64,000 bases of DNA from Hevea brasiliensis (Eukaryota > Streptophyta > Magnoliopsida > Malpighiales > Euphorbiaceae): assembly GCF_030052815.1 (NCBI RefSeq), contig NC_079503.1, forward strand, positions 56,462,735 through 56,526,734. The letters run 5' to 3'. Below the pieces are notes generated by a model. The model had not been told where the DNA came from and did not search any database. It saw only the letters and a list, made by a program, of their open reading frames with translations. Within the stretch, counting starts at the first letter, position 1. Each line of letters begins with the position of its first letter. Made by a program: the position numbers and the translations under genes. Below are positions 1 through 64,000 of the stretch, in pieces.

Positions 1-1486
1 GAATTTAGCTTTGTGAAATGGTATTTCCACAAGTATTAAGCATTGTTATGGATTGAATAAATTATGTTTGAGAAAATTGTGATAGAAAATGTTTTGAATT
101 GTGATGGCAATTTTCATGGAAAAATGCAATTGTATGATTTGAATTGTGATGAGCATAAAACTTTATTGGATATTGAAATTGACTTTGAATCGAATTGTAT
201 TGTGATTTATGCTCACTAAATGGATTGTGATATTGTTTTATATCTCACTATAGATGCTTGACTAGGTTATTACCCGCTCTCTCATTTGTTGAGAAGACAA
301 TGGAGTGAGTTGTGTTTTGATTACCATGGTACGTGCACAGGCTTAGATTTTCCTCTGATTTGAGGTTAGATCTAAGTTTATTTTATCGTTATGGCCCTTG
401 CGGAAGATTCATTATTGTGATGGTACTGTGCACGATGATTCGACCTCCCCGACCATAGGGAGTTAGAATCAGATTCGACCTCCCCGACCATAGGGAGTTA
501 GAATCACATCGAATATGGCCCTTTCGGATTAGTCTTGCATATTAGTGAGATAAAGATTGATTTTTGAGATACAGTATGATTTTTGAGATACAAAATGATT
601 TTGAGATACAGAATGGCTTTTGAATGGTAAGGAATGGTGATTTCAATTATGGTTTGTGTGTAATTGAATTTTGTGCTCCAAGTTATTTATACAAATGATT
701 TACATTATTGGCAATGAATATTTTGAGTTGTGAAATTTGATCAGTATTCAGATTTTCAAATTATTTACTGTAAAATTTGTCAATGTATATTGTACTATGT
801 TTTAAATTATAGTTGTGCACCACTGAGTTCACCACTCAGCGATAGCTTTGTATGTTGTCGCAGGTAAGAAGAGCATAGAGCAGTGATTAAGTTGCTTTGA
901 GGATACATTCAGATCAGCTCCAGGTATATCATAGATATACCTATGTACATAGGTTTTGATGTAAGCATGTAATAATATGTATGTAAATTATTTGAGCAGT
1001 TATATAGAAACTCTTGTAAAATATTTTGGTATGTAATTAAATGTAAATTATCGATAATATAAATCTGAGATTTCATTTACTTAAATAGTTTTGTATTATA
1101 TTTCTTGTATCTCAGTCTTTGAAAAATCACTATGGATTTGAATTGAGAAATATGTTGTGTTGAGAAATATATTGGAGTTGAGATTTGCAAATACATATTG
1201 AAGTGCTTTTTACAGGTTTTCTGAAGAACTGTTTTATCCAAAATACAGATGGCACTCTGCCAAAATTTTTACAGAAACTCCAATTAAGTCAAATGTGTCA
1301 GTTTTATCACTTCAGTTCAAAAAGGTTTTTAACACCTGTAAATAGTGCTCACCACTGTAAAAGAAGTAAGAAAAGTTTTGAAAATCCCTTGTAGTGTATT
1401 TAATGGGTTATCAGTAGACGGAGTTGGTAATTCATTAGGTATACTACGGGATCATGTTATGCCTTACAGAGGGGTAGGGTGTGACA
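1..1486 (+). repeat. 5' LTR of element H (3' portion)
   Basis: This is the downstream 1,486 bp of the 5' LTR, ending GTGTGACA just before the primer site. It differs from the 3' LTR by a 1-bp indel near 259, one substitution near 858, three between about 1056 and 1064, and one near 1368. It contains the GTGCACCA-linked hairpin at 823-839 and a directly repeated ~40-bp block (TTCGACCTCCCCGACCATAG) at 439-505. The reading frames in it are short and match nothing. Confidence 0.93.
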
Positions 1487-1494
1487 TGTTTTAG

Positions 1495-1506
1495 TGGTAT
1501 AAGAGC
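1495..1506 (+). other. Primer-binding site of element H
   Basis: TGGTATAAGAGC starts nine bases after the LTR end. It differs by one base from TGGTATCAGAGC, the usual plant retrotransposon site complementary to the 3' end of initiator-Met tRNA, where minus-strand DNA synthesis begins. Confidence 0.8.
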
Positions 1507-1672
1507 AATGGTTTTAAAGTAAATTTCGAACTGTGAATTTGAAATCTTTTTGTCGGTAACTACAACTGCTCAAATGTTTGATACATATAGTACATTTACA
1601 TCATAAATGTGAACTAATGGAGAGGAATCTCCTTGTGTTGGTTGTACAGGAATAGAAAATTCTGTGAGAAAA

Positions 1673-2368
1673 ATGGAAGAGAAGAATGAGATAATAGAAC
1701 AGTCTGTGATGGCAGAAGAACAAGTTGAGGTCCCAGCTCCAAAAAATGTCGAAGGCCTGACTGTACCAGTTTTGTCGGTACAAATTACTGCACAAATGGC
1801 CCAATAAATGGCCACTTTCTTCCAACAAATGGCTGATAATCTGTCGGCCCAAGCCCAAGTACAGACCCAACCCCCACAAGGGCAACATGAAATAAAAAAG
1901 AGGGAGAAACCTATGGGTCAGAGCTCGAGCAGTAATTTGAGAAAGAGAAAAGAATTTGAGGAGCCCCGAGCTCAGGGATATGATAGAGGTGGATCAGTAA
2001 GACAGAGACCATCAAGGTCCAGTCGTCGAACAACTAGAAGTTCCTACCCTTCCCGCCAATGTGAAACTTGTAGAAGATATCATGGTGGGATATGCTATAA
2101 GGCGTCTGGAGCCTGCTACAATTGTGGAAAACTTGGACAGTTTGCTAAAGATTGTACTAAACCACCTCGATCTGCTCTCTGGATTTCACAGACCGTCAGT
2201 CAGAGTCAAGATAGAAATAGAGTTGGTACTCCTCACCACTATAACACAGTGAATCAACCCGAATATAGTAGCGCACCAGTCAGAGCGTCCACTATGCGCC
2301 AAGGAGAAAGAGCAGAAACTTCGGATGTAGCTGCTGGTAAGTTTTTAATTTTTGAAGGAAACAATTAG
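1673..2368 (+). pseudogene. Degenerate gypsy gag with zinc knuckle (element H)
   Basis: This is a remnant of the retrotransposon Gag polyprotein, which packages element RNA. An open frame starts at ATG 1673. It meets an in-frame TAA at 1805-1807, and the following codon is ATG 1808, from which 186 codons are open to TAG 2366. The middle is low-complexity, rich in Gln, Ser and Arg. Near the end are a CxxC-type cysteine cluster (QCETC...HGGIC) and a retroviral-type knuckle, CYNCGKLGQFAKDC. In that knuckle the zinc-binding His of CX2CX4HX4C is Gln. The large capsid-like domain normally found between the N-terminus and the knuckle is missing or unrecognisable, since the frame goes from the Gln-rich stretch almost directly to the basic region. 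The family assignment is sure; function is very unlikely. Confidence 0.85.
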
Positions 2369-2371
2369 TTA

Positions 2372-2483
2372 TTATTTGATCCCAGCACTACTTAGTTGTG
2401 TGTTAGTATTAGAACTATATGTTCTGTTGTTATTCCTTTACATGGGAATGAATTTTGATGTATTAGTGACTGGTCCTTTAGGA
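2372..2483 (+). pseudogene. Gypsy protease relic (element H)
   Basis: Directly after gag, the frame from 2372 reads LFDPSTT and then a stop. It resembles the LFDPGSTHSYV stretch around the aspartic-protease catalytic site of plant gypsy elements. About 70 bases on, another frame gives MNFDVLVTGPLG, which resembles the conserved end of the same domain. The fragment has a stop and a frame change, and the Gly of the D-S/T-G type motif is lost. It is recognised only by its position and these two short matches. Confidence 0.5.
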
Positions 2484-2485
2484 TA

Positions 2486-3063
2486 ATAATTATAATAACA
2501 AGTATGATTGACATTAATTTTGGAAGAATTGCTAGCTAAAAGTATTTTCTAACATACCATAAATTATAAGGCTTATTGGCGAGCCTACTTAATGTAAGGC
2601 AAGAGGACCTAAAAGTAAGTTACAGTAATAGAATTGCTCTAGATGAGGGCAAAGATGTTACTGTTAGTAATTATTAATGGATATTGTAATCAGAACCGGT
2701 TTAGGATATTAGTGGATTCGAGAAAGATAAGATGTTGGGAAACCTAGTCCATGAGGTTATGATGTAGTGACTATATAATGCTCTCAATGTTTGTATTGTA
2801 AGCTGCAGATTACAGTACCGACACGGGATTATTATGTAGAGCTACGTGCTTCCTCGTGGTACAATAAATTAAGAATATTTGTAAGTAATCTATAAATTGA
2901 TATAGTTGCACCTGAATAGAGTACTAGTACTGGAAATAAATGTGAAAATTTTAGTCAGAAATTTAAGACTTCATAACTAGCCTATCAAACGACTACACTT
3001 GTAAGGTAGCTAGAGTCAGTGACTCGGTTACATTAATGTGAATTACCTGTACCCCAGTAATTG
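2486..3063 (+). other. Unrecognisable interior of element H (RT/RNase H position)
   Basis: An intact gypsy pol would hold reverse transcriptase, RNase H and the integrase N-terminus here, normally over 2 kb. Only ~580 bp lie between the protease relic and the first integrase fragment. I find no YxDD-type motif or other RT signature in any frame, and stops are dense. The segment is a deletion scar filled with decayed sequence. Confidence 0.6.
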
Positions 3064-3078
3064 CTATAAGCTTAGAGA

Positions 3079-3350
3079 TATCAGTACAACGTATCATCCT
3101 CAGACAGATGGAAAATTGAAACAAGTGATTCAGGTAAATTTTAAAACTCATTGAGTTTCTATAAATAATGAAATGAAATGATAATAATAACTCAGAATGT
3201 CGTGATAAGCCCTCGAGAATATACTGAGAACTTGTGTCGTTGAATCCGAGGGGAGATGGGACAGATACATCCCACTAACAGAATTTGTATACATTAATAA
3301 GTGTCAAGCTAGCATACAAGTGGCACCCTATGAAGACATTATAAGGGAAT
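3079..3350 (+). pseudogene. Out-of-order duplicate of the integrase core 3' half (element H)
   Basis: Around 3080-3132 one frame reads ISTTYHPQTDGKLKQVIQ, the conserved HPQTDG stretch preceding the third catalytic residue. The Glu expected in the following SERVIQ motif is Lys/Gln here. About 90 bp later, 3225-3350 reads VVESEGRWDRYIPLTEFVY and then QASIQVAPYED, matching the end of the integrase core. The same part of the protein occurs again at about 3640-3835, downstream of the core's first half. So this copy lies upstream of sequence it should follow, which points to recombination or a partial duplication. It contains stops and frame changes. Confidence 0.65.
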
Positions 3351-3840
3351 AGATAACTATGGATTTTGTGATGAAACTTCCGAGGACACAGAATAGTCAT
3401 GATGCAGTATGGGTTATAGTTGACAGATTGACTAAGTCTGCTCACTTTTTGCCAGTTCGAATGGACTATAGCCTGGAAAGATTGGCCAGATTGTACATAT
3501 ATGAGATTGTAAAATTGCATGGAGTGCCAGTATCAATTGTGTCTGACAGAGATCCTAGGTTCACTTCTAGATTCAGGGTAGTCTTGAGAGAGCCCTAGGA
3601 ACTAGATTGAACTTCAGACAAAGATTCCACCTACTGCATGGATGGCGATGCGAGAGGGTTATTCAGATTTTGGAGGATATTCTACGGGCTTTTGTGATTG
3701 AGTTTGAAGGTAGTTGGGATACACACTTGCATTTGCTTGAGTTTGCTTATAACAACAGCAATCAATCAAGCATTGTGATGCCTCCGTATGAAGCTTTGTA
3801 TGGTAGAAAGTGCGTAACTCCCTATGTTGGGATGAAATAG
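3351..3840 (+). pseudogene. Gypsy integrase catalytic core, frameshifted (element H)
   Basis: The integrase inserts the element's cDNA into the host genome. The first part (ATG 3359 to a stop at 3596-3598) reads [10 protein letters not shown], then [16 protein letters not shown], then [14 protein letters not shown], giving the first two Asp residues of the DDE triad. The second part (3607-3840, another frame) carries CERVIQILEDILRA with the catalytic Glu, then LEFAYNN and PYEALYGRK. A stop and frame change near 3598-3607 separate them, and the HPQTDG stretch is damaged. All three catalytic positions are present but not in one frame, so the protein is not made intact. Confidence 0.88.
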
Positions 3841-4391
3841 GTGAAAGGAAGATGATTGGGCGAGAAATTGTTCGTGAGACAGAGGAAAGATCAGTTGATT
3901 AGAGATAGACTCAAGGCTACATCGTCGAAGTCCTATGTTGATATAAAAGAAGAGATATTGAGTACGCAGTGGGTGATAAGGTATTCCTCAAAGTTTCTCC
4001 TTGGAAGAGAATTATGAGATTTGGCAGAAAGGGGAAACTGAGTCCTTGTTTCATCGGACCATATGAAGTTCTGGAAAGAGTGGGTCCTCTGGCATATCGG
4101 TTAGCATTACCTCTAGAATTAGTAAGGATACACAGTGTCTTCTATGTGTCCATGTTAAGGAGGTACAGATCAGACCCATCTCATGTACTATCAGTTGAAG
4201 AGATTGAAGTAAATCTAGACCTCTCATATGAGGAAGAACCCATAAAAATTCTGGCTTATGAGGTGAAGCAGCTGAGGAACAAACAGATACCCCTGGTTAA
4301 AGTGCTGTGGAACCATCATTCAGGCCAGGAAGCTACTTGGGAACGTGAAGAGGATATGAGGAGACAACACCCACAGCTGTTCAGAGACTAA
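3841..4391 (+). pseudogene. Gypsy integrase C-terminus with chromodomain-like tail (element H)
   Basis: From 3841 to 3968 decayed frames still show the linker that normally reads RDRLKA...SYVDxKRRDIEYAVG. From 3969 an open frame of 140 codons gives MGDKVFLKVSPWK, then GPYEVLERVGPLAYRLALP, the integrase C-terminal fold. It ends with VKVLWNHHSGQEATWE, a chromodomain-like module that in chromoviruses helps target chromatin. It ends at TAA 4392, about 30 bp before the polypurine tract. This is the best preserved reading frame in H and closely resembles the minus-strand copy at 63455-64000. Confidence 0.9.
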
Positions 4392-4403
4392 TGCCAAGTA
4401 AAA

Positions 4404-4438
4404 TTTCGAGACGAAATTTTTTTTAAGGGGGGGAGAAT
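4404..4438 (+). other. Inverted repeat and polypurine tract of element H
   Basis: AAATTTCGAGACGAAATTT forms a near-perfect inverted repeat. It is followed by T's and then AAGGGGGGGAGAAT, the polypurine tract that primes plus-strand DNA synthesis. The LTR begins at the next base with TGTAATACCCC. Elements E and F have the same arrangement. Confidence 0.85.
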
Positions 4439-7400
4439 TGTAATACCCCTAAGTTCGGTAGTGCGTTCTGCTGTTCCGGTGACCAATGTTGTCCGGACAG
4501 CTAGGATGCCGAGAACTACACTTCAATATGAGTGAGGAGACATAAAATAATGAAATACAAGAAAAGAAAATACAAGAAAAACAAAGGAAAAATAATAGTA
4601 AAGAAATGTGATCAAGTTAAGCGTAGGAAACCTAGCGATGGGTGACTGCACCGGGAAGTCACGGCGTGGACCGTTGACTAGCCCTGGACTGCGGGGAACC
4701 CTGGAAAACATTTTTAGGACATAAATAGACCCTTGTTGAAGAATAAATATCATTAGAAAGATCAAAGAAAAATTAAATAATTAGTACAAAGAAAAGTGAG
4801 AAATCGAAAAACAGACAAAATACGGTGTTACCGAAAAATCGGGAACGTAACTTAACAGGGCATTATGGTCATTTGACATCCCGAATTGTCTTTTGACCTA
4901 AATGTCCATTAAAAATAAATAATATTACACTTAGAAAATGAAATGAAAAATTAATTTGGTGGTACCTAAAGTAAATAGCTAAAATCATGGGTTAATGTGG
5001 GATTAAGTGAAAGTTTAACTTATAAAATGATTTAATTTTTAGTGGACCACTAAGGGAATTAATTAAAAACATAGTGGGACATGTGTACACCTAAAATGCA
5101 GCTGAATAATTCATCTTCCTCATTTGCATTCAACATTGCCGTGAATGAGGTGAGAGGAAACTCTATAGCCATTTTTCATGCAAGCTTTCTTAACTCTCCA
5201 TTTCAACTCCAATCCTTTAAGTTCCTTCACAAAAAATGGTCTACACATCACAAGGAAGATATTGATACCAATTTTGAGAAGTTTGGTGAAGGTTTAGCAA
5301 GTTACAATTAAAGGTAAGTTTGCATTTTTGAGAATTTTCTTGTTAAACTTTATGTTTATGTTATGGGTGTTAGTTTTGTGAAGGAAATTTTGAAGTTTAA
5401 ATAGTTATTAAGATAGCCAATTTTGGACAGCCATGGGGTCACACATTTGATGATTTATTATGCATATAATTGATGAGAAATAATGTTGATCATGGTAAAT
5501 TAATATCCTAATGAATTGTTTCACATATACATGGTGATTTTGGCACTTGGATGGGAATTGATGGATTGTAGGGCAATGTGGTGTTGAAGGACAATTTCGG
5601 CAGCCTTGGGGACACTTGAATAAATGTGTATATTCATGGGAGTGTTGGCAGAATTGTGGCATTAAGGAATGAAGGATATGTGTATGAAATTATTGTGTAA
5701 AGTGTATGTGAGAATTAGTGGTGTTTAGGTGTGTATGTAATGGTATTGAGATATTGTAAATGTGAATTATATTTGGTGTGTTGAGGGTAATGGTAATCTG
5801 CCCAAAATAATGTCAATGTAAAGTAGATTATACTGTGGTTAATGTACCAAAACAGATTGGTAGGGAAGTAAACAAATTGCAAAGTAAATGTGTGTAGTTG
5901 ATGTGTGTTAAGCAAAGTAATCAAGGGCAGTGTACATTTTAGCCTATAACCTTAAATGTGTAACCTCAATTGGTATGAGACCAATTTGAGGTGAAACTAG
6001 GCACAAAATGTGCCAACTTTCATTGAGAGAACATACCAAAATTCTGCTTGCAAGGTGATGTGAAAAATGACCAATTCGGATTAGGTACACTTGAGACCTA
6101 AAAACTGACCATTTGGGCAGCAGTGAGTGTTTAGGCCATAACTCACTCAAAACAGGTCCAATTGACCTGAAATTTTAACCATGGATAGTTAAGACCCATA
6201 CCTACAAGTCTTATGAGGACACCAAAACCCAGAAATGACCAGAAGCAAGTCAAAAAGCTTGCACAAGTTCGAGTCCAAAAACTGGCCGAACCAGAATTGA
6301 CCAATTTGACCTAAAAATGACCTAATTTGATACCAATTGACCAGCAAGAGTGTAATGACCATAACTTGGTCTACTTAACTCGGATTGACCTGAAATTTTG
6401 CCCCGCGTGCAATAAGACCTAGATCTACAAGTTTGTAGTTTCGACCGAGACCCGAAAACCGAGGGAACTAGATCGTCCGGCTAGGTCAAACTAGTATCCC
6501 GGAATCCAGCAAGTTGCATTAAGATGCACTGAACAAGGAAATGACTTTGGTAAAATGTACCAACCCTAAAACCCTATCGAATGTGACATATTAATGACAC
6601 TGAAACCTAATTTACCTAGAACGCATCGAGGGTCGGTATATTAGGTGATTAAGCAAATAAAGGTATTCAATGAATTGTTTATCGAACATTATCGTTAGAG
6701 ACAATTTAATTTAGTACTGAAACACTTCAAATTGTGTTTCTCAGTTACCAAAGACTCAGGAAAGGGGAAGGAAACACTGAGTCCAGACCAGGAGACAATT
6801 ATCAGAGGTTTGTGCACAACTAGTTTTTAACTGATTTTGTTTTGAATATTTCATATGATTAAATGACATATTTTTCTTATGTATTATGTTTAACAAGCAT
6901 TGGATTTAATTCAATGATTATTGAAATTGTTATAGTAGGTATGAATTTAGCTTTGTGAAATGGTATTTCCACAAGTATTAAGCATTGTTATGGATTGAAT
7001 AAATTATGTTTGAGAAAATTGTGATAGAAAATGTTTTGAATTGTGATGGCAATTTTCATGGAAAAATGCAATTGTATGATTTGAATTGTGATGAGCATAA
7101 AACTTTATTGGATATTGAAATTGACTTTGAATCGAATTGTATTGTGATTTATGCTCACTAAATGGATTGTGATATTGTTTTATATCTCACTATAGATGCT
7201 TGACTAGGTTATTACCCGTCTCTCTCATTTGTTGAGAAGACAATGGAGTGAGTTGTGTTTTGATTACCATGGTACGTGCACAGGCTTAGATTTTCCTCTG
7301 ATTTGAGGTTAGATCTAAGTTTATTTTATCGTTATGGCCCTTGCGGAAGATTCATTATTGTGATGGTACTGTGCACGATGATTCGACCTCCCCGACCATA

Positions 7401-8429
7401 GGGAGTTAGAATCAGATTCGACCTCCCCGACCATAGGGAGTTAGAATCACATCGAATATGGCCCTTTCGGATTAGTCTTGCATATTAGTGAGATAAAGAT
7501 TGATTTTTGAGATACAGTATGATTTTTGAGATACAAAATGATTTTGAGATACAGAATGGCTTTTGAATGGTAAGGAATGGTGATTTCAATTATGGTTTGT
7601 GTGTAATTGAATTTTGTGCTCCAAGTTATTTATACAAATGATTTACATTATTGGCAATGAATATTTTGAGTTGTGAAATTTGATCAGTATTCAGATTTTC
7701 AAATTATTTACTGTAAAATTTGTCAATGTATATTGTACTATGTTTTAAATTATAGTTGTGCACCACTGAGTTCACCACTCAGCGATAGCTTTGTATGCTG
7801 TCGCAGGTAAGAAGAGCATAGAGCAGTGATTAAGTTGCTTTGAGGATACATTCAGATCAGCTCCAGGTATATCATAGATATACCTATGTACATAGGTTTT
7901 GATGTAAGCATGTAATAATATGTATGTAAATTATTTGAGCAGTTATATAGAAACTCTTGTAAAATATTTTGGTATGTAATTAAATGTAAATTATCGTGAA
8001 TGTAAATCTGAGATTTCATTTACTTAAATAGTTTTGTATTATATTTCTTGTATCTCAGTCTTTGAAAAATCACTATGGATTTGAATTGAGAAATATGTTG
8101 TGTTGAGAAATATATTGGAGTTGAGATTTGCAAATACATATTGAAGTGCTTTTTACAGGTTTTCTGAAGAACTGTTTTATCCAAAATACAGATGGCACTC
8201 TGCCAAAATTTTTACAGAAACTCCAATTAAGTCAAATGTGTCAGTTTTATCACTTCAGTTCAAAAAGGTTTTTAACACCTGTAAATAGTGCTCACCACTG
8301 TAAAAAAAGTAAGAAAAGTTTTGAAAATCCCTTGTAGTGTATTTAATGGGTTATCAGTAGACGGAGTTGGTAATTCATTAGGTATACTACGGGATCATGT
8401 TATGCCTTACAGAGGGGTAGGGTGTGACA
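4439..8429 (+). repeat. 3' LTR of element H (complete, 3,991 bp)
   Basis: It begins TGTAATACCCC after the polypurine tract and ends GTGTGACA. The first ~350 bp hold the GATGGGTGAC and GACTGCGGGGAACCC boxes seen near the start of all these LTR families. About 5960-6540 holds the CATAACT modules with an 11-bp hairpin at 5964-5991. The GTGCACCA-linked hairpin is at 7766-7782, ~650 bp before the end. Open frames (for example 8128-8337) match no protein and recur only because the LTR is duplicated. Confidence 0.95.
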
Positions 8430-10162
8430 GTTCTGGTCATTTCTGTGCTTTGGTGTTTTCATAAGAATTGTAGCTCTATGCCTAAGCTTTCCATGGTAAA
8501 AATTTTAGGTCATTTGGACCTGTTTAGAGTGACTTATGGTCATCTTAGTGACTATTGTTCATATGGTCAAAAATCTGGACTTGCACATTACCAATTCCGG
8601 ATTAGGTCATTTTTAATGTCAGTTTCTAGGCAGAATTTTGGCAACATTTCTCCATGAAAGTTGGCCTAAATTGTGTCTAGTTTCACCTCCCATTGGCCTC
8701 ATACCAATTGGGGTCACCAATTGTCACTTATGGTTCAATTTACCTACTGCCTTCACGACACACAATCTGCACATAAAGAACACTTCCAAATGACACTTCT
8801 CCTCCTCCCAAAACTACAAATATACATTCATAATACTTCTATATCATTCATCATATCTCAATCATGTCTATTTTGGCAGAATATACAAGTGCTCCATGTA
8901 CATTATACAACCCTAGTTCACAAAGTTAAATTCAACATAACATATAAATGAAATCACTTAACTATTACATATACTTTCCAACCATTACTTCACATACACT
9001 GCCCTCAATTCATCTTCACCATAATTCATCAAGAAAAATCATGAAACCAAACACTAACTGATGAATTTAAAGGCTGCCAAAAGTGGCAGTTTGCTAAGGT
9101 ATACAAATTACTTTCCAAACCCTTAAATTCAAGTACTCAATGTACATATACATGGGAGCTAAATTACTACAACTTTAAAATGACTAAATCAACATTATTT
9201 TTCAACCATTAGAGGTAAGAAAAACTCAAGCAACATAGGTTCTCATGGCTGTCGAAATTGAACAATTTCATAACTCAATAAATTCTTCCATTCTCTTCAC
9301 CACTCAACTCAGCTCAACCTAAATATGAAGTTTACTAAAGCAAGGGAGGGGATTTGGACACTTACCTATTTAATGAAGGATTTATGGTGAAAGAGAGCTT
9401 GAATCATGAATGCATGGTGAGGAAAGGTGTTTGGCCATGGGGGTCTCCCATGGAGGAATTCGGCCATACTTCCAAAGGTTGAAGAAGATGAATTACTTCT
9501 ATCCCATTTTTATTATTTAAGTCCCTTAAATTGTAGTTAGTGGAGCACTTAAAATTTGTTTAATGTTTAATTAATTAAAGTTTCATTATTTGCACATTTA
9601 TCTCATTTCTTTCACTATTTATATAATGTATCACAATTTAATTTTTCATGACATTTTCAAAGTGTAATATCATTTATTTTTAATGGACATTGAGGTCAAA
9701 AGGAAACTCTAGATGTCAAATGACCAAAATGCCCCGCTTCGGGTTGTAACTCCGATTTTTCGATAACACCGATTTTTGTCTGTTTATCAATTTTTCATTT
9801 TTCTTTATACTAATTTATTAATTTTTCTTTGATATTTCTAGTGTCAATTACATTTCAATAAACCTTTAATTATGTCTTAAAATTTAATTCTGAGGGTTCT
9901 CTGCAGTCCTGGGGTCGACAATTGCCTTCGTCGTAACTTCCCGGTGCGATAACTAATCGCTACGGTGCCGGCTCATTTAACCTAGTTTCATTTTCTCTCT
10001 TTTATTTTTCTTTAATTTTTCTTGTATTTTTTTTATTTATTTCATCACTATATGTCTGTTTACTATCATTAAAATGTAATTCCAGAATCCTGACTTGCTC
10101 GAACTGACATTAAGTCACTGGAGCAATAGAACGTACAGAACACATACAGGGAGGATGTTACA
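8430..10162 (-). repeat. Minus-strand gypsy LTR fragment I
   Basis: Read on the minus strand, this begins at 10162 with TGTAACATCCTCCC. It shows the same opening order as LTR H: CACCGGGAAGTTACG, then a box resembling ACTGCAGAGAACCC, then an AT-rich stretch and CATAACT-type modules. It stops abruptly at the end of element H, so H probably inserted into it and the rest lies left of the window. Bases right of 10162 do not look like a polypurine tract or primer site, so 10162 is probably its outer edge. It cannot be decided whether it is a solo LTR or part of a full element. Confidence 0.75.
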
Positions 10163-10393
10163 GTTAATCTAATGATTTAAGGCAATTATGCTAAAATATA
10201 TTTATTTGATACTAATTATTATATGCCATTAAGTATACTTAATAGTTACAATTGCCTCTCCATCTACCGTAGCCTTTTCATCTTTCACTCTCCACTCCAT
10301 GCATGTAATGACACAATACTTTTCCTAGATCAATCTAATAGTTACAAGAATTCTCTCAACAATTGCTGTCTCTCCTTAGTAATTCCTTTGCAA
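10163..10393. other. Upstream flank of the EC1-like relic
   Basis: This is AT-rich non-repetitive DNA between LTR I and the pseudogene start. An open frame from 10223 runs into the relic but its extra N-terminus resembles nothing. I see no promoter elements I would assign. Confidence 0.4.
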
Positions 10394-10794
10394 ATGGCTT
10401 ATAATCTCAATCTCCTTCTCATTGCTATTATGGCAGCAACTAGCTGGAGCCATGATACGTCCCTTAGCCTCCAGTTCAAATCTTTAAAATTAGATGAACA
10501 ATCACTAGGTTACCAGGACTCTTTGATCCAACTTCAAGCTTGCATCGGAAAGATAATTTTTATTTTCTTCCTCAATGATGAGACAGACTTAAGCCATGGC
10601 TGCTAAGCTATCTCCTCATGATTGGTAAACAATGTTGGTCTGATGTGATTGATACATTGGGATTCATTGCAGAAAAAGGTTATATACTTTAAGGTTATTG
10701 TATAAAAGACAGCGATGATGGTAATTCTCCTCTATCACAGCCGCATGTGGTGGTGCCTAATAAGGTTGTTCCAAACCAGTCAGTGGTTTGGTGA
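10394..10794 (+). pseudogene. EC1/ECA1-like egg-cell secreted cysteine-rich protein, pseudogene
   Basis: EC1 proteins are small secreted cysteine-rich proteins of the prolamin-like (ECA1) family, released by the egg cell during fertilisation. ATG 10394 starts a hydrophobic signal-peptide-like segment (MAYNLNLLLIAIMAATSW). Then come LIQLQACIGKIIFIFFLNDE and TDLSHGC, matching the family core of Cys, a hydrophobic stretch, FFLNGxT and a CC pair. A TAA at 10603-10605 follows. In another frame the match resumes with IGKQCWSDVIDTLGF, then a stop where the family usually has LxGYC, then GYC and an open tail to TGA 10792. Damage is at least two in-frame stops, one frame change, and loss of the first core Cys and one Cys of the CC pair. 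It is intronless, as family members usually are. The order and spacing of motifs make the family call fairly firm. Confidence 0.72.
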
Positions 10795-11725
10795 AAGACA
10801 ATATTAATTACTGAAATACTATCTATAAATATTATTTTAATCCTTTATGGCAATTTTTTCTTTGAAAATAAGTTGTGTTTTTTTTTTTTGTTATGTTTGC
10901 GACTATGCTTTTTAATCTGTTTCGAATGATAATTATATTATAATAAATATGCAATATAAGCCAAATTTTTAATACATTTGGAATGATAAGTTTTGTATTC
11001 TTTACTTTTATTAAGCATTCTTTCAATCACGCAACCCATCCATTAGCTTTTTAATTTTTAGAAATACTTTATTTCTATGTAATCCCTATGAATAATTCCA
11101 TGTATTATCTTTGATTCTAGCTTTTTAATGACTTTAATGCATTTTTTTTTAATAAAAAAATTTAGAAGGCCTTAGTTTCACTATAGTTTATTATCCAGCT
11201 ATCTACCTCTTGCTTAGTGACTCTTATGAATTACAAACATATTTTTTTAAGAATTTTTAATTTTTTTATATAATTAACACATTTTTCTTTTTAATTTTAA
11301 AATTAATATTTACTTATAGTTAATTATGAATTTAAAAATCTAATCTTATTAATTATATTATTAAATATTGGAAGTTCAATGTATATTACTAATTTTCTAT
11401 TTTGTGATTTTTTTATATTTTAAATTTTAAATATATAATATAATTAATAAAATATTTAATTAAACTAATTTAATAAATTTACAATATATTTAATTAATTA
11501 ATTTATAAATATTAAAGTTTACCACCAAAAAATACATATTTTTAACTATTATACATCCAAAAAATATATATATCACATAATTATTAAATTAGCATAATTT
11601 ATTTGTTGTGCAATATATATGTAATTTAAATATATATTGAAAAGCCGAGTTTAAAAAAATAATTTTAAAAGATGGTGAGTATGATTTAAAGGAAATTCTA
11701 ATGTGTTTTAAGTTAAGATTTTAGG
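10795..11725. other. AT-rich intergenic DNA
   Basis: About 930 bp of extremely AT-rich sequence with long T and A runs, more so toward the right. No gene, RNA or element signature was seen on either strand. Confidence 0.5.
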
Positions 11726-12041
11726 AAAATGTTCAAAGGGGACACTCCTTCAAACCAAAAAAAGAAAAGGATTGTGCTTTAATATTACAATTTTATGAAA
11801 GATTCAAAGAGCTCCCCTTCGAACCCAAAAAAAAAAAAAAAAAAGAAATTGTATTTTAAAATTAAAGTTTTAAGAAGGATCCAAAGAAGGACTCTCCTTC
11901 AAATCCAAAAACAATAAAAGTTGTATTTTAAAAATTAATTTTTTTTTTTTTAGGAAATGCTCAAGTAACTCTCCTTTGAATCCAAAAGCAAGAAAATGTT
12001 GTAGTTGAAAATTTTAGAAAGATTCAAAGGACTATCCTTCA
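11726..12041. repeat. Degenerate ~75-bp tandem repeat, about five units
   Basis: Units begin near 11728, 11801, 11868, 11951 and 12008. Each has the order TTTTAGGAAA or similar, TTCAAAG, CTCTCCTTC, AATCCAAAA, an A-rich run, then TTGTATTTTAAA. Lengths vary with A and T runs. The last unit is cut at CCTTCA, where the possible copia LTR begins. No coding sense was found. Confidence 0.65.
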
Positions 12042-12588
12042 TGTAGAATATAATCCACCCATGATAGGTCCAAGCCCATATTTACAAGTCTAATGATAGA
12101 CTTAAAATATAGGCCCCCATTAACCTATTGACTTAATACCTATTGTGTGCTGGAAATTCAAATAGTTGCTGATATGGTATAATACCAGTATCAATATCAT
12201 TATCGTATAGGTTACAATAAGTATAAGGTTATTTGATTGCGATATTAAGTGATTCTTTCTATAACCAAAAATGGAAAGCTGAAAGATCTATGTGATTATA
12301 AGGTTATTCAATGTAGCACATAATGGGTAAGAAAGGAGAAAAGAACATATAGATTTTTTTGTTTTAACATAAAAGTGAGTGCAGAAGTGGCCTGTTCATT
12401 CCTTCTTTCTGCATTCTTGAAGGATCACTGTAGTAAAAGGTACATTTGCATTGTAAAATCTATGTATATAGTTTATCTGTTATGATAGGACTATATATGC
12501 AGCTATGTGATACAAGTGAGGTTATGTTTTTTATGCATGTATAAGTATAAAGATCTTGATTTTAATATTTCGATATTGGTATTAGAGC
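12042..12588 (+). mobile_element. Possible copia-type LTR with primer-binding site
   Basis: TGGTATTAGAGC at 12577-12588 differs by one base from the initiator-Met primer site used by plant LTR elements. About 535 bp upstream, TGTAGAATATAATCC at 12042 begins abruptly inside a tandem repeat and has the look of a copia LTR start. The sequence just before the primer site ends TTTCGATA rather than CA, so the 3' LTR end is mutated or misplaced. No gag or pol follows. The primer site is reasonably clear; the LTR limits are a guess. Confidence 0.4.
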
Positions 12589-12616
12589 TTGAAATCTTGT
12601 TTTCCATAATATATTT

Positions 12617-12662
12617 GTAATTTTTGATGTATCAAATATGTAATTTTTGATGTATCAAATAT
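12617..12662 (+). repeat. Two exact 23-bp direct repeats
   Basis: The 23-bp unit beginning GTAATTTTTGATG and ending ATCAAATAT occurs twice back to back (12617-12639, 12640-12662) just after the putative primer site. It looks like a simple local duplication. Confidence 0.85.
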
Positions 12663-13544
12663 GTCAAAGTATGATATATATTAGATCTGAAATTTTATTT
12701 TTCATTTTTGGAATTTTTGCAAATATGATTGATAACCCTATTTTGAGACATTATAACTTTATGTGTAATCATCATTTTGGTTAGTTTTTTAATTCATAGA
12801 AAAGTACATATTGTAAGCTTTTTATAGGTACCTTATTTGTGCAATTTGGACTTATATTGAGAGATTATGGGCTCTCAAAGTTCCCTAAAATTTACTAAAT
12901 TCGAGTAAAATTTTTCCTAAAAATAGAGGTTGAAGATGATGTCTTTCAGTTTATCCCAGTTTCATCTCAAAAGTCTGCATATCCAAACACCAAGTTAGAG
13001 CTTTTGTTTATGAAAACTAAGCTTGCCATCATACTCAAGATATCCAAAAACCCCCCATTGGAATTTTTACTGTTGCCAACAATGGCTTTCTTGTCGGCAC
13101 ATTGACACGTGTATGTGTGCAGCACATGCATCCCAGTTGTTGGAGCAAGGCTTGCGGGTGCTGGGCTTGGCATGCAATGTGGCCCAACGTTACACGCTGA
13201 TCTGCCTACGCGCTTGATGCAGTCTGACAGAACACCTAGCCTTGCCCATCTTGATGCTCTAGGTCCATTTGTGGTCCTCCCTTAGTTCGCGCCAAACGTC
13301 ATGTAGTTTTGGATAAACAACACGTTGTTTTGGACCCTGTCCACAATTTTTTTTTTTCAATATTTTTAAAAAATATATTAATTAAAATTAGTTCTAAATA
13401 AAAATATTATTACATATTAGTGATAAATTTTTTTTTTGAAATATAAAATATTTTTTTAATAAAAATTTAATTAATAAATTTTTTATTATTTTATTTTTCT
13501 AAGAAATTTTTTTTATCACTAATAATAATATTTTTAATGATAAT
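12663..13544. other. Unassigned spacer, partly GC-richer
   Basis: From 12960 to 13330 base composition is more balanced than in the surroundings, and short frames are open on both strands (12967-13173 minus, 13023-13217 plus). Neither resembles a known protein. From 13340 it becomes extremely AT-rich. It may be the decayed interior of the putative copia element at 12042, but no gag or pol motif supports that. Confidence 0.35.
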
Positions 13545-13638
13545 AAATTTGTTTTATTATTATGTGTATCATTTTTATGTGAAATGATATTTTATTTTAA
13601 TAATAATAAATTTATTTTATTATTATGTGTATCATTTT
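13545..13638 (+). repeat. 63-bp tandem repeat, left part
   Basis: TATGTGTATC recurs at 13561 and 13624 (63 bp apart) within an AT-rich unit containing GAAATGATATTTTATTTTAA. The second unit is cut by LTR A. The array resumes right of LTR A at 29640, showing the two sides were once continuous. Confidence 0.8.
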
Positions 13639-14469
13639 TGTAATATCCCGAACTTCTGAGTTCTGAATAGTACCATTTTCAGTCAGTGAATGGTACAATT
13701 CAAAGCCAGTTTGAGAACTAAAAATAAAATAAAATAAGTAGAATAAAAATCAAAGGGACTATCGGGTTATGGACTTAATAAGTATTACCGAAAAAGATAG
13801 ACTATAACCCAATGAATGACATTTTGGTCAATTCACTCCAAGAGTTGACTTTTGACATTTGACTTTTGACCATTTTTAATTTTCCAAGCTCTAATTCCAA
13901 GCCATTTCTACCATATTTTCCATAGCTCATAAAATAAAAACTTGATATTTGACCTCAATTTGAAGGTTGGTAGCAAAAAGAACCAAAGAAATTGAAGTTT
14001 TGGGAAGCTAGAAAATTCTCTAATTGAGGTATGTGCACTTCTTGCTTAAATTCATGTATAATCCTTGAATTTAAGTATAATTATGAGGAAATTGTTTGAG
14101 AAATAAAGAAAAATATTCGTGAATGGTTGGGTATGAATTTCGGTCAGTGTGAGGGAGATTGAGGTTTTAATGTTTTGATGGAATTAAACATGCCTACTAG
14201 TCTAGATTAAAGTGCATACATGCTTTGTATGATTGGAACTTGCTTAGATATGGAAGATGTGAAATTAGGGTTTTGGAGGAATTAGGGTTTTTGTGCTATG
14301 AGGTATAATTAATGTGTATAAGGTCATTTAATGACCATTTGGTGAGTATTGAATGAAGAATGATGATAGGTTGGTGAAAGAATAAATGTGATTGATAATG
14401 CGCATTAGGTTGTGATTTTGGTCAGCTTGTGTCCAGTGCGTTTGAATACATATAAGTTGAGCTATATAG

Positions 14470-14496
14470 CTCCAATTGGTGTGAAACCAATTGGAG
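14470..14496 (+). other. 11-bp perfect inverted repeat in LTR A
   Basis: CTCCAATTGGT, loop GTGAA, ACCAATTGGAG. Related hairpins with 5-nt loops sit in the other gypsy LTRs of this window (5964-5991 in H, 33386-33412 in E). The role is unknown; it could fold in RNA. Confidence 0.85.
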
Positions 14497-16535
14497 ATGA
14501 AATCTAAGATATAATGCTACAATTTTCATGAAGAGAGCCTGCCTAGAAAATGACCATAAGTTACCCTCATTAAGCCTTGAATCTGGAATGGCAATTCTGG
14601 ACCTAGGCAAAACGACCAAATGAAAAGTACTTAGTAAATTAGTCATAACTCACTCTAGAAAAGTCTAATTTAGGTGATTCTTGAACCTATGGAATTCTGA
14701 GACATAGGAGAACATTTCATATGAAGAACTTAGAGCCAGCTAAATTATGATCATAACTCAACTAAATTGCCAGACAAAGTTGGTCCAGAAACCTGCCCTG
14801 AATTCTAGACTGAACCTAGAAAATGTGAGTAATTGGTCATCTGACCAGTTTTGGTAAAAATACCATAACTTAGGCTATAAAATTGCAAACGTAGCAATTC
14901 TAAAACTAAAATGCTCATAAGATATAGAACTAAAACTTTTCTCTTTGGAACAGAACCTAGTTCTTAAAGCAACTTAGGAAAATTGTTAGGGCAAGTTAGA
15001 AATGCATAGGCTGGAATTCCTACAATCCAGCAAATTTGCCTTATGACCTCCTGTAACGCCCTCATTTTAGATAGTCCATTCATTTTACTATTTCGACGAC
15101 TAATGTCTATTCAGACAACTAGAATATCTGAAACTACACTTAAATTAGAGTGAGAAAACATAAATTGACTGAATACAGACTAAGTAAAATTAAAGAAAAG
15201 TAAAAGAAGCGAAGTATGACCCGGTTAAACGAACAGGAGTCATAGCGATGGGTGACCATACAGGGAAGCGACTGTGAAGACAGTTGCTAACCCCAGACCC
15301 TAGAGAAATCCTAGAAAATAATTTTTAGGACCTAATTAAAGGTTTACTGAGTTATAATTGACATTAGAAATGTCAAAGAAAATTCAGGAGAATTTATTTA
15401 TTGATACAGACCAAAAATAACTCGATGAGCCTAACAAAGGGCACTTTGGTCATTTTAACTATAGAGTTGAATTTTGACCTAAATGTCAACTAAAATAAGA
15501 GATATTAAAACACATAAAATAAATTAAATTGTGAAATTATGTATAGAAATGAGAAAGGAAAAGAAAAGAAATTTATTTATGACAAAAGCTTTTATGATGT
15601 CATAATGACATCATTAAAAGAAAAAGTGACCAATGGAAAATCAACAAACAAGTAGTAAGGGATAAGAAATACAATAAGATGAGACAAAATTGACTAAAAC
15701 TCTCCTTCTTCCTCTCACTTCTCCCATGGCTAGCACACCTCAAAAGCTCTCTTCCTCCATTGTTGTTTAAATTGAGCTTAATTTCTCCTTACATTTCACC
15801 ATAAAATCCTAATTTTTCACCACTAAAATTAATCCCCATACCAAGAGGAAGATTTTGGTTATCAAAAAGTGAAGAAATTCCAAAGTTTAGATAAGTCAAG
15901 AATTGAACTACAAGAGGTTAGTGCTAATCCTTCTTCTTTTCTTTAATTAAACATTGAATTGGAGTTAATAGGAGTAGAAATTTCATAAAATAAAAAGGAA
16001 ACTCTTACCAATTGAATGCCCTAGAATTCGGTAGCCTTAGGAGATGTAGGGATTTGATGAAACTATGAACATAATTGTAATAAGTGGTGTTAATTAATAA
16101 GTAGAGATGATATATATATTAAATTGTAAGTGATATGCTTGAAATTGTAACTTTGAGTTAGGGTTTTGACCTAATTTTGGTACTTTTGCATTATGGCTTG
16201 AAATTAAGCATTTTGAGGTGAATTTTTAATCATTTAAAGTGATATGTATGCCAAATTTGTAGTTTGGTAGATTGGAGGACATGAATTGGGAGTGCCTTTT
16301 TCCTTGCAGGTTTGAGACTTGATAAGTCCAGTATGGTTTTTACCCTATAAATAAAATTATGAGGTTCCAATTGGTATGAGGCTAATTGAAGGTGAAATCA
16401 AACCCAAAATACTCCATTTTTCATGAGGAAACTATGCCCAAAAACTGTCCCTAATCTGGCCTAAAATTGACTTGAATCCGGGTAACCCTAATTTGGACCT
16501 GGAAAAATGACTAAATGAACAGTAAATGTTCAAAT

Positions 16536-17530
16536 GGCCATAACTCACCCTAAGAAGGTTAGACTGACCTGATTCTTGAACTATTGGAAAGGTTAGACAT
16601 AGGAGCACATTTTTCATGGGGAACATAGAACCCAAATCTGCCTCTAACCATGTCAAATTGTTAGCAAAGTTAGATCAACACTGTCTAGAACCAATCTGCT
16701 CAGAATTTGTTGGACTTATACTCACCCGACCAGTTTTGGAAAAAATGCCATAACTTGGTCTACAAAATTTCAAAAGTAATGAGACTAGTACCAAAAGTTT
16801 TATAAGACATAGATCTACAATATTGATGTTTTGACCAGAACCCAGAACCCAAGGGAACTAAGTCAAATTGTTAGAACATGTCAGTATACCAAATCCTGGA
16901 ATTTGCCTAAACTACCACCTGACCCCAGAACAGAATTTATATCATAACTTTCACTAGGAAATCCAAAATGGGATGAGCCAAACTATTATGGAAACCTGAG
17001 AGATAGAGATTCAAATTTAATTTAGAAACTTTTCTCAAAATTTGAGTGTAAGAATCCTAAAATGAGAGTGAAATCCACTGACCTAAACCTGGAATCCTGT
17101 AGACATAGGGCACCTGAGTCCAGGCCAGTTAATTTGCTATAATTAATTCTACAAGACCTAAAAAATTGTAATTCAAAATTTTGAGTAATAATAAGACATA
17201 AGGTAACAACTTCTATGGAGAACATTAGGCCTAAAAGTGTCTATAACATGTCCAAATAATTAGGAAAAGATTGACTCCAGAATCTACTTGGTTCTAGAAC
17301 TTGAGTGAGTTAAGGAACCAATTTCGGTTATTTGACTATAACTTGAGTTCTAAAATTCCAAATGACATGATTCAGAAAGGAAAACAAAGACAAGATATAG
17401 AGAGATAACTTCCATGAAGGAAGTGTAGCTAAATAGTGGCCACATCTTAGCTAATTTGCTAGGAGAAGATAAGATACCAAATCTGGACCTAAAGAAAGGT
17501 TCAAGATATTATTTAATACATAACATGTAA
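16536..17530 (+). repeat. Degenerate ~200-bp tandem modules in LTR B
   Basis: A CATAACT or TATAACT-like start recurs at 16539, 16749, 16943, 17138 and 17336, with spacings of 210, 194, 195 and 198 bp. Each module continues with a variable stretch, then AGACATAG or similar, then ACTTTTCATG or CTTCTATG followed by GAAC, then a TCAAATT or CTAATTTGCTAG-type end. The units are too diverged to see as an exact repeat but keep order and spacing. Confidence 0.65.
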
Positions 17531-18216
17531 ATTACCTATGTGAATTGCTAAATGTACAAGTTACATGAAAATGAAGGGGGAACCGATTTTCCCACTATAA
17601 ATTGACATGAAACTACTATAAAGCACTAATAGTGCATGACATGAAATGATAAGATCATAAGTAATTCATAATACTAATTTGCCCAAAGTATACCTAGACT
17701 TATTTATATAGCATGAATTGATTGGTATACCAATTAGGGACTACAAATTGCAGTCTGCCTATAGGAATAATCATTAATAGACAATATATGTCTGATATGA
17801 TTGTTCTATAGGCTTTATGCCTGCCCATTGGCCATTGTGCCTGATTTTATTTCTGGCTTTATGCCTGCCGGCTGGCCTTGTGCCTGATATGAGAGATGTA
17901 TACATGTTAGACATATAGATATTTAACTAGTATACTCCCTTGCATCTGGTCTTTATAGTTTGTTATAGGTTACTTGGGCACAAATATGAGTAATAAGTCT
18001 TAAATTTAAATAATTACAAGAAGAGATTACAGATATGAATAATAAGACTAAACATGGAATAAATGAACAAAAAGGATCCTGATTAACTTAATTATTTCTA
18101 AAGTTATATAAATATGAAAAAGAATATAAACTCATGAAATCTATATTTCTCTACCAAGTTATACGTGGAATAAATATTTCAATTATTTAGTTACTTTTAT
18201 TTCAATTTGTGCACCA

Positions 18217-18233
18217 CTAAGCGTTATGCTTAG
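18217..18233 (+). other. Shared LTR hairpin, copy in LTR B
   Basis: CTAAGC, loop GTTAT, GCTTAG, directly after GTGCACCA and 565 bp before the LTR end. The same 6-bp stem and 5-nt loop lie at equivalent places in LTRs D, E, F and H, with paired base changes in H and F. Confidence 0.85.
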
Positions 18234-19419
18234 CACGTTGGTTTTTCCATCGTGTAGGTACAGGGACCACCAGTAGCTACAATAGAGCTTAGACAAGACT
18301 TTGATCAGATCTGCTATAGTGTCAGTATCACTTCAGTAGTCCATTTTAGTAGGGCTCATGTAAATTTAAATTTTGCATTTGGATCATTGTACATAAGTAA
18401 ACATTGTAAATTATTTTGAGATATGTAATTAAATTTTGGATTGTATATAATTGTACATTATTGTATGTAATGTTATGTGAATGAAATGAAAGTTTATTTT
18501 CCTGAAAATTTTATGAGTAATGGTATGATATAGTACATGAATAATTGATATGAGAAATGATGTGATGAAATGGATATAATTGATTTTAACAGGTAAATAA
18601 GGAAACCTGCCATGCACTAATAAAATAGGGGAGACTTTATCTTGGTTTCCATAAAAATAAAATGGGATAAAAAAAAATTTACACATAAGATAATATAATT
18701 AAATTAATATTATATACGAAAAGAAAGTATAGGGTACTCCGGCACCGAATGTAGCACGCCTTGCTCGGCTACACTGTAGACGGGTGAGGGGTGTTACACC
18801 TCTGAATGGTTATCAGGCCATAACTGTCTTTGCAAAACTCTAATTGAAGTGATTCAAAAAGATTTGGAAACCTAAGACAAATGCCTAAAACTTTGTTTTA
18901 GGGACCTAAAGCCAATTCTGAGCCTAAGGTGCTCGGATATTAGTTGCAAAATTAGGTAAAATTCTGAGAAATAAGGAAAGAGCAGGGTTTAGTACTCTGG
19001 AACAGTACTTGGTAATTTGACTATAACTAGAGCTACAAAATTTTAAATTGAATGATTTAAAAAGGGAATTAAAGTTAAAACATAGGGGAACAACTTTCAT
19101 TAAGAAAGTGAGGCCAAACTAATTCTACATCTTGGCCATATTACTAGGGAAAGTTAAAGCATCAATTCTGGAATTTATTAAACTTTCATAAAATGACTTG
19201 AAATGTGATAGATACTTAACATAAATGGTTTGATGAACACATATATCATATGAATATGTAATTGGGACTTATGTTCCCATCATGAATGGAATGAAAATGC
19301 TATGAGCGTGAATGACACATGAAATGAAATAATGAGACTTATGAATGCTTAATGATACTAAATTGCCCATGTATGCCTATAAATTAGTCGATTGGCATGC
19401 CAATTAGGGACCACAGATG

Positions 19420-21528
19420 TGAAGGAGCAGAAGCATAAAAAACATAAGTTTAGATCATTGAATTCAAAAATTTTTCTTCTACGGTCACATGCATCATGCA
19501 AGATTTATTTTTGTCTATTTGATTTCAATGATAAACAGCATATTAAAACTCTTTTAATATATTTTTGGATTTGTATTTGTCATTTAAGATTTTAAAATTA
19601 ACAGATTAATTCATTAGAACCCTAGATTAGATCAAGAACAAGTGCACTAACCTTTCGATGCACTGCAGTTGTGTTTGGCACCTTTGAGATGCACCTAGGA
19701 CACTAGATGTTGTCCCTCTAGCTTGTCCACACTAAGATCACCAATGGAAGCCCTTTGAACAGCTTCTCAAGCCTTTTCAATTAATTAGAAAATCAGGTTT
19801 TGCCTTTTGAGAGATTACAGATGCATACTAGACACTAGAAACGATTTCTAGTATTTTTAATTCAAGAGAATGTTGGCCATTCTCCTTGAATTGGTGAAAG
19901 ATGAAGAAGAAGAGAGGAAGGAGTCTCAATGGTGGCGGCACAAATGAAAGCAATAGCAGATAGTATTTTTCTTTTTCATCCTTTCCCTTATATAGCTAGG
20001 TCACCACTTAAAACCCTTGCCACATGTCATCTTCTGATTGGCTCTTAGTTTAATTGACCCAATCACATTGTGCCAAGTGTCAAACCTAGATTTAATCTTA
20101 ACTTTAATAACCTTATATGATTAAAAGACAATTGGCAAGCTTATGTGTAGTGCCATGTGTCACCATCTCATGGTGCCATATGTCACCCTGTGAAATGACC
20201 AAAATACCCTTGTGTCTTAATTTTGAGTTCTCAATCCAAAATAATTATTTCTCTTCTTCTAATCAAATTATATCAAATATAAATTAATTAATTAATCTCT
20301 ATTAATTAATTTCTCATAATTAAATTCATATTTAAACACTTTAAATATAAATTTAACTTATATTATACATCCAATAATCTAGATTTGGTTTCAAGCCATG
20401 CTAGGGACATTGCAATCTAATTGCAAACCAAACCTATTTAATTAATCAATTAAACTCTCTAATTAATTAATGAAATCATATTTAACTTGATGATTACTTG
20501 TGTATGTGTGTGACTCACTAGGCTCATCACTAATTGGCAATGAGATATGATATTAACTCTTAATATCATCAAAACTCTTTCTTTCCGTAAATGGTTTCTC
20601 TAAATCATTTTATGTACCTTATAGACCATGGTTAATACCTAGCATAGCATGCCATGGGCACCCAATTAGTAATAAGGAATACCTTAAATGAACCTATAAT
20701 CATATGTTACCATGCACTAGAATCTCTCTGTTACAAAATCCTAATTCGAGCTGGAGTCATGGTTTATGTTAAACCCCATTTGCTATGAATATTATGTTCT
20801 CTTTTAATTCCAGTTCTTGATTAAAAAGATTTTCTCATCAGAAACTCTTTTCTGATTAAATCTATCTGTCCTGGCCAGGAACTTGAAACATTAAGAACAA
20901 TTAAATGAACATAGGATTTTATCCCTATTTACTTAGGGTAACAGATTCCATCTTGATTAACACCTATCTCCATATATAACTAGTAGGAGCCAACACTTGC
21001 CCATATACCCATACACAGTACAAGTATGAAAGCTGTATCAAAATCAAACCACCTATATACAAGATAACTGTGCTATCTTAGGTCTAAAGATTATATGCAC
21101 TGATATGATTTATGATAATGCATTGATAAGAGTAAACTCCATGTGCTTGTCATAAATGTCACTGGTTTGGCCTACTTATCATGCATAAGTGCCTATCATA
21201 TTTGTTATATGGCATGAGACTTACCATTTCATCTTATTTATATCACATATAAATATATTAGGAACAAACATGAATACAATCTTTCTGGACAAGTCATGTC
21301 CTGTGTGAAGTATCCTCGATTGTGAACCTATTTATGATACTTTGTGCTAGAAATATTATCACTCATATTCTTAACAACTTAAGAATAGAATTTCTAAAAA
21401 AATATCAATGGACCTTTTCTATTACACATAAATATATTATGTAAATGAAAAAGTGAAAATGCCTTTTAATTAATAAAACATGTACAAGATACATACTAAA
21501 TGATATGCTTTAGGGCATACTACTAACA
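19420..21528 (-). repeat. Left LTR (3' LTR) of copia C
   Basis: Plus-strand limits are TGAAGGAGCAG and ACTACTAACA. The LTR is about 2,109 bp and differs from its partner by many scattered substitutions. No coding content. Confidence 0.93.
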
Positions 21529-21545
21529 ATCTCTCACTAGCACTA
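21529..21545 (-). other. Polypurine tract region of copia C
   Basis: On the minus strand, GTGAGAGAT immediately precedes the LTR start TGTTAGTAG. It is a short purine-rich tract in the position expected for plus-strand priming, weaker than usual. Confidence 0.6.
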
Positions 21546-21599
21546 GAGCTATTCATTACAATATCTTAGACCCATCTTCTCAAGATGTCGGTTTAGCTG

Positions 21600-22017
21600 A
21601 GTTTGTGACATAGGCTTAGTGAATGGATCAGCTGGATTTTCAGCTGATGCTATTTTTTACATGGCTACATCGCTTTGCCCAACTATTTCTCTGATAATGT
21701 GGTAGTGCCTTTCTATGTGTTTGGATTTCTCGTGAGATCGGGGTTTCTTATATCCAAACAACTTCTTTTGCAGCATCTGATGCAGCAATATACTCGATCT
21801 CTGTAGTGGAATCTGTAGTCATACTCTGTTTGGAACTCTTCCAACTGACTGCACTTCCATTACAAATGAACACAAACCCAGAGATAGAGTTTCTATCATC
21901 GATATCTGATTGGAAATCAGAATCAGTATAACCATCCAATTGCAAGTCACCAACTCCATATATCAAGAATAAATCCTTAGTTCTTCTTAAGTACGTAAGG
22001 ATATTCTTGATAGCTAT
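21600..22017 (-). pseudogene. Copia RNase H, degenerate (element C)
   Basis: RNase H removes the RNA template during reverse transcription. The minus-strand frame over 21748-21966 reads DGYTDSDFQSDIDDRNSISG, then VSWKSSKQS, then EIEYIAASDAAKEVVWI, the copia RNase H core. Upstream it joins the reverse transcriptase frame through a stop at the EH*IAIKN position, where a Trp codon would be expected (TGG to TGA). Downstream the last third (to about 21600) is broken by several stops. The conserved EAEY is EIEY. It is not functional. Confidence 0.85.
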
Positions 22018-22985
22018 TCAGTGTTCCAAACCTGGATTGGATTTATACCTGCTAGTCAAACTAACAACATATGCGATATCCGACCTAATACACAACATAG
22101 CATACATCAAACTTCCAATAGCCGAAGCATACGGAATCTTGGCCATTTTATCTCTTTCTTCAGGTGTCTTTGGAGACATCTCTTTAGAAAGGAGGATACT
22201 ATGTCTCATTGGTAAAAATCCTCTCTTGGAATCAAGTATGTTAAACCTCTTTAACACCTTTTCCAAGTATAGACTTTGGGATAAACCAATTATTCTTTTT
22301 GCTTTATCTCTATAGATGCGAATCCCAAGAGTATAGGTTGTGTTCCTTAAGTCTTTCATGGAGAATGTATTTGACAACCATACCTTTATAGTTGTCAACA
22401 TAGTTGTGTCATTATCCATCAACAAAATGTCATCCACATATAAGATAAGGAAAGTGATAGCACTGTCACTAACATTCTTATATACACATGGCTCATCCTC
22501 ATTTTTGATAAAACCAAATGACTTAATGACTTCATCAAAATGGATGTTCCAACTCCTCGAAGGTTGTTTTAACCCATAAATGGATCGCTTTAGCTTGCGC
22601 ACTTTGGAACCATCTTGGGATTCAAAACCCCTAGGATGTTCCATGAAAATGTTTTCTTCAATGTATCCATTGAAAAAAGCTGTTTTGACATCCATCTGCC
22701 AAATCTCATAATCATAGTATGCAGCTATTGCTAATAGAATTCTAATTGATTTAGGCATGGCAACAGGAGAGAAAGTCTCCTCACAGTCGATTCATTGCCT
22801 TTGGCAAAACCCTTTCGCTACTAGCCTTGCTTTATATGTCTCTACCTTTCCATCAGAACCAATTTTCTTCTTGAAAACCCATTTGTTCCCTATAAGTATA
22901 ATACCTTCAGGTGGGTCAACAAGATCCCAAACTTTGATTCTTATACATGGAATCAATCTTAGATTTTATAGCATCAATACATTTT
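22018..22985 (-). pseudogene. Copia reverse transcriptase, nearly full but interrupted (element C)
   Basis: This enzyme copies element RNA into DNA. The open part (22018-22758) carries IWQMDVKTAFFNGYIEENIF, SIYGLKQPSRSWNIHFDE and LYVDDILL with the YVDD catalytic pair, then SKIPYASAIG-type sequence (AKIPYASAIGSLMYA here). The first ~75 residues (22760-22985) are recognisable as WVFKKKIGSDGK...ETFSPVAM but hold stops, including one in the stretch before ETFSPVA. The YVDD motif survives, yet the reading frame is not continuous with integrase or RNase H. Confidence 0.92.
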
Positions 22986-23074
22986 GAAGAGTTTATATCT
23001 GATATAGCTTCTTCATGGGTAAATGGATCATCTCCATGATCTACTTCTTCATGAGTAGACAACTTTTGTTCTTC

Positions 23075-23317
23075 TTAATGAAGAAAACTATATCTCACTG
23101 GTGGGTGAGATACCCTAGTTGATCTATGAGGAACAACTGTAGATGTTTCATTAATAGGTGTAGGTTGACTAGATGGATCTATATCCATCTGATCTGTTGG
23201 TTGATCAGAATTCTCCAATTCTAACACTATTTTCCTTCTTTTGCCTTCTTCTTGAACAAGCTGTTGTTCAAGAAATATGGCATCTCTACTTACCATAACC
23301 TTTTGTGAAGTAGGCAA
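23075..23317 (-). pseudogene. Copia pol linker between integrase and RT (element C)
   Basis: An open 80-residue stretch contains SRDAIFLEQQ, then an acidic and Pro/Ser-rich segment, then STRVSHPPVRYSFLH. This linker is typical of Tork-like copia pol and has no catalytic role of its own. It ends at a stop, and about 100 bp of degraded sequence separates it from the integrase. Confidence 0.8.
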
Positions 23318-23424
23318 ATAAAATAATATCCAAAACTATCTTTTGGATATCCAACAAATCGACCCTTTTCTGATCTGGTTTCTAATTTATCAGTGTTCAG
23401 CTTTTTAATATAAGCTGGACAACC

Positions 23425-24110
23425 CTAAATCTTAACATGCTTAAGACTTGGTTTTCTTCCATGCCATATGTCATAAGGTGTGGAAGATACTAATTTTGCT
23501 TGAATCCTATTCAGAATATACAAAGCTGATTCTAATGCAAATCCCCAAAAGGAGATTGGCATATCAGTATAGCTCATCATACTATGTACCATATCCAATA
23601 AGGTATGATTTCTCCTTTCAGATACACCATTCAACTGTGGTATTCCTGGAGGAGTTAGCTAAGAAACAATGCTGTGCTCTCTCAAGTATTCATCAAATTT
23701 AGTACTTAAGTATTCACCTCCACGATCTGATCGAAGAGCTTTAATACTTTTTCCTGTTTGATTTTCTACTTTAGATTTAAATTCTTTGAACTTTTCAAAG
23801 GATTCATGTTTGTATTTAATCAAATACAAATACCCAAACCTTGATTTATCATTAGTAAAGGTAATAAAATAATGAAAACTGCCTCTAGCCATTTCTTTAA
23901 ATGGACCATATACATCACTATGTATTAGGTCCAAAATATTTTCAGCTCTTAGCCCTTATCCAACAAAGGGTGATCTAGTCATTTTGCCCTGAAGGCAGGA
24001 TTCACAGGTTGGAGTAGGAACCCAATGAGGATAGAATCCCCATTTTCTCCAGTTTTGCAATCCTATCTTCTGCAACATGACCTAATCTTAAGTGCCAAAT
24101 ATATTTTAAA
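23425..24110 (-). pseudogene. Copia integrase with pre-integrase zinc region (element C)
   Basis: On the minus strand the order is IWHLRLGHVAEDRIAKL (GAG-pre-integrase zone, ~24010-24100), then the catalytic core. The core shows LIHSDVYGPF (first Asp) and ALRSDRGGEYLSTKFDEYL (second Asp) at 23659-23934, then GVSERRNHT (Glu) at 23425-23634. All three DDE residues are visible. Stops lie after GSYSNL near 24015 and between 23634 and 23659. The pre-integrase His/Cys region follows the gag knuckle almost directly, so the protease that normally separates them is gone. Confidence 0.9.
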
Positions 24111-25000
24111 CTTGAGTTGATTTTTATCATGGTATTGCGTTCTTTTAGATTGCTATACTTTGGATAGTTCCCTTTCCAGTGCTTATCCTGCTTGTAGTGG
24201 AAACACTTTCCTTTGCCTTCATCAGCTTTAGTCTTCCCTTTCTATTTAGCTATTTTCTTAGAAGGACCAGGAATCTGAGGTTTCTTTTTCTTATTGCCCT
24301 TCTTCTTGTTGGACTTTCTAGCAGAAGAAAATGCAATCAAAGCTACCTCTTTCCTTTATCGCCTAGCATATTCTTTTGGGCAATAACTAGCATGTTAAGT
24401 AAACTAGCCAAGGTGCATTCCTGCTTAGTCATATGGAAATTTGTCATAAAATTCCCAAATGACTCAGGAAGGGACTAAAGGATCAAATCTGTTTGCAGTT
24501 AAAAATCCATGTTAAAGTCAAGATGTTCCAGCTACTCAATCAGTCGAATCATCTTGTGGACATGATCCCCAATATTCTGTCCCTCAGACATTCTCATATA
24601 GAACAGCTGTCTAGATATCTCATACCTAGCATTCCTGCTGTGCTCACCATACAACTCTTATAGGTGAAGGAGGATTTCACTTACACTCTGCATGTTCTCA
24701 TGCTGCTTCTATAACTCATTACTCATAGAAGCAAGCATGTAACACTTGACTCTCATATCATGCTCCTTCCACTTGTCCAAAGTTTCATGTTCCTCTTGAG
24801 TGGCCTCTGGAGGTAAGGGACCAGGAAAATTTAAGTCTAGAACATATCCTATATGTTCAAGGTTCAGGATAAGTTTCAAATTTCTTAGCCAATCAGATAG
24901 ATTAGGTCCTATCAACCTATTGCCATCAAGTATGCTTGCAAGGATATTAGATGGTGGTGGTTGTGGTGTGCTTATTATTATTAGAAAATTAACTGCAGAA
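24111..25000 (-). pseudogene. Copia gag with damaged zinc knuckle (element C)
   Basis: The structural Gag protein. The minus-strand translation shows NRLIGPNLSDWLRNLKLIL near the start (about 24930), then GPLPPEA, KCYMLASMSNEL, and in later frames LQELYGEHSRNARYE and FHMTKQECTLASLLNMLV, all typical of copia gag. A Lys-rich stretch leads to CFHYKQDKHWKGNYP at ~24160-24205, where two of the three Cys of the CX2CX4HX4C knuckle are Tyr, each explained by one G-to-A change. Stops and frame changes occur throughout. Confidence 0.85.
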
Positions 25001-26520
25001 AATAACCAGATTAATTAGTAAATATATCATGTAATTACCAAAATGATTATGGTCTTTTAATCAAATTAGTCCTCCCACTAACTTAGTGAATCCCACACTT
25101 CCAAAGTAGAAAACGAAAATCCTAGTTGGATGGATTTCTAGTGGGTGATTGAATTCTTATAATCCTATTGATCGTCCTCAGTTACATCCATTATTGGAAT
25201 TACAATAAACTATAAGTGAGCAAATCCTTACCCATCACATCTCATGTGAGGTTCAATCCTTTATCAATCCCCTAATACTCAAAATCTCAGGTACATCCAT
25301 TATTGACTTATCTTGCATTAGTTAAGTTGATCCCATTGAGCCAGTAAATATGCAAATAATTTTAATGTCCTCAGGTACATCCAATATTGGCCACCAAACC
25401 ATTTATATATTTACCACATCTCATGCTTAACAATTATTCTTAAGAAAATCTCTTAAATTAATTGCTTCATATGCAAGTATTTAAAATTTCTTAAAATAAT
25501 TGCCTCAATAGAGGGCCCATGTTATAATTACTTTAATTATACAATTTCCAAATTAATCATTTGTTTGGAAGATTTTGTGGTCGTCCTAATTACTATTAAG
25601 TCTCACTTTGCACATTATCCATTTAGCATGCATATATCATATACTTGCATACATTCCTATACATCTCATGCATTCATGGATAATAAATATGGTATGATGA
25701 TGGACTTTCTAAGGGATTCAATTTTGAGCCACCAAGAATTGAATCAAGACATTTCTAGGTGCATTTCATTCATTCATATTATAAGAGTTGCTGAAGGAGT
25801 ACATAATCAACACTTGATCTTGAATTACTCCCATTGGTCCCACCAATGCTCTTGACCTCATTGATCTTCTTGCAATCCAATTATATAGTAATCCTTGGCA
25901 TACCAAGGCAAATTTACAAGAACTAAATAAATGAAATTACAACCCAAAAATATTACAACCTTTATAATACATGCCCAAAATAAATTAAAATAAATTAATT
26001 AATTTACAACCCAAAGAAATATAAAAGAAATAAATCTAATCACATTGGTCTTTTATAGTCCATGATCATCCATCATGCATATCACTATTTAACAATTAAA
26101 TAAAATATACATACTTAAATTAAATTGAATATCTCATATTCAACTTAAAAATCCAGATTTGAATATGATTCAAACAAATTTAAAAATTCAGATTTGAATC
26201 ACATTCAAACAAATTTAAAATTCAGATTTGAATAACATTAAAAAAAATTTAAAAATTCAAATTTAAATCAAATTTTAATTGTGTGATTAAAACTCCTAAT
26301 TAAACACTTTAATTAGTCATGGGCCTCATTATAGGCCTTGGAACCAAGCCCACAAACAAACCCAAACAGCCATGCGCATGGTTGAAAGGATCAAACCATG
26401 CGCACCATGGTGTTCTTCCTCAAGCCACCACCTTTGTTGGTCCAACCAATAATGAAACAATCATCTCATGATCAAATCACACAATTAAATCATATAATCA
26501 GCAATCTAAATTGCAAATAT
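25001..26520 (-). other. 5' leader of copia C
   Basis: About 1.5 kb of untranslated, AT-rich sequence lies between the primer site and gag on the minus strand. It includes a minor repeat around CTCAGGTACATCCATTATTG (25178, 25288 and 25370 areas) and another around TTCAGATTTGAAT (26150-26270). No protein similarity was seen. Confidence 0.6.
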
Positions 26521-26538
26521 AGTGGCTCTGATACTAAT
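26521..26538 (-). other. Primer-binding site of copia C
   Basis: The plus strand reads GGCTCTGATACTAAT up to the LTR start TGAAGGAG. On the minus strand this gives TTAGTATCAGAGCC, a near match to the initiator-Met tRNA complement, next to the 5' LTR end. Confidence 0.85.
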
Positions 26539-28631
26539 TGAAGGAGCAGAAGCATGAAAAATATAAGTTTATATCATTAAATTCAAAAAATTTTCTTCTA
26601 GGGTCACATACATCATGCAAGATTCATTTTTATCTATTTGATTTCAATAATAAACATCATATTAAAACTCTTTTAATATATTTTTGGATCTATATTTGCC
26701 ATTTAAGATTTTAGAATTAACAGATTAATTCATTAGAACCCTAGATTAGATCAAGAACAAGTGCGCTAACATTTTGATGGACTGCAGTTGTGTTTGGCAC
26801 CTTTGGGATGCACCTAGGAGACTAGATGTTGTCCCTCTAGATCACCAATGGCAGCCCCTTGAACAGCTTCTCAAGCCTTTCTAATTAATTAGAAAATCAG
26901 GTTTTGCCTTTTGAGAGATTAAATATGTATACTGGACACTAGAAACGATTTCTTGTATTTTTAATTCAAGAGAATGTTAGCCATTCTCTTTGAATTGGTG
27001 AGAGATGAAGATGAAGAGAGGAAGGAGTCTCAAAGGTTGCGGTACAAATGAAAGCAATAGCAAATGGCATTTTTCTTTTTCATCCTTTCCCTTATATAGC
27101 TTAGTCACCACTTAAAACCCTTGCCACATATCACATTCTGATTGGCTCTTGGTTTAATTAACCCAATCACATTGTGCCAAGTGTCAAACCTAGATTTAAT
27201 CTTGGCTTTAATCATCTTACATGATTAAAACATAATTGGCAAGTTTATGTGTAGTGCCATGTGTCAGCATCTCATGGTGCCACATGTCACCCTGAGAAAT
27301 GACCAAAATACCCTTGTGTCTTAATTTTAAATTCTCAACCCAAAATAATTATTGCTCTTCTTCTAATCAATTTATATCAAATATAAATTAATTAATTATT
27401 CTCTATTAATTAATTTCTCATAATTAAATTTATATTTAAACACTTTAAATATAAATTTAACTTATACTATACATCTAATAACCTAGATTTGGTTTCAAGC
27501 CATGCTAGGAACTTTGTAATCTAATTACAAACCAAACCTATTTAATTAATCAATTAAACTCTTTAATTAATTAATTAAATCATATTTAACTTGGTGATTA
27601 CTTGTGTATGTGTGTGACTCACTAGGTTCATTACTAATTGGCAATGATATATAATATTAACTCTTAATATCATCAGAACTCTTTTTTACCATAAATGATT
27701 TCTCTAAATCATTTTATGCACCTCATAGACCATAGTTAACACCTAGCATAGCATGCCATAGGCACCTAATTAGTAATAAGGAATACCTTAAATGAACCTA
27801 TAATCATATGTTACCATGCACTAGAATCTCTTTGTTACAAAATCCCAATTCGAGCTGGAGTCATGATTTATGTCAAACCCCATTTTCTATGAATATTATG
27901 TTCTCTTTTAATTCCAGTTCTTGATTAAAAAGATTTTCTCATCAGAAACTCTTTTCTGATTAAATCTATCTGTCCTGGCCAGGAACTTGAAATATCAAGA
28001 ACAATTAAATGAACATAGGATTTTATCCCTATTTAGTTAGGATAACAGATTCCATCTTGATTAAAACCTATCTCCATATATAACTAGTAGGATCCAACAC
28101 ATGCCCATATCCCATACACAAAACAAGTATGAAAGCAGTATCAAACTCAAATCACCTATATACAAGATAACTGTGCTATCTCAAGTCTAAAGATTATATG
28201 CACTGATATGATTTATGACAATGCATTGATAAGAGTAAACTCCATGTGCTTGTCATAAATGTTACTGGTTCGACCTACTTATCATGCATAAGTGCCTATC
28301 ATATTTGTTATGTGGCATGAGACTCACTATTCTATCTTATTTATATCTCATATAAATACATTGGGAACAAACATGAATACAATCTTTCTGGATAAGTCAT
28401 CTCCTGTGTGAAGTATCCTCGATTGTGAATCTATTTATGATACTTTGTGCTAGAAATACTGTCACTCATATTCTTAACAACTTAAGAATAGAATTTCTAA
28501 CAAAATATCAATGGACCTTTTCTATTACACATAAATATATTATGTAAACGGAAAAGTGAAAATGCCTTTTAATTAATAAAACATGCATAAGATACATACT
28601 AAATAATATGCTCTATGGCATACTACTAACA
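26539..28631 (-). repeat. Right LTR (5' LTR) of copia C
   Basis: Plus-strand limits are TGAAGGAGCAG and ACTACTAACA, 2,093 bp, direct to 19420-21528. Its right flank AGACG returns to LTR A (CGCAGTACTACCC). Confidence 0.93.
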
Positions 28632-29639
28632 AGACGCAGTACTACCCATGACTTTTGAGCCTACTTCATGAGTGATCATTGATAGACAATGTATGTTTGA
28701 TATGGTTATTCTTTTAGCTTTATATTTGCCTGCTGGCTTTATGCCTAACATGTTTTACTAGCTTTTATGCTTGCTCGCTGGCTTTATGCCTGACAGATGT
28801 ATGCCTGATAAGCATATGGGGTGTTTAACTAATGTACTCTCGTGCATCCACTCTTAATAGTCTTTTATCATTTACTTGGGCATTGTAATGAATTAAGAGG
28901 ATTAGATGTTAAACAAATGAATGGAAAAGATCCCAATGAACTAAATTACTTCAAAAGATCAACAAAAATGTGCACTGACTCATAATTAATGAAAATGCAA
29001 TACACACATGAAACATGTACTTTCATTTATTTAGTTTATTTTCAATTTATTTTTGCACTACTAAGTAATATGGTTAGCGTGAAGGATTTTCCCTCACATA
29101 GGTACTGGAGATGAAGTCCAGTAGAGGCATTAGACAGAGAGTGGAGATCTGATTTGCAGAAGTGTTGTGTCAACTCATCACTACGTTTTGGTAGGGCACA
29201 TGAGTTACGAAAATTTTGTCATTGTATATTGTACTTAGTTATTAAGTTTATAATGTAAATTCTGAATTTGTATAATAATTTTGTACATTATGTAAGTTAG
29301 TAAATTTTATAAATTTCATGTATGAAATGAGTTTGTAAATTTGATATGGAATAAGATGGAAATGTTATGAATGAAGACGATAAATGGTTTGAAATTTTTG
29401 AAAATTGATGATGGAAATTGAGATTGATATGGATTTGTTTAAACAGGTAATTGATTTTAACATGTCAAATGTAAATAAAACAGGGAAAACTCTAGCAGTT
29501 TCTCTATTTAAATATTATGATTTAATTAATAATGGAATTAAATTTTTTAATGAATAAAGCAAGATAAGATAAGGTGCTCCGGCATAGAATGTGGTGTTCC
29601 TTGCTCGGCTACACTATAGTTCGGGTAAGAGGTGTTACA

Positions 29640-29760
29640 ATTTTTGTATGAAATGATATTTTATTTTAATAAAAATAAATTTGTTTTATTATTATGTGTA
29701 TCTTTTTGTATAAAATGATATTTTGCTGAATAATAATAATTTTTTTTATTATTTTGTGCA
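29640..29760 (+). repeat. 63-bp tandem repeat, right part
   Basis: The array broken at 13638 resumes with GTATGAAATGATATTTTATT. It repeats after ~63 bp as ATAAAATGATATTTTGC and then decays. The first five bases are the ATTTT target duplication of LTR A. Confidence 0.75.
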
Positions 29761-29809
29761 TTTTAAAAATATTTTTTAGAATTTATTTTTATATATGTAT
29801 TTGTTACAG

Positions 29810-30161
29810 ATGATGGTACGAACTCCTACAAGGATTTTGACTGTCCAATAGAGGGACAAGGTAAATGGAATGATCAATGTCTTAGCTAGTCATCAATTGA
29901 ACCCTATTAATTACGATGATAAAATAATTCATTTGGTGAATCATATTATTAAAATTAATGGGTTAATTCAGAGTATTATATGGGAAGGTGATCTTTTACT
30001 AGAACATGAGAAATACACGACTTTCAGTGGAACCCTAATTACTCCAAATCAGAAGGGAATTCTTGATGTATTGTGGTGCAAACTAAATGAGGGTAATAAT
30101 GGTCGCTATAAAATCCTTGTGCAGGAATTTATTAAAGAGTATGCTAATTGGGTAGCTGTGA
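29810..30161 (+). pseudogene. Unrecognised host exon-like reading frame, left part
   Basis: I do not recognise this protein. After a T-rich stretch ending TTGTTACAG (a good plant 3' splice acceptor) the frame opens at 29810 with ATGATG. It hits TAG at 29849-29851, and from there is open, with an ATG at 29870, up to LTR D. It reads as a soluble, mixed-charge protein (MINVLASHQLNPINYDD near the start, YKILVQEFIKEYANWVAV at the end). The present 98-codon frame stops only because LTR D supplies ATG TAA. Without D, codon 98 becomes AAG and the frame runs on into 57257-57360. This continuity argues for real former coding sequence. The TAG at codon 14 suggests it was already decaying, or that the exon starts downstream. 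Confidence 0.5.
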
Positions 30162-31746
30162 TGTAATGCCCTCACTTTAGATAGTCTGTATATTCTACTA
30201 TTCCGATGACTAACGTCTATTCGAACAACCAGGATGTCTGGAACTACACTCGAACTAGAGTGAGGAGGTATAAATTGACTGAATAAATACCAAGAAAAAA
30301 AATGAAGAAAAAACAAAAGAAATGAATTGTAAATGAGTAAAACGAGCTGAAGTAATGGTGATGGGTGAGTATACTGGGAAGCCACTGTGAAGACAGTTGT
30401 CGATCCCAAACCTACAAAGAACCCTATAAAATAAATATTTTGGATTAAATTGAAGGTTTAATGAGGATTAAATGACATTAAAAATGCCAAAGAAAATTCA
30501 AGAAATTAGCCAATCAGTAAAAGGGAAATTATAACCCAGCAAGCATAACGAAGGGCATTTTGGTAATTTCAATCTCATAGTTGAATTTCGACCTAAATGT
30601 CAATTAAAATGAGAAAGATTAAAATGCATAAAATAAATTAAAATCATGAAAAATGCAATAGAAATGGAAAAAGAAAAGCAAAGAAAAAGAAATAAAAATT
30701 TTGATGTAAGCATGACGTCATGCTAACCTAAGCATGATGTTAATATTACATCATTAAAATTTTATGTAAATTTGCTATGGATATATATATATAAGCATAA
30801 GATGACAAATTGTAATTAAACAAAAGTCTTCTTCTTCTTCCTTATCACCCATGGCTGAACCACCATCCCAAAAGAGCTCCCACCATTTTTTATTTCCAAA
30901 GCTTGATTTCCTCCATTTTTCACCCCAAATCTCATACTTGCTTTCACTAAAAATTTATTCCACACCTTAAGGAAGATAGTGGTTGCTAAGGAAGTGAAGG
31001 AAATTGGAGTTTTAGCAAAGTGAAGAAGTGGTCCATAAGGTTAGTGCACTACCCTTACTTCCTTTCTTCTCTAAGTATGGTAAACATGCTAAATGATTTG
31101 AAAATTTGCATGAAATTAAAGAAATATGTGACACCCCTTACCCGACTATAGTGTAGCCGAGCAAGTTATGCTACTCAGTGTGCCGAGCACTCTATTTTAT
31201 CTTAATTCATTTTTATTCTTCCTTTTGAATATAACTTGTGAAATATAATTTATTTAAGCCATTTATCGAAATTATAATTTATTTGAGGTTCCGAGAATTT
31301 TATAGAAAATTCGGCAAAGTATCGGCTAAAAATGGAGAAAACAGTTCTTCAGAACTTGTGAAAAACACTTCCTATGATCATATTCAATCATCTCATCACT
31401 CTCAAACTTCAATATCAAAATCTCAACATTTTTCACCATTCATTTCTCAATTTCAATTTTCAATCATTCATCTCATTTGATAGTCATGTAACAATCACGG
31501 ATCAATATTCACTTTTCCATTTACAAACACAAATTTGCATTATTTACATGAAAATCAAAATACATTACATAATGAAAATCAAAATTTATTACAGAATGCC
31601 AAAATGACACCTAGTGTCCTACCAATGCACTGCAGAAGTTGAGGTGACACGGACACTATGCAGAACTGTGAACGGCCTTACCCAATCTGTGGTCTACTGG
31701 GCCCTCTGTCCAAATCTTCGCACTCACGCGTTGCAAAAGCGACGCG

Positions 31747-31763
31747 CTAAGCATAAAGCTTAG
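31747..31763 (-). other. Shared LTR hairpin, copy in array E
   Basis: The plus strand reads CTAAGC, loop ATAAA, GCTTAG, then TGGTGCC. It lies 620 bp from the LTR's 3' end. Identical copies occur in the other five LTRs (for example 35709-35725). Confidence 0.85.
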
Positions 31764-32168
31764 TGGTGCCAATAATACTAGAAAATACAATATGCAAATA
31801 AAAATAATAATTTCCTTGCTATTGTGTTCATAAGAAATGAATAATTACTAACTTATTGTGTAGTCGAGGCTAATCATGTTTCATGATATTAACTTCTTCA
31901 TGCATTTCGTTAATTATTTTCTTCATGATATTGAGCTTCTTTGTATTTTTGTAATCATTCCTGATACTTAATTTTCGTATTTTCTTTAATAATCAGTTCA
32001 ATCACAGTTATACTTTTCCATGCCCAAGTAACCTATACTGGACGACTGGACTGGATAACGGGTCTTTGGCACTGGACACCGCGGTGCCTCGGGCCGTCAT
32101 ACCATGGGACGCAGAACGTCAACCACGTATGCAGTCAGTATGGCTAAAAAGCCATGATATCACATAAT

Positions 32169-32242
32169 CGGGCATAAAAGCCATGAATACGGGCATAAAG
32201 CCATGAATACGGGCATAAAGCCGTGAATACAGGCATAAAGCC
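32169..32242 (-). repeat. Four 20-bp direct repeats in the array E LTR
   Basis: GGGCATAAAGCCATGAATAC-type units repeat four times with small changes. Each has GGC and GCC flanking ATAAA. Equivalent blocks occur in every array LTR. GGCTTTATGCC-type motifs recur in LTRs A, B and D, so the motif predates the families. Confidence 0.8.
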
Positions 32243-32837
32243 TTTCGCAGTACTGCTAAAACAATACCCTATTGGCATGCCAACCTATCCAAACCAATCA
32301 CATTAGGCCTACTAGGGCATTTTGCACTTTTAAGTTTCACAATTTTTTGAATTTCAAGTTTTTATGTCACTATTCATTTCATTAGTCAACTAAAATGTTG
32401 ACTTTTGCATAAACAATAGGTACATTGGTTTTAGTACTCCCAACATACCACATTTTGTATTCAAAACTTGTTGGTTTTGGTCACTTTCTCAAAGTTTAGG
32501 TCATTTTGGCAAAATTGCCAATTTTTGGTTTTGGTGTCACTATTCACCTCATTGGTCAACAAAAATGTTGACTTTTGGATAGAAAATAGGTGTATTGGTT
32601 TTAACACCCCAAACATACCACATTTTGTATTTAAAACTTGTTGGTATTGGTTGCCAATACCATTTCTAAGCTTAATGCTAATTGAACAAAATTTTTAGAT
32701 TTGGTGCTTCATCTTCTTGTTACATTTGTTATTTTTACAGTGGGAATTTGAGGAAATGGTAAACATGAAAGTTGTTTCTTATTTTGTCTAGTTTAATTTC
32801 ATTTTTTGAATCACTCCATTTGGAGTTTTGTAGCTCA

Positions 32838-33240
32838 AGTTATGGCCAAAATAAGTTTACTGTTCACGTGCACTGTTCATGCTGCACTTTTGGGTTTTGG
32901 CAGATTTTGGTCCAAATTTGGTCAGTAATTTGATCAAGTTAAGTTCATAATTTGGCCTAACTTTCTTCATATGAAATGTTCTACTATGCCTTAGGTTTTC
33001 ATCGGTTCAAGAATCGCCTAAATCCGAGTTTTCTAGAGAGAGTTATAGCCATCCAAACATTACTGCTCAAATGAAAATTCTGGAAATCTCAGTACAGTAA
33101 ACTTCACTTTGCTCAATGATTTGATTAGGTTAATTGCATAATTTAGATTGGTGTCCTTCATGAAAGTTGTTTGTCTATATCTTATCTTATTGCTGTAAAA
33201 ATTTCAGGTCAATTGACCATATCTACAGTGAGTTATGGCC
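32838..33240 (-). repeat. ~200-bp modules in the array E LTR
   Basis: AGTTATGGCC or AGTTATAGCC occurs at 32838, 33041 and 33231 (203 and 190 bp apart). It is the complement of the CATAACT starts in LTRs B and D. The same spacing recurs in each array unit. Confidence 0.65.
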
Positions 33241-34736
33241 AAATGAACAGTTACTGTTCATTTGGTCATTTCTGCAGGGGCTGTTTGCAGGGTATCCGGA
33301 TTGGGGCCAAGTTTTGGTCCTCTTGCTTTGGTCTTTTGGGCATGGTTTCTTCAGCAAAAATGTGCCATTATAAGCCTAGTTTCATGTCCAATTGGACAAA
33401 CACCAATTGGACCTACACAGCCAAGGATATGGCAGTCCAAACATGCTGGACTCACAGCCTCATTTCTGCTGTCTCTTGGTAGCCTCCCCATTTCAGTTTA
33501 CCATGCATTAGCTCACTTCAAATTATGATTTACTTGCCTTAAATGGTCACTAATTGACCATTAGAATGTCCACTAATCATTCCATAAGCCAAATCAAATT
33601 TTCACTCCTAAACCCTAGCTAAATTTCAAAGTTTTCACCAATTACCTTAGTTAGCACACCAATTCATCATACATATATATATATATACCTTAAACATCAT
33701 CTTTAGTCCACTCTAAGTCCATCAAAAACACTTAATCTTGTTCCTCCCTAGGGCTGCCAAAATTCATTGTATACATACACATAAATTCCATTCATTTTAT
33801 TCACAAATTCTTGCTTATTTTAGGTCTCTAATCATGGAAAGAGAAAGATGTATACATAATAGGCACTAACCTCACTTGTGACCTAACTTGGACTTGCCCA
33901 ACTTCAAAATTTCCTCAAATTTCTGCTGCCTTATGCTTCCTCAAGGTTTAGGGATAATTTTTTGTGAAGGAAGTTTAGGGTTTTGGGGTGGAGAGCTTAG
34001 GGAAAATCAAGCTTTAAACAAGAGCTTTCATGGAGTTTTTTTCTTCTCTCTCTCTCTCAACGTTTCTGCAGCCCAAAGATGAAGATGGCTGTCCACTTTT
34101 TCCAATTTTTATCTCCTTTTATTCATGTTTAAGTAATTTATAATGATGTGTCAAAATTTGGTTGGGTGAAAATATTTTAATTGCATCATGCTCATGTCAT
34201 AAATATGACTTTTATTTCATTTTCTTTTCTTTTCTCTTATACTAACTTCAAATTAATTTTTCATCAACATTAATTCATATTTTATGTTATAATAATTATT
34301 TACTCAACTGGACAAGTCGGCCAAAAATCGTCTCTGAAGGCGAAATGACAAAAATGCCCTCCGTTTGGCTTAACGGGTCAAAATTGTCTGTACCGATTGA
34401 AAAATTTTTCTAAATATTTTCTTGGCATTCTAATGCCATAGGAACCTCAATGACCCTTCTCTGGTGTCCCAAAAATTATTTTATGAATTTTTCCTGTCTA
34501 GGGCTCCTCGTTAGAAACCGCAACTTACCTCTCGTTACCCATCACTTGGGCACCTACTGCTTAACTTGGTTGTATTTTATTTCTAAAATTTTTCCTAAAT
34601 TTTTCTTATTAATATTTGAGTTAATTATGGTCCCTCACTTTGATTTAAATATTTTTCCGGACGTTCTAGCTGTCCAGACCGACACTGGTCACCAGAACAG
34701 TAGACTGTACGGAGTTGCTACCGGGAGGGTGTTACA

Positions 34737-35087
34737 ACTCTTCCCCTCTAATTTAAATTTCGTCCTCGAAATTTACCCAGTGTAAATAGCCGAGGAGCTA
34801 CTACCTCTTTATTTCTTCACCTTTCCGTATTATCCTACTTCACTTTCTCCTTAGTCTCAATCCTATCCTTAAACAGTTATGTACTCATCCTTTTTCATCT
34901 TAAATACGGTCTCCTTCTCATCTCCATTCGCTATCTCATTGTCTCTTCACTCTCTTATTCCATACCTTAACCTAAAATAAACAGGAAATACAGATCTGCA
35001 ATAGTGTCACCTCGACTCTTATGAATGCAATGCATGATATGCAACCTATCTAGGTCCAGAAACGCCTAAACCGTGCTCTGATACCAA
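34737..35087 (-). other. Array E, interior 1 (351 bp)
   Basis: On the minus strand it starts with the primer site TTGGTATCAGAGC at the right edge. About 270 bp of non-coding sequence follow. It ends with AAATTTCGAGGACGAAATTT and a purine tract (AGAGGGGAAGAGT) directly before the LTR start TGTAACACCC. No gag or pol trace. Confidence 0.9.
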
Positions 35088-38000
35088 CCCGACTACAGTG
35101 TAGCCGAGCAAGTTATGCCACTCAGTGTGCCGAGCACTCTATTTTATCTTAATTCATTTTTATTCTTCCTTTTGAATATAACTTGTGAAATATAATTTAT
35201 TTAAGCCATTTATCGAAATTATAATTTATTTGAGATTCCGAGAATTTTATAGAAAATCCGGCAAAGTACCGGCTAAAAATGGAGAAACAGCTTTTTCTAA
35301 CTCGTGAAAAACACTTCCTATGATCATATTCAATCATCTCATCACTCTCAAACTTCAATATCAAAATCTCAACATTTTTCACCATTCATTTCTCAATTTC
35401 AATTTTCAATCATTCATCTCATTTGATAGTCATGTAACAATCACAGATCAATATTCACTTTTCCATTTACAAACACAAATTTGCATTATTTACATGAAAA
35501 TCAAAATACATTACATAAGTTTCATTACATATGAGAAAATCAAAATTTATTACAGAATGCCAAAATGACACCTAGTGTCCTACCAATGCACTGTAGAAGT
35601 TGAGGTGACACGGACACTATGCAGAACTGTGAACGGCCTTACCCAATCTGTGGTCTACTGGGCCCTCTGTCCAAATCTTCAGTACCTACGCGTTGCAAAA
35701 GCGACGCGCTAAGCATAAAGCTTAGTGGTGCCAATAATACTAGAAAATACAATATGCAAATAAAAATAATAATTTCCTTGCTATTGTGTTCATAAGAAAT
35801 GAATAATTACTAACTTATTGTGTAGTCGAGGCTAATCATGTTTCATGATATTAACTTCTTCATGCATTTCATTAATTATTTTCTTCATGATATTGAGCTT
35901 CTTTGTATTTTTGTAATCATTCCTGATACTTAATTTTCGTATTTTCTTTAATAATCAGTTCAATCACAGTTATACTTTTCCATGCCCAAGTAACCTATAC
36001 TGGACGACTGGACTGGATAACGGGTCTTTGGCACTGGACACCGCGGTGCCTCGGGCCGTCATACCATGGGACGCAGAACGTCAACCACGTATGCGGTATG
36101 GCTAAAAAGCCATGATATCACATAATCGGGCATAAAAGCCATGAATACGGGCATAAAGCCATGAATACGGGCATAAAGCCGTGAATACAGGCATAAAGCC
36201 TTTCGCAGTACTGCTAAAACAATATCCTATTGGCATGCCAACCTATCCAAACCAATCACATTAGGCCTACTAGGGCATTTTGCACTTTTAAGTTTCACAA
36301 TTTTTTGAATTTCAAGTTTTTATGTCACTATTCATTTCATTAGTCAACTAAAATGTTGACTTTTGCATAAACAATAGGTACATTGGTTTTAGTACTCCCA
36401 ACATACCGCATTTTGTATTCAAAACTTGTTGGTTTTGGTCACTTTCTCAAAGTTTAGGTCATTTTGGCAAAATTGCCAATTTTTGGTTTTGGTGTCACTA
36501 TTCACCTCATTGGTCAACAAAAATGTTGACTTTTGGATAGAAAATAGGTGTATTGGTTTTAACACCCCAAACATACCACATTTTGTATTTAAAACTTGTT
36601 GGTATTGGTTGCCAATACCATCTCTAAGCTTAATGCTAATTGAACAAAATTTTTAGATTTGGTGCTTCATCTTCTTATTACATTTGTTATTTTTACAGTG
36701 GGAATTTGAGGAAATGGTAAACATGAAAGTTGTTTCTTATTTTGTCTAGTTTAATTTCCTTTTTTGAATCACTCCATTTGGAGTTTTATAGCTCAAGTTA
36801 TGGCCAAAATAAGTTTACTGTTCACGTGCACTGTTCATGCTGCACTTTTGGGTTTTGGCAGATTTTGGTCCAACTTTGGTCAGTATTTTGATCAAGTTAA
36901 GTTCATAATTTGGCCTAACTTTCTTCATATGAAATGTTCTACTATGCCTTAGGTTTTCATCGGTTCAAGAATCGCCTAAATCTGAGTTTTCTAGAGAGAG
37001 TTATAGCCATCCAAACATTACTGCTCAAATGAAAATTCTGGAAATCTCAGTACAGTAAACTTCACTTTGCTCAATGATTTGATTAGGTTAATTGCATAAT
37101 TTAGATTGGTGTCCTTCATGAAAGTTGTTTGTCTATATCTTATCTTGTTGCTGTAAAAATTTCAGGTCAATTGACCATATCTACAGTGAGTTATGGCCAA
37201 ATGAACAGTTACTGTTCATTTGGTCATTTCTGCAGGGGCTGTTTGCAGGGTATCCGGATTGGGGCCAAGTTTTGGTCCTCTTGCTTTGGTCTTTTGAGCA
37301 TGGTTTCTTCAGCAAAAATGTGCCATTATAAGCCTAGTTTCATGTCCAATTGGACAAACACCAATTGGACCTACACAGCCAAGGATATGGCAGTCCAAAC
37401 ATGCTGGACTCACAGCCTCATTTCTGCTGTCTCTTGGTAGCCTCCCCATTTCAGTTTACCATGCATTAGCTCACTTCAAATTATGATTTACTTGCCTTAA
37501 ATGGTCACTAATTGACCATTAGAATGTCCACTAATCATTCCATAAGCCAAATCAAATTTTCACTCCTAAACCCTAGCTAAATTTCAAAGTTTTCACCAAT
37601 TACCTTAGTTAGCACACCAATTCATCATACATATATATATATACCTTAAACATCATCTTTAGTCCACTCTAAGTCCATCAAAAACACTTAATCTTGTTCC
37701 TCCCTAGGGCTGCCAAAATTCATTGTATACATACACATAAATTCCATTCATTTTATTCACAAATTCTTGCTTATTTTAGGTCTCTAATCATGGAAAGAGA
37801 AAGATGTATACATAATAGGCACTAACCTCACTTGTGACCTAACTTGGACTTGCCCAACTTCAAAATTTCCTCAAATTTCTGCTGCCTTATGCTTCCTCAA
37901 GGTTTAGGGATAATTTTTTGTGAAGGAAGTTTAGGGTTTTGGGGTGGAGAGCTTAGGGAAAATCAAGCTTTAAACAAGAGCTTTCATGGAGTTTTTTTCT

Positions 38001-38697
38001 TCTCTCTCTCTCTCTCAACGTTTCTGCAGCCCAAAGATGAAGATGGCTGTCCACTTTTTCCAATTTTTATCTCCTTTTATTCATGTTTAAGTAATTTATA
38101 ATGATGTGTCAAAATTTGGTTGGGTGAAAATATTTTAATTGCATCATGCTCATGTCATAAATATGACTTTTATTTCATTTTCTTTTCTTTTCTCTTATAC
38201 TAACTTCAAATTAATTTTTCATCAACATTAATTCATATTTTATGTTATAATAATTATTTACTCAACTGGACAAGTCGGCCAAAAATTGTCTCTGAAGGCG
38301 AAATGACAAAAATGCCCTCCGTTTGGCTTAACGGGTCAAAATTGTCTGTACCGATTGAAAAATTTTTCTAAATATTTTATTGGCATTCTAATGCCATAGG
38401 AACCTCAATGACCCTTCTCTGGTGTCCCAAAAATTATTTTATGAATTTTTTCCCGGGTCTAGGGCTCCTCGTTGCGAGAACCGCAACTTACCTCTGGTTA
38501 CCCATCGCTTGGGCACCGGCTCGATAAACTTGCTTGTATTTTATTTCTATAATTTTTCCTAAATTTTTCTTATTAATATTTGAGTTAATTATGGTCCCTC
38601 ACTTTGATTTAAATATTTTTCCGGACGTTCTAGCTGTCTGCATCGACATCGTCACCAAAACAAGAGATCAGACGAGTTGCTACGGGAGGGTGTTACA
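35088..38697 (-). repeat. Array E, LTR 2 (type b)
   Basis: 3,610 bp, starting CCCGACTACAG directly against the primer site and lacking the terminal 14 bases. Type-b markers shared only with LTR 4: ACATACCGCATT near 36405, GTTTTATAGCTC near 36784, A at 37297, and TTGTTGCTG near 37146. Confidence 0.92.
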
Positions 38698-39048
38698 ACT
38701 CTTCCCCTCTAATTTAAATTTCGTCCTCGAAATTTACCCAGTGTAAATAGCCGAGGAGCTACTACCTCTTTATTTCTTCACCTTTCCGTATTATCCTACT
38801 TCACTTTCTCCTTAGTCTCAATCCTATCCTTAAACAGTTATGTACTCATCCTTTTTCATCTTAAATACGGTCTCCTTCTCATCTCCATTCGCTATCTCAT
38901 TGTCTCTTCACTCTCTTATTCCATACCTTAACCTAAAATAAACAGGAAATACAGATCTGCAATAGTGTCACCTCGACTCTTATGAATGCAATGCATGATA
39001 TGCAACCTATCTAGGTCCAGAAACGCCTAAACCGTGCTCTGATACCAA
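38698..39048 (-). other. Array E, interior 2 (351 bp)
   Basis: Primer site and polypurine tract only; essentially identical to interior 1. Confidence 0.9.
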
Positions 39049-42000
39049 CCCGACTACAGTGTAGCCGAGCAAGTTATGCCACTCAGTGTGCCGAGCACTC
39101 TATTTTATCTTAATTCATTTTTATTCTTCCTTTTGAATATAACTTGTGAAATATAATTTATTTAAGCCATTTATCGAAATTATAATTTATTTGAGATTCC
39201 GAGAATTTTATAGAAAATCCGGCAAAGTACCGGCTAAAAATGGAGAAAACAGTTCTTGAACTCGTGAAAAACACTTCCTATGATCATATTCAATCATCTC
39301 ATCACTCTCAAACTTCAATATCAAAATCTCAACATTTTTCACCATTCATTTCTCAATTTCAATTTTCAATCATTCATCTCATTTGATAGTCATGTAACAA
39401 TCACAGATCAATATTCACTTTTCCATTTACAAACACAAATTTGCATTATTTACATGAAAATCAAAATACATTACATAAGTTTCATTACATATGAGAAAAT
39501 CAAAATTTATTACAGAATGCCAAAATGACACCTAGTGTCCTACCAATGCACTGCAGAAGTTGAGGTGACACGGACACTATTAAGAACTGTGTACGGCCTT
39601 TCCCAATCTGTGGTCTACTGGGCCCTCTGTCCAAATCTTTCGCACCTACGCGTTGCAAAAGCGACGCGCTAAGCATAAAGCTTAGTGGTGCCAATAATAC
39701 TAGAAAATACAATATGCAAATAAAAATAATAATTTCCTTGCTATTGTGTTCATAAGAAATGAATAATTACTAACTTATTGTGTAGTCGAGGCTAATCATG
39801 TTTCATGATATTAACTTCTTCATGCATTTCGTTAATTATTTTCTTCATGATATTGAGCTTCTTTGTATTTTTGTAATCATTCCTGATACTTAATTTTCGT
39901 ATTTTCTTTAATAATCAGTTCAATCACAGTTATACTTTTCCATGCCCAAGTAACCTATACTGGACGACTGGACTGGATAACGGGTCTTTGGCATCGACAC
40001 CGCGGTGCCTCGGTCATCATACCATGGGACGCAGAACGCCAACCACGTGATGCGATCGGTATGGCTAAAAAGCCATGATATCACATAATCGGGCATAAAA
40101 GCCATGAATACGGGCATAAAGCCATGAATACGGGCATAAAGCCGTGAATACAGCATAAAGCCTTCGCGATCGCTAAAACAATACCCTATTGGCATGCCAA
40201 CCTATCCAAACCAATCACATTAGGCCTACTAGGCATTTTGCACTTTTAAGGTTCACAATTTTTGAATTTCAAGTTTTTATGTCACTATTCATTTCATTAG
40301 TCAACTAAAATGTTGACTTTTGCATAAACAATAGGTACATTGGTTTTAGTACTCCCAACATACCACATTTTGTATTCAAAACTTGTTGGTTTTGGTCACT
40401 TTCTCAAAGTTTAGGTCATTTTGGCAAAATTGCCAATTTTTGATTTTGGTGTCACTATTCACCTCATTGGTCAACAAAAATGTTGACTTTTGGATAGAAA
40501 ATAGGTGTATTGGTTTTAACACCCCAACCCTACCACATTTTGTATTTAAAACTTGTTGGTATTGGTTGCCAATACCATTTCTAAGCTTAATGCTAATTGA
40601 ACAAAATTTTTAGATTTGGTGCTTCATCTTTACTGTTACATTTGTTATTTTTACAGTGGGAATTTGAGGAAATGGTAAACATGAAAGTTGTTTCTTATTT
40701 TGTCTAGTTTAATTTCCTTTTTTGAATCACTCCATTTGGAGTTTTGTAGCTCAAGTTATGGCCAAAATAAGTTTACTGTTCACGTGCACTGTTCATGCTG
40801 CACTTTTGGGTTTTGGCAGATTTTGGTCCAACTTTGGTCAGTAATTTGATCAAGTTAAGTTCATAATTTGGCCTAACTTTCTTCATATGAAATGTTCTAC
40901 TATGCCTTAGGTTTTCATCGGTTCAAGAATCGCCTAAATCTGAGTTTTCTAGAGAGAGTTATAGCCATCCAAACATTACTGCTCAAATGAAAATTCTGGA
41001 AATCTCAGTACAGTAAACTTCACTTTGCTCAATGATTTGATTAGGTTAATTGCATAATTTAGATTGGTGTCCTTCATCAAAGTTGTTTGTCTATATCTTA
41101 TCTTATTGCTGTAAAAATTTCAGGTCAATTGACCATATCTACAGTGAGTTATGGCTAAATGAACAGTTACTGTTCATTTGGTCATTTCTGCAGGGGCTGT
41201 TTGCAGGGTATCCGGATTGGGGGCCAAGTTTTGGTCCTCTTGCTTTGGTCTTTTGGGCATGGTTTCTTCAGCAAAAATGTGCCATTATAAGCCTAGTTTC
41301 ATGTCCAATTGGACAAACACCAATTGGACCTACACAGCCAAGGATATGGCAGTCCAAACAAGCTGGACTCACAGCCTCATTTCTCATTGTCTCTTGGTAG
41401 CCTTCCCATTTCAGTTTACCATGCATTAGCTCACTTCAAATTATGATTTACTTGCCTTAAATGGTCACTAATTGACCATTAGAATGTCCACTAATCATTC
41501 CATAAGCCAAATCAAATTTTCACTCCTAAACCCTAGCTAAATTTCAAAGTTTTCACCAATTACCTTAGTTAGCACACCAATTTATCATACATATATATAT
41601 ATATACCTTAAACATCATCTTTAGTCCACTCTAAGTCCATCAAAAACACTTAATCTTGTTCCTCCCTAGGGCTGCCAAAATTCATTGTATACATACACAT
41701 AAATTCCATTCATTTTATTCACAAATTCTTGCTTATTTTAGGTCTCTAATCATGGAAAGAGAAAGATGTATACATAATAGGCACTAACCTCACTTGTGAC
41801 CTAACTTGACTTGCCCAACTTCAAAATTTCCTCAAATTTCTGCTGCCTTATGCTTCCTCAAGGTTTAGGGATAATTTTTTGTGAAGGAAGTTTAGGGTTT
41901 TGGGGTGGAGAGCTTAGGGAAAATCAAGCTTTAAACAAGAGCTTTCATGGAGTTTTTTTCTTCTCTCTCTCTCTCAACGTTTCTGCAGCCCAAAGATGAA

Positions 42001-42652
42001 GATGGCTGTCCACTTTTTCCAATTTTTATCTCCTTTTATTCATGTTTAAGTAATTTATAATGATGTGTCAAAATTTGGTTGGGTGAAAATATTTTAATTG
42101 CATCATGCTCATGTCATAAATATGACTTTTATTTCATTTCCTTTTCTTTTCTCTTATACTAACTTCAAATTAATTTTTCATCAACATTAATTCATATTTT
42201 ATGTTATAATAATTATTTACTCAACTAGACAAGTCGGCCAAAAATCGTCTCTGAAGGCGAAATGACAAAAATGCCCTCCGTTTGGCTTAACGGGTCAAAA
42301 TTGTCTGTACCGATTGAAAAATTTTTCTAAATATTTTCTTGGCATTCTAATGCCATAGGAACCTCAATGACCCTTCTCTGGTGTCCCAAAAATTATTTTA
42401 TGAATTTTTTCCCGGGTCTAGGGCTCCTCGTTGCGAGAACCGCAACTTACCTCTGGTTACCCATCGCTTGGGCACCTACTGCTTAACTTGGTTGTATTTT
42501 ATTTCTAAAATTTTTCCTAAATTTTTCTTATTAATATTTGAGTTAATTATGGTCCTCACTTTGATTTAAATATTTTTCCGACGTTCTAGCTGTCCGCATC
42601 GACATCGTCACGAGCAGTGAGACTGCATTGAGTTGCTACGGAGGGTGTTACA
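39049..42652 (-). repeat. Array E, LTR 3 (type c)
   Basis: 3,604 bp. Type-c markers shared only with LTR 5: T at 41156 (GGCTAAATG), CAAACAAGCTGG near 41356, TTTTTGATTTTGG near 40437, AATTTATCATAC near 41579, and ATTTCCTTTTC near 42134. It lacks the 14 terminal bases. Clustered differences lie near 39963-40170 and 42585-42650. Confidence 0.92.
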
Positions 42653-43001
42653 ACTCTTCCTCTAATTTAAATTTCGTCCTCGAAATTTACCCAGTGTAAA
42701 TAGCCGAGGAGCTACTACCTCTTTATTTCTTCACCTTTCCGTATTATCCTACTTCACTTTCTCCTTAGTCTCAATCCTATCCTTAAACAGTTATGTACTC
42801 ATCCTTTTTCATCTTAAATACGGTCTCCTTCTCATCTCCATTCGCTATCTCATTGTCTCTTCACTCTCTTATTCCATACCTTAACATAAAATAAACAGGA
42901 AATACAGATCTGCAATAGTGACACCTCGACTCTTATGAATGCAATGCATGATATGCAACCTATCTAGGTCCAGAAACGCCTAAACCGTGCTCTGATACCA
43001 A
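42653..43001 (-). other. Array E, interior 3 (349 bp)
   Basis: As the other interiors, two bases shorter because of C-run losses near 42659, with private changes (TTAACATAAAATAA, GTGACACCTCG). Confidence 0.9.
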
Positions 43002-46000
43002 CCCGACTACAGTGTAGCCGAGCAAGTTATGCCACTCAGTGTGCCGAGCACTCTATTTTATCTTAATTCATTTTTATTCTTCCTTTTGAATATAACTTGT
43101 GAAATATAATTTATTTAAGCCATTTATCGAAATTATAATTTATTTGAGATTCCGAGAATTTTATAGAAAATCCGGCAAAGTACCGGCTAAAAATGGAGAA
43201 AACAGTTTTTCGGAACCTGTGAAAAACACTTCCTATGATCATATTCAATCATCTCATCACTCTCAAACTTCAATATCAAAATCTCAACATTTTTCACCAT
43301 TCATTTCTCAATTTCAATTTTCAATCATTCATCTCATTTGATAGTCATGTAACAATCACAGATCAATATTCACTTTTCCATTTACAAACACAAATTTGCA
43401 TTATTTACATGAAAATCAAAATACATTACATAAGTTTCATTACATATGAGAAAATCAAAATTTATTACAGAATGCCAAAATGACACCTAGTGTCCTACCA
43501 ATGCACTGTAGAAGTTGAGGTGACACGGACACTATGCAGAACTGTGAACGGCCTTACCCAATCTGTGGTCTACTGGGCCCTCTGTCCAAATCTTGATCGC
43601 ACTCACGCTGCAAAGCGACGCGCTAAGCATAAAGCTTAGTGGTGCCAATAATACTAGAAAATACAATATGCAAATAAAAATAATAATTTCCTTGCTATTG
43701 TGTTCATAAGAAATGAATAATTACTAACTTATTGTGTAGTCGAGGCTAATCATGTTTCATGATATTAACTTCTTCATGCATTTCGTTAATTATTTTCTTC
43801 ATGATATTGAGCTTCTTTGTATTTTTGTAATCATTCCTGATACTTAATTTTCGTATTTTCTTTAATAATCAGTTCAATCACAGTTATACTTTTCCATGCC
43901 CAAGTAACCTATCTTGGACGATCGGATCGATAACGGGTCTTTGCATCGACACCGCGGTGCCTCGGGCCGTCATACCATGGGACGCAGAACGTCAACCACG
44001 TATGCAGTCAGTATGGCTAAAAAGCCATGATATCACATAATCGGGCATAAAAGCCATGAATACGGGCATAAAGCCATGAATACGGGCATAAAGCCGTGAA
44101 TACAGGCATAAAGCCTTTCGCAGTACTGCTAAAACAATATCCTATTGGCATGCCAACCTATCCAAACCAATCACATTAGGCCTACTAGGGCATTTTGCAC
44201 TTTTAAGTTTCACAATTTTTTGAATTTCAAGTTTTTATGTCACTATTCATTTCATTAGTCAACTAAAATGTTGACTTTTGCATAAACAATAGGTACATTG
44301 GTTTTAGTACTCCCAACATACCGCATTTTGTATTCAAAACTTGTTGGTTTTGGTCACTTTCTCAAAGTTTAGGTCATTTTGGCAAAATTGCCAATTTTTG
44401 GTTTTGGTGTCACTATTCACCTCATTGGTCAACAAAAATGTTGACTTTTGGATAGAAAATAGGTGTATTGGTTTTAACACCCCAAACATACCACATTTTG
44501 TATTTAAAACTTGTTGGTATTGGTTGCCAATACCATCTCTAAGCTTAATGCTAATTGAACAAAATTTTTAGATTTGGTGCTTCATCTTTACTGTTACATT
44601 TGTTATTTTTACAGTGGGAATTTGAGGAAATGGTAAACATGAAAGTTGTTTCTTATTTTGTCTAGTTTAATTTCCTTTTTTGAATCACTCCATTTGGAGT
44701 TTTATAGCTCAAGTTATGGCCAAAATAAGTTTACTGTTCACGTGCACTGTTCATGCTGCACTTTTGGGTTTTGGCAGATTTTGGTCCAACTTTGGTCAGT
44801 AATTTGATCAAGTTAAGTTCATAATTTGGCCTAACTTTCTTCATATGAAATGTTCTACTATGCCTTAGGTTTTCATCGGTTCAAGAATCGCCTAAATCTG
44901 AGTTTTCTAGAGAGAGTTATAGCCATCCAAACATTACTGCTCAAATGAAAATTCTGGAAATCTCAGTACAGTAAACTTCACTTTGCTCAATGATTTGATT
45001 AGGTTAATTGCATAATTTAGATTGGTGTCCTTCATGAAAGTTGTTTTTCTATATCTTATCTTGTTGCTGTAAAAATTTCAGGTCAATTGACCATATCTAC
45101 AGTGAGTTATGGCCAAATGAACAGTTACTGTTCATTTGGTCATTTCTGCAGGGGCTGTTTGCAGGGTATCCGGATTGGGGCCAAGTTTTGGTCCTCTTGC
45201 TTTGGTCTTTTGAGCATGGTTTCTTCAGCAAAAATGTGCCATTATAAGCCTAGTTTCATGTCCAATTGGACAAACACCAATTGGACCTACACAGCCAAGG
45301 ATATGGCAGTCCAAACATGCTGGACTCACAGCCTCATTTCTGCTGTCTCTTGGTAGCCTCCCCATTTCAGTTTACCATGCATTAGCTCACTTCAAATTAT
45401 GATTTACTTGCCTTAAATGGTCACTAATTGACCATTAGAATGTCCACTAATCATTCCATAAGCCAAATCAAATTTTCACTCCTAAACCCTAGCTAAATTT
45501 CAAAGTTTTCACCAATTACCTTAGTTAGCACACCAATTCATCGTACATATATATATATACCTTAAACATCATCTTTAGTCCACTCTAAGTCCATCAAAAA
45601 CACTTAATCTTGTTCCTCCCTAGGGCTGCCAAAATTCATTGTATACATACACATAAATTCCATTCATTTTATTCACAAATTCTTGCTTATTTTAGGTCTC
45701 TAATCATGGAAAGAGAAAGATGTATACATAATAGGCACTAACCTCACTTGTGACCTAACTTGGACTTGCCCAACTTCAAAATTTCCTCAAATTTCTGCTG
45801 CCTTATGCTTCCTCAAGGTTTAGGGATAATTTTTTGTGAAGGAAGTTTAGGGTTTTGGGGTGGAGAGCTTAGGGAAAATCAAGCTTTAAACAAGAGCTTT
45901 CATGGAGTTTTTTTCTTCTCTCTCTCTCTCTCAACGTTTCTGCAGCCCAAAGATGAAGATGGCTGTCCACTTTTTCCAATTTTTATCTCCTTTTATTCAT

Positions 46001-46613
46001 GTTTAAGTAATTTATAATGATGTGTCAAAATTTGGTTGGGTGAAAATATTTTAATTGCATCATGCTCATGTCATAAATATGACTTTTATTTCATTTTCTT
46101 TTCTTTTCTCTTATACTAACTTCAAATTAATTTTTCATCAACATTAATTCATATTTTATGTTATAATAATTATTTACTCAACTGGACAAGTCGGCCAAAA
46201 ATCGTCTCTGAAGGCGAAATGACAAAAATGCCCTCCGTTTGGCTTAACGGGTCAAAATTGTCTGTACCGATTGAAAAATTTTTCTAAATATTTTCTTGGC
46301 ATTCTAATGCCATAGGAACCTCAATGACCCTTCTCTGGTGTCCCAAAAATTATTTTATGAATTTTTTCCCGGGTCTAGGGCTCCTCGTTGCGAGAACCGC
46401 AACTTACCTCTGGTTACCCATCGCTTGGGCACCGGCTCGTTTAACTTGGTTGTATTTTATTTCTAAAATTTTTCCTAAATTTTTCTTATTAATATTTGAG
46501 TTAATTATGGTCCCTCACTTTGATTTAAATATTTTTCCGGACGTTCTAGCCGCCCGCATCGACATCGTCACCGAGCAAGAGATCAGCGGAGTTGCTACCG
46601 GGAGGGTGTTACA
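43002..46613 (-). repeat. Array E, LTR 4 (type b)
   Basis: 3,612 bp. It carries the type-b markers of LTR 2, including A at 45213, plus a private TTCATCGTACAT near 45537 and GTTGTTTTTCTA near 45041. Lacks the 14 terminal bases. Confidence 0.92.
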
Positions 46614-46964
46614 ACTCTTCCCCTCTAATTTAAATTTCGTCCTCGAAATTTACCCAGTGTAAATAGCCGAGGAGCTACTACCTCTTTATTTCTTCACCTT
46701 TCCGTATTATCCTACTTCACTTTCTCCTTAGTCTCAATCCTATCCTTAAACAGTTATGTACTCATCCTTTTTCATCTTAAATACGGTCTCCTTCTCATCT
46801 CCATTCGCTATCTCATTGTCTCTTCACTCTCTTATTCCATACCTTAACCTAAAATAAACAGGAAATACAGATCTGCAATAGTGTCACCTCGACTCTTATG
46901 AATGCAATGCATGATATGCAACCTATCTAGGTCCAGAAACGCCTAAACCGTGCTCTGATACCAA
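46614..46964 (-). other. Array E, interior 4 (351 bp)
   Basis: Primer site and polypurine tract only; essentially identical to interior 1. Confidence 0.9.
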
Positions 46965-49900
46965 CCCGACTACAGTGTAGCCGAGCAAGTTATGCCACTC
47001 AGTGTGCCGAGCACTCTATTTTATCTTAATTCATTTTTATTCTTCCTTTTGAATATAACTTGTGAAATATAATTTATTTAAGCCATTTATCGAAATTATA
47101 ATTTATTTGAGATTCCGAGAATTTTATAGAAAATCCGGCAAAGTACCGGCTAAAAATGGAGAAAACAGTTCTTCGGAACCTGTGAAAAACACTTCCTATG
47201 ATCATATTCAATCATCTCATCACTCTCAAACTTCAATATCAAAATCTCAACATTTTTCACCATTCATTTCTCAATTTCAATTTTCAATCATTCATCTCAT
47301 TTGATAGTCATGTAACAATCACAGATCAATATTCACTTTTCCATTTACAAACACAAATTTGCATTATTTACATGAAAATCAAAATACATTACATAAGTTT
47401 CATTACATATGAGAAAATCAAAATTTATTACAGAATGCCAAAATGACACCTAGTGTCCTACCAATGCACTGCAGAAGTTGAGGTGACACGGACACTATGC
47501 AGAACTGTGAACGGCCTTACCCAATCTGTGGTCTACTGGGCCCTCTGTCCAAATCTTCAGTACCTACGCGTTGCAAAAGCGACGCGCTAAGCATAAAGCT
47601 TAGTGGTGCCAATAATACTAGAAAATACAATATGCAAATAAAAATAATAATTTCCTTGCTATTGTGTTCATAAGAAATGAATAATTACTAACTTATTGTG
47701 TAGTCGAGGCTAATCATGTTTCATGATATTAACTTCTTCATGCATTTCGTTAATTATTTTCTTCATGATATTGAGCTTCTTTGTATTTTTGTAATCATTC
47801 CTGATACTTAATTTTCGTATTTTCTTTAATAATCAGTTCAATCACAGTTATACTTTTCCATGCCCAAGTAACCTATCTTTGACGACTAGATCGATAACGG
47901 GTCTTTGGCATCGACACCGCATGTTGCTCGGCCGTCATACCATGGGACGCAGAACGCCAACCACGTATGCGATCGGTATGGCTAAAAGCCATGATATCAC
48001 CTAATCTGGCATAAAAGCCATGAATACGGGCATATAGCCAGGAATACGGGCATAAAGCGTGAATACAGCATAAAGCCTTCGCGATCGCTAAAACAATACC
48101 CTATTGGCATGCCAACCTATCCAAACCAATCACATTAGGCCTACTAGGGCATTTTGCACTTTTAAGTTTCACAATTTTTTGAATTTCAAGTTTTTATGTC
48201 ACTATTCATTTCATTAGTCAACTAAAATGTTGACTTTTGCATAAACAATAGGTACATTGGTTTTAGTACTCCCAACATACCACATTTTGTATTCAAAACT
48301 TGTTGGTTTTGGTCACTTTCTCAAAGTTTAGGTCATTTTGGCAAAATTGCCAATTTTTGATTTTGGTGTCACTATTCACCTCATTGGTCAACAAAAATGT
48401 TGACTTTTGGATAGAAAATAGGTGTATTGGTTTTAACACCCCAAAAATACCACATTTTGTATTTAAAACTTGTTGGTATTGGTTGCCAATACCATTTCTA
48501 AGCTTAATGCTAATTGAACAAAATTTTTAGATTTGGTGCTTCATCTTTACTGTTACATTTGTTATTTTTACAGTGGGAATTTGAGGAAATGGTAAACATG
48601 AAAGTTGTTTCTTATTTTGTCTAGTTTAATTTCCTTTTTTGAATCACTCCATTTGGAGTTTTGTAGCTCAAGTTATGGCCAAAATAAGTTTACTGTTCAC
48701 GTGCACTGTTCATGCTGCACTTTTGGGTTTTGGCAGATTTTGGTCCAACTTTGGTCAGTAATTTGATCAAGTTAAGTTCATAATTTGGCCTAACTTTCTT
48801 CATATGAAATGTTCTACTATGCCTTAGGTTTTCATCGGTTCAAGAATCGCCTAAATCTGAGTTTTCTAGAGAGAGTTATAGCCATCCAAACATTACTGCT
48901 CAAATGAAAATTCTGGAAATCTCAGTACAGTAAACTTCACTTTGCTCAATGATTTGATTAGGTTAATTGCATAATTTAGATTGGTGTCCTTCATAAAAGT
49001 TGTTTGTCTATATCTTATCTTATTGCTGTAAAAATTTCAGGTCAATTGACCATATCTACAGTGAGTTATGGCTAAATGAACAGTTACTGTTCATTTGGTC
49101 ATTTCTGCAGGGGCTGTTTGCAGGGTATCCGGATTGGGGCCAAGTTTTGGTCCTCTTGCTTTGGTCTTTTGGGCATGGTTTCTTCAGCAAAAATGTGCCA
49201 TTATAAGCCTAGTTTCATGTCCAATTGGACAAACACCAATTGGACCTACACAGCCAAGGATATGGCAGTCCAAACAAGCTGGACTCACAGCCTCATTTCT
49301 GCTGTCTCTTGGTAGCCTCCCCATTTCAGTTTACCATGCATTAGCTCACTTCAAATTATGATTTACTTGCCTTAAATGGTCACTAATTGACCATTAGAAT
49401 GTCCACTAATCATTCCATAAGCCAAATCAAATTTTCACTCCTAAACCCTAGCTAAATTTCAAAGTTTTCACCAATTACCTTAGTTAGCACACCAATTTAT
49501 CATACATATATATATATATACCTTAAACATCATCTTTAGTCCACTCTAAGTCCATCAAAAACACTTAATCTTGTTCCTCCCTAGGGCTGCCAAAATTCAT
49601 TGTATACATACACATAAATTCCATTCATTTTATTCACAAATTCTTGCTTATTTTAGGTCTCTAATCATGGAAAGAGAAAGATGTATACATAATAGGCACT
49701 AACCTCACTTGTGACCTAACTTGGACTTGCCCAACTTCAAAATTTCCTCAAATTTCTGCTGCCTTATGCTTCCTCAAGGTTTAGGGATAATTTTTTGTGA
49801 AGGAAGTTTAGGGTTTTGGGGTGGAGAGCTTAGGGAAAATCAAGCTTTAAACAAGAGCTTTCATGGAGTTTTTTTCTTCTCTCTCTCTCTCTCAACGTTT

Positions 49901-50569
49901 CTGCAGCCCAAAGATGAAGATGGCTGTCCACTTTTTCCAATTTTTATCTCCTTTTATTCATGTTTAAGTAATTTATAATGATGTGTTAAAATTTGGTTGG
50001 GTGAAAATATTTTAATTGCATCATGCTCATGTCATAAATATGACTTTTATTTCATTTCCTTTTCTTTTCTCTTATACTAACTTCAAATTAATTTTTCATC
50101 AACATTAATTCATATTTTATGTTATAATAATTATTTACTCAACTGGACAAGTCGGCCAAAAATCGTCTCTGAAGGCGAAATGACAAAAATGCCCTCCGTT
50201 TGGCTTAACGGGTCAAAATTGTCTGTACCGATTGAAAAATTTTTCTAAATATTTTCTTGGCATTCTAATGCCATAGGAACCTCAATGACCCTTCTCTGGT
50301 GTCCCAAAAATTATTTTATGAATTTTTCCTGTCTAGGGCTCCTCGTTATGCGAACCGCAACTTACCTCTCGTTACCCATCGCTTGGGCACCTACTGCTTA
50401 ACTTGGTTGTATTTTATTTCTAAAATTTTTCCTAAATTTTTCTTATTAATATTTGAGTTAATTATGGTCCTCACTTTGATTTAAATATTTTTCCGGACGT
50501 TCTAGCCGTCTGCATCGACATCGTCACGAGCAGAGACTGCATTTGAGTTGCTACCGGGAGGGTGTTACA
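46965..50569 (-). repeat. Array E, LTR 5 (type c)
   Basis: 3,605 bp. It carries all type-c markers of LTR 3, including T at 49073. Lacks the 14 terminal bases. The 20-bp repeat block near 48005-48075 has several small losses. Confidence 0.92.
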
Positions 50570-50920
50570 ACTCTTCCCCTCTAATTTAAATTTCGTCCTC
50601 GAAATTTACCCAGTGTAAATAGCCGAGGAGCTACTACCTCTTTATTTCTTCACCTTTCCGTATTATCCTACTTCACTTTCTCCTTAGTCTCAATCCTATC
50701 CTTAAACAGTTATGTACTCATCCTTTTTCATCTTAAATACGGTCTCCTTCTCATCTCCATTCGCTATCTCATTGTCTCTTCACTCTCTTATTCCATACCT
50801 TAACCTAAAATAAACAGGAAATACAGATCTGCAATAGTGTCACCTCGACTCTTATGAATGCAATGCATGATATGCAACCTATCTAGGTCCAGAAACGCCT
50901 AAACCGTGCTCTGATACCAA
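50570..50920 (-). other. Array E, interior 5 (351 bp)
   Basis: Primer site and polypurine tract only; essentially identical to interior 1. Confidence 0.9.
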
Positions 50921-53900
50921 CCCGACTACAGTGTAGCCGAGCAAGTTATGCCACTCAGTGTGCCGAGCACTCTATTTTATCTTAATTCATTTTTATTCTT
51001 CCTTTTGAATATAACTTGTGAAATATAATTTATTTAAGCCATTTATCGAAATTATAATTTATTTGAGATTCCGAGAATTTTATAGAAAATCCGGCAGAGT
51101 ACCGGCTAAAAATAGAGAAAACCGTTCGGCGGAACCTGTGAAAAACACTTCCTATGATCATATTCAATCATCTCATCACTCTCAAACTTCAATATCAAAA
51201 TCTCAACATTTTTCACCATTCATTTCTCAATTTCAATTTTCAATCATTCATCTCATTTGATAGTCATGTAACAATCACAGATCAATATTCACTTTTCCAT
51301 TTACAAACACAAATTTGCATTATTTACATGAAAATCAAAATACATTACATAAGTTTCATTACATATGAGAAAATCAAAATTTATTACGAATGCCAAAATG
51401 ACACCTAGTGTCCTACCAATGCAATCGCAGGTTGAGGTGACACGGACACTATGCGTAATCGTGAACGCCTTACCCAACTGTGGTCTACGGGCCCTCTGTC
51501 CAAATCTTCGCACTACGCTGCAAAGCGACGCGCTAAGCATAAAGCTTAGTGGTGCCAATAATACTAGAAAATACAATATGCAAATAAAAATAATAATTTC
51601 CTTGCTATTGTGTTCATAAGAAATGAATAATTACTAACTTATTGTGTAGTCGAGGCTAATCATGTTTCATGATATTAACTTCTTCATGCATTTCGTTAAT
51701 TATTTTCTTCATGATATTGAGCTTCTTTGTATTTTTGTAATCATTCCTGATACTTAATTTTCGTATTTTCTTTAATAATCGGTTCAATCACGCTTATACT
51801 TTTCCATGCCCAAGTAACCTATCTTTGACGATCGATCGATAACGGGTCTTTGGCATCGACACCGCGTGCCTCGGGCCGTCATACCATGGGACGCAGAACG
51901 CCAACCACGTGATGCAAGATGGCTAAAAAGCCATGATATCACATAATCGGGCATAAAAGCCATGAATACGGGCATAAAGCCATGAATACGGGCATAAAGC
52001 CGTGAATACAGGCATAAAGCCTTTCGCAGTACTGCTAAAACAATACCCTATTGGCATGCCAACCTATCCAAACCAATCACATTAGGCCTACTAGGGCATT
52101 TTGCACTTTTAAGTTTCACAATTTTTTGAATTTCAAGTTTTTATGTCACTATTCATTTCATTAGTCAACTAAAATGTTGACTTTTGCATAAACAATAGGT
52201 ACATTGGTTTTAGTACTCCCAACATACCACATTTTGTATTCAAAACTTGTTGGTTTTGGTCACTTTCTCAAAGTTTAGGTCATTTTGGCAAAATTGCCAA
52301 TTTTTGGTTTTGGTGTCACTATTCACCTCATTGGTCAACAAAAATGTTGACTTTTGGATAGAAAATAGGTGTATTGGTTTTAACACCCCAAACATACCAC
52401 ATTTTGTATTTAAAACTTGTTGGTATTGGTTGCCAATACCATTTCTAAGCTTAATGCTAATTGAACAAAATTTTTAGATTTGGTGCTTCATCTTTACTGT
52501 TACATTTGTTATTTTTACAGTGGGAATTTGAGGAAATGGTAAACATGAAAGTTGTTTCTTATTTTGTCTAGTTTAATTTCATTTTTTGAATCACTCCATT
52601 TGGAGTTTTGTAGCTCAAGTTATGGCCAAAATAAGTTTACTGTTCACGTGCAATCGCTCATGCTGCACTTTTGGGTTTTGGCAGATTTTGGTCCAACTTT
52701 GGTCAGTAATTTGATCAAGTTAAGTTCATAATTTGGCCTAACTTTCTTCATATGAAATGTTCTACTATGCCTTAGGTTTTCATCGGTTCAAGAATCGCCT
52801 AAATCCGAGTTTTCTAGAGAGAGTTATAGCCATCCAAACATTACTGCTCAAATGAAAATTCTGGAAATCTCAGTACAGTAAACTTCACTTTGCTCAATGA
52901 TTTGATTAGGTTAATTGCATAATTTAGGTTGGTGTCCTTCATGAACGTTGTTTGTCTATATCTTATCTTATTGCTGTAAAAATTTCAGGTCAATTGACCA
53001 TATCTACAGTGAGTTATGGCCAAATGAACAGTTACTGTTCATTTGGTCATTTCTGCAGGGGCTGTTTGCAGGGTATCCGGATTGGGGCCAAGTTTTGGTC
53101 CTCTTGCTTTGGTCTTTTGGGAATGGTTTCTTCAGTAAAAATGTGCCATTATAAGCCTAGTTTCATGTCCAATTGGACAAACACCAATTGGACCTACACA
53201 GCCAAGGATATGGCAGTCCAAACATGCTGGACTCACAGCCTCATTTCTCATTGCCTCTTGGTAGCCTCCCCATTTCAGTTTACCATGCATTAGCTCACTT
53301 CAAATTATGATTTACTTGCCTTAAATGGTCACTAATTGACCATTAGAATGTCCACTAATCATTCCATAAGCCAAATCAAATTTTCACTCCTAAACCCTAG
53401 CTAAATTTCAAAGTTTTCACCAATTACCTTAGTTAGCACACCAATTCATCATACATATATATATATACCTTAAACATCATCTTTAGTCCACTCTAAGTCC
53501 ATCAAAAACACTTAATCTTGTTCCTCCCTAGGGCTGCCAAAATTCATTGTATACATACACATAAATTCCATTCATTTTATTCACAAATTCTTGCTTATTT
53601 TAGGTCTCTAATCATGGAAAGAGAAAGATGTATACATAATAGGCACTAACCTCACTTGTGACCTAACTTGGACTTGCCCAACTTCAAAATTTCCTCAAAT
53701 TTCTGCTGCCTTATGCTTCCTCAAGGTTAGGGATAATTTTTTGTGAAGGAAGTTTAGGGTTTTGGGGTGGAGAGCTTAGGGAAAATCAAGCTTTAAACAA
53801 GAGCTTTCATGGGTTTTTTTCTTCTCTTTCTCTCTCTCAACGTTTCTGCAGCCCAAAGATGAAGATGGCTGTCCACTTTTTCCAATTTTTATCTCCTTTT

Positions 53901-54521
53901 ATTCATGTTTAAGTAATTTATAATGATGTGTCAAAATTTGGTTGGGTGAAAATATTTTAATTGCATCATGCTCATGTCATAAATATGACTTTTATTTCAT
54001 TTTCTTTTCTTTTCTCTTATACTAACTTCAAATTAATTTTTCATCAACATTAATTCATATTTTATGTTATAATAATTATTTATTCAACTGGACAAGTCGG
54101 CCAAAAATCGTCTCTGAAGGCGAAATGACCAAAATGCCCTCCGTTTGGCTTAACGGGTCAAAATTGTCTGTACCGATTGAAAAATTTTTCTAAATATTTT
54201 CTTGGCATTCTAATGCCATAGGAACCTCAATGACCCTTTTCTGGTGTCCCAAAAATTATTTTATGAATTTTTTCCCTGGTCTAGGGCTCCTCATTGCGAG
54301 AACTGCAACTTACCTCTGGTTACCCATCGCTTGGGCACCGACTCGTTTAACTTGGTTGTATTTTATTTCTAAAATTTTCCTAAATTTTTCTTATTAATAT
54401 TTGAGTTAATTATGGTCCCTCACTTTGATTTAAATATTTTTCCGGACGTTCTAGCTGTCCAGACCGACACCGGTCACCGGAACAGTAGACTGTACGGAGT
54501 TGCTACCGGGAGGGTGTTACA
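50921..54521 (-). repeat. Array E, LTR 6 (outer 5' LTR, type a-like)
   Basis: 3,601 bp. It ends at 54521 against target AAATA. It shares with LTR 1 only the type-a markers (A at 52581, CCGAG near 52804). Private changes include GGGAATGG near 53120, TTATTCAACTGG near 54079 and GACCAAAATGCC near 54127. Lacks the 14 terminal bases at its interior side. Confidence 0.92.
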
Positions 54522-55050
54522 AAATAGATAAGTATAAGAGGGAAAGAAATTTTGGCAGCCTTGATAAATGAAAGTAGGTTGAGTTTAATTGGTATTAAAA
54601 CATGTTTATGGATGGTATTTGGTGTATATATATGATGGCTAAGATGATTGGCATGAGATTGTAAACTTTGGATTAGGGTTTTGACCTAATTATTGGGCCT
54701 TGTGTGTTATTACTTGAAATTGGCATGTTGAGATGATTTGTTGCCTATTAGAAGTGCCATGTATGCCAATTGAAGTATGGAAGTTGGCGGAAATTGAAAA
54801 TTTGGGAGTGTGTTTTCATGCAGGTTTTGGGACCAATGAGTCCAGTGTGAAAATTGAGTCATAACTAGAGTTGTGTTGCTCCAATTGGTATGAGGCTAAT
54901 TGCAGATGAAACTAGGGTCAAAATGCTCCAACTTTCATGAGGAAACCATGCCCAAAAACTGTCCACAACTTGACCTAATTACTGCTTGAATTCGGATGAC
55001 CATAACCTAAACCCAGAAAAATGACCAAACGAACCGTACATGCTCATTTG

Positions 55051-56000
55051 GCCATAACTCCCTAAAAAAAGGTCAGAATGACATGATTTTTATACCATTA
55101 GAAATGTTAGACATAGGCACAGCTTTCATGAAGAACACAGAACCTAAAATTGCCTCTAACCAAATCAAATTGCAAGCATAATTTAGGTCAATAAAACTAT
55201 TCAGAACCAAACTGCCCAGAAATTCTGGACTTAGGCATACCCGACTAGTTTTGGCAAAAAGGCCATAACTTGGTCTACAAAAATCCAAATGTAGTGAAAC
55301 CAAGGGAAAAATTTTTATAAGACATAGATCTATAATATTAGTGTTTTGACCAAAACCCAGAACCCAAAAGAACTAGGTCAATTAACTAGGATAATTCAGG
55401 ACACCAAAACCTGAAATTTAACCAAATAGTCACTTGACCCCAGAACAGATTTTATATCATATCTCCCACTAAGAAATCCCAAATGGGATGAGCCAAACTA
55501 TTCTGGAAACCTAAGAGACAGGGATCAAACGTTTATTTAGGAACTTGCCTCAAATTTTGAGTGTAAGGATCCTAAATTAAGAGTCAAAGACACTGACCTG
55601 AACCTGGGATCCTGATGGCACAGGGTACATGAGTCTAGGCCAGTTAATTTGCTATAATTAATTCTACAAAACTTAAAAAATTGTAATTTAAAATTTTGAA
55701 TGATCAGAAGACATAGGATAACAACTTCTATGAAGAACATTAGGCCTAAAAGTGGATGTAACATGTCCAATTAATTAGGTAAATTTTAACTTCAGAATCT
55801 GTCTAATTCTGGACCCAGAAAGAGATAGTGAACCAGTTGTGGTTATTTAACAATAAATTGAGTTTTAAAACTTCAAATGACATGAATCAAAAAGAAAAAT
55901 AAAGATAAGACATAGAGAAATAACTTCTATGAAGGAAGTGTGGCCAAACAGTGGCCATATCTTGAACAATTTGCTAGTTAATGTAAAGACACTAAATCTG
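55051..56000 (+). repeat. ~200-bp modules in LTR D
   Basis: GCCATAACT-like starts at 55051, 55261, 55457, 55651 and 55851 (spacing 210, 196, 194, 200 bp), matching the register of LTR B. Each continues to an AGACATAG...CTTTCATGAAGAAC-type box. Confidence 0.65.
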
Positions 56001-56672
56001 GACCTTGAGAAAGGTTCATAAAATGACTTGTTAAACATAAAATATATGTGAGACTTATGTTTCCCATTACAAATGACATGAAGATGCTATGAAATACAAT
56101 TAGTACATAATATGAAATAATGAAACTATAAATACTTGAAAAATATTATTTTTGCCCAAAGTATACCTAGACTTATTTATATAGCATGGATCGATTAGTA
56201 TACCAATTAGGGACTACAGATTGCAGTACTGCCCATAGAAATAATCATTGATAGATAATATATGTCTAAGATGGTTATTCTACTAGCTTTATGCCTATCC
56301 ATTAGCCATTGTGCCTGATTTTATTTCTGGATTTGTGCCTACCCACTAGCCACGTGCTTGACATGACAAATGTATACATATTAGACATACGGATGTTTAA
56401 CTAGTATACTCCCGTGTATCTAGTCTTTATAATTTGTTATAGGTTTATTGGGCACGGATAAGAGTAATAAGACTTAAATTTAAATAAGTACATGAATAGA
56501 TTATAGATATGAATAATAAGATTAAAAATAGCATAAATGAATAAAGAAAATCCTAATAACTTACTTGCTCCCAAGATTTCATAAAATATGTAAATGACTT
56601 AGAAATTTATGAAATTACACATAGAATAATTATTTTAGTTGTTTAGTTATTTTTCCTTTATTTTATGCACCA

Positions 56673-56689
56673 CTAAGCGTTATGCTTAG
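56673..56689 (+). other. Shared LTR hairpin, copy in LTR D
   Basis: CTAAGC, loop GTTAT, GCTTAG, after ATGCACCA and 562 bp before the LTR end, identical in stem and loop to LTR B. Confidence 0.85.
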
Positions 56690-57256
56690 TGCGTTGGTTT
56701 TTCCATCATGTAGGTATTGAAGAGCAGTAGTAGCATTAGTAACAGTAGTGCTAGATAGGATTCTAATCAGATCTGCTACAGAGTGGTTGTCACTTCAAAT
56801 GGTTAATTTAGGTAGGGCCCATATGCATGTTTAGATTTTGTATTTTGTCCATTGTACATAAGTAAACGATGTAATTCATTTTGTGATTGTAAATAAAATT
56901 GTAAATATTGTACTTGATTTTATATGAATGAAATAAATTATTTTATTTATTTGAAATAATTATGAGTATTATGATGATATGACATGGTTTATGGAAAATG
57001 AAATGGATATAAATTATTTTTAATAGGTAAATAATGGAACCCACCATGTACTAATAAAACAGAGGAGACTCTGACTGGGTCTCCACAAAAAAAATAAAAT
57101 GTGATAAAAATTTTTTTTTCCTACACGTGGAATAATATAAAAAAATAGAATTTAAATTAATACGGTATAAGGCAATATAAGATAGGGTGCTTCGGTACCG
57201 AATGTAGCACACCTTGCTCGACTACACTGTAGACGGGTGAGGGGTGTTACATGTGA

Positions 57257-57360
57257 AGACTGCTAGTTCTTTCCTAGGATTGTTAATTCATGACAGCAAG
57301 AAGGAAAACCTGATGGAGAAATTACTATCCAAAGTGGACTATAAGCCTGAACCTAATTAA
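57257..57360 (+). pseudogene. Unrecognised host exon-like reading frame, right part
   Basis: This continues the frame cut at 30161. Joined across one TGTGA copy, codon 98 becomes AAG and 33 further codons are open to TAA 57358-57360, reading TASSFLGLLIHDSKKENLME and then a Lys/Pro-rich end. The joined frame from ATG 29870 would be 131 codons. No family recognised. It is separated from its left half by 27 kb of LTR sequence. Confidence 0.5.
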
Positions 57361-57856
57361 ACAAAAGCATTAAGAGATTTGATGCCTATTAAAGTTTACT
57401 ATGATTATTATCTTTTGGAATAGGCTTGTCCCTATAAGTTTGATGTATGCTTTCAGTATTGAATATCTATAACTATGCTAGATATTATTTTGTAGATATT
57501 CAAAAAGAAATATATATAATAAATGAAAGCATTTTTTTTTTTTTTTATAATTGTTGATTCTTTGTGTTATTCATATATGTATTTTTGTATATATTATTTA
57601 TTTTAATTACACGGTAATTAAAATATGTTTGAATTTTTTTTTTCTATAAATAATGGTGCCTTACATTATTAATTATGTTATATTTATCACATATTAGGAT
57701 CTGAGATGATGATTGAGAATGTAGTGAACTTTTGACTCTAAGCCTAATATGAGATATTTATAGACATAATTAATTATTGATAAGGTTAGAGATATATATT
57801 TTGAGGATTAAATTAATGTGTAAAAGTTGTCTTTATATGGAACTTAGTGTTCGAAA
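57361..57856. other. AT-rich flank and possible copia leader
   Basis: Downstream of the exon-like frame the sequence is AT-rich with a long T run at 57531-57546. From about 57700 it may be the untranslated leader of the copia gag that follows, but I see no primer site or LTR boundary. Confidence 0.4.
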
Positions 57857-57968
57857 ATGGCTTCAGCTACTAAGAATATTGTTGCTGAACTTAATGACGG
57901 TGAGAAACTAAATGGTGATAATTATGAGATCTGGAGTATGAAAATCCAGTATGTGCTGGAAGAACAAG
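57857..57968 (+). pseudogene. Copia gag N-terminus, truncated by LTR F
   Basis: ATG 57857 opens 37 codons reading MASATKNIVAELNDGEKLNG, then DNYEIWSMKIQYVLEEQ. This is the conserved start of a plant copia Gag (the NYxxWxxKIQ region). The frame is cut at 57969 by the end of LTR F. The rest must lie beyond F, outside the window. It is a different copia lineage from element C. Confidence 0.8.
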
Positions 57969-58097
57969 TATCACACCTTACCTCTCTGTAAGGCATAACA
58001 TGATCCCGTAGACTACTTAATGAATTACCCAACTTTACCTACCGATAACTTATTAAATATACTACAAAAGATTTTTGTTTGTTGGTTTTACAACCAC

Positions 58098-59690
58098 TGC
58101 AAGTGCACGGATCACTAACAAGTAATAAAGTGATGAGTAAAGTATCGTTCCCATGAGGAATTTGATTAGTAAGTACCAATCTACACAGTAATTTTGACTG
58201 TTTAGGCTATCGAACAATGAAAGAATGGAAGTTGTTTATTTTAAACACTAAAATGATAAACTTAAAATGAAGTAATCTATTTTGGAATAATTCCGAAATT
58301 AAGATTTCACACCTAAATCTTATTATGGATGTTATCTTATTTATTTAATAGTTTTGAGAATCGTTTACCTTGATGGAAATCAGTCCTAAGGTATCCTAAA
58401 TACTCTCTCAAGGTACTTAGGGTGTATTCTAATTAACTTAAACCCGACTTTCGTGGCGATCAAATTAATTAAAATCCCTTAAGGTCTTTGACTAATTTTG
58501 AAGTTCCACAAAGGTATCAGCCTATGTCTCGGTTAGAATTCCTAGGTTCAAAATCTTGATTTTCTAATATTAATCTTCATCTTTCAGTCCTTCAATTAAT
58601 ATCTACAATCAATACTAAGTGGGTACCAGCACATAGCATGTATTAAGATCACAAGAAATTAAATCAAGAAACCAATCTCAAATCTAATAAATAAAACTTA
58701 ATGTTATCCATAACAATGATTACAAGTATTACTCTCTCAATTCTAGAATATAAAAACTACTCACTCATGAGTTCAGCAAACATCATGATAAAAAGGTAAA
58801 GACAGTAAAAAGAAATCATATAGAAGAAATAAAACAATAAAAATCCGTTTAAGGAGATGGAATAAAGGAATCGAAGAGAGTTTGCAGCTTTGATCTTGTG
58901 GGATTTCAGCTGAAAAACTCCCCTTGATACTGTTATTCATCTCCTCAAGATGACTGGAGAGAGTGCAGAATGCGAGTCTCTCTAAAACTCCTAAAAGTGC
59001 TATCCAAGGATCCTCTCTCCCCAGGGTGTTTTCTCTTTCTATTTATAATAGTTGTTCTAGGGTTAGGTCATTTTGAGTCCCAAAAGCCTTAGGAGTCTAA
59101 TTTGAATGTGTAAACAAGAACGGGAACTCGGGTTTGAAAACTGGCTGCTGCAAGGTACACAGTCCATGGGTCACTACACGGCTCAGGGCCGAGTAACTTA
59201 CTGGAGTGGAATTACAGAGTCTTGCGTTGGCACAGAGACTTACACAGGTCTGCGCTGGCTACACGGGCCATGTACTTTTGTTTTCAGAAAGTTCTTTAAG
59301 TTTATGCTCGACAGAGACTTACACGAGTCCATGCAGATTACACGAGTCCAATTACACGACCCGTGTACTTTTATTTCTTCCTTTGGCTCTCTAGCTTTCG
59401 TCTGGCAGAAGGTTACACAAGTCTGTGGCTTGGCTTACACAGCCCGTGTACTTTATATCAACAGAAATTCTGAGTCTTTTGACTTCTCTAAGCTTTCCTT
59501 TTGCACTCCTATACTCTAGGGCTTCACCCAAACAGTTGAAATGATGTAGAAAACATGGAATTAAGGGCTTGATAATAGAAATTACAAAAACTAATGAAAT
59601 CAACTACTATGCATGAGATTACTTACCTAAATGCTATGAGATAGTATACAATTGTGCTTAAAAAAATCTATACAATTCAAGTGCATCAAT
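58098..59690 (-). mobile_element. LTR-like insertion G inside LTR F
   Basis: Aligned with LTR H, the LTR F sequence is interrupted here by 1,593 bp. On the minus strand it starts TGATGCACTTGAATTG and ends CCGTGCACTTGCA, so it has TG...CA termini. The end AGTATCGTTCCCATGAGGA region (58141-58162 plus strand) is a sequence I have often seen in plant LTRs. The middle (59150-59450) has repeated TACACGG/CCGTGTA motifs. No gag, pol or clear 5-bp target duplication was found (flanks ACCAC and ATTTT), so the boundaries may be off or the duplication decayed. The 137-codon open frame at 59106-59519 crosses the motif repeats and is not taken as a gene. Confidence 0.6.
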
Positions 59691-60168
59691 TTTGAAACAA
59701 TTTCAAATTTAGTTGGGAGTTTTAAGTGACCATAAAATAGTGGTTAGATGTCATAAATTTTCTTTTCCGCATTTTAAAAATTTTACGAAAATTTTGGCAG
59801 AATAACGACTATAGATATAAGAAAATAGTTCTTCAATTCACCTAAAAAAGCAATATACAATAACATCCCAGTCCAATTGCAATATTTCACAAATCATTTC
59901 CCATTTCATTCCAAGCAATCATCATATATATACAAAAGTAAGATTTCAAAATTTACAAACTCAAAGATTACACAAGACTTTTTGTACAACTGCTCAATAT
60001 TCATGATCATATACATATATGTACTGTAAATAGATCAAAAAGGAAAATACAATGGGCATTTCTAATACACTAAAAAATAAGACCGCAGAAAGCTCCAATC
60101 TACAGGTCACTCAGCCATCTAAGTAGACTTCTCCTTGCTCCTACCTGCGACAACATAACAAGCTATCA

Positions 60169-60185
60169 CTGAGTATTATACTCAG
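60169..60185 (-). other. Shared LTR hairpin, copy in LTR F
   Basis: The plus strand reads CTGAGT, loop ATTAT, ACTCAG, then TGGTGCAC. The stem equals that of LTR H (CTGAGT/ACTCAG) and differs from LTRs B, D and E by two paired changes. The loop is again 5 nt. Confidence 0.85.
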
Positions 60186-61080
60186 TGGTGCACAATCATA
60201 AATTTAATACTTTAAGTAAACACAATTTGTCAAAAATATAAATAAGAGTTTTCAACATTCATCTAATATTCATATTTTCAAAAATATTATATCAAATAAT
60301 TTTAAACATTGGTGTTGCTACAATTCACACCACTTAGGTCACGACACAAAATTTTCAATCAATACCATATTGTACACCAGGACAAAGCAATATACAACCT
60401 CACTAACCGAAATTAATGAGGGAGATGGCTAGCTAGTTATATGAGTACTCATCCAAACTCAACCTCAAGCTGGCAAGCCAGAGAGGGAAGAACATAATCA
60501 AAATCAACTCCATAGATGGAGGAGGAACACAATAATATTTGTCATGCCAAGTGTGGTTTCAAAAACCAGTTCAAACCATTTCATTCAAATAATTTCATTG
60601 CAAATCACTAGTCATATGTCATTCAAAATTTTCACTTATAGAATAGGCAACACACTATTTCTCAAATAAATTTCTTAAGGCCATAATAATAATAAAAAAA
60701 TAATCACACACACTCATTCAAATAAATTTCAAAGTGGAAAACAAAGAGTTAAAATTTGTTGTGCACAAACCTCCTTTACTTGTCTTGACTTAATCCAATC
60801 TTTCTCCTTCCTAGGAAAGCTCTTTTCCAACTGAAACACATAATTAAAGTGTCTCAATACTCATCCAAAATGTTTCCAATAATTAATCTAACGATTACAT
60901 TATGCATATTTAATTTACTTATGAAGTTTCATAAGATTTGAGTTCTGGACAGTTTTACTTCCTGACTTTTGAACCTAATTTTAGCCTAGTTCTAATCATA
61001 ATCTAGTGAGGTTCCTTCATAAAATTTGTCCCTCTATGTCCTAGTTTCATTTTGCAATTTTAATCACTCCATTTGGAGTT

Positions 61081-61905
61081 TTGGTTTTCAAGTTATGGTC
61101 AATTTATCACGTGTTGGTCCAATGACTTTTTATAGTTCCAGAACTAGGCAGATTCTATAACCTCACTTTGCCCATCCAATTAAACTAGCTACAATCTTAT
61201 TTTGGCCTAATGTTCTCCATATGAGTTGTTTCCCTATGTGTCCTGGTCACACTAGTTTAAAATCATAATTTTTAAAGTAATGTATGGTGAGTTATGGCAA
61301 TGTAACTGACCTGGACTCATAAACCCTATGCATCAGGATTTCAGGTTCAAGTCAGTGTTTTGTATCTCACATTTGAGGTTCTTATCCTCAAAATTTGGGT
61401 AAGGTTTCAAAATCAAAGTTGTAGCCCTGTTTCTTAGGTTTCCATAATAGCTTGGCTCATCCTAATTGAAGTTTTCTAGTGGAAGATATGGTATAAAAAC
61501 TGTTTTGGGGTCAAATGGCTATTTAGCTCATTTCCAGGATTTGAATTGCTAACTTATCCTGGCAAATTGTCCAAGTTTCATTGGGTTCTGGGTTTTGGTC
61601 GAAACACCAAAATTATAGTTCTAGGTCTTATAGAAGTTTTAGCTTTGGTTTCACTACATTTTCAGTTTTGTGGACCAAGTTATGGCATTTTTTCCAAAAC
61701 TGGTTGGATGGCCATTTGTCTAGGATTTTAGGTCAATTTTGATTCTGGTTAGTTTTGTTGACCTAATATGTTCTAACAAATTGGTTGGGTTAGAGTCAGA
61801 ATTTGGGTTCCTGATCTTCATGAAAAATGTGCTCCTATTTCTAACATTTCCAATGGTTAAAGAATCAGGTCATTCTGACTTTCCTAGAGTGAGTTATGGC
61901 CATTT
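61081..61905 (-). repeat. ~200-bp modules in LTR F
   Basis: AGTTATGG-like motifs near 61081, 61281, 61484, 61678 and 61893, spaced 200, 203, 194 and 215 bp. This is the complement of the CATAACT starts elsewhere. Confidence 0.6.
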
Positions 61906-63408
61906 GAACATTTACTGTTCATTTGGTCATTTTTCTAGGTCCAACATTAAGTCACCCAGATTCAAGTCAAATTTAGACCAACTTATGGTAAGTTTTTGGG
62001 CAAAGTTTCTTCATAAAAAATGTGAAATTATGACCCTATTTTCATATCCAATTGACCTCACACCAATTGGAGCAACACAACTCTACTTATGGCTATTTAA
62101 CCTTGCTCTACTCATTCGTCCAGAATTTAGTAATTCAATAACCATCACTTCTCTCAATTCCATTCATCAATTCATGTTAATTCTCAACTCAAAATAAACC
62201 AAATGACCACAATTAGGCATAATAACACCAATTGGTCAACATTTCTTTAAAACCCTAATTTTCACCCAAAACACTAATTCTCTTCTTCACAATTCACACA
62301 AAATCATGCAAGCTTAACTCAACAATCATATACATATCCTTAATCAAGCTACAATATATGTTTAATCAAATTAAAACTCATCAAAACCTTAATACTCTAT
62401 GGCTGCCAAAATTTTCATCTTCCATATTCCCATCATTTTCTTAATTTTTCATGCCAATTCAACTTAATTCTACATGCTTTAAAAGATTAAAGAAGGGAGA
62501 TGGCTTGGAAGATCACTTACCTTTATGAAGCTTTTTTAATCTTCCAAAGCTTTTCAAAATTTTCCTTTTTTTTACTTTCAATCTTTCTACTAGGGCCAAT
62601 TAACAAGGTTTTATTTTGGTGGGTATGAAATTTATGAAGAAACATTAGGGTTTAAGAAGCTTAGGGTGACCATTAATGGAGGAACTAAAAAGAAAAAGAG
62701 AGAGATAGGGAATGGAGAGCTGGCTGCCTTTAGGGAAGAAGAAGGATGATTTTTGTCTTTTTAATTTTAGCTTTATTTATGTCATAATTATCTCAAATTT
62801 TCATAATTTAAAAGTATAAATTAATTAGGTCATGCTTACTTCATGCTTATGTCATAAAACAGTTTAAAATTTGAATTTTTCTTTTCTTTTTCTCTTCTTC
62901 CACTATACCCCTACACATTTAATATATTTTTCAATATTTTAATTTTTCACACTTTAATGGACAAAGGTTAAAAGTCACCTCTATGAGTGAATTGACTAAA
63001 ATGCCCCTTATCGGGTCTGATTAATTTTTCTAATAGTGCTTGGTTACTTCTGAATTCTGATTCAAATATTTGGGCTTATTTTCTTTTCTTTTCTATGGTT
63101 TTCCAATTACCATTAGTTTCACAATTATTCCTAGGCCTGGGGTGTCATAGGGTTCCACACGAATTTAGGGTAACAATTGAGCTCGCAGTCGCTTTCTGGA
63201 TGGGTCACCCATCGCGGGGACCTCGGCTCATTTAACCGATTAGACTTTGTTTTTCTTATTTTTATTTCACCTTCATGTGATTTCTATTAATTTTTATTTA
63301 TGCTTTTCTAGATGACTTAAATATGGTTCTTAACATTCTGACTGTCCGGACAGACACTAGTCACCGGAACAGTAGAATGTATAGGCTGCTCAGTATGGGG
63401 GTGTTACA

Positions 63409-63450
63409 ATTCTCCCCCCTTAAATGAAATTTCGTTTCGAAATCTTACCT
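63409..63450 (-). other. Polypurine tract and inverted repeat of element F
   Basis: The minus strand reads GATTTCGAAACGAAATTTC, then AAGGGGGGAGAAT, then the LTR start TGTAACACC. Same arrangement as H and E. Confidence 0.85.
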
Positions 63451-63454
63451 GGCA

Positions 63455-64000
63455 TTAGTCTTTGAACAGTTGTGGGTGTTGCCTCCTTATGTCCTCCTCG
63501 CGGTCCCAAGTAGCCTCCTAGCTTGAATGATGGTTCCATAACACCTTGAGTAGTGGTATCTGCTTGTTCCTCAGCTGCTTCACCTCATGTGCTAGAATTT
63601 CTATGGGCTCTTCCTCATAAGTGAGGTCTGGATTCACTTCAATTTCTTCTATAGGTAGAATGTGAGAGGGGTTTAATCTATACCTCCTCAACATAGATAA
63701 ATGGAAAATATTGTGAATCTTTTCTAACTTTGGAGGCAATGCCAGTCTATATGCCAAAGGACCCTCTCTCTCCAGAACCTTATACGGCCAGATAAAGCGA
63801 GGACTCAATTTCCCTTTTCTACCAAACCTCATAATTTTCTTCCAAGGGCAGACTTTAAGGAATACCTTTTCACCCACAGCATACTCAATATCTCTTCTTT
63901 TCAAATCGATGTATGACTTCTGATGGTCTAATACAGCCTTGAGTCTATCTCGAATAAGCTTAATCTTCTCCTCACTTTGTTGGATAATTTCTGGGTCAAT
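63455..64000 (-). pseudogene. Gypsy integrase C-terminus with chromodomain-like tail (element F), runs off window
   Basis: The frame enters from the right edge with EEKIKLIRDRLKAVLDHQKS, then DLKRRDIEYAVGEKVFLKV, GPLAYRLALPPKLEKIHNIF and EEPIEILAHEVKQLRNKQIP, then VLWNHHSS. There a TAG (63515-63517) replaces the Gln or Gly-Gln codon seen in H (HHSGQEATWE). The same frame continues after it with EATWDREEDIRRQHPQLF to a stop at 63455. So the chromodomain-like tail is cut by one nonsense change; a Gln codon changed by one transition would explain it. Overall this copy is better preserved than that of H. Whether the rest of pol is intact lies outside the window. Confidence 0.88.

What the first reader, a model, noticed from the sequence alone, without database searches (positions are those of the whole stretch)
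31127..54521. Six-LTR tandem retrotransposon array inserted as one unit
A 23.4-kb block of LTR-(interior-LTR) x5 is bracketed by a single perfect 5-bp target duplication (AAATA). There are no duplications or foreign DNA between units, and neighbours share LTRs. That rules out six separate insertions. It points to one LTR-interior-LTR insertion expanded in place by unequal crossing-over, or to integration of a multimeric cDNA. Tandem shared-LTR arrays are known, but six units of such a large-LTR, coding-free element is unusual.
Basis: partly seen in the sequence, partly recalled or inferred. Interest (0 to 1): 0.88.

Follow-up and report, generated by a model that had tools for sequence, protein, structure and literature searches.

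The report
Tandem retrotransposon array grown in place
A plant jumping element that landed once appears to have been copied in place into a row of six shared end-repeats and five short cores by misaligned recombination, a known kind of structure that here keeps readable marks of how it grew.

Summary
Window 31127-54521 is an L6I5 array: six ~3.6-kb LTRs and five ~350-bp cores in one orientation, one perfect 5-bp duplication (AAATA) outside, nothing between units. It reads on the minus strand (PBS at five of five inner junctions, PPT intact in four of five cores) and lies inside a related solo LTR that keeps its own duplication, TGTGA.

New here:
(1) All five inner LTR/PBS junctions lack the terminal 13 bp of U5; LTR1 keeps it, as do three related LTR ends. 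Reverse transcription copies both U5 ends from one template, so this scar most likely arose after insertion and was multiplied in place.
(2) LTR1-only changes cluster at its U5 end, LTR6-only changes weakly at its U3 end.
(3) LTR2 pairs with LTR4 and LTR3 with LTR5: a two-unit block was duplicated.

These favour expansion by unequal exchange over insertion of a multimeric cDNA. Most raw LTR divergence lies in CpG-centred clumps that look like consensus errors, so it is no clock. True copy number is untested (no reads; a false A-B duplication is possible), and the own-genome search did not complete. Tandem shared-LTR arrays, some larger, are already published.

The parts
31122..31126 (.). target-site duplication AAATA, left copy
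31127..31139 (-). 13-bp U5 terminus (AAGGGGTGTCACA on the minus strand), present only in LTR1
   Evidence: the same type of terminus is in three related LTR ends at 29639, 57251 and 18798
31127..34736 (-). LTR1 (3' LTR of the array), 3610 bp, full U5 end
34737..35086 (-). core 1, 350 bp: PPT at 34737-34749, PBS at 35075-35086
35087..38697 (-). LTR2 (type A), 3611 bp, lacks 13-bp U5 end
38698..39047 (-). core 2, 350 bp, identical to core 1; PBS 39036-39047
39048..42652 (-). LTR3 (type B), 3605 bp, lacks 13-bp U5 end
42653..43000 (-). core 3, 348 bp; differs from the other four by a 2-bp deletion in the PPT and two single substitutions (core alignment columns 236 and 271); PBS 42989-43000
43001..46613 (-). 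LTR4 (type A), 3613 bp, lacks 13-bp U5 end
46614..46963 (-). core 4, 350 bp, identical to core 1; PBS 46952-46963
46964..50569 (-). LTR5 (type B), 3606 bp, lacks 13-bp U5 end
50570..50919 (-). core 5, 350 bp, identical to core 1; PBS 50908-50919
50920..54521 (-). LTR6 (5' LTR of the array), 3602 bp, lacks 13-bp U5 end
54522..54526 (.). target-site duplication AAATA, right copy
30162..31126 (+). left part of the host solo LTR (related family, opposite orientation) into which the array inserted; own TSD TGTGA at 30157-30161
54527..57251 (+). right part of the host solo LTR; own TSD TGTGA at 57252-57256
15052..18798 (+). uninterrupted relative of the host LTR (3747 bp), used as a stand-in for the empty site; flanks CCTCC/CCTCT (four of five match)

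Best explanation
A single non-autonomous LTR retrotransposon (two ~3.6-kb LTRs, a ~350-bp core with PBS and PPT, no coding found) inserted once, in reverse orientation, into an older related solo LTR (shown by the TSDs and host continuity). Its 5' LTR then lost the last 13 bp of U5 beside the PBS (scar shown; timing inferred). Later, misaligned homologous recombination between the two LTRs, on sister chromatids or homologues, made LTR-core-LTR-core-LTR and grew the array; one later step duplicated a two-unit A-B block (pairing shown; process inferred). Every present core and 5'-type junction therefore descends in place from one junction. RNA from inner units would carry a U5 without the terminal CA, so the array should be unable to make normally integrating cDNA and can grow or shrink only by recombination (inferred).
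For: Scar: five of five inner junctions read GCTCTGATACCA|ACCCGACTA, and only the outer LTR1 has TGTGACACCCCTT before ACCCGACTA. All three related LTR ends that BLAST aligned to the start of the unit keep that type of terminus, so the short form looks derived (two of the three are one family). U5 of both LTRs is copied from one RNA U5 (established knowledge of LTR-element reverse transcription), so a normal cDNA would not carry a full 3' U5 and a scarred 5' U5. Edges: of 8 isolated LTR1-only substitutions, 6 lie in the first 449 of 3626 columns (binomial p=8e-5); of 7 LTR6-only, 3 lie in the last 440 (p=0.04) (limits chosen after looking). Of the five LTR6-only columns with related bases, three (2040, 3200, 3247) show the LTR6 base in both related sequences, so LTR1-5 share a derived U3 side there. 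Block: 9 of 13 informative isolated substitutions pair LTR2 with LTR4 (5) or LTR3 with LTR5 (4); none groups neighbouring inner LTRs alone. Cores: four of five identical.
Against: Isolated-site distances between LTR1, type A, type B and LTR6 are roughly equal (15-21), which a short multimer inserted at once would also give; edges would also diverge if a multimer landed and was then homogenised. A direct Fisher test of LTR1-only against LTR6-only changes, left against right, gives p=0.04 at two of five cuts and 0.13 at three. Of the other LTR6-only columns, the related sequences disagree at 3356, match neither base at 2249, and give nothing at 191 and 885; the alignments at 2040 and 3200 are poor, and those at 3200 and 3247 come from one family. 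At columns 23 and 46 they disagree on which state is old, and at the two LTR1-LTR6 shared sites polarity is unclear. Two of 13 informative sites (1009, 3435) conflict with the pairing. 174 of 217 variable columns were left out as clumped, gapped or multiallelic; with all 58 gap-free two-state informative columns, 23 support 2-4 or 3-5, and other groupings, including 4-5 (2) and 2-3 (1), occur.
Confidence: 0.78

Rival explanations
1. A multimeric cDNA (read-through of an array or one-LTR circle transcript, or template switching) integrated as a tandem with one target duplication, with little change since.
For: One TSD around the whole block; near-equal distances between LTR1, A, B and LTR6. PMC11899658 and PMC7215508 (discussion sections read) hold this route possible.
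Against: A template already carrying the 13-bp gap should give a 3' LTR with the gap, but LTR1 is full. If the gap came later it had to spread to all five junctions in place, which is expansion or turnover by recombination anyway. A-B-A-B pairing and reciprocal edges are not predicted. A cDNA whose 3' U5 came from a second, unscarred RNA is not excluded.
Confidence: 0.1
2. Not exclusive of the above: the array is real but shorter (for example LTR1-A-B-LTR6, three cores), and the second A-B block is an assembly duplication joining two haplotypes or mis-threaded reads.
For: LTR2/LTR4 differ at 6 and LTR3/LTR5 at 10 of 43 isolated sites, a level that two haplotypes could give; error-like clumps suggest poor consensus inside the array.
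Against: Each LTR copy has one or more private isolated changes, although one-base consensus errors could mimic some. Nothing here tests it with reads.
Confidence: 0.3
3. Several independent insertions, or recombination between two separate neighbouring insertions, made the array.
For: Multi-LTR Wukong elements have been put down to recombination between adjacent elements (PMC4528315, passages seen).
Against: Matching AAATA at both ends and no duplication or foreign DNA inside; the host LTR lost about nothing, 538 bp of flank against 539 bp in its relative between the matched blocks (my arithmetic coordinates); same scar at five of five junctions.
Confidence: 0.03

Closest known systems
Tandem LTR-retrotransposon structures in rice and other plants (PMC11899658; abstract, background, methods, results and discussion read)
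   Same: Alternating LTRs and internal regions sharing inner LTRs, with an outer TSD; one rice locus is also nested in another element.
   Different: The two loci described in detail have three LTRs, and the 28 curated rice loci all carry coding domains. The survey's minimum internal region was 500 bp, so a 350-bp core would be missed (my inference). The authors could not decide between complex insertion and recombination; here a junction scar favours recombination.
Tandemly arrayed TRIMs (maize Zma-SMART, Wukong) and Cassandra arrays (PMC4717578 and PMC4528315, passages; PMC7215508, passages and discussion)
   Same: Non-coding elements with short cores and shared LTRs; six and seven LTRs (Wukong), 13 LTRs (Cassandra PCR product), L5I4 (Zma-SMART); unequal crossing-over proposed for Wukong and Cassandra.
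   Different: Those are miniature elements; here the LTRs are ~3.6 kb. No Rfam family, hence no 5S match, reached its cut-off in the window, unlike Cassandra.
Structurally complex LTR elements in Arabidopsis (LTRtype, PMC5379124; passages seen)
   Same: Elements with three or more LTRs: ten with three LTRs and four with more.
   Different: Mostly three LTRs; no comparison of LTR size or of the junctions was seen in the passages.
Del/Tekay-type Ty3/gypsy families and LARDs of Hevea (PMC7353026, passages seen)
   Same: Hevea-like genome and long LTRs; Del/Tekay makes up 76.1% of RT domains in that paper.
   Different: No protein of the parent family was found here, so the lineage is not shown; LARD cores as I recall them are far longer.

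Membership tests
LTR retrotransposon (order) | two or more direct LTRs bounded by TG...CA | tested here: met
   TGTAACACCC...GGTGTCACA on the minus strand for LTR1; LTR2-6 lack the U5 CA end
LTR retrotransposon (order) | PBS next to the 5' LTR and PPT next to the 3' LTR | tested here: met
   TGGTATCAGAGC at five of five junctions; AGAGGGGAAGAGT in four of five cores, 2 bp shorter in core 3. That the PBS fits initiator tRNA-Met is recalled, not tested
LTR retrotransposon (order) | target-site duplication of 4-6 bp | tested here: met
   AAATA on both sides
Tandem shared-LTR array (LnIn-1) | alternating LTRs and cores, same orientation, one outer TSD, none inside | tested here: met
TRIM | no coding capacity and short core | tested here: met
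   core about 350 bp; no frame of 150 aa or more in the array; no Pfam match above cut-off in the 8 longest of 22 frames of unit 1, other units not scanned
TRIM | small LTRs and small total size | tested here: not met
   LTRs 3602-3613 bp; small size is named in the abstracts of PMC4528315 and PMC4717578 (listing)
LARD | long non-coding core between long LTRs | tested here: not met
   LTRs long, core only about 350 bp; the definition is recalled
Del/Tekay Ty3/gypsy lineage | reverse transcriptase phylogeny | not testable with these tools
   no coding sequence found in the array; own-genome search unanswered nine times

The most novel reading that the evidence does not exclude
A nascent satellite caught early: one retrotransposon insertion whose LTRs, through repeated unequal exchange, have begun to evolve as a tandem array with a two-unit higher-order repeat, divergent edges and near-identical cores, with a founder scar that records descent in place. 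(Lowered from 0.35 on checking: core 3 has two substitutions that I had first missed, so the homogenised stretch around the cores is less marked; see full report.)
Probability: 0.3. Interest if true: 0.55.

Novelty: new member of a known kind. Interest (0 to 1): 0.4.

Why it matters
How tandem LTR arrays arise, by inserting as multimers or by recombining after insertion, is stated as open in the 2025 survey of plant genomes (PMC11899658, discussion read). A junction scar present in all inner units but absent from the outer LTR is a sequence-only test that can be run on other arrays. The array also shows how a dead element could become satellite-like DNA, and it warns that LTR divergence in such arrays can be inflated by what look like consensus errors.

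Tried and rejected
LTR divergence as a clock was rejected. Raw LTR differences of 1.25-2.87% sit mostly in CpG-centred clumps: 153 of 217 variable columns lie within 5 bp of a CG, though such columns are 793 of 3626; 6 of 3625 circular shifts reach that. In the U3-end clump two related sequences resemble LTR1 and LTR6, while LTR2-5 are altered in four different ways with length changes. The young LTR pair 1-1490 / 6943-8432 shows 5 of 7 differences within 6 bp of a CG (223 of 1491 columns; p=0.001), three of them in one clump. The older pair 19420-21529 / 26539-28632 shows only a weak bias, 16 of 150 differences in 137 of 2110 columns (p=0.04), so the effect is not uniform across the window. 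I read the clumps as consensus errors at methylated cytosines; PMC9749173 (passages seen) names methylation as a likely cause of nanopore accuracy loss in plants, and one Hevea assembly used nanopore reads (PMC10106855, passages seen), but the window's origin and read type are not known. Against that reading, each core holds nine CG and shows no clump.

Core identity as proof of order was kept as weak support only. The corrected count is 2 observed against 7.7 expected, P about 0.02 by hand from the expectation, with limits chosen after looking. Polarity of the LTR1-LTR6 shared sites was tried and was unclear. The Copia RT frame did not help to place the species; the gag-like frame gave a 90% match named Hevea brasiliensis. 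Rfam found nothing at gathering cut-off in the window.

An earlier count gave host and paralog LTR starts as 30158 and 15050; one search corrects these to 30162 and 15052. One search also printed five bases at the old coordinates labelled as TSDs; the duplications reported here are read from its start and end lines.
Full report
WHAT IS THERE. The window is plant DNA, probably Hevea or a near relative: the 186-aa gag-like frame at 1808-2365 is 90% identical to a protein named Hevea brasiliensis, the best of four hits. Self-comparison shows a block of period about 3.95 kb spanning 31140-54522. Landmarks give six LTRs of 3602-3613 bp and five cores of 348-350 bp, all in one orientation. On the minus strand each LTR opens TGTAACACCC; the purine tract AGAGGGGAAGAGT lies just before it in four of five cores (core 3 has lost 2 bp of it); and TGGTATCAGAGC, the usual plant initiator-Met primer site (recalled), follows five of five inner LTR ends. 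AAATA flanks the whole block and nothing else separates units. In published notation this is L6I5.

WHERE IT SITS. The flanks belong to one older LTR of a related family lying in the opposite orientation: 30162-31126 plus 54527-57251 (3690 bp), with TGTGA at 30157-30161 and 57252-57256. Its relative at 15052-18798 is uninterrupted. BLAST matches 30162-30686 to 15052-15571 and 54625-57251 to 16111-18798. Between those matches lie 538 bp of host flank and 539 bp of relative (my arithmetic), so little or nothing was lost at the insertion point. Base-level alignment close to the junction is weak, 54-63% identity. The block is thus one foreign insertion.

THE JUNCTION SCAR. LTR1, at the outer end, has 13 bp (TGTGACACCCCTT on the plus strand) that five of five inner LTR/PBS junctions lack. 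All three related LTR ends that BLAST aligned to the unit start, at 29639, 57251 and 18798, keep that type of terminus; the last two are one family. The loss therefore looks derived. In reverse transcription both U5 ends of a cDNA are copied from the single U5 next to the primer site (established knowledge), so a cDNA would not normally be born with a full 3' U5 and scarred 5'-type junctions. The simplest order is: normal insertion, loss of 13 bp at the 5' LTR/PBS border, then multiplication of that junction in place. A neighbouring young element has 8 bp between LTR end and PBS, so bases of an unknown spacer may have gone too.

EDGES AND BLOCKS. To avoid error-like clumps I used 43 isolated two-state substitutions out of 217 variable columns (after setting aside the 13-bp end and a 15-bp LTR1 gap). 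LTR1-only changes cluster at its U5 end (6 of 8 in the first 449 columns, p=8e-5), LTR6-only changes less clearly at its U3 end (3 of 7 in the last 440, p=0.04); these limits were set after looking, and a direct Fisher comparison of the two sets reached p=0.04 at two of five cuts and 0.13 at the other three. Five of the seven LTR6-only columns have related bases: at 2040, 3200 and 3247 both related sequences carry the LTR6 base, at 3356 they disagree, at 2249 they match neither base; the alignments at 2040 and 3200 are poor. If inner LTRs are chimeras formed by exchange between the founder's two LTRs, they should take U5 from the 5' LTR and U3 from the 3' LTR; the patterns fit. Of 13 informative sites, five pair LTR2 with LTR4, four pair LTR3 with LTR5, two pair LTR1 with LTR6, and two (1009, 3435) conflict. 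In the wider set of 58 gap-free two-state informative columns, clumps included, 3-5 (14), 2-4 (9) and 1-6 (7) lead, with smaller counts for thirteen other groupings. The order is therefore read as LTR1-A-B-A-B-LTR6: a two-unit block was duplicated. Related sequences support the shared bases as derived at 2133 (five of five) and 3120 (two of two) for B, and at 1722 (three of four) and 2082 (three of three, poorly aligned) for A. Four of five cores are identical; core 3 has a 2-bp deletion and two substitutions. The U5-side 555 columns of LTR2-5 hold no isolated variant, and with the cores the count is 2 against 7.7 expected (P about 0.02 by hand, limits set after looking).

WHAT IS NOT RELIABLE. 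Raw LTR distances of 1.25-2.87% come mostly from clumps next to CG, changed in several ways with length shifts; in the U3-end clump the terminal LTRs agree better with related sequences than the inner ones do. I take these as consensus errors, by inference. The clump-free cores, with nine CG each, and the weak bias of the older LTR pair are points against. No age is given. Copy number depends on the assembly; an artificial second A-B block cannot be excluded, because LTR2/LTR4 and LTR3/LTR5 differ at only 6 and 10 isolated sites.

MECHANISM AND STANDING. Best reading: one insertion, a post-insertion scar, then unequal exchange between LTRs, including one two-unit duplication. With U5 lacking its end, inner units should not yield integrating cDNA (inference), so the array would live only by recombination. 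Tandem shared-LTR arrays are known and common in plants (PMC11899658, main sections read): six and seven LTRs in Wukong (PMC4528315, passages), 13 in a Cassandra PCR product (PMC7215508, passages), L5I4 in maize TRIMs (PMC4717578, passages), more than three LTRs in four Arabidopsis elements (PMC5379124, passages). What this one adds is size (3.6-kb LTRs around a 350-bp core) and internal evidence on a question the 2025 survey left open. The searches listed no paper that, from title, abstract start or the passages I read, uses a shared junction scar this way; they cover open-licence papers only, most listed papers were not opened, and only one search used junction and primer-site terms.

Noticed in passing
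1-8432: A young related element, perhaps cut by the window start: repeats 1-1490 and 6943-8432 are 99.5% identical, with a primer-site-like TGGTATAAGAGC at 1495 and a gag-like zinc-knuckle frame at 1808-2365.
   Followed up: partly
19420-28632: Direct repeats 19420-21529 and 26539-28632 (92.9%) around a Copia-type reverse transcriptase frame on the minus strand (22018-22791), with a primer-site-like motif at 26525: probably an older Copia element.
   Followed up: partly
15052-18798 and 30162-57251: Two solo LTRs of one long-LTR family (flanks CCTCC/CCTCT and TGTGA/TGTGA), one interrupted by the array; a further inverted piece lies at 61012-62094.
   Followed up: yes
LTR copies 31127-54521, LTR alignment columns 519-625, 927-1030, 1136-1145, 3390-3465, 3574-3614: CpG-centred clumps of copy-specific changes, some exchanging ATCG with ACTGG, probably consensus errors at methylated sites; they could mislead LTR dating in this assembly.
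   Followed up: partly
35087-35641 and the matching U5-side stretch of LTR3-5, with the cores: The U5-side 555 alignment columns of LTR2-5 hold no isolated variant, and four of five cores are identical, while the rest of the LTR varies; gene conversion near the core is one possible cause, chance another.
   Followed up: partly
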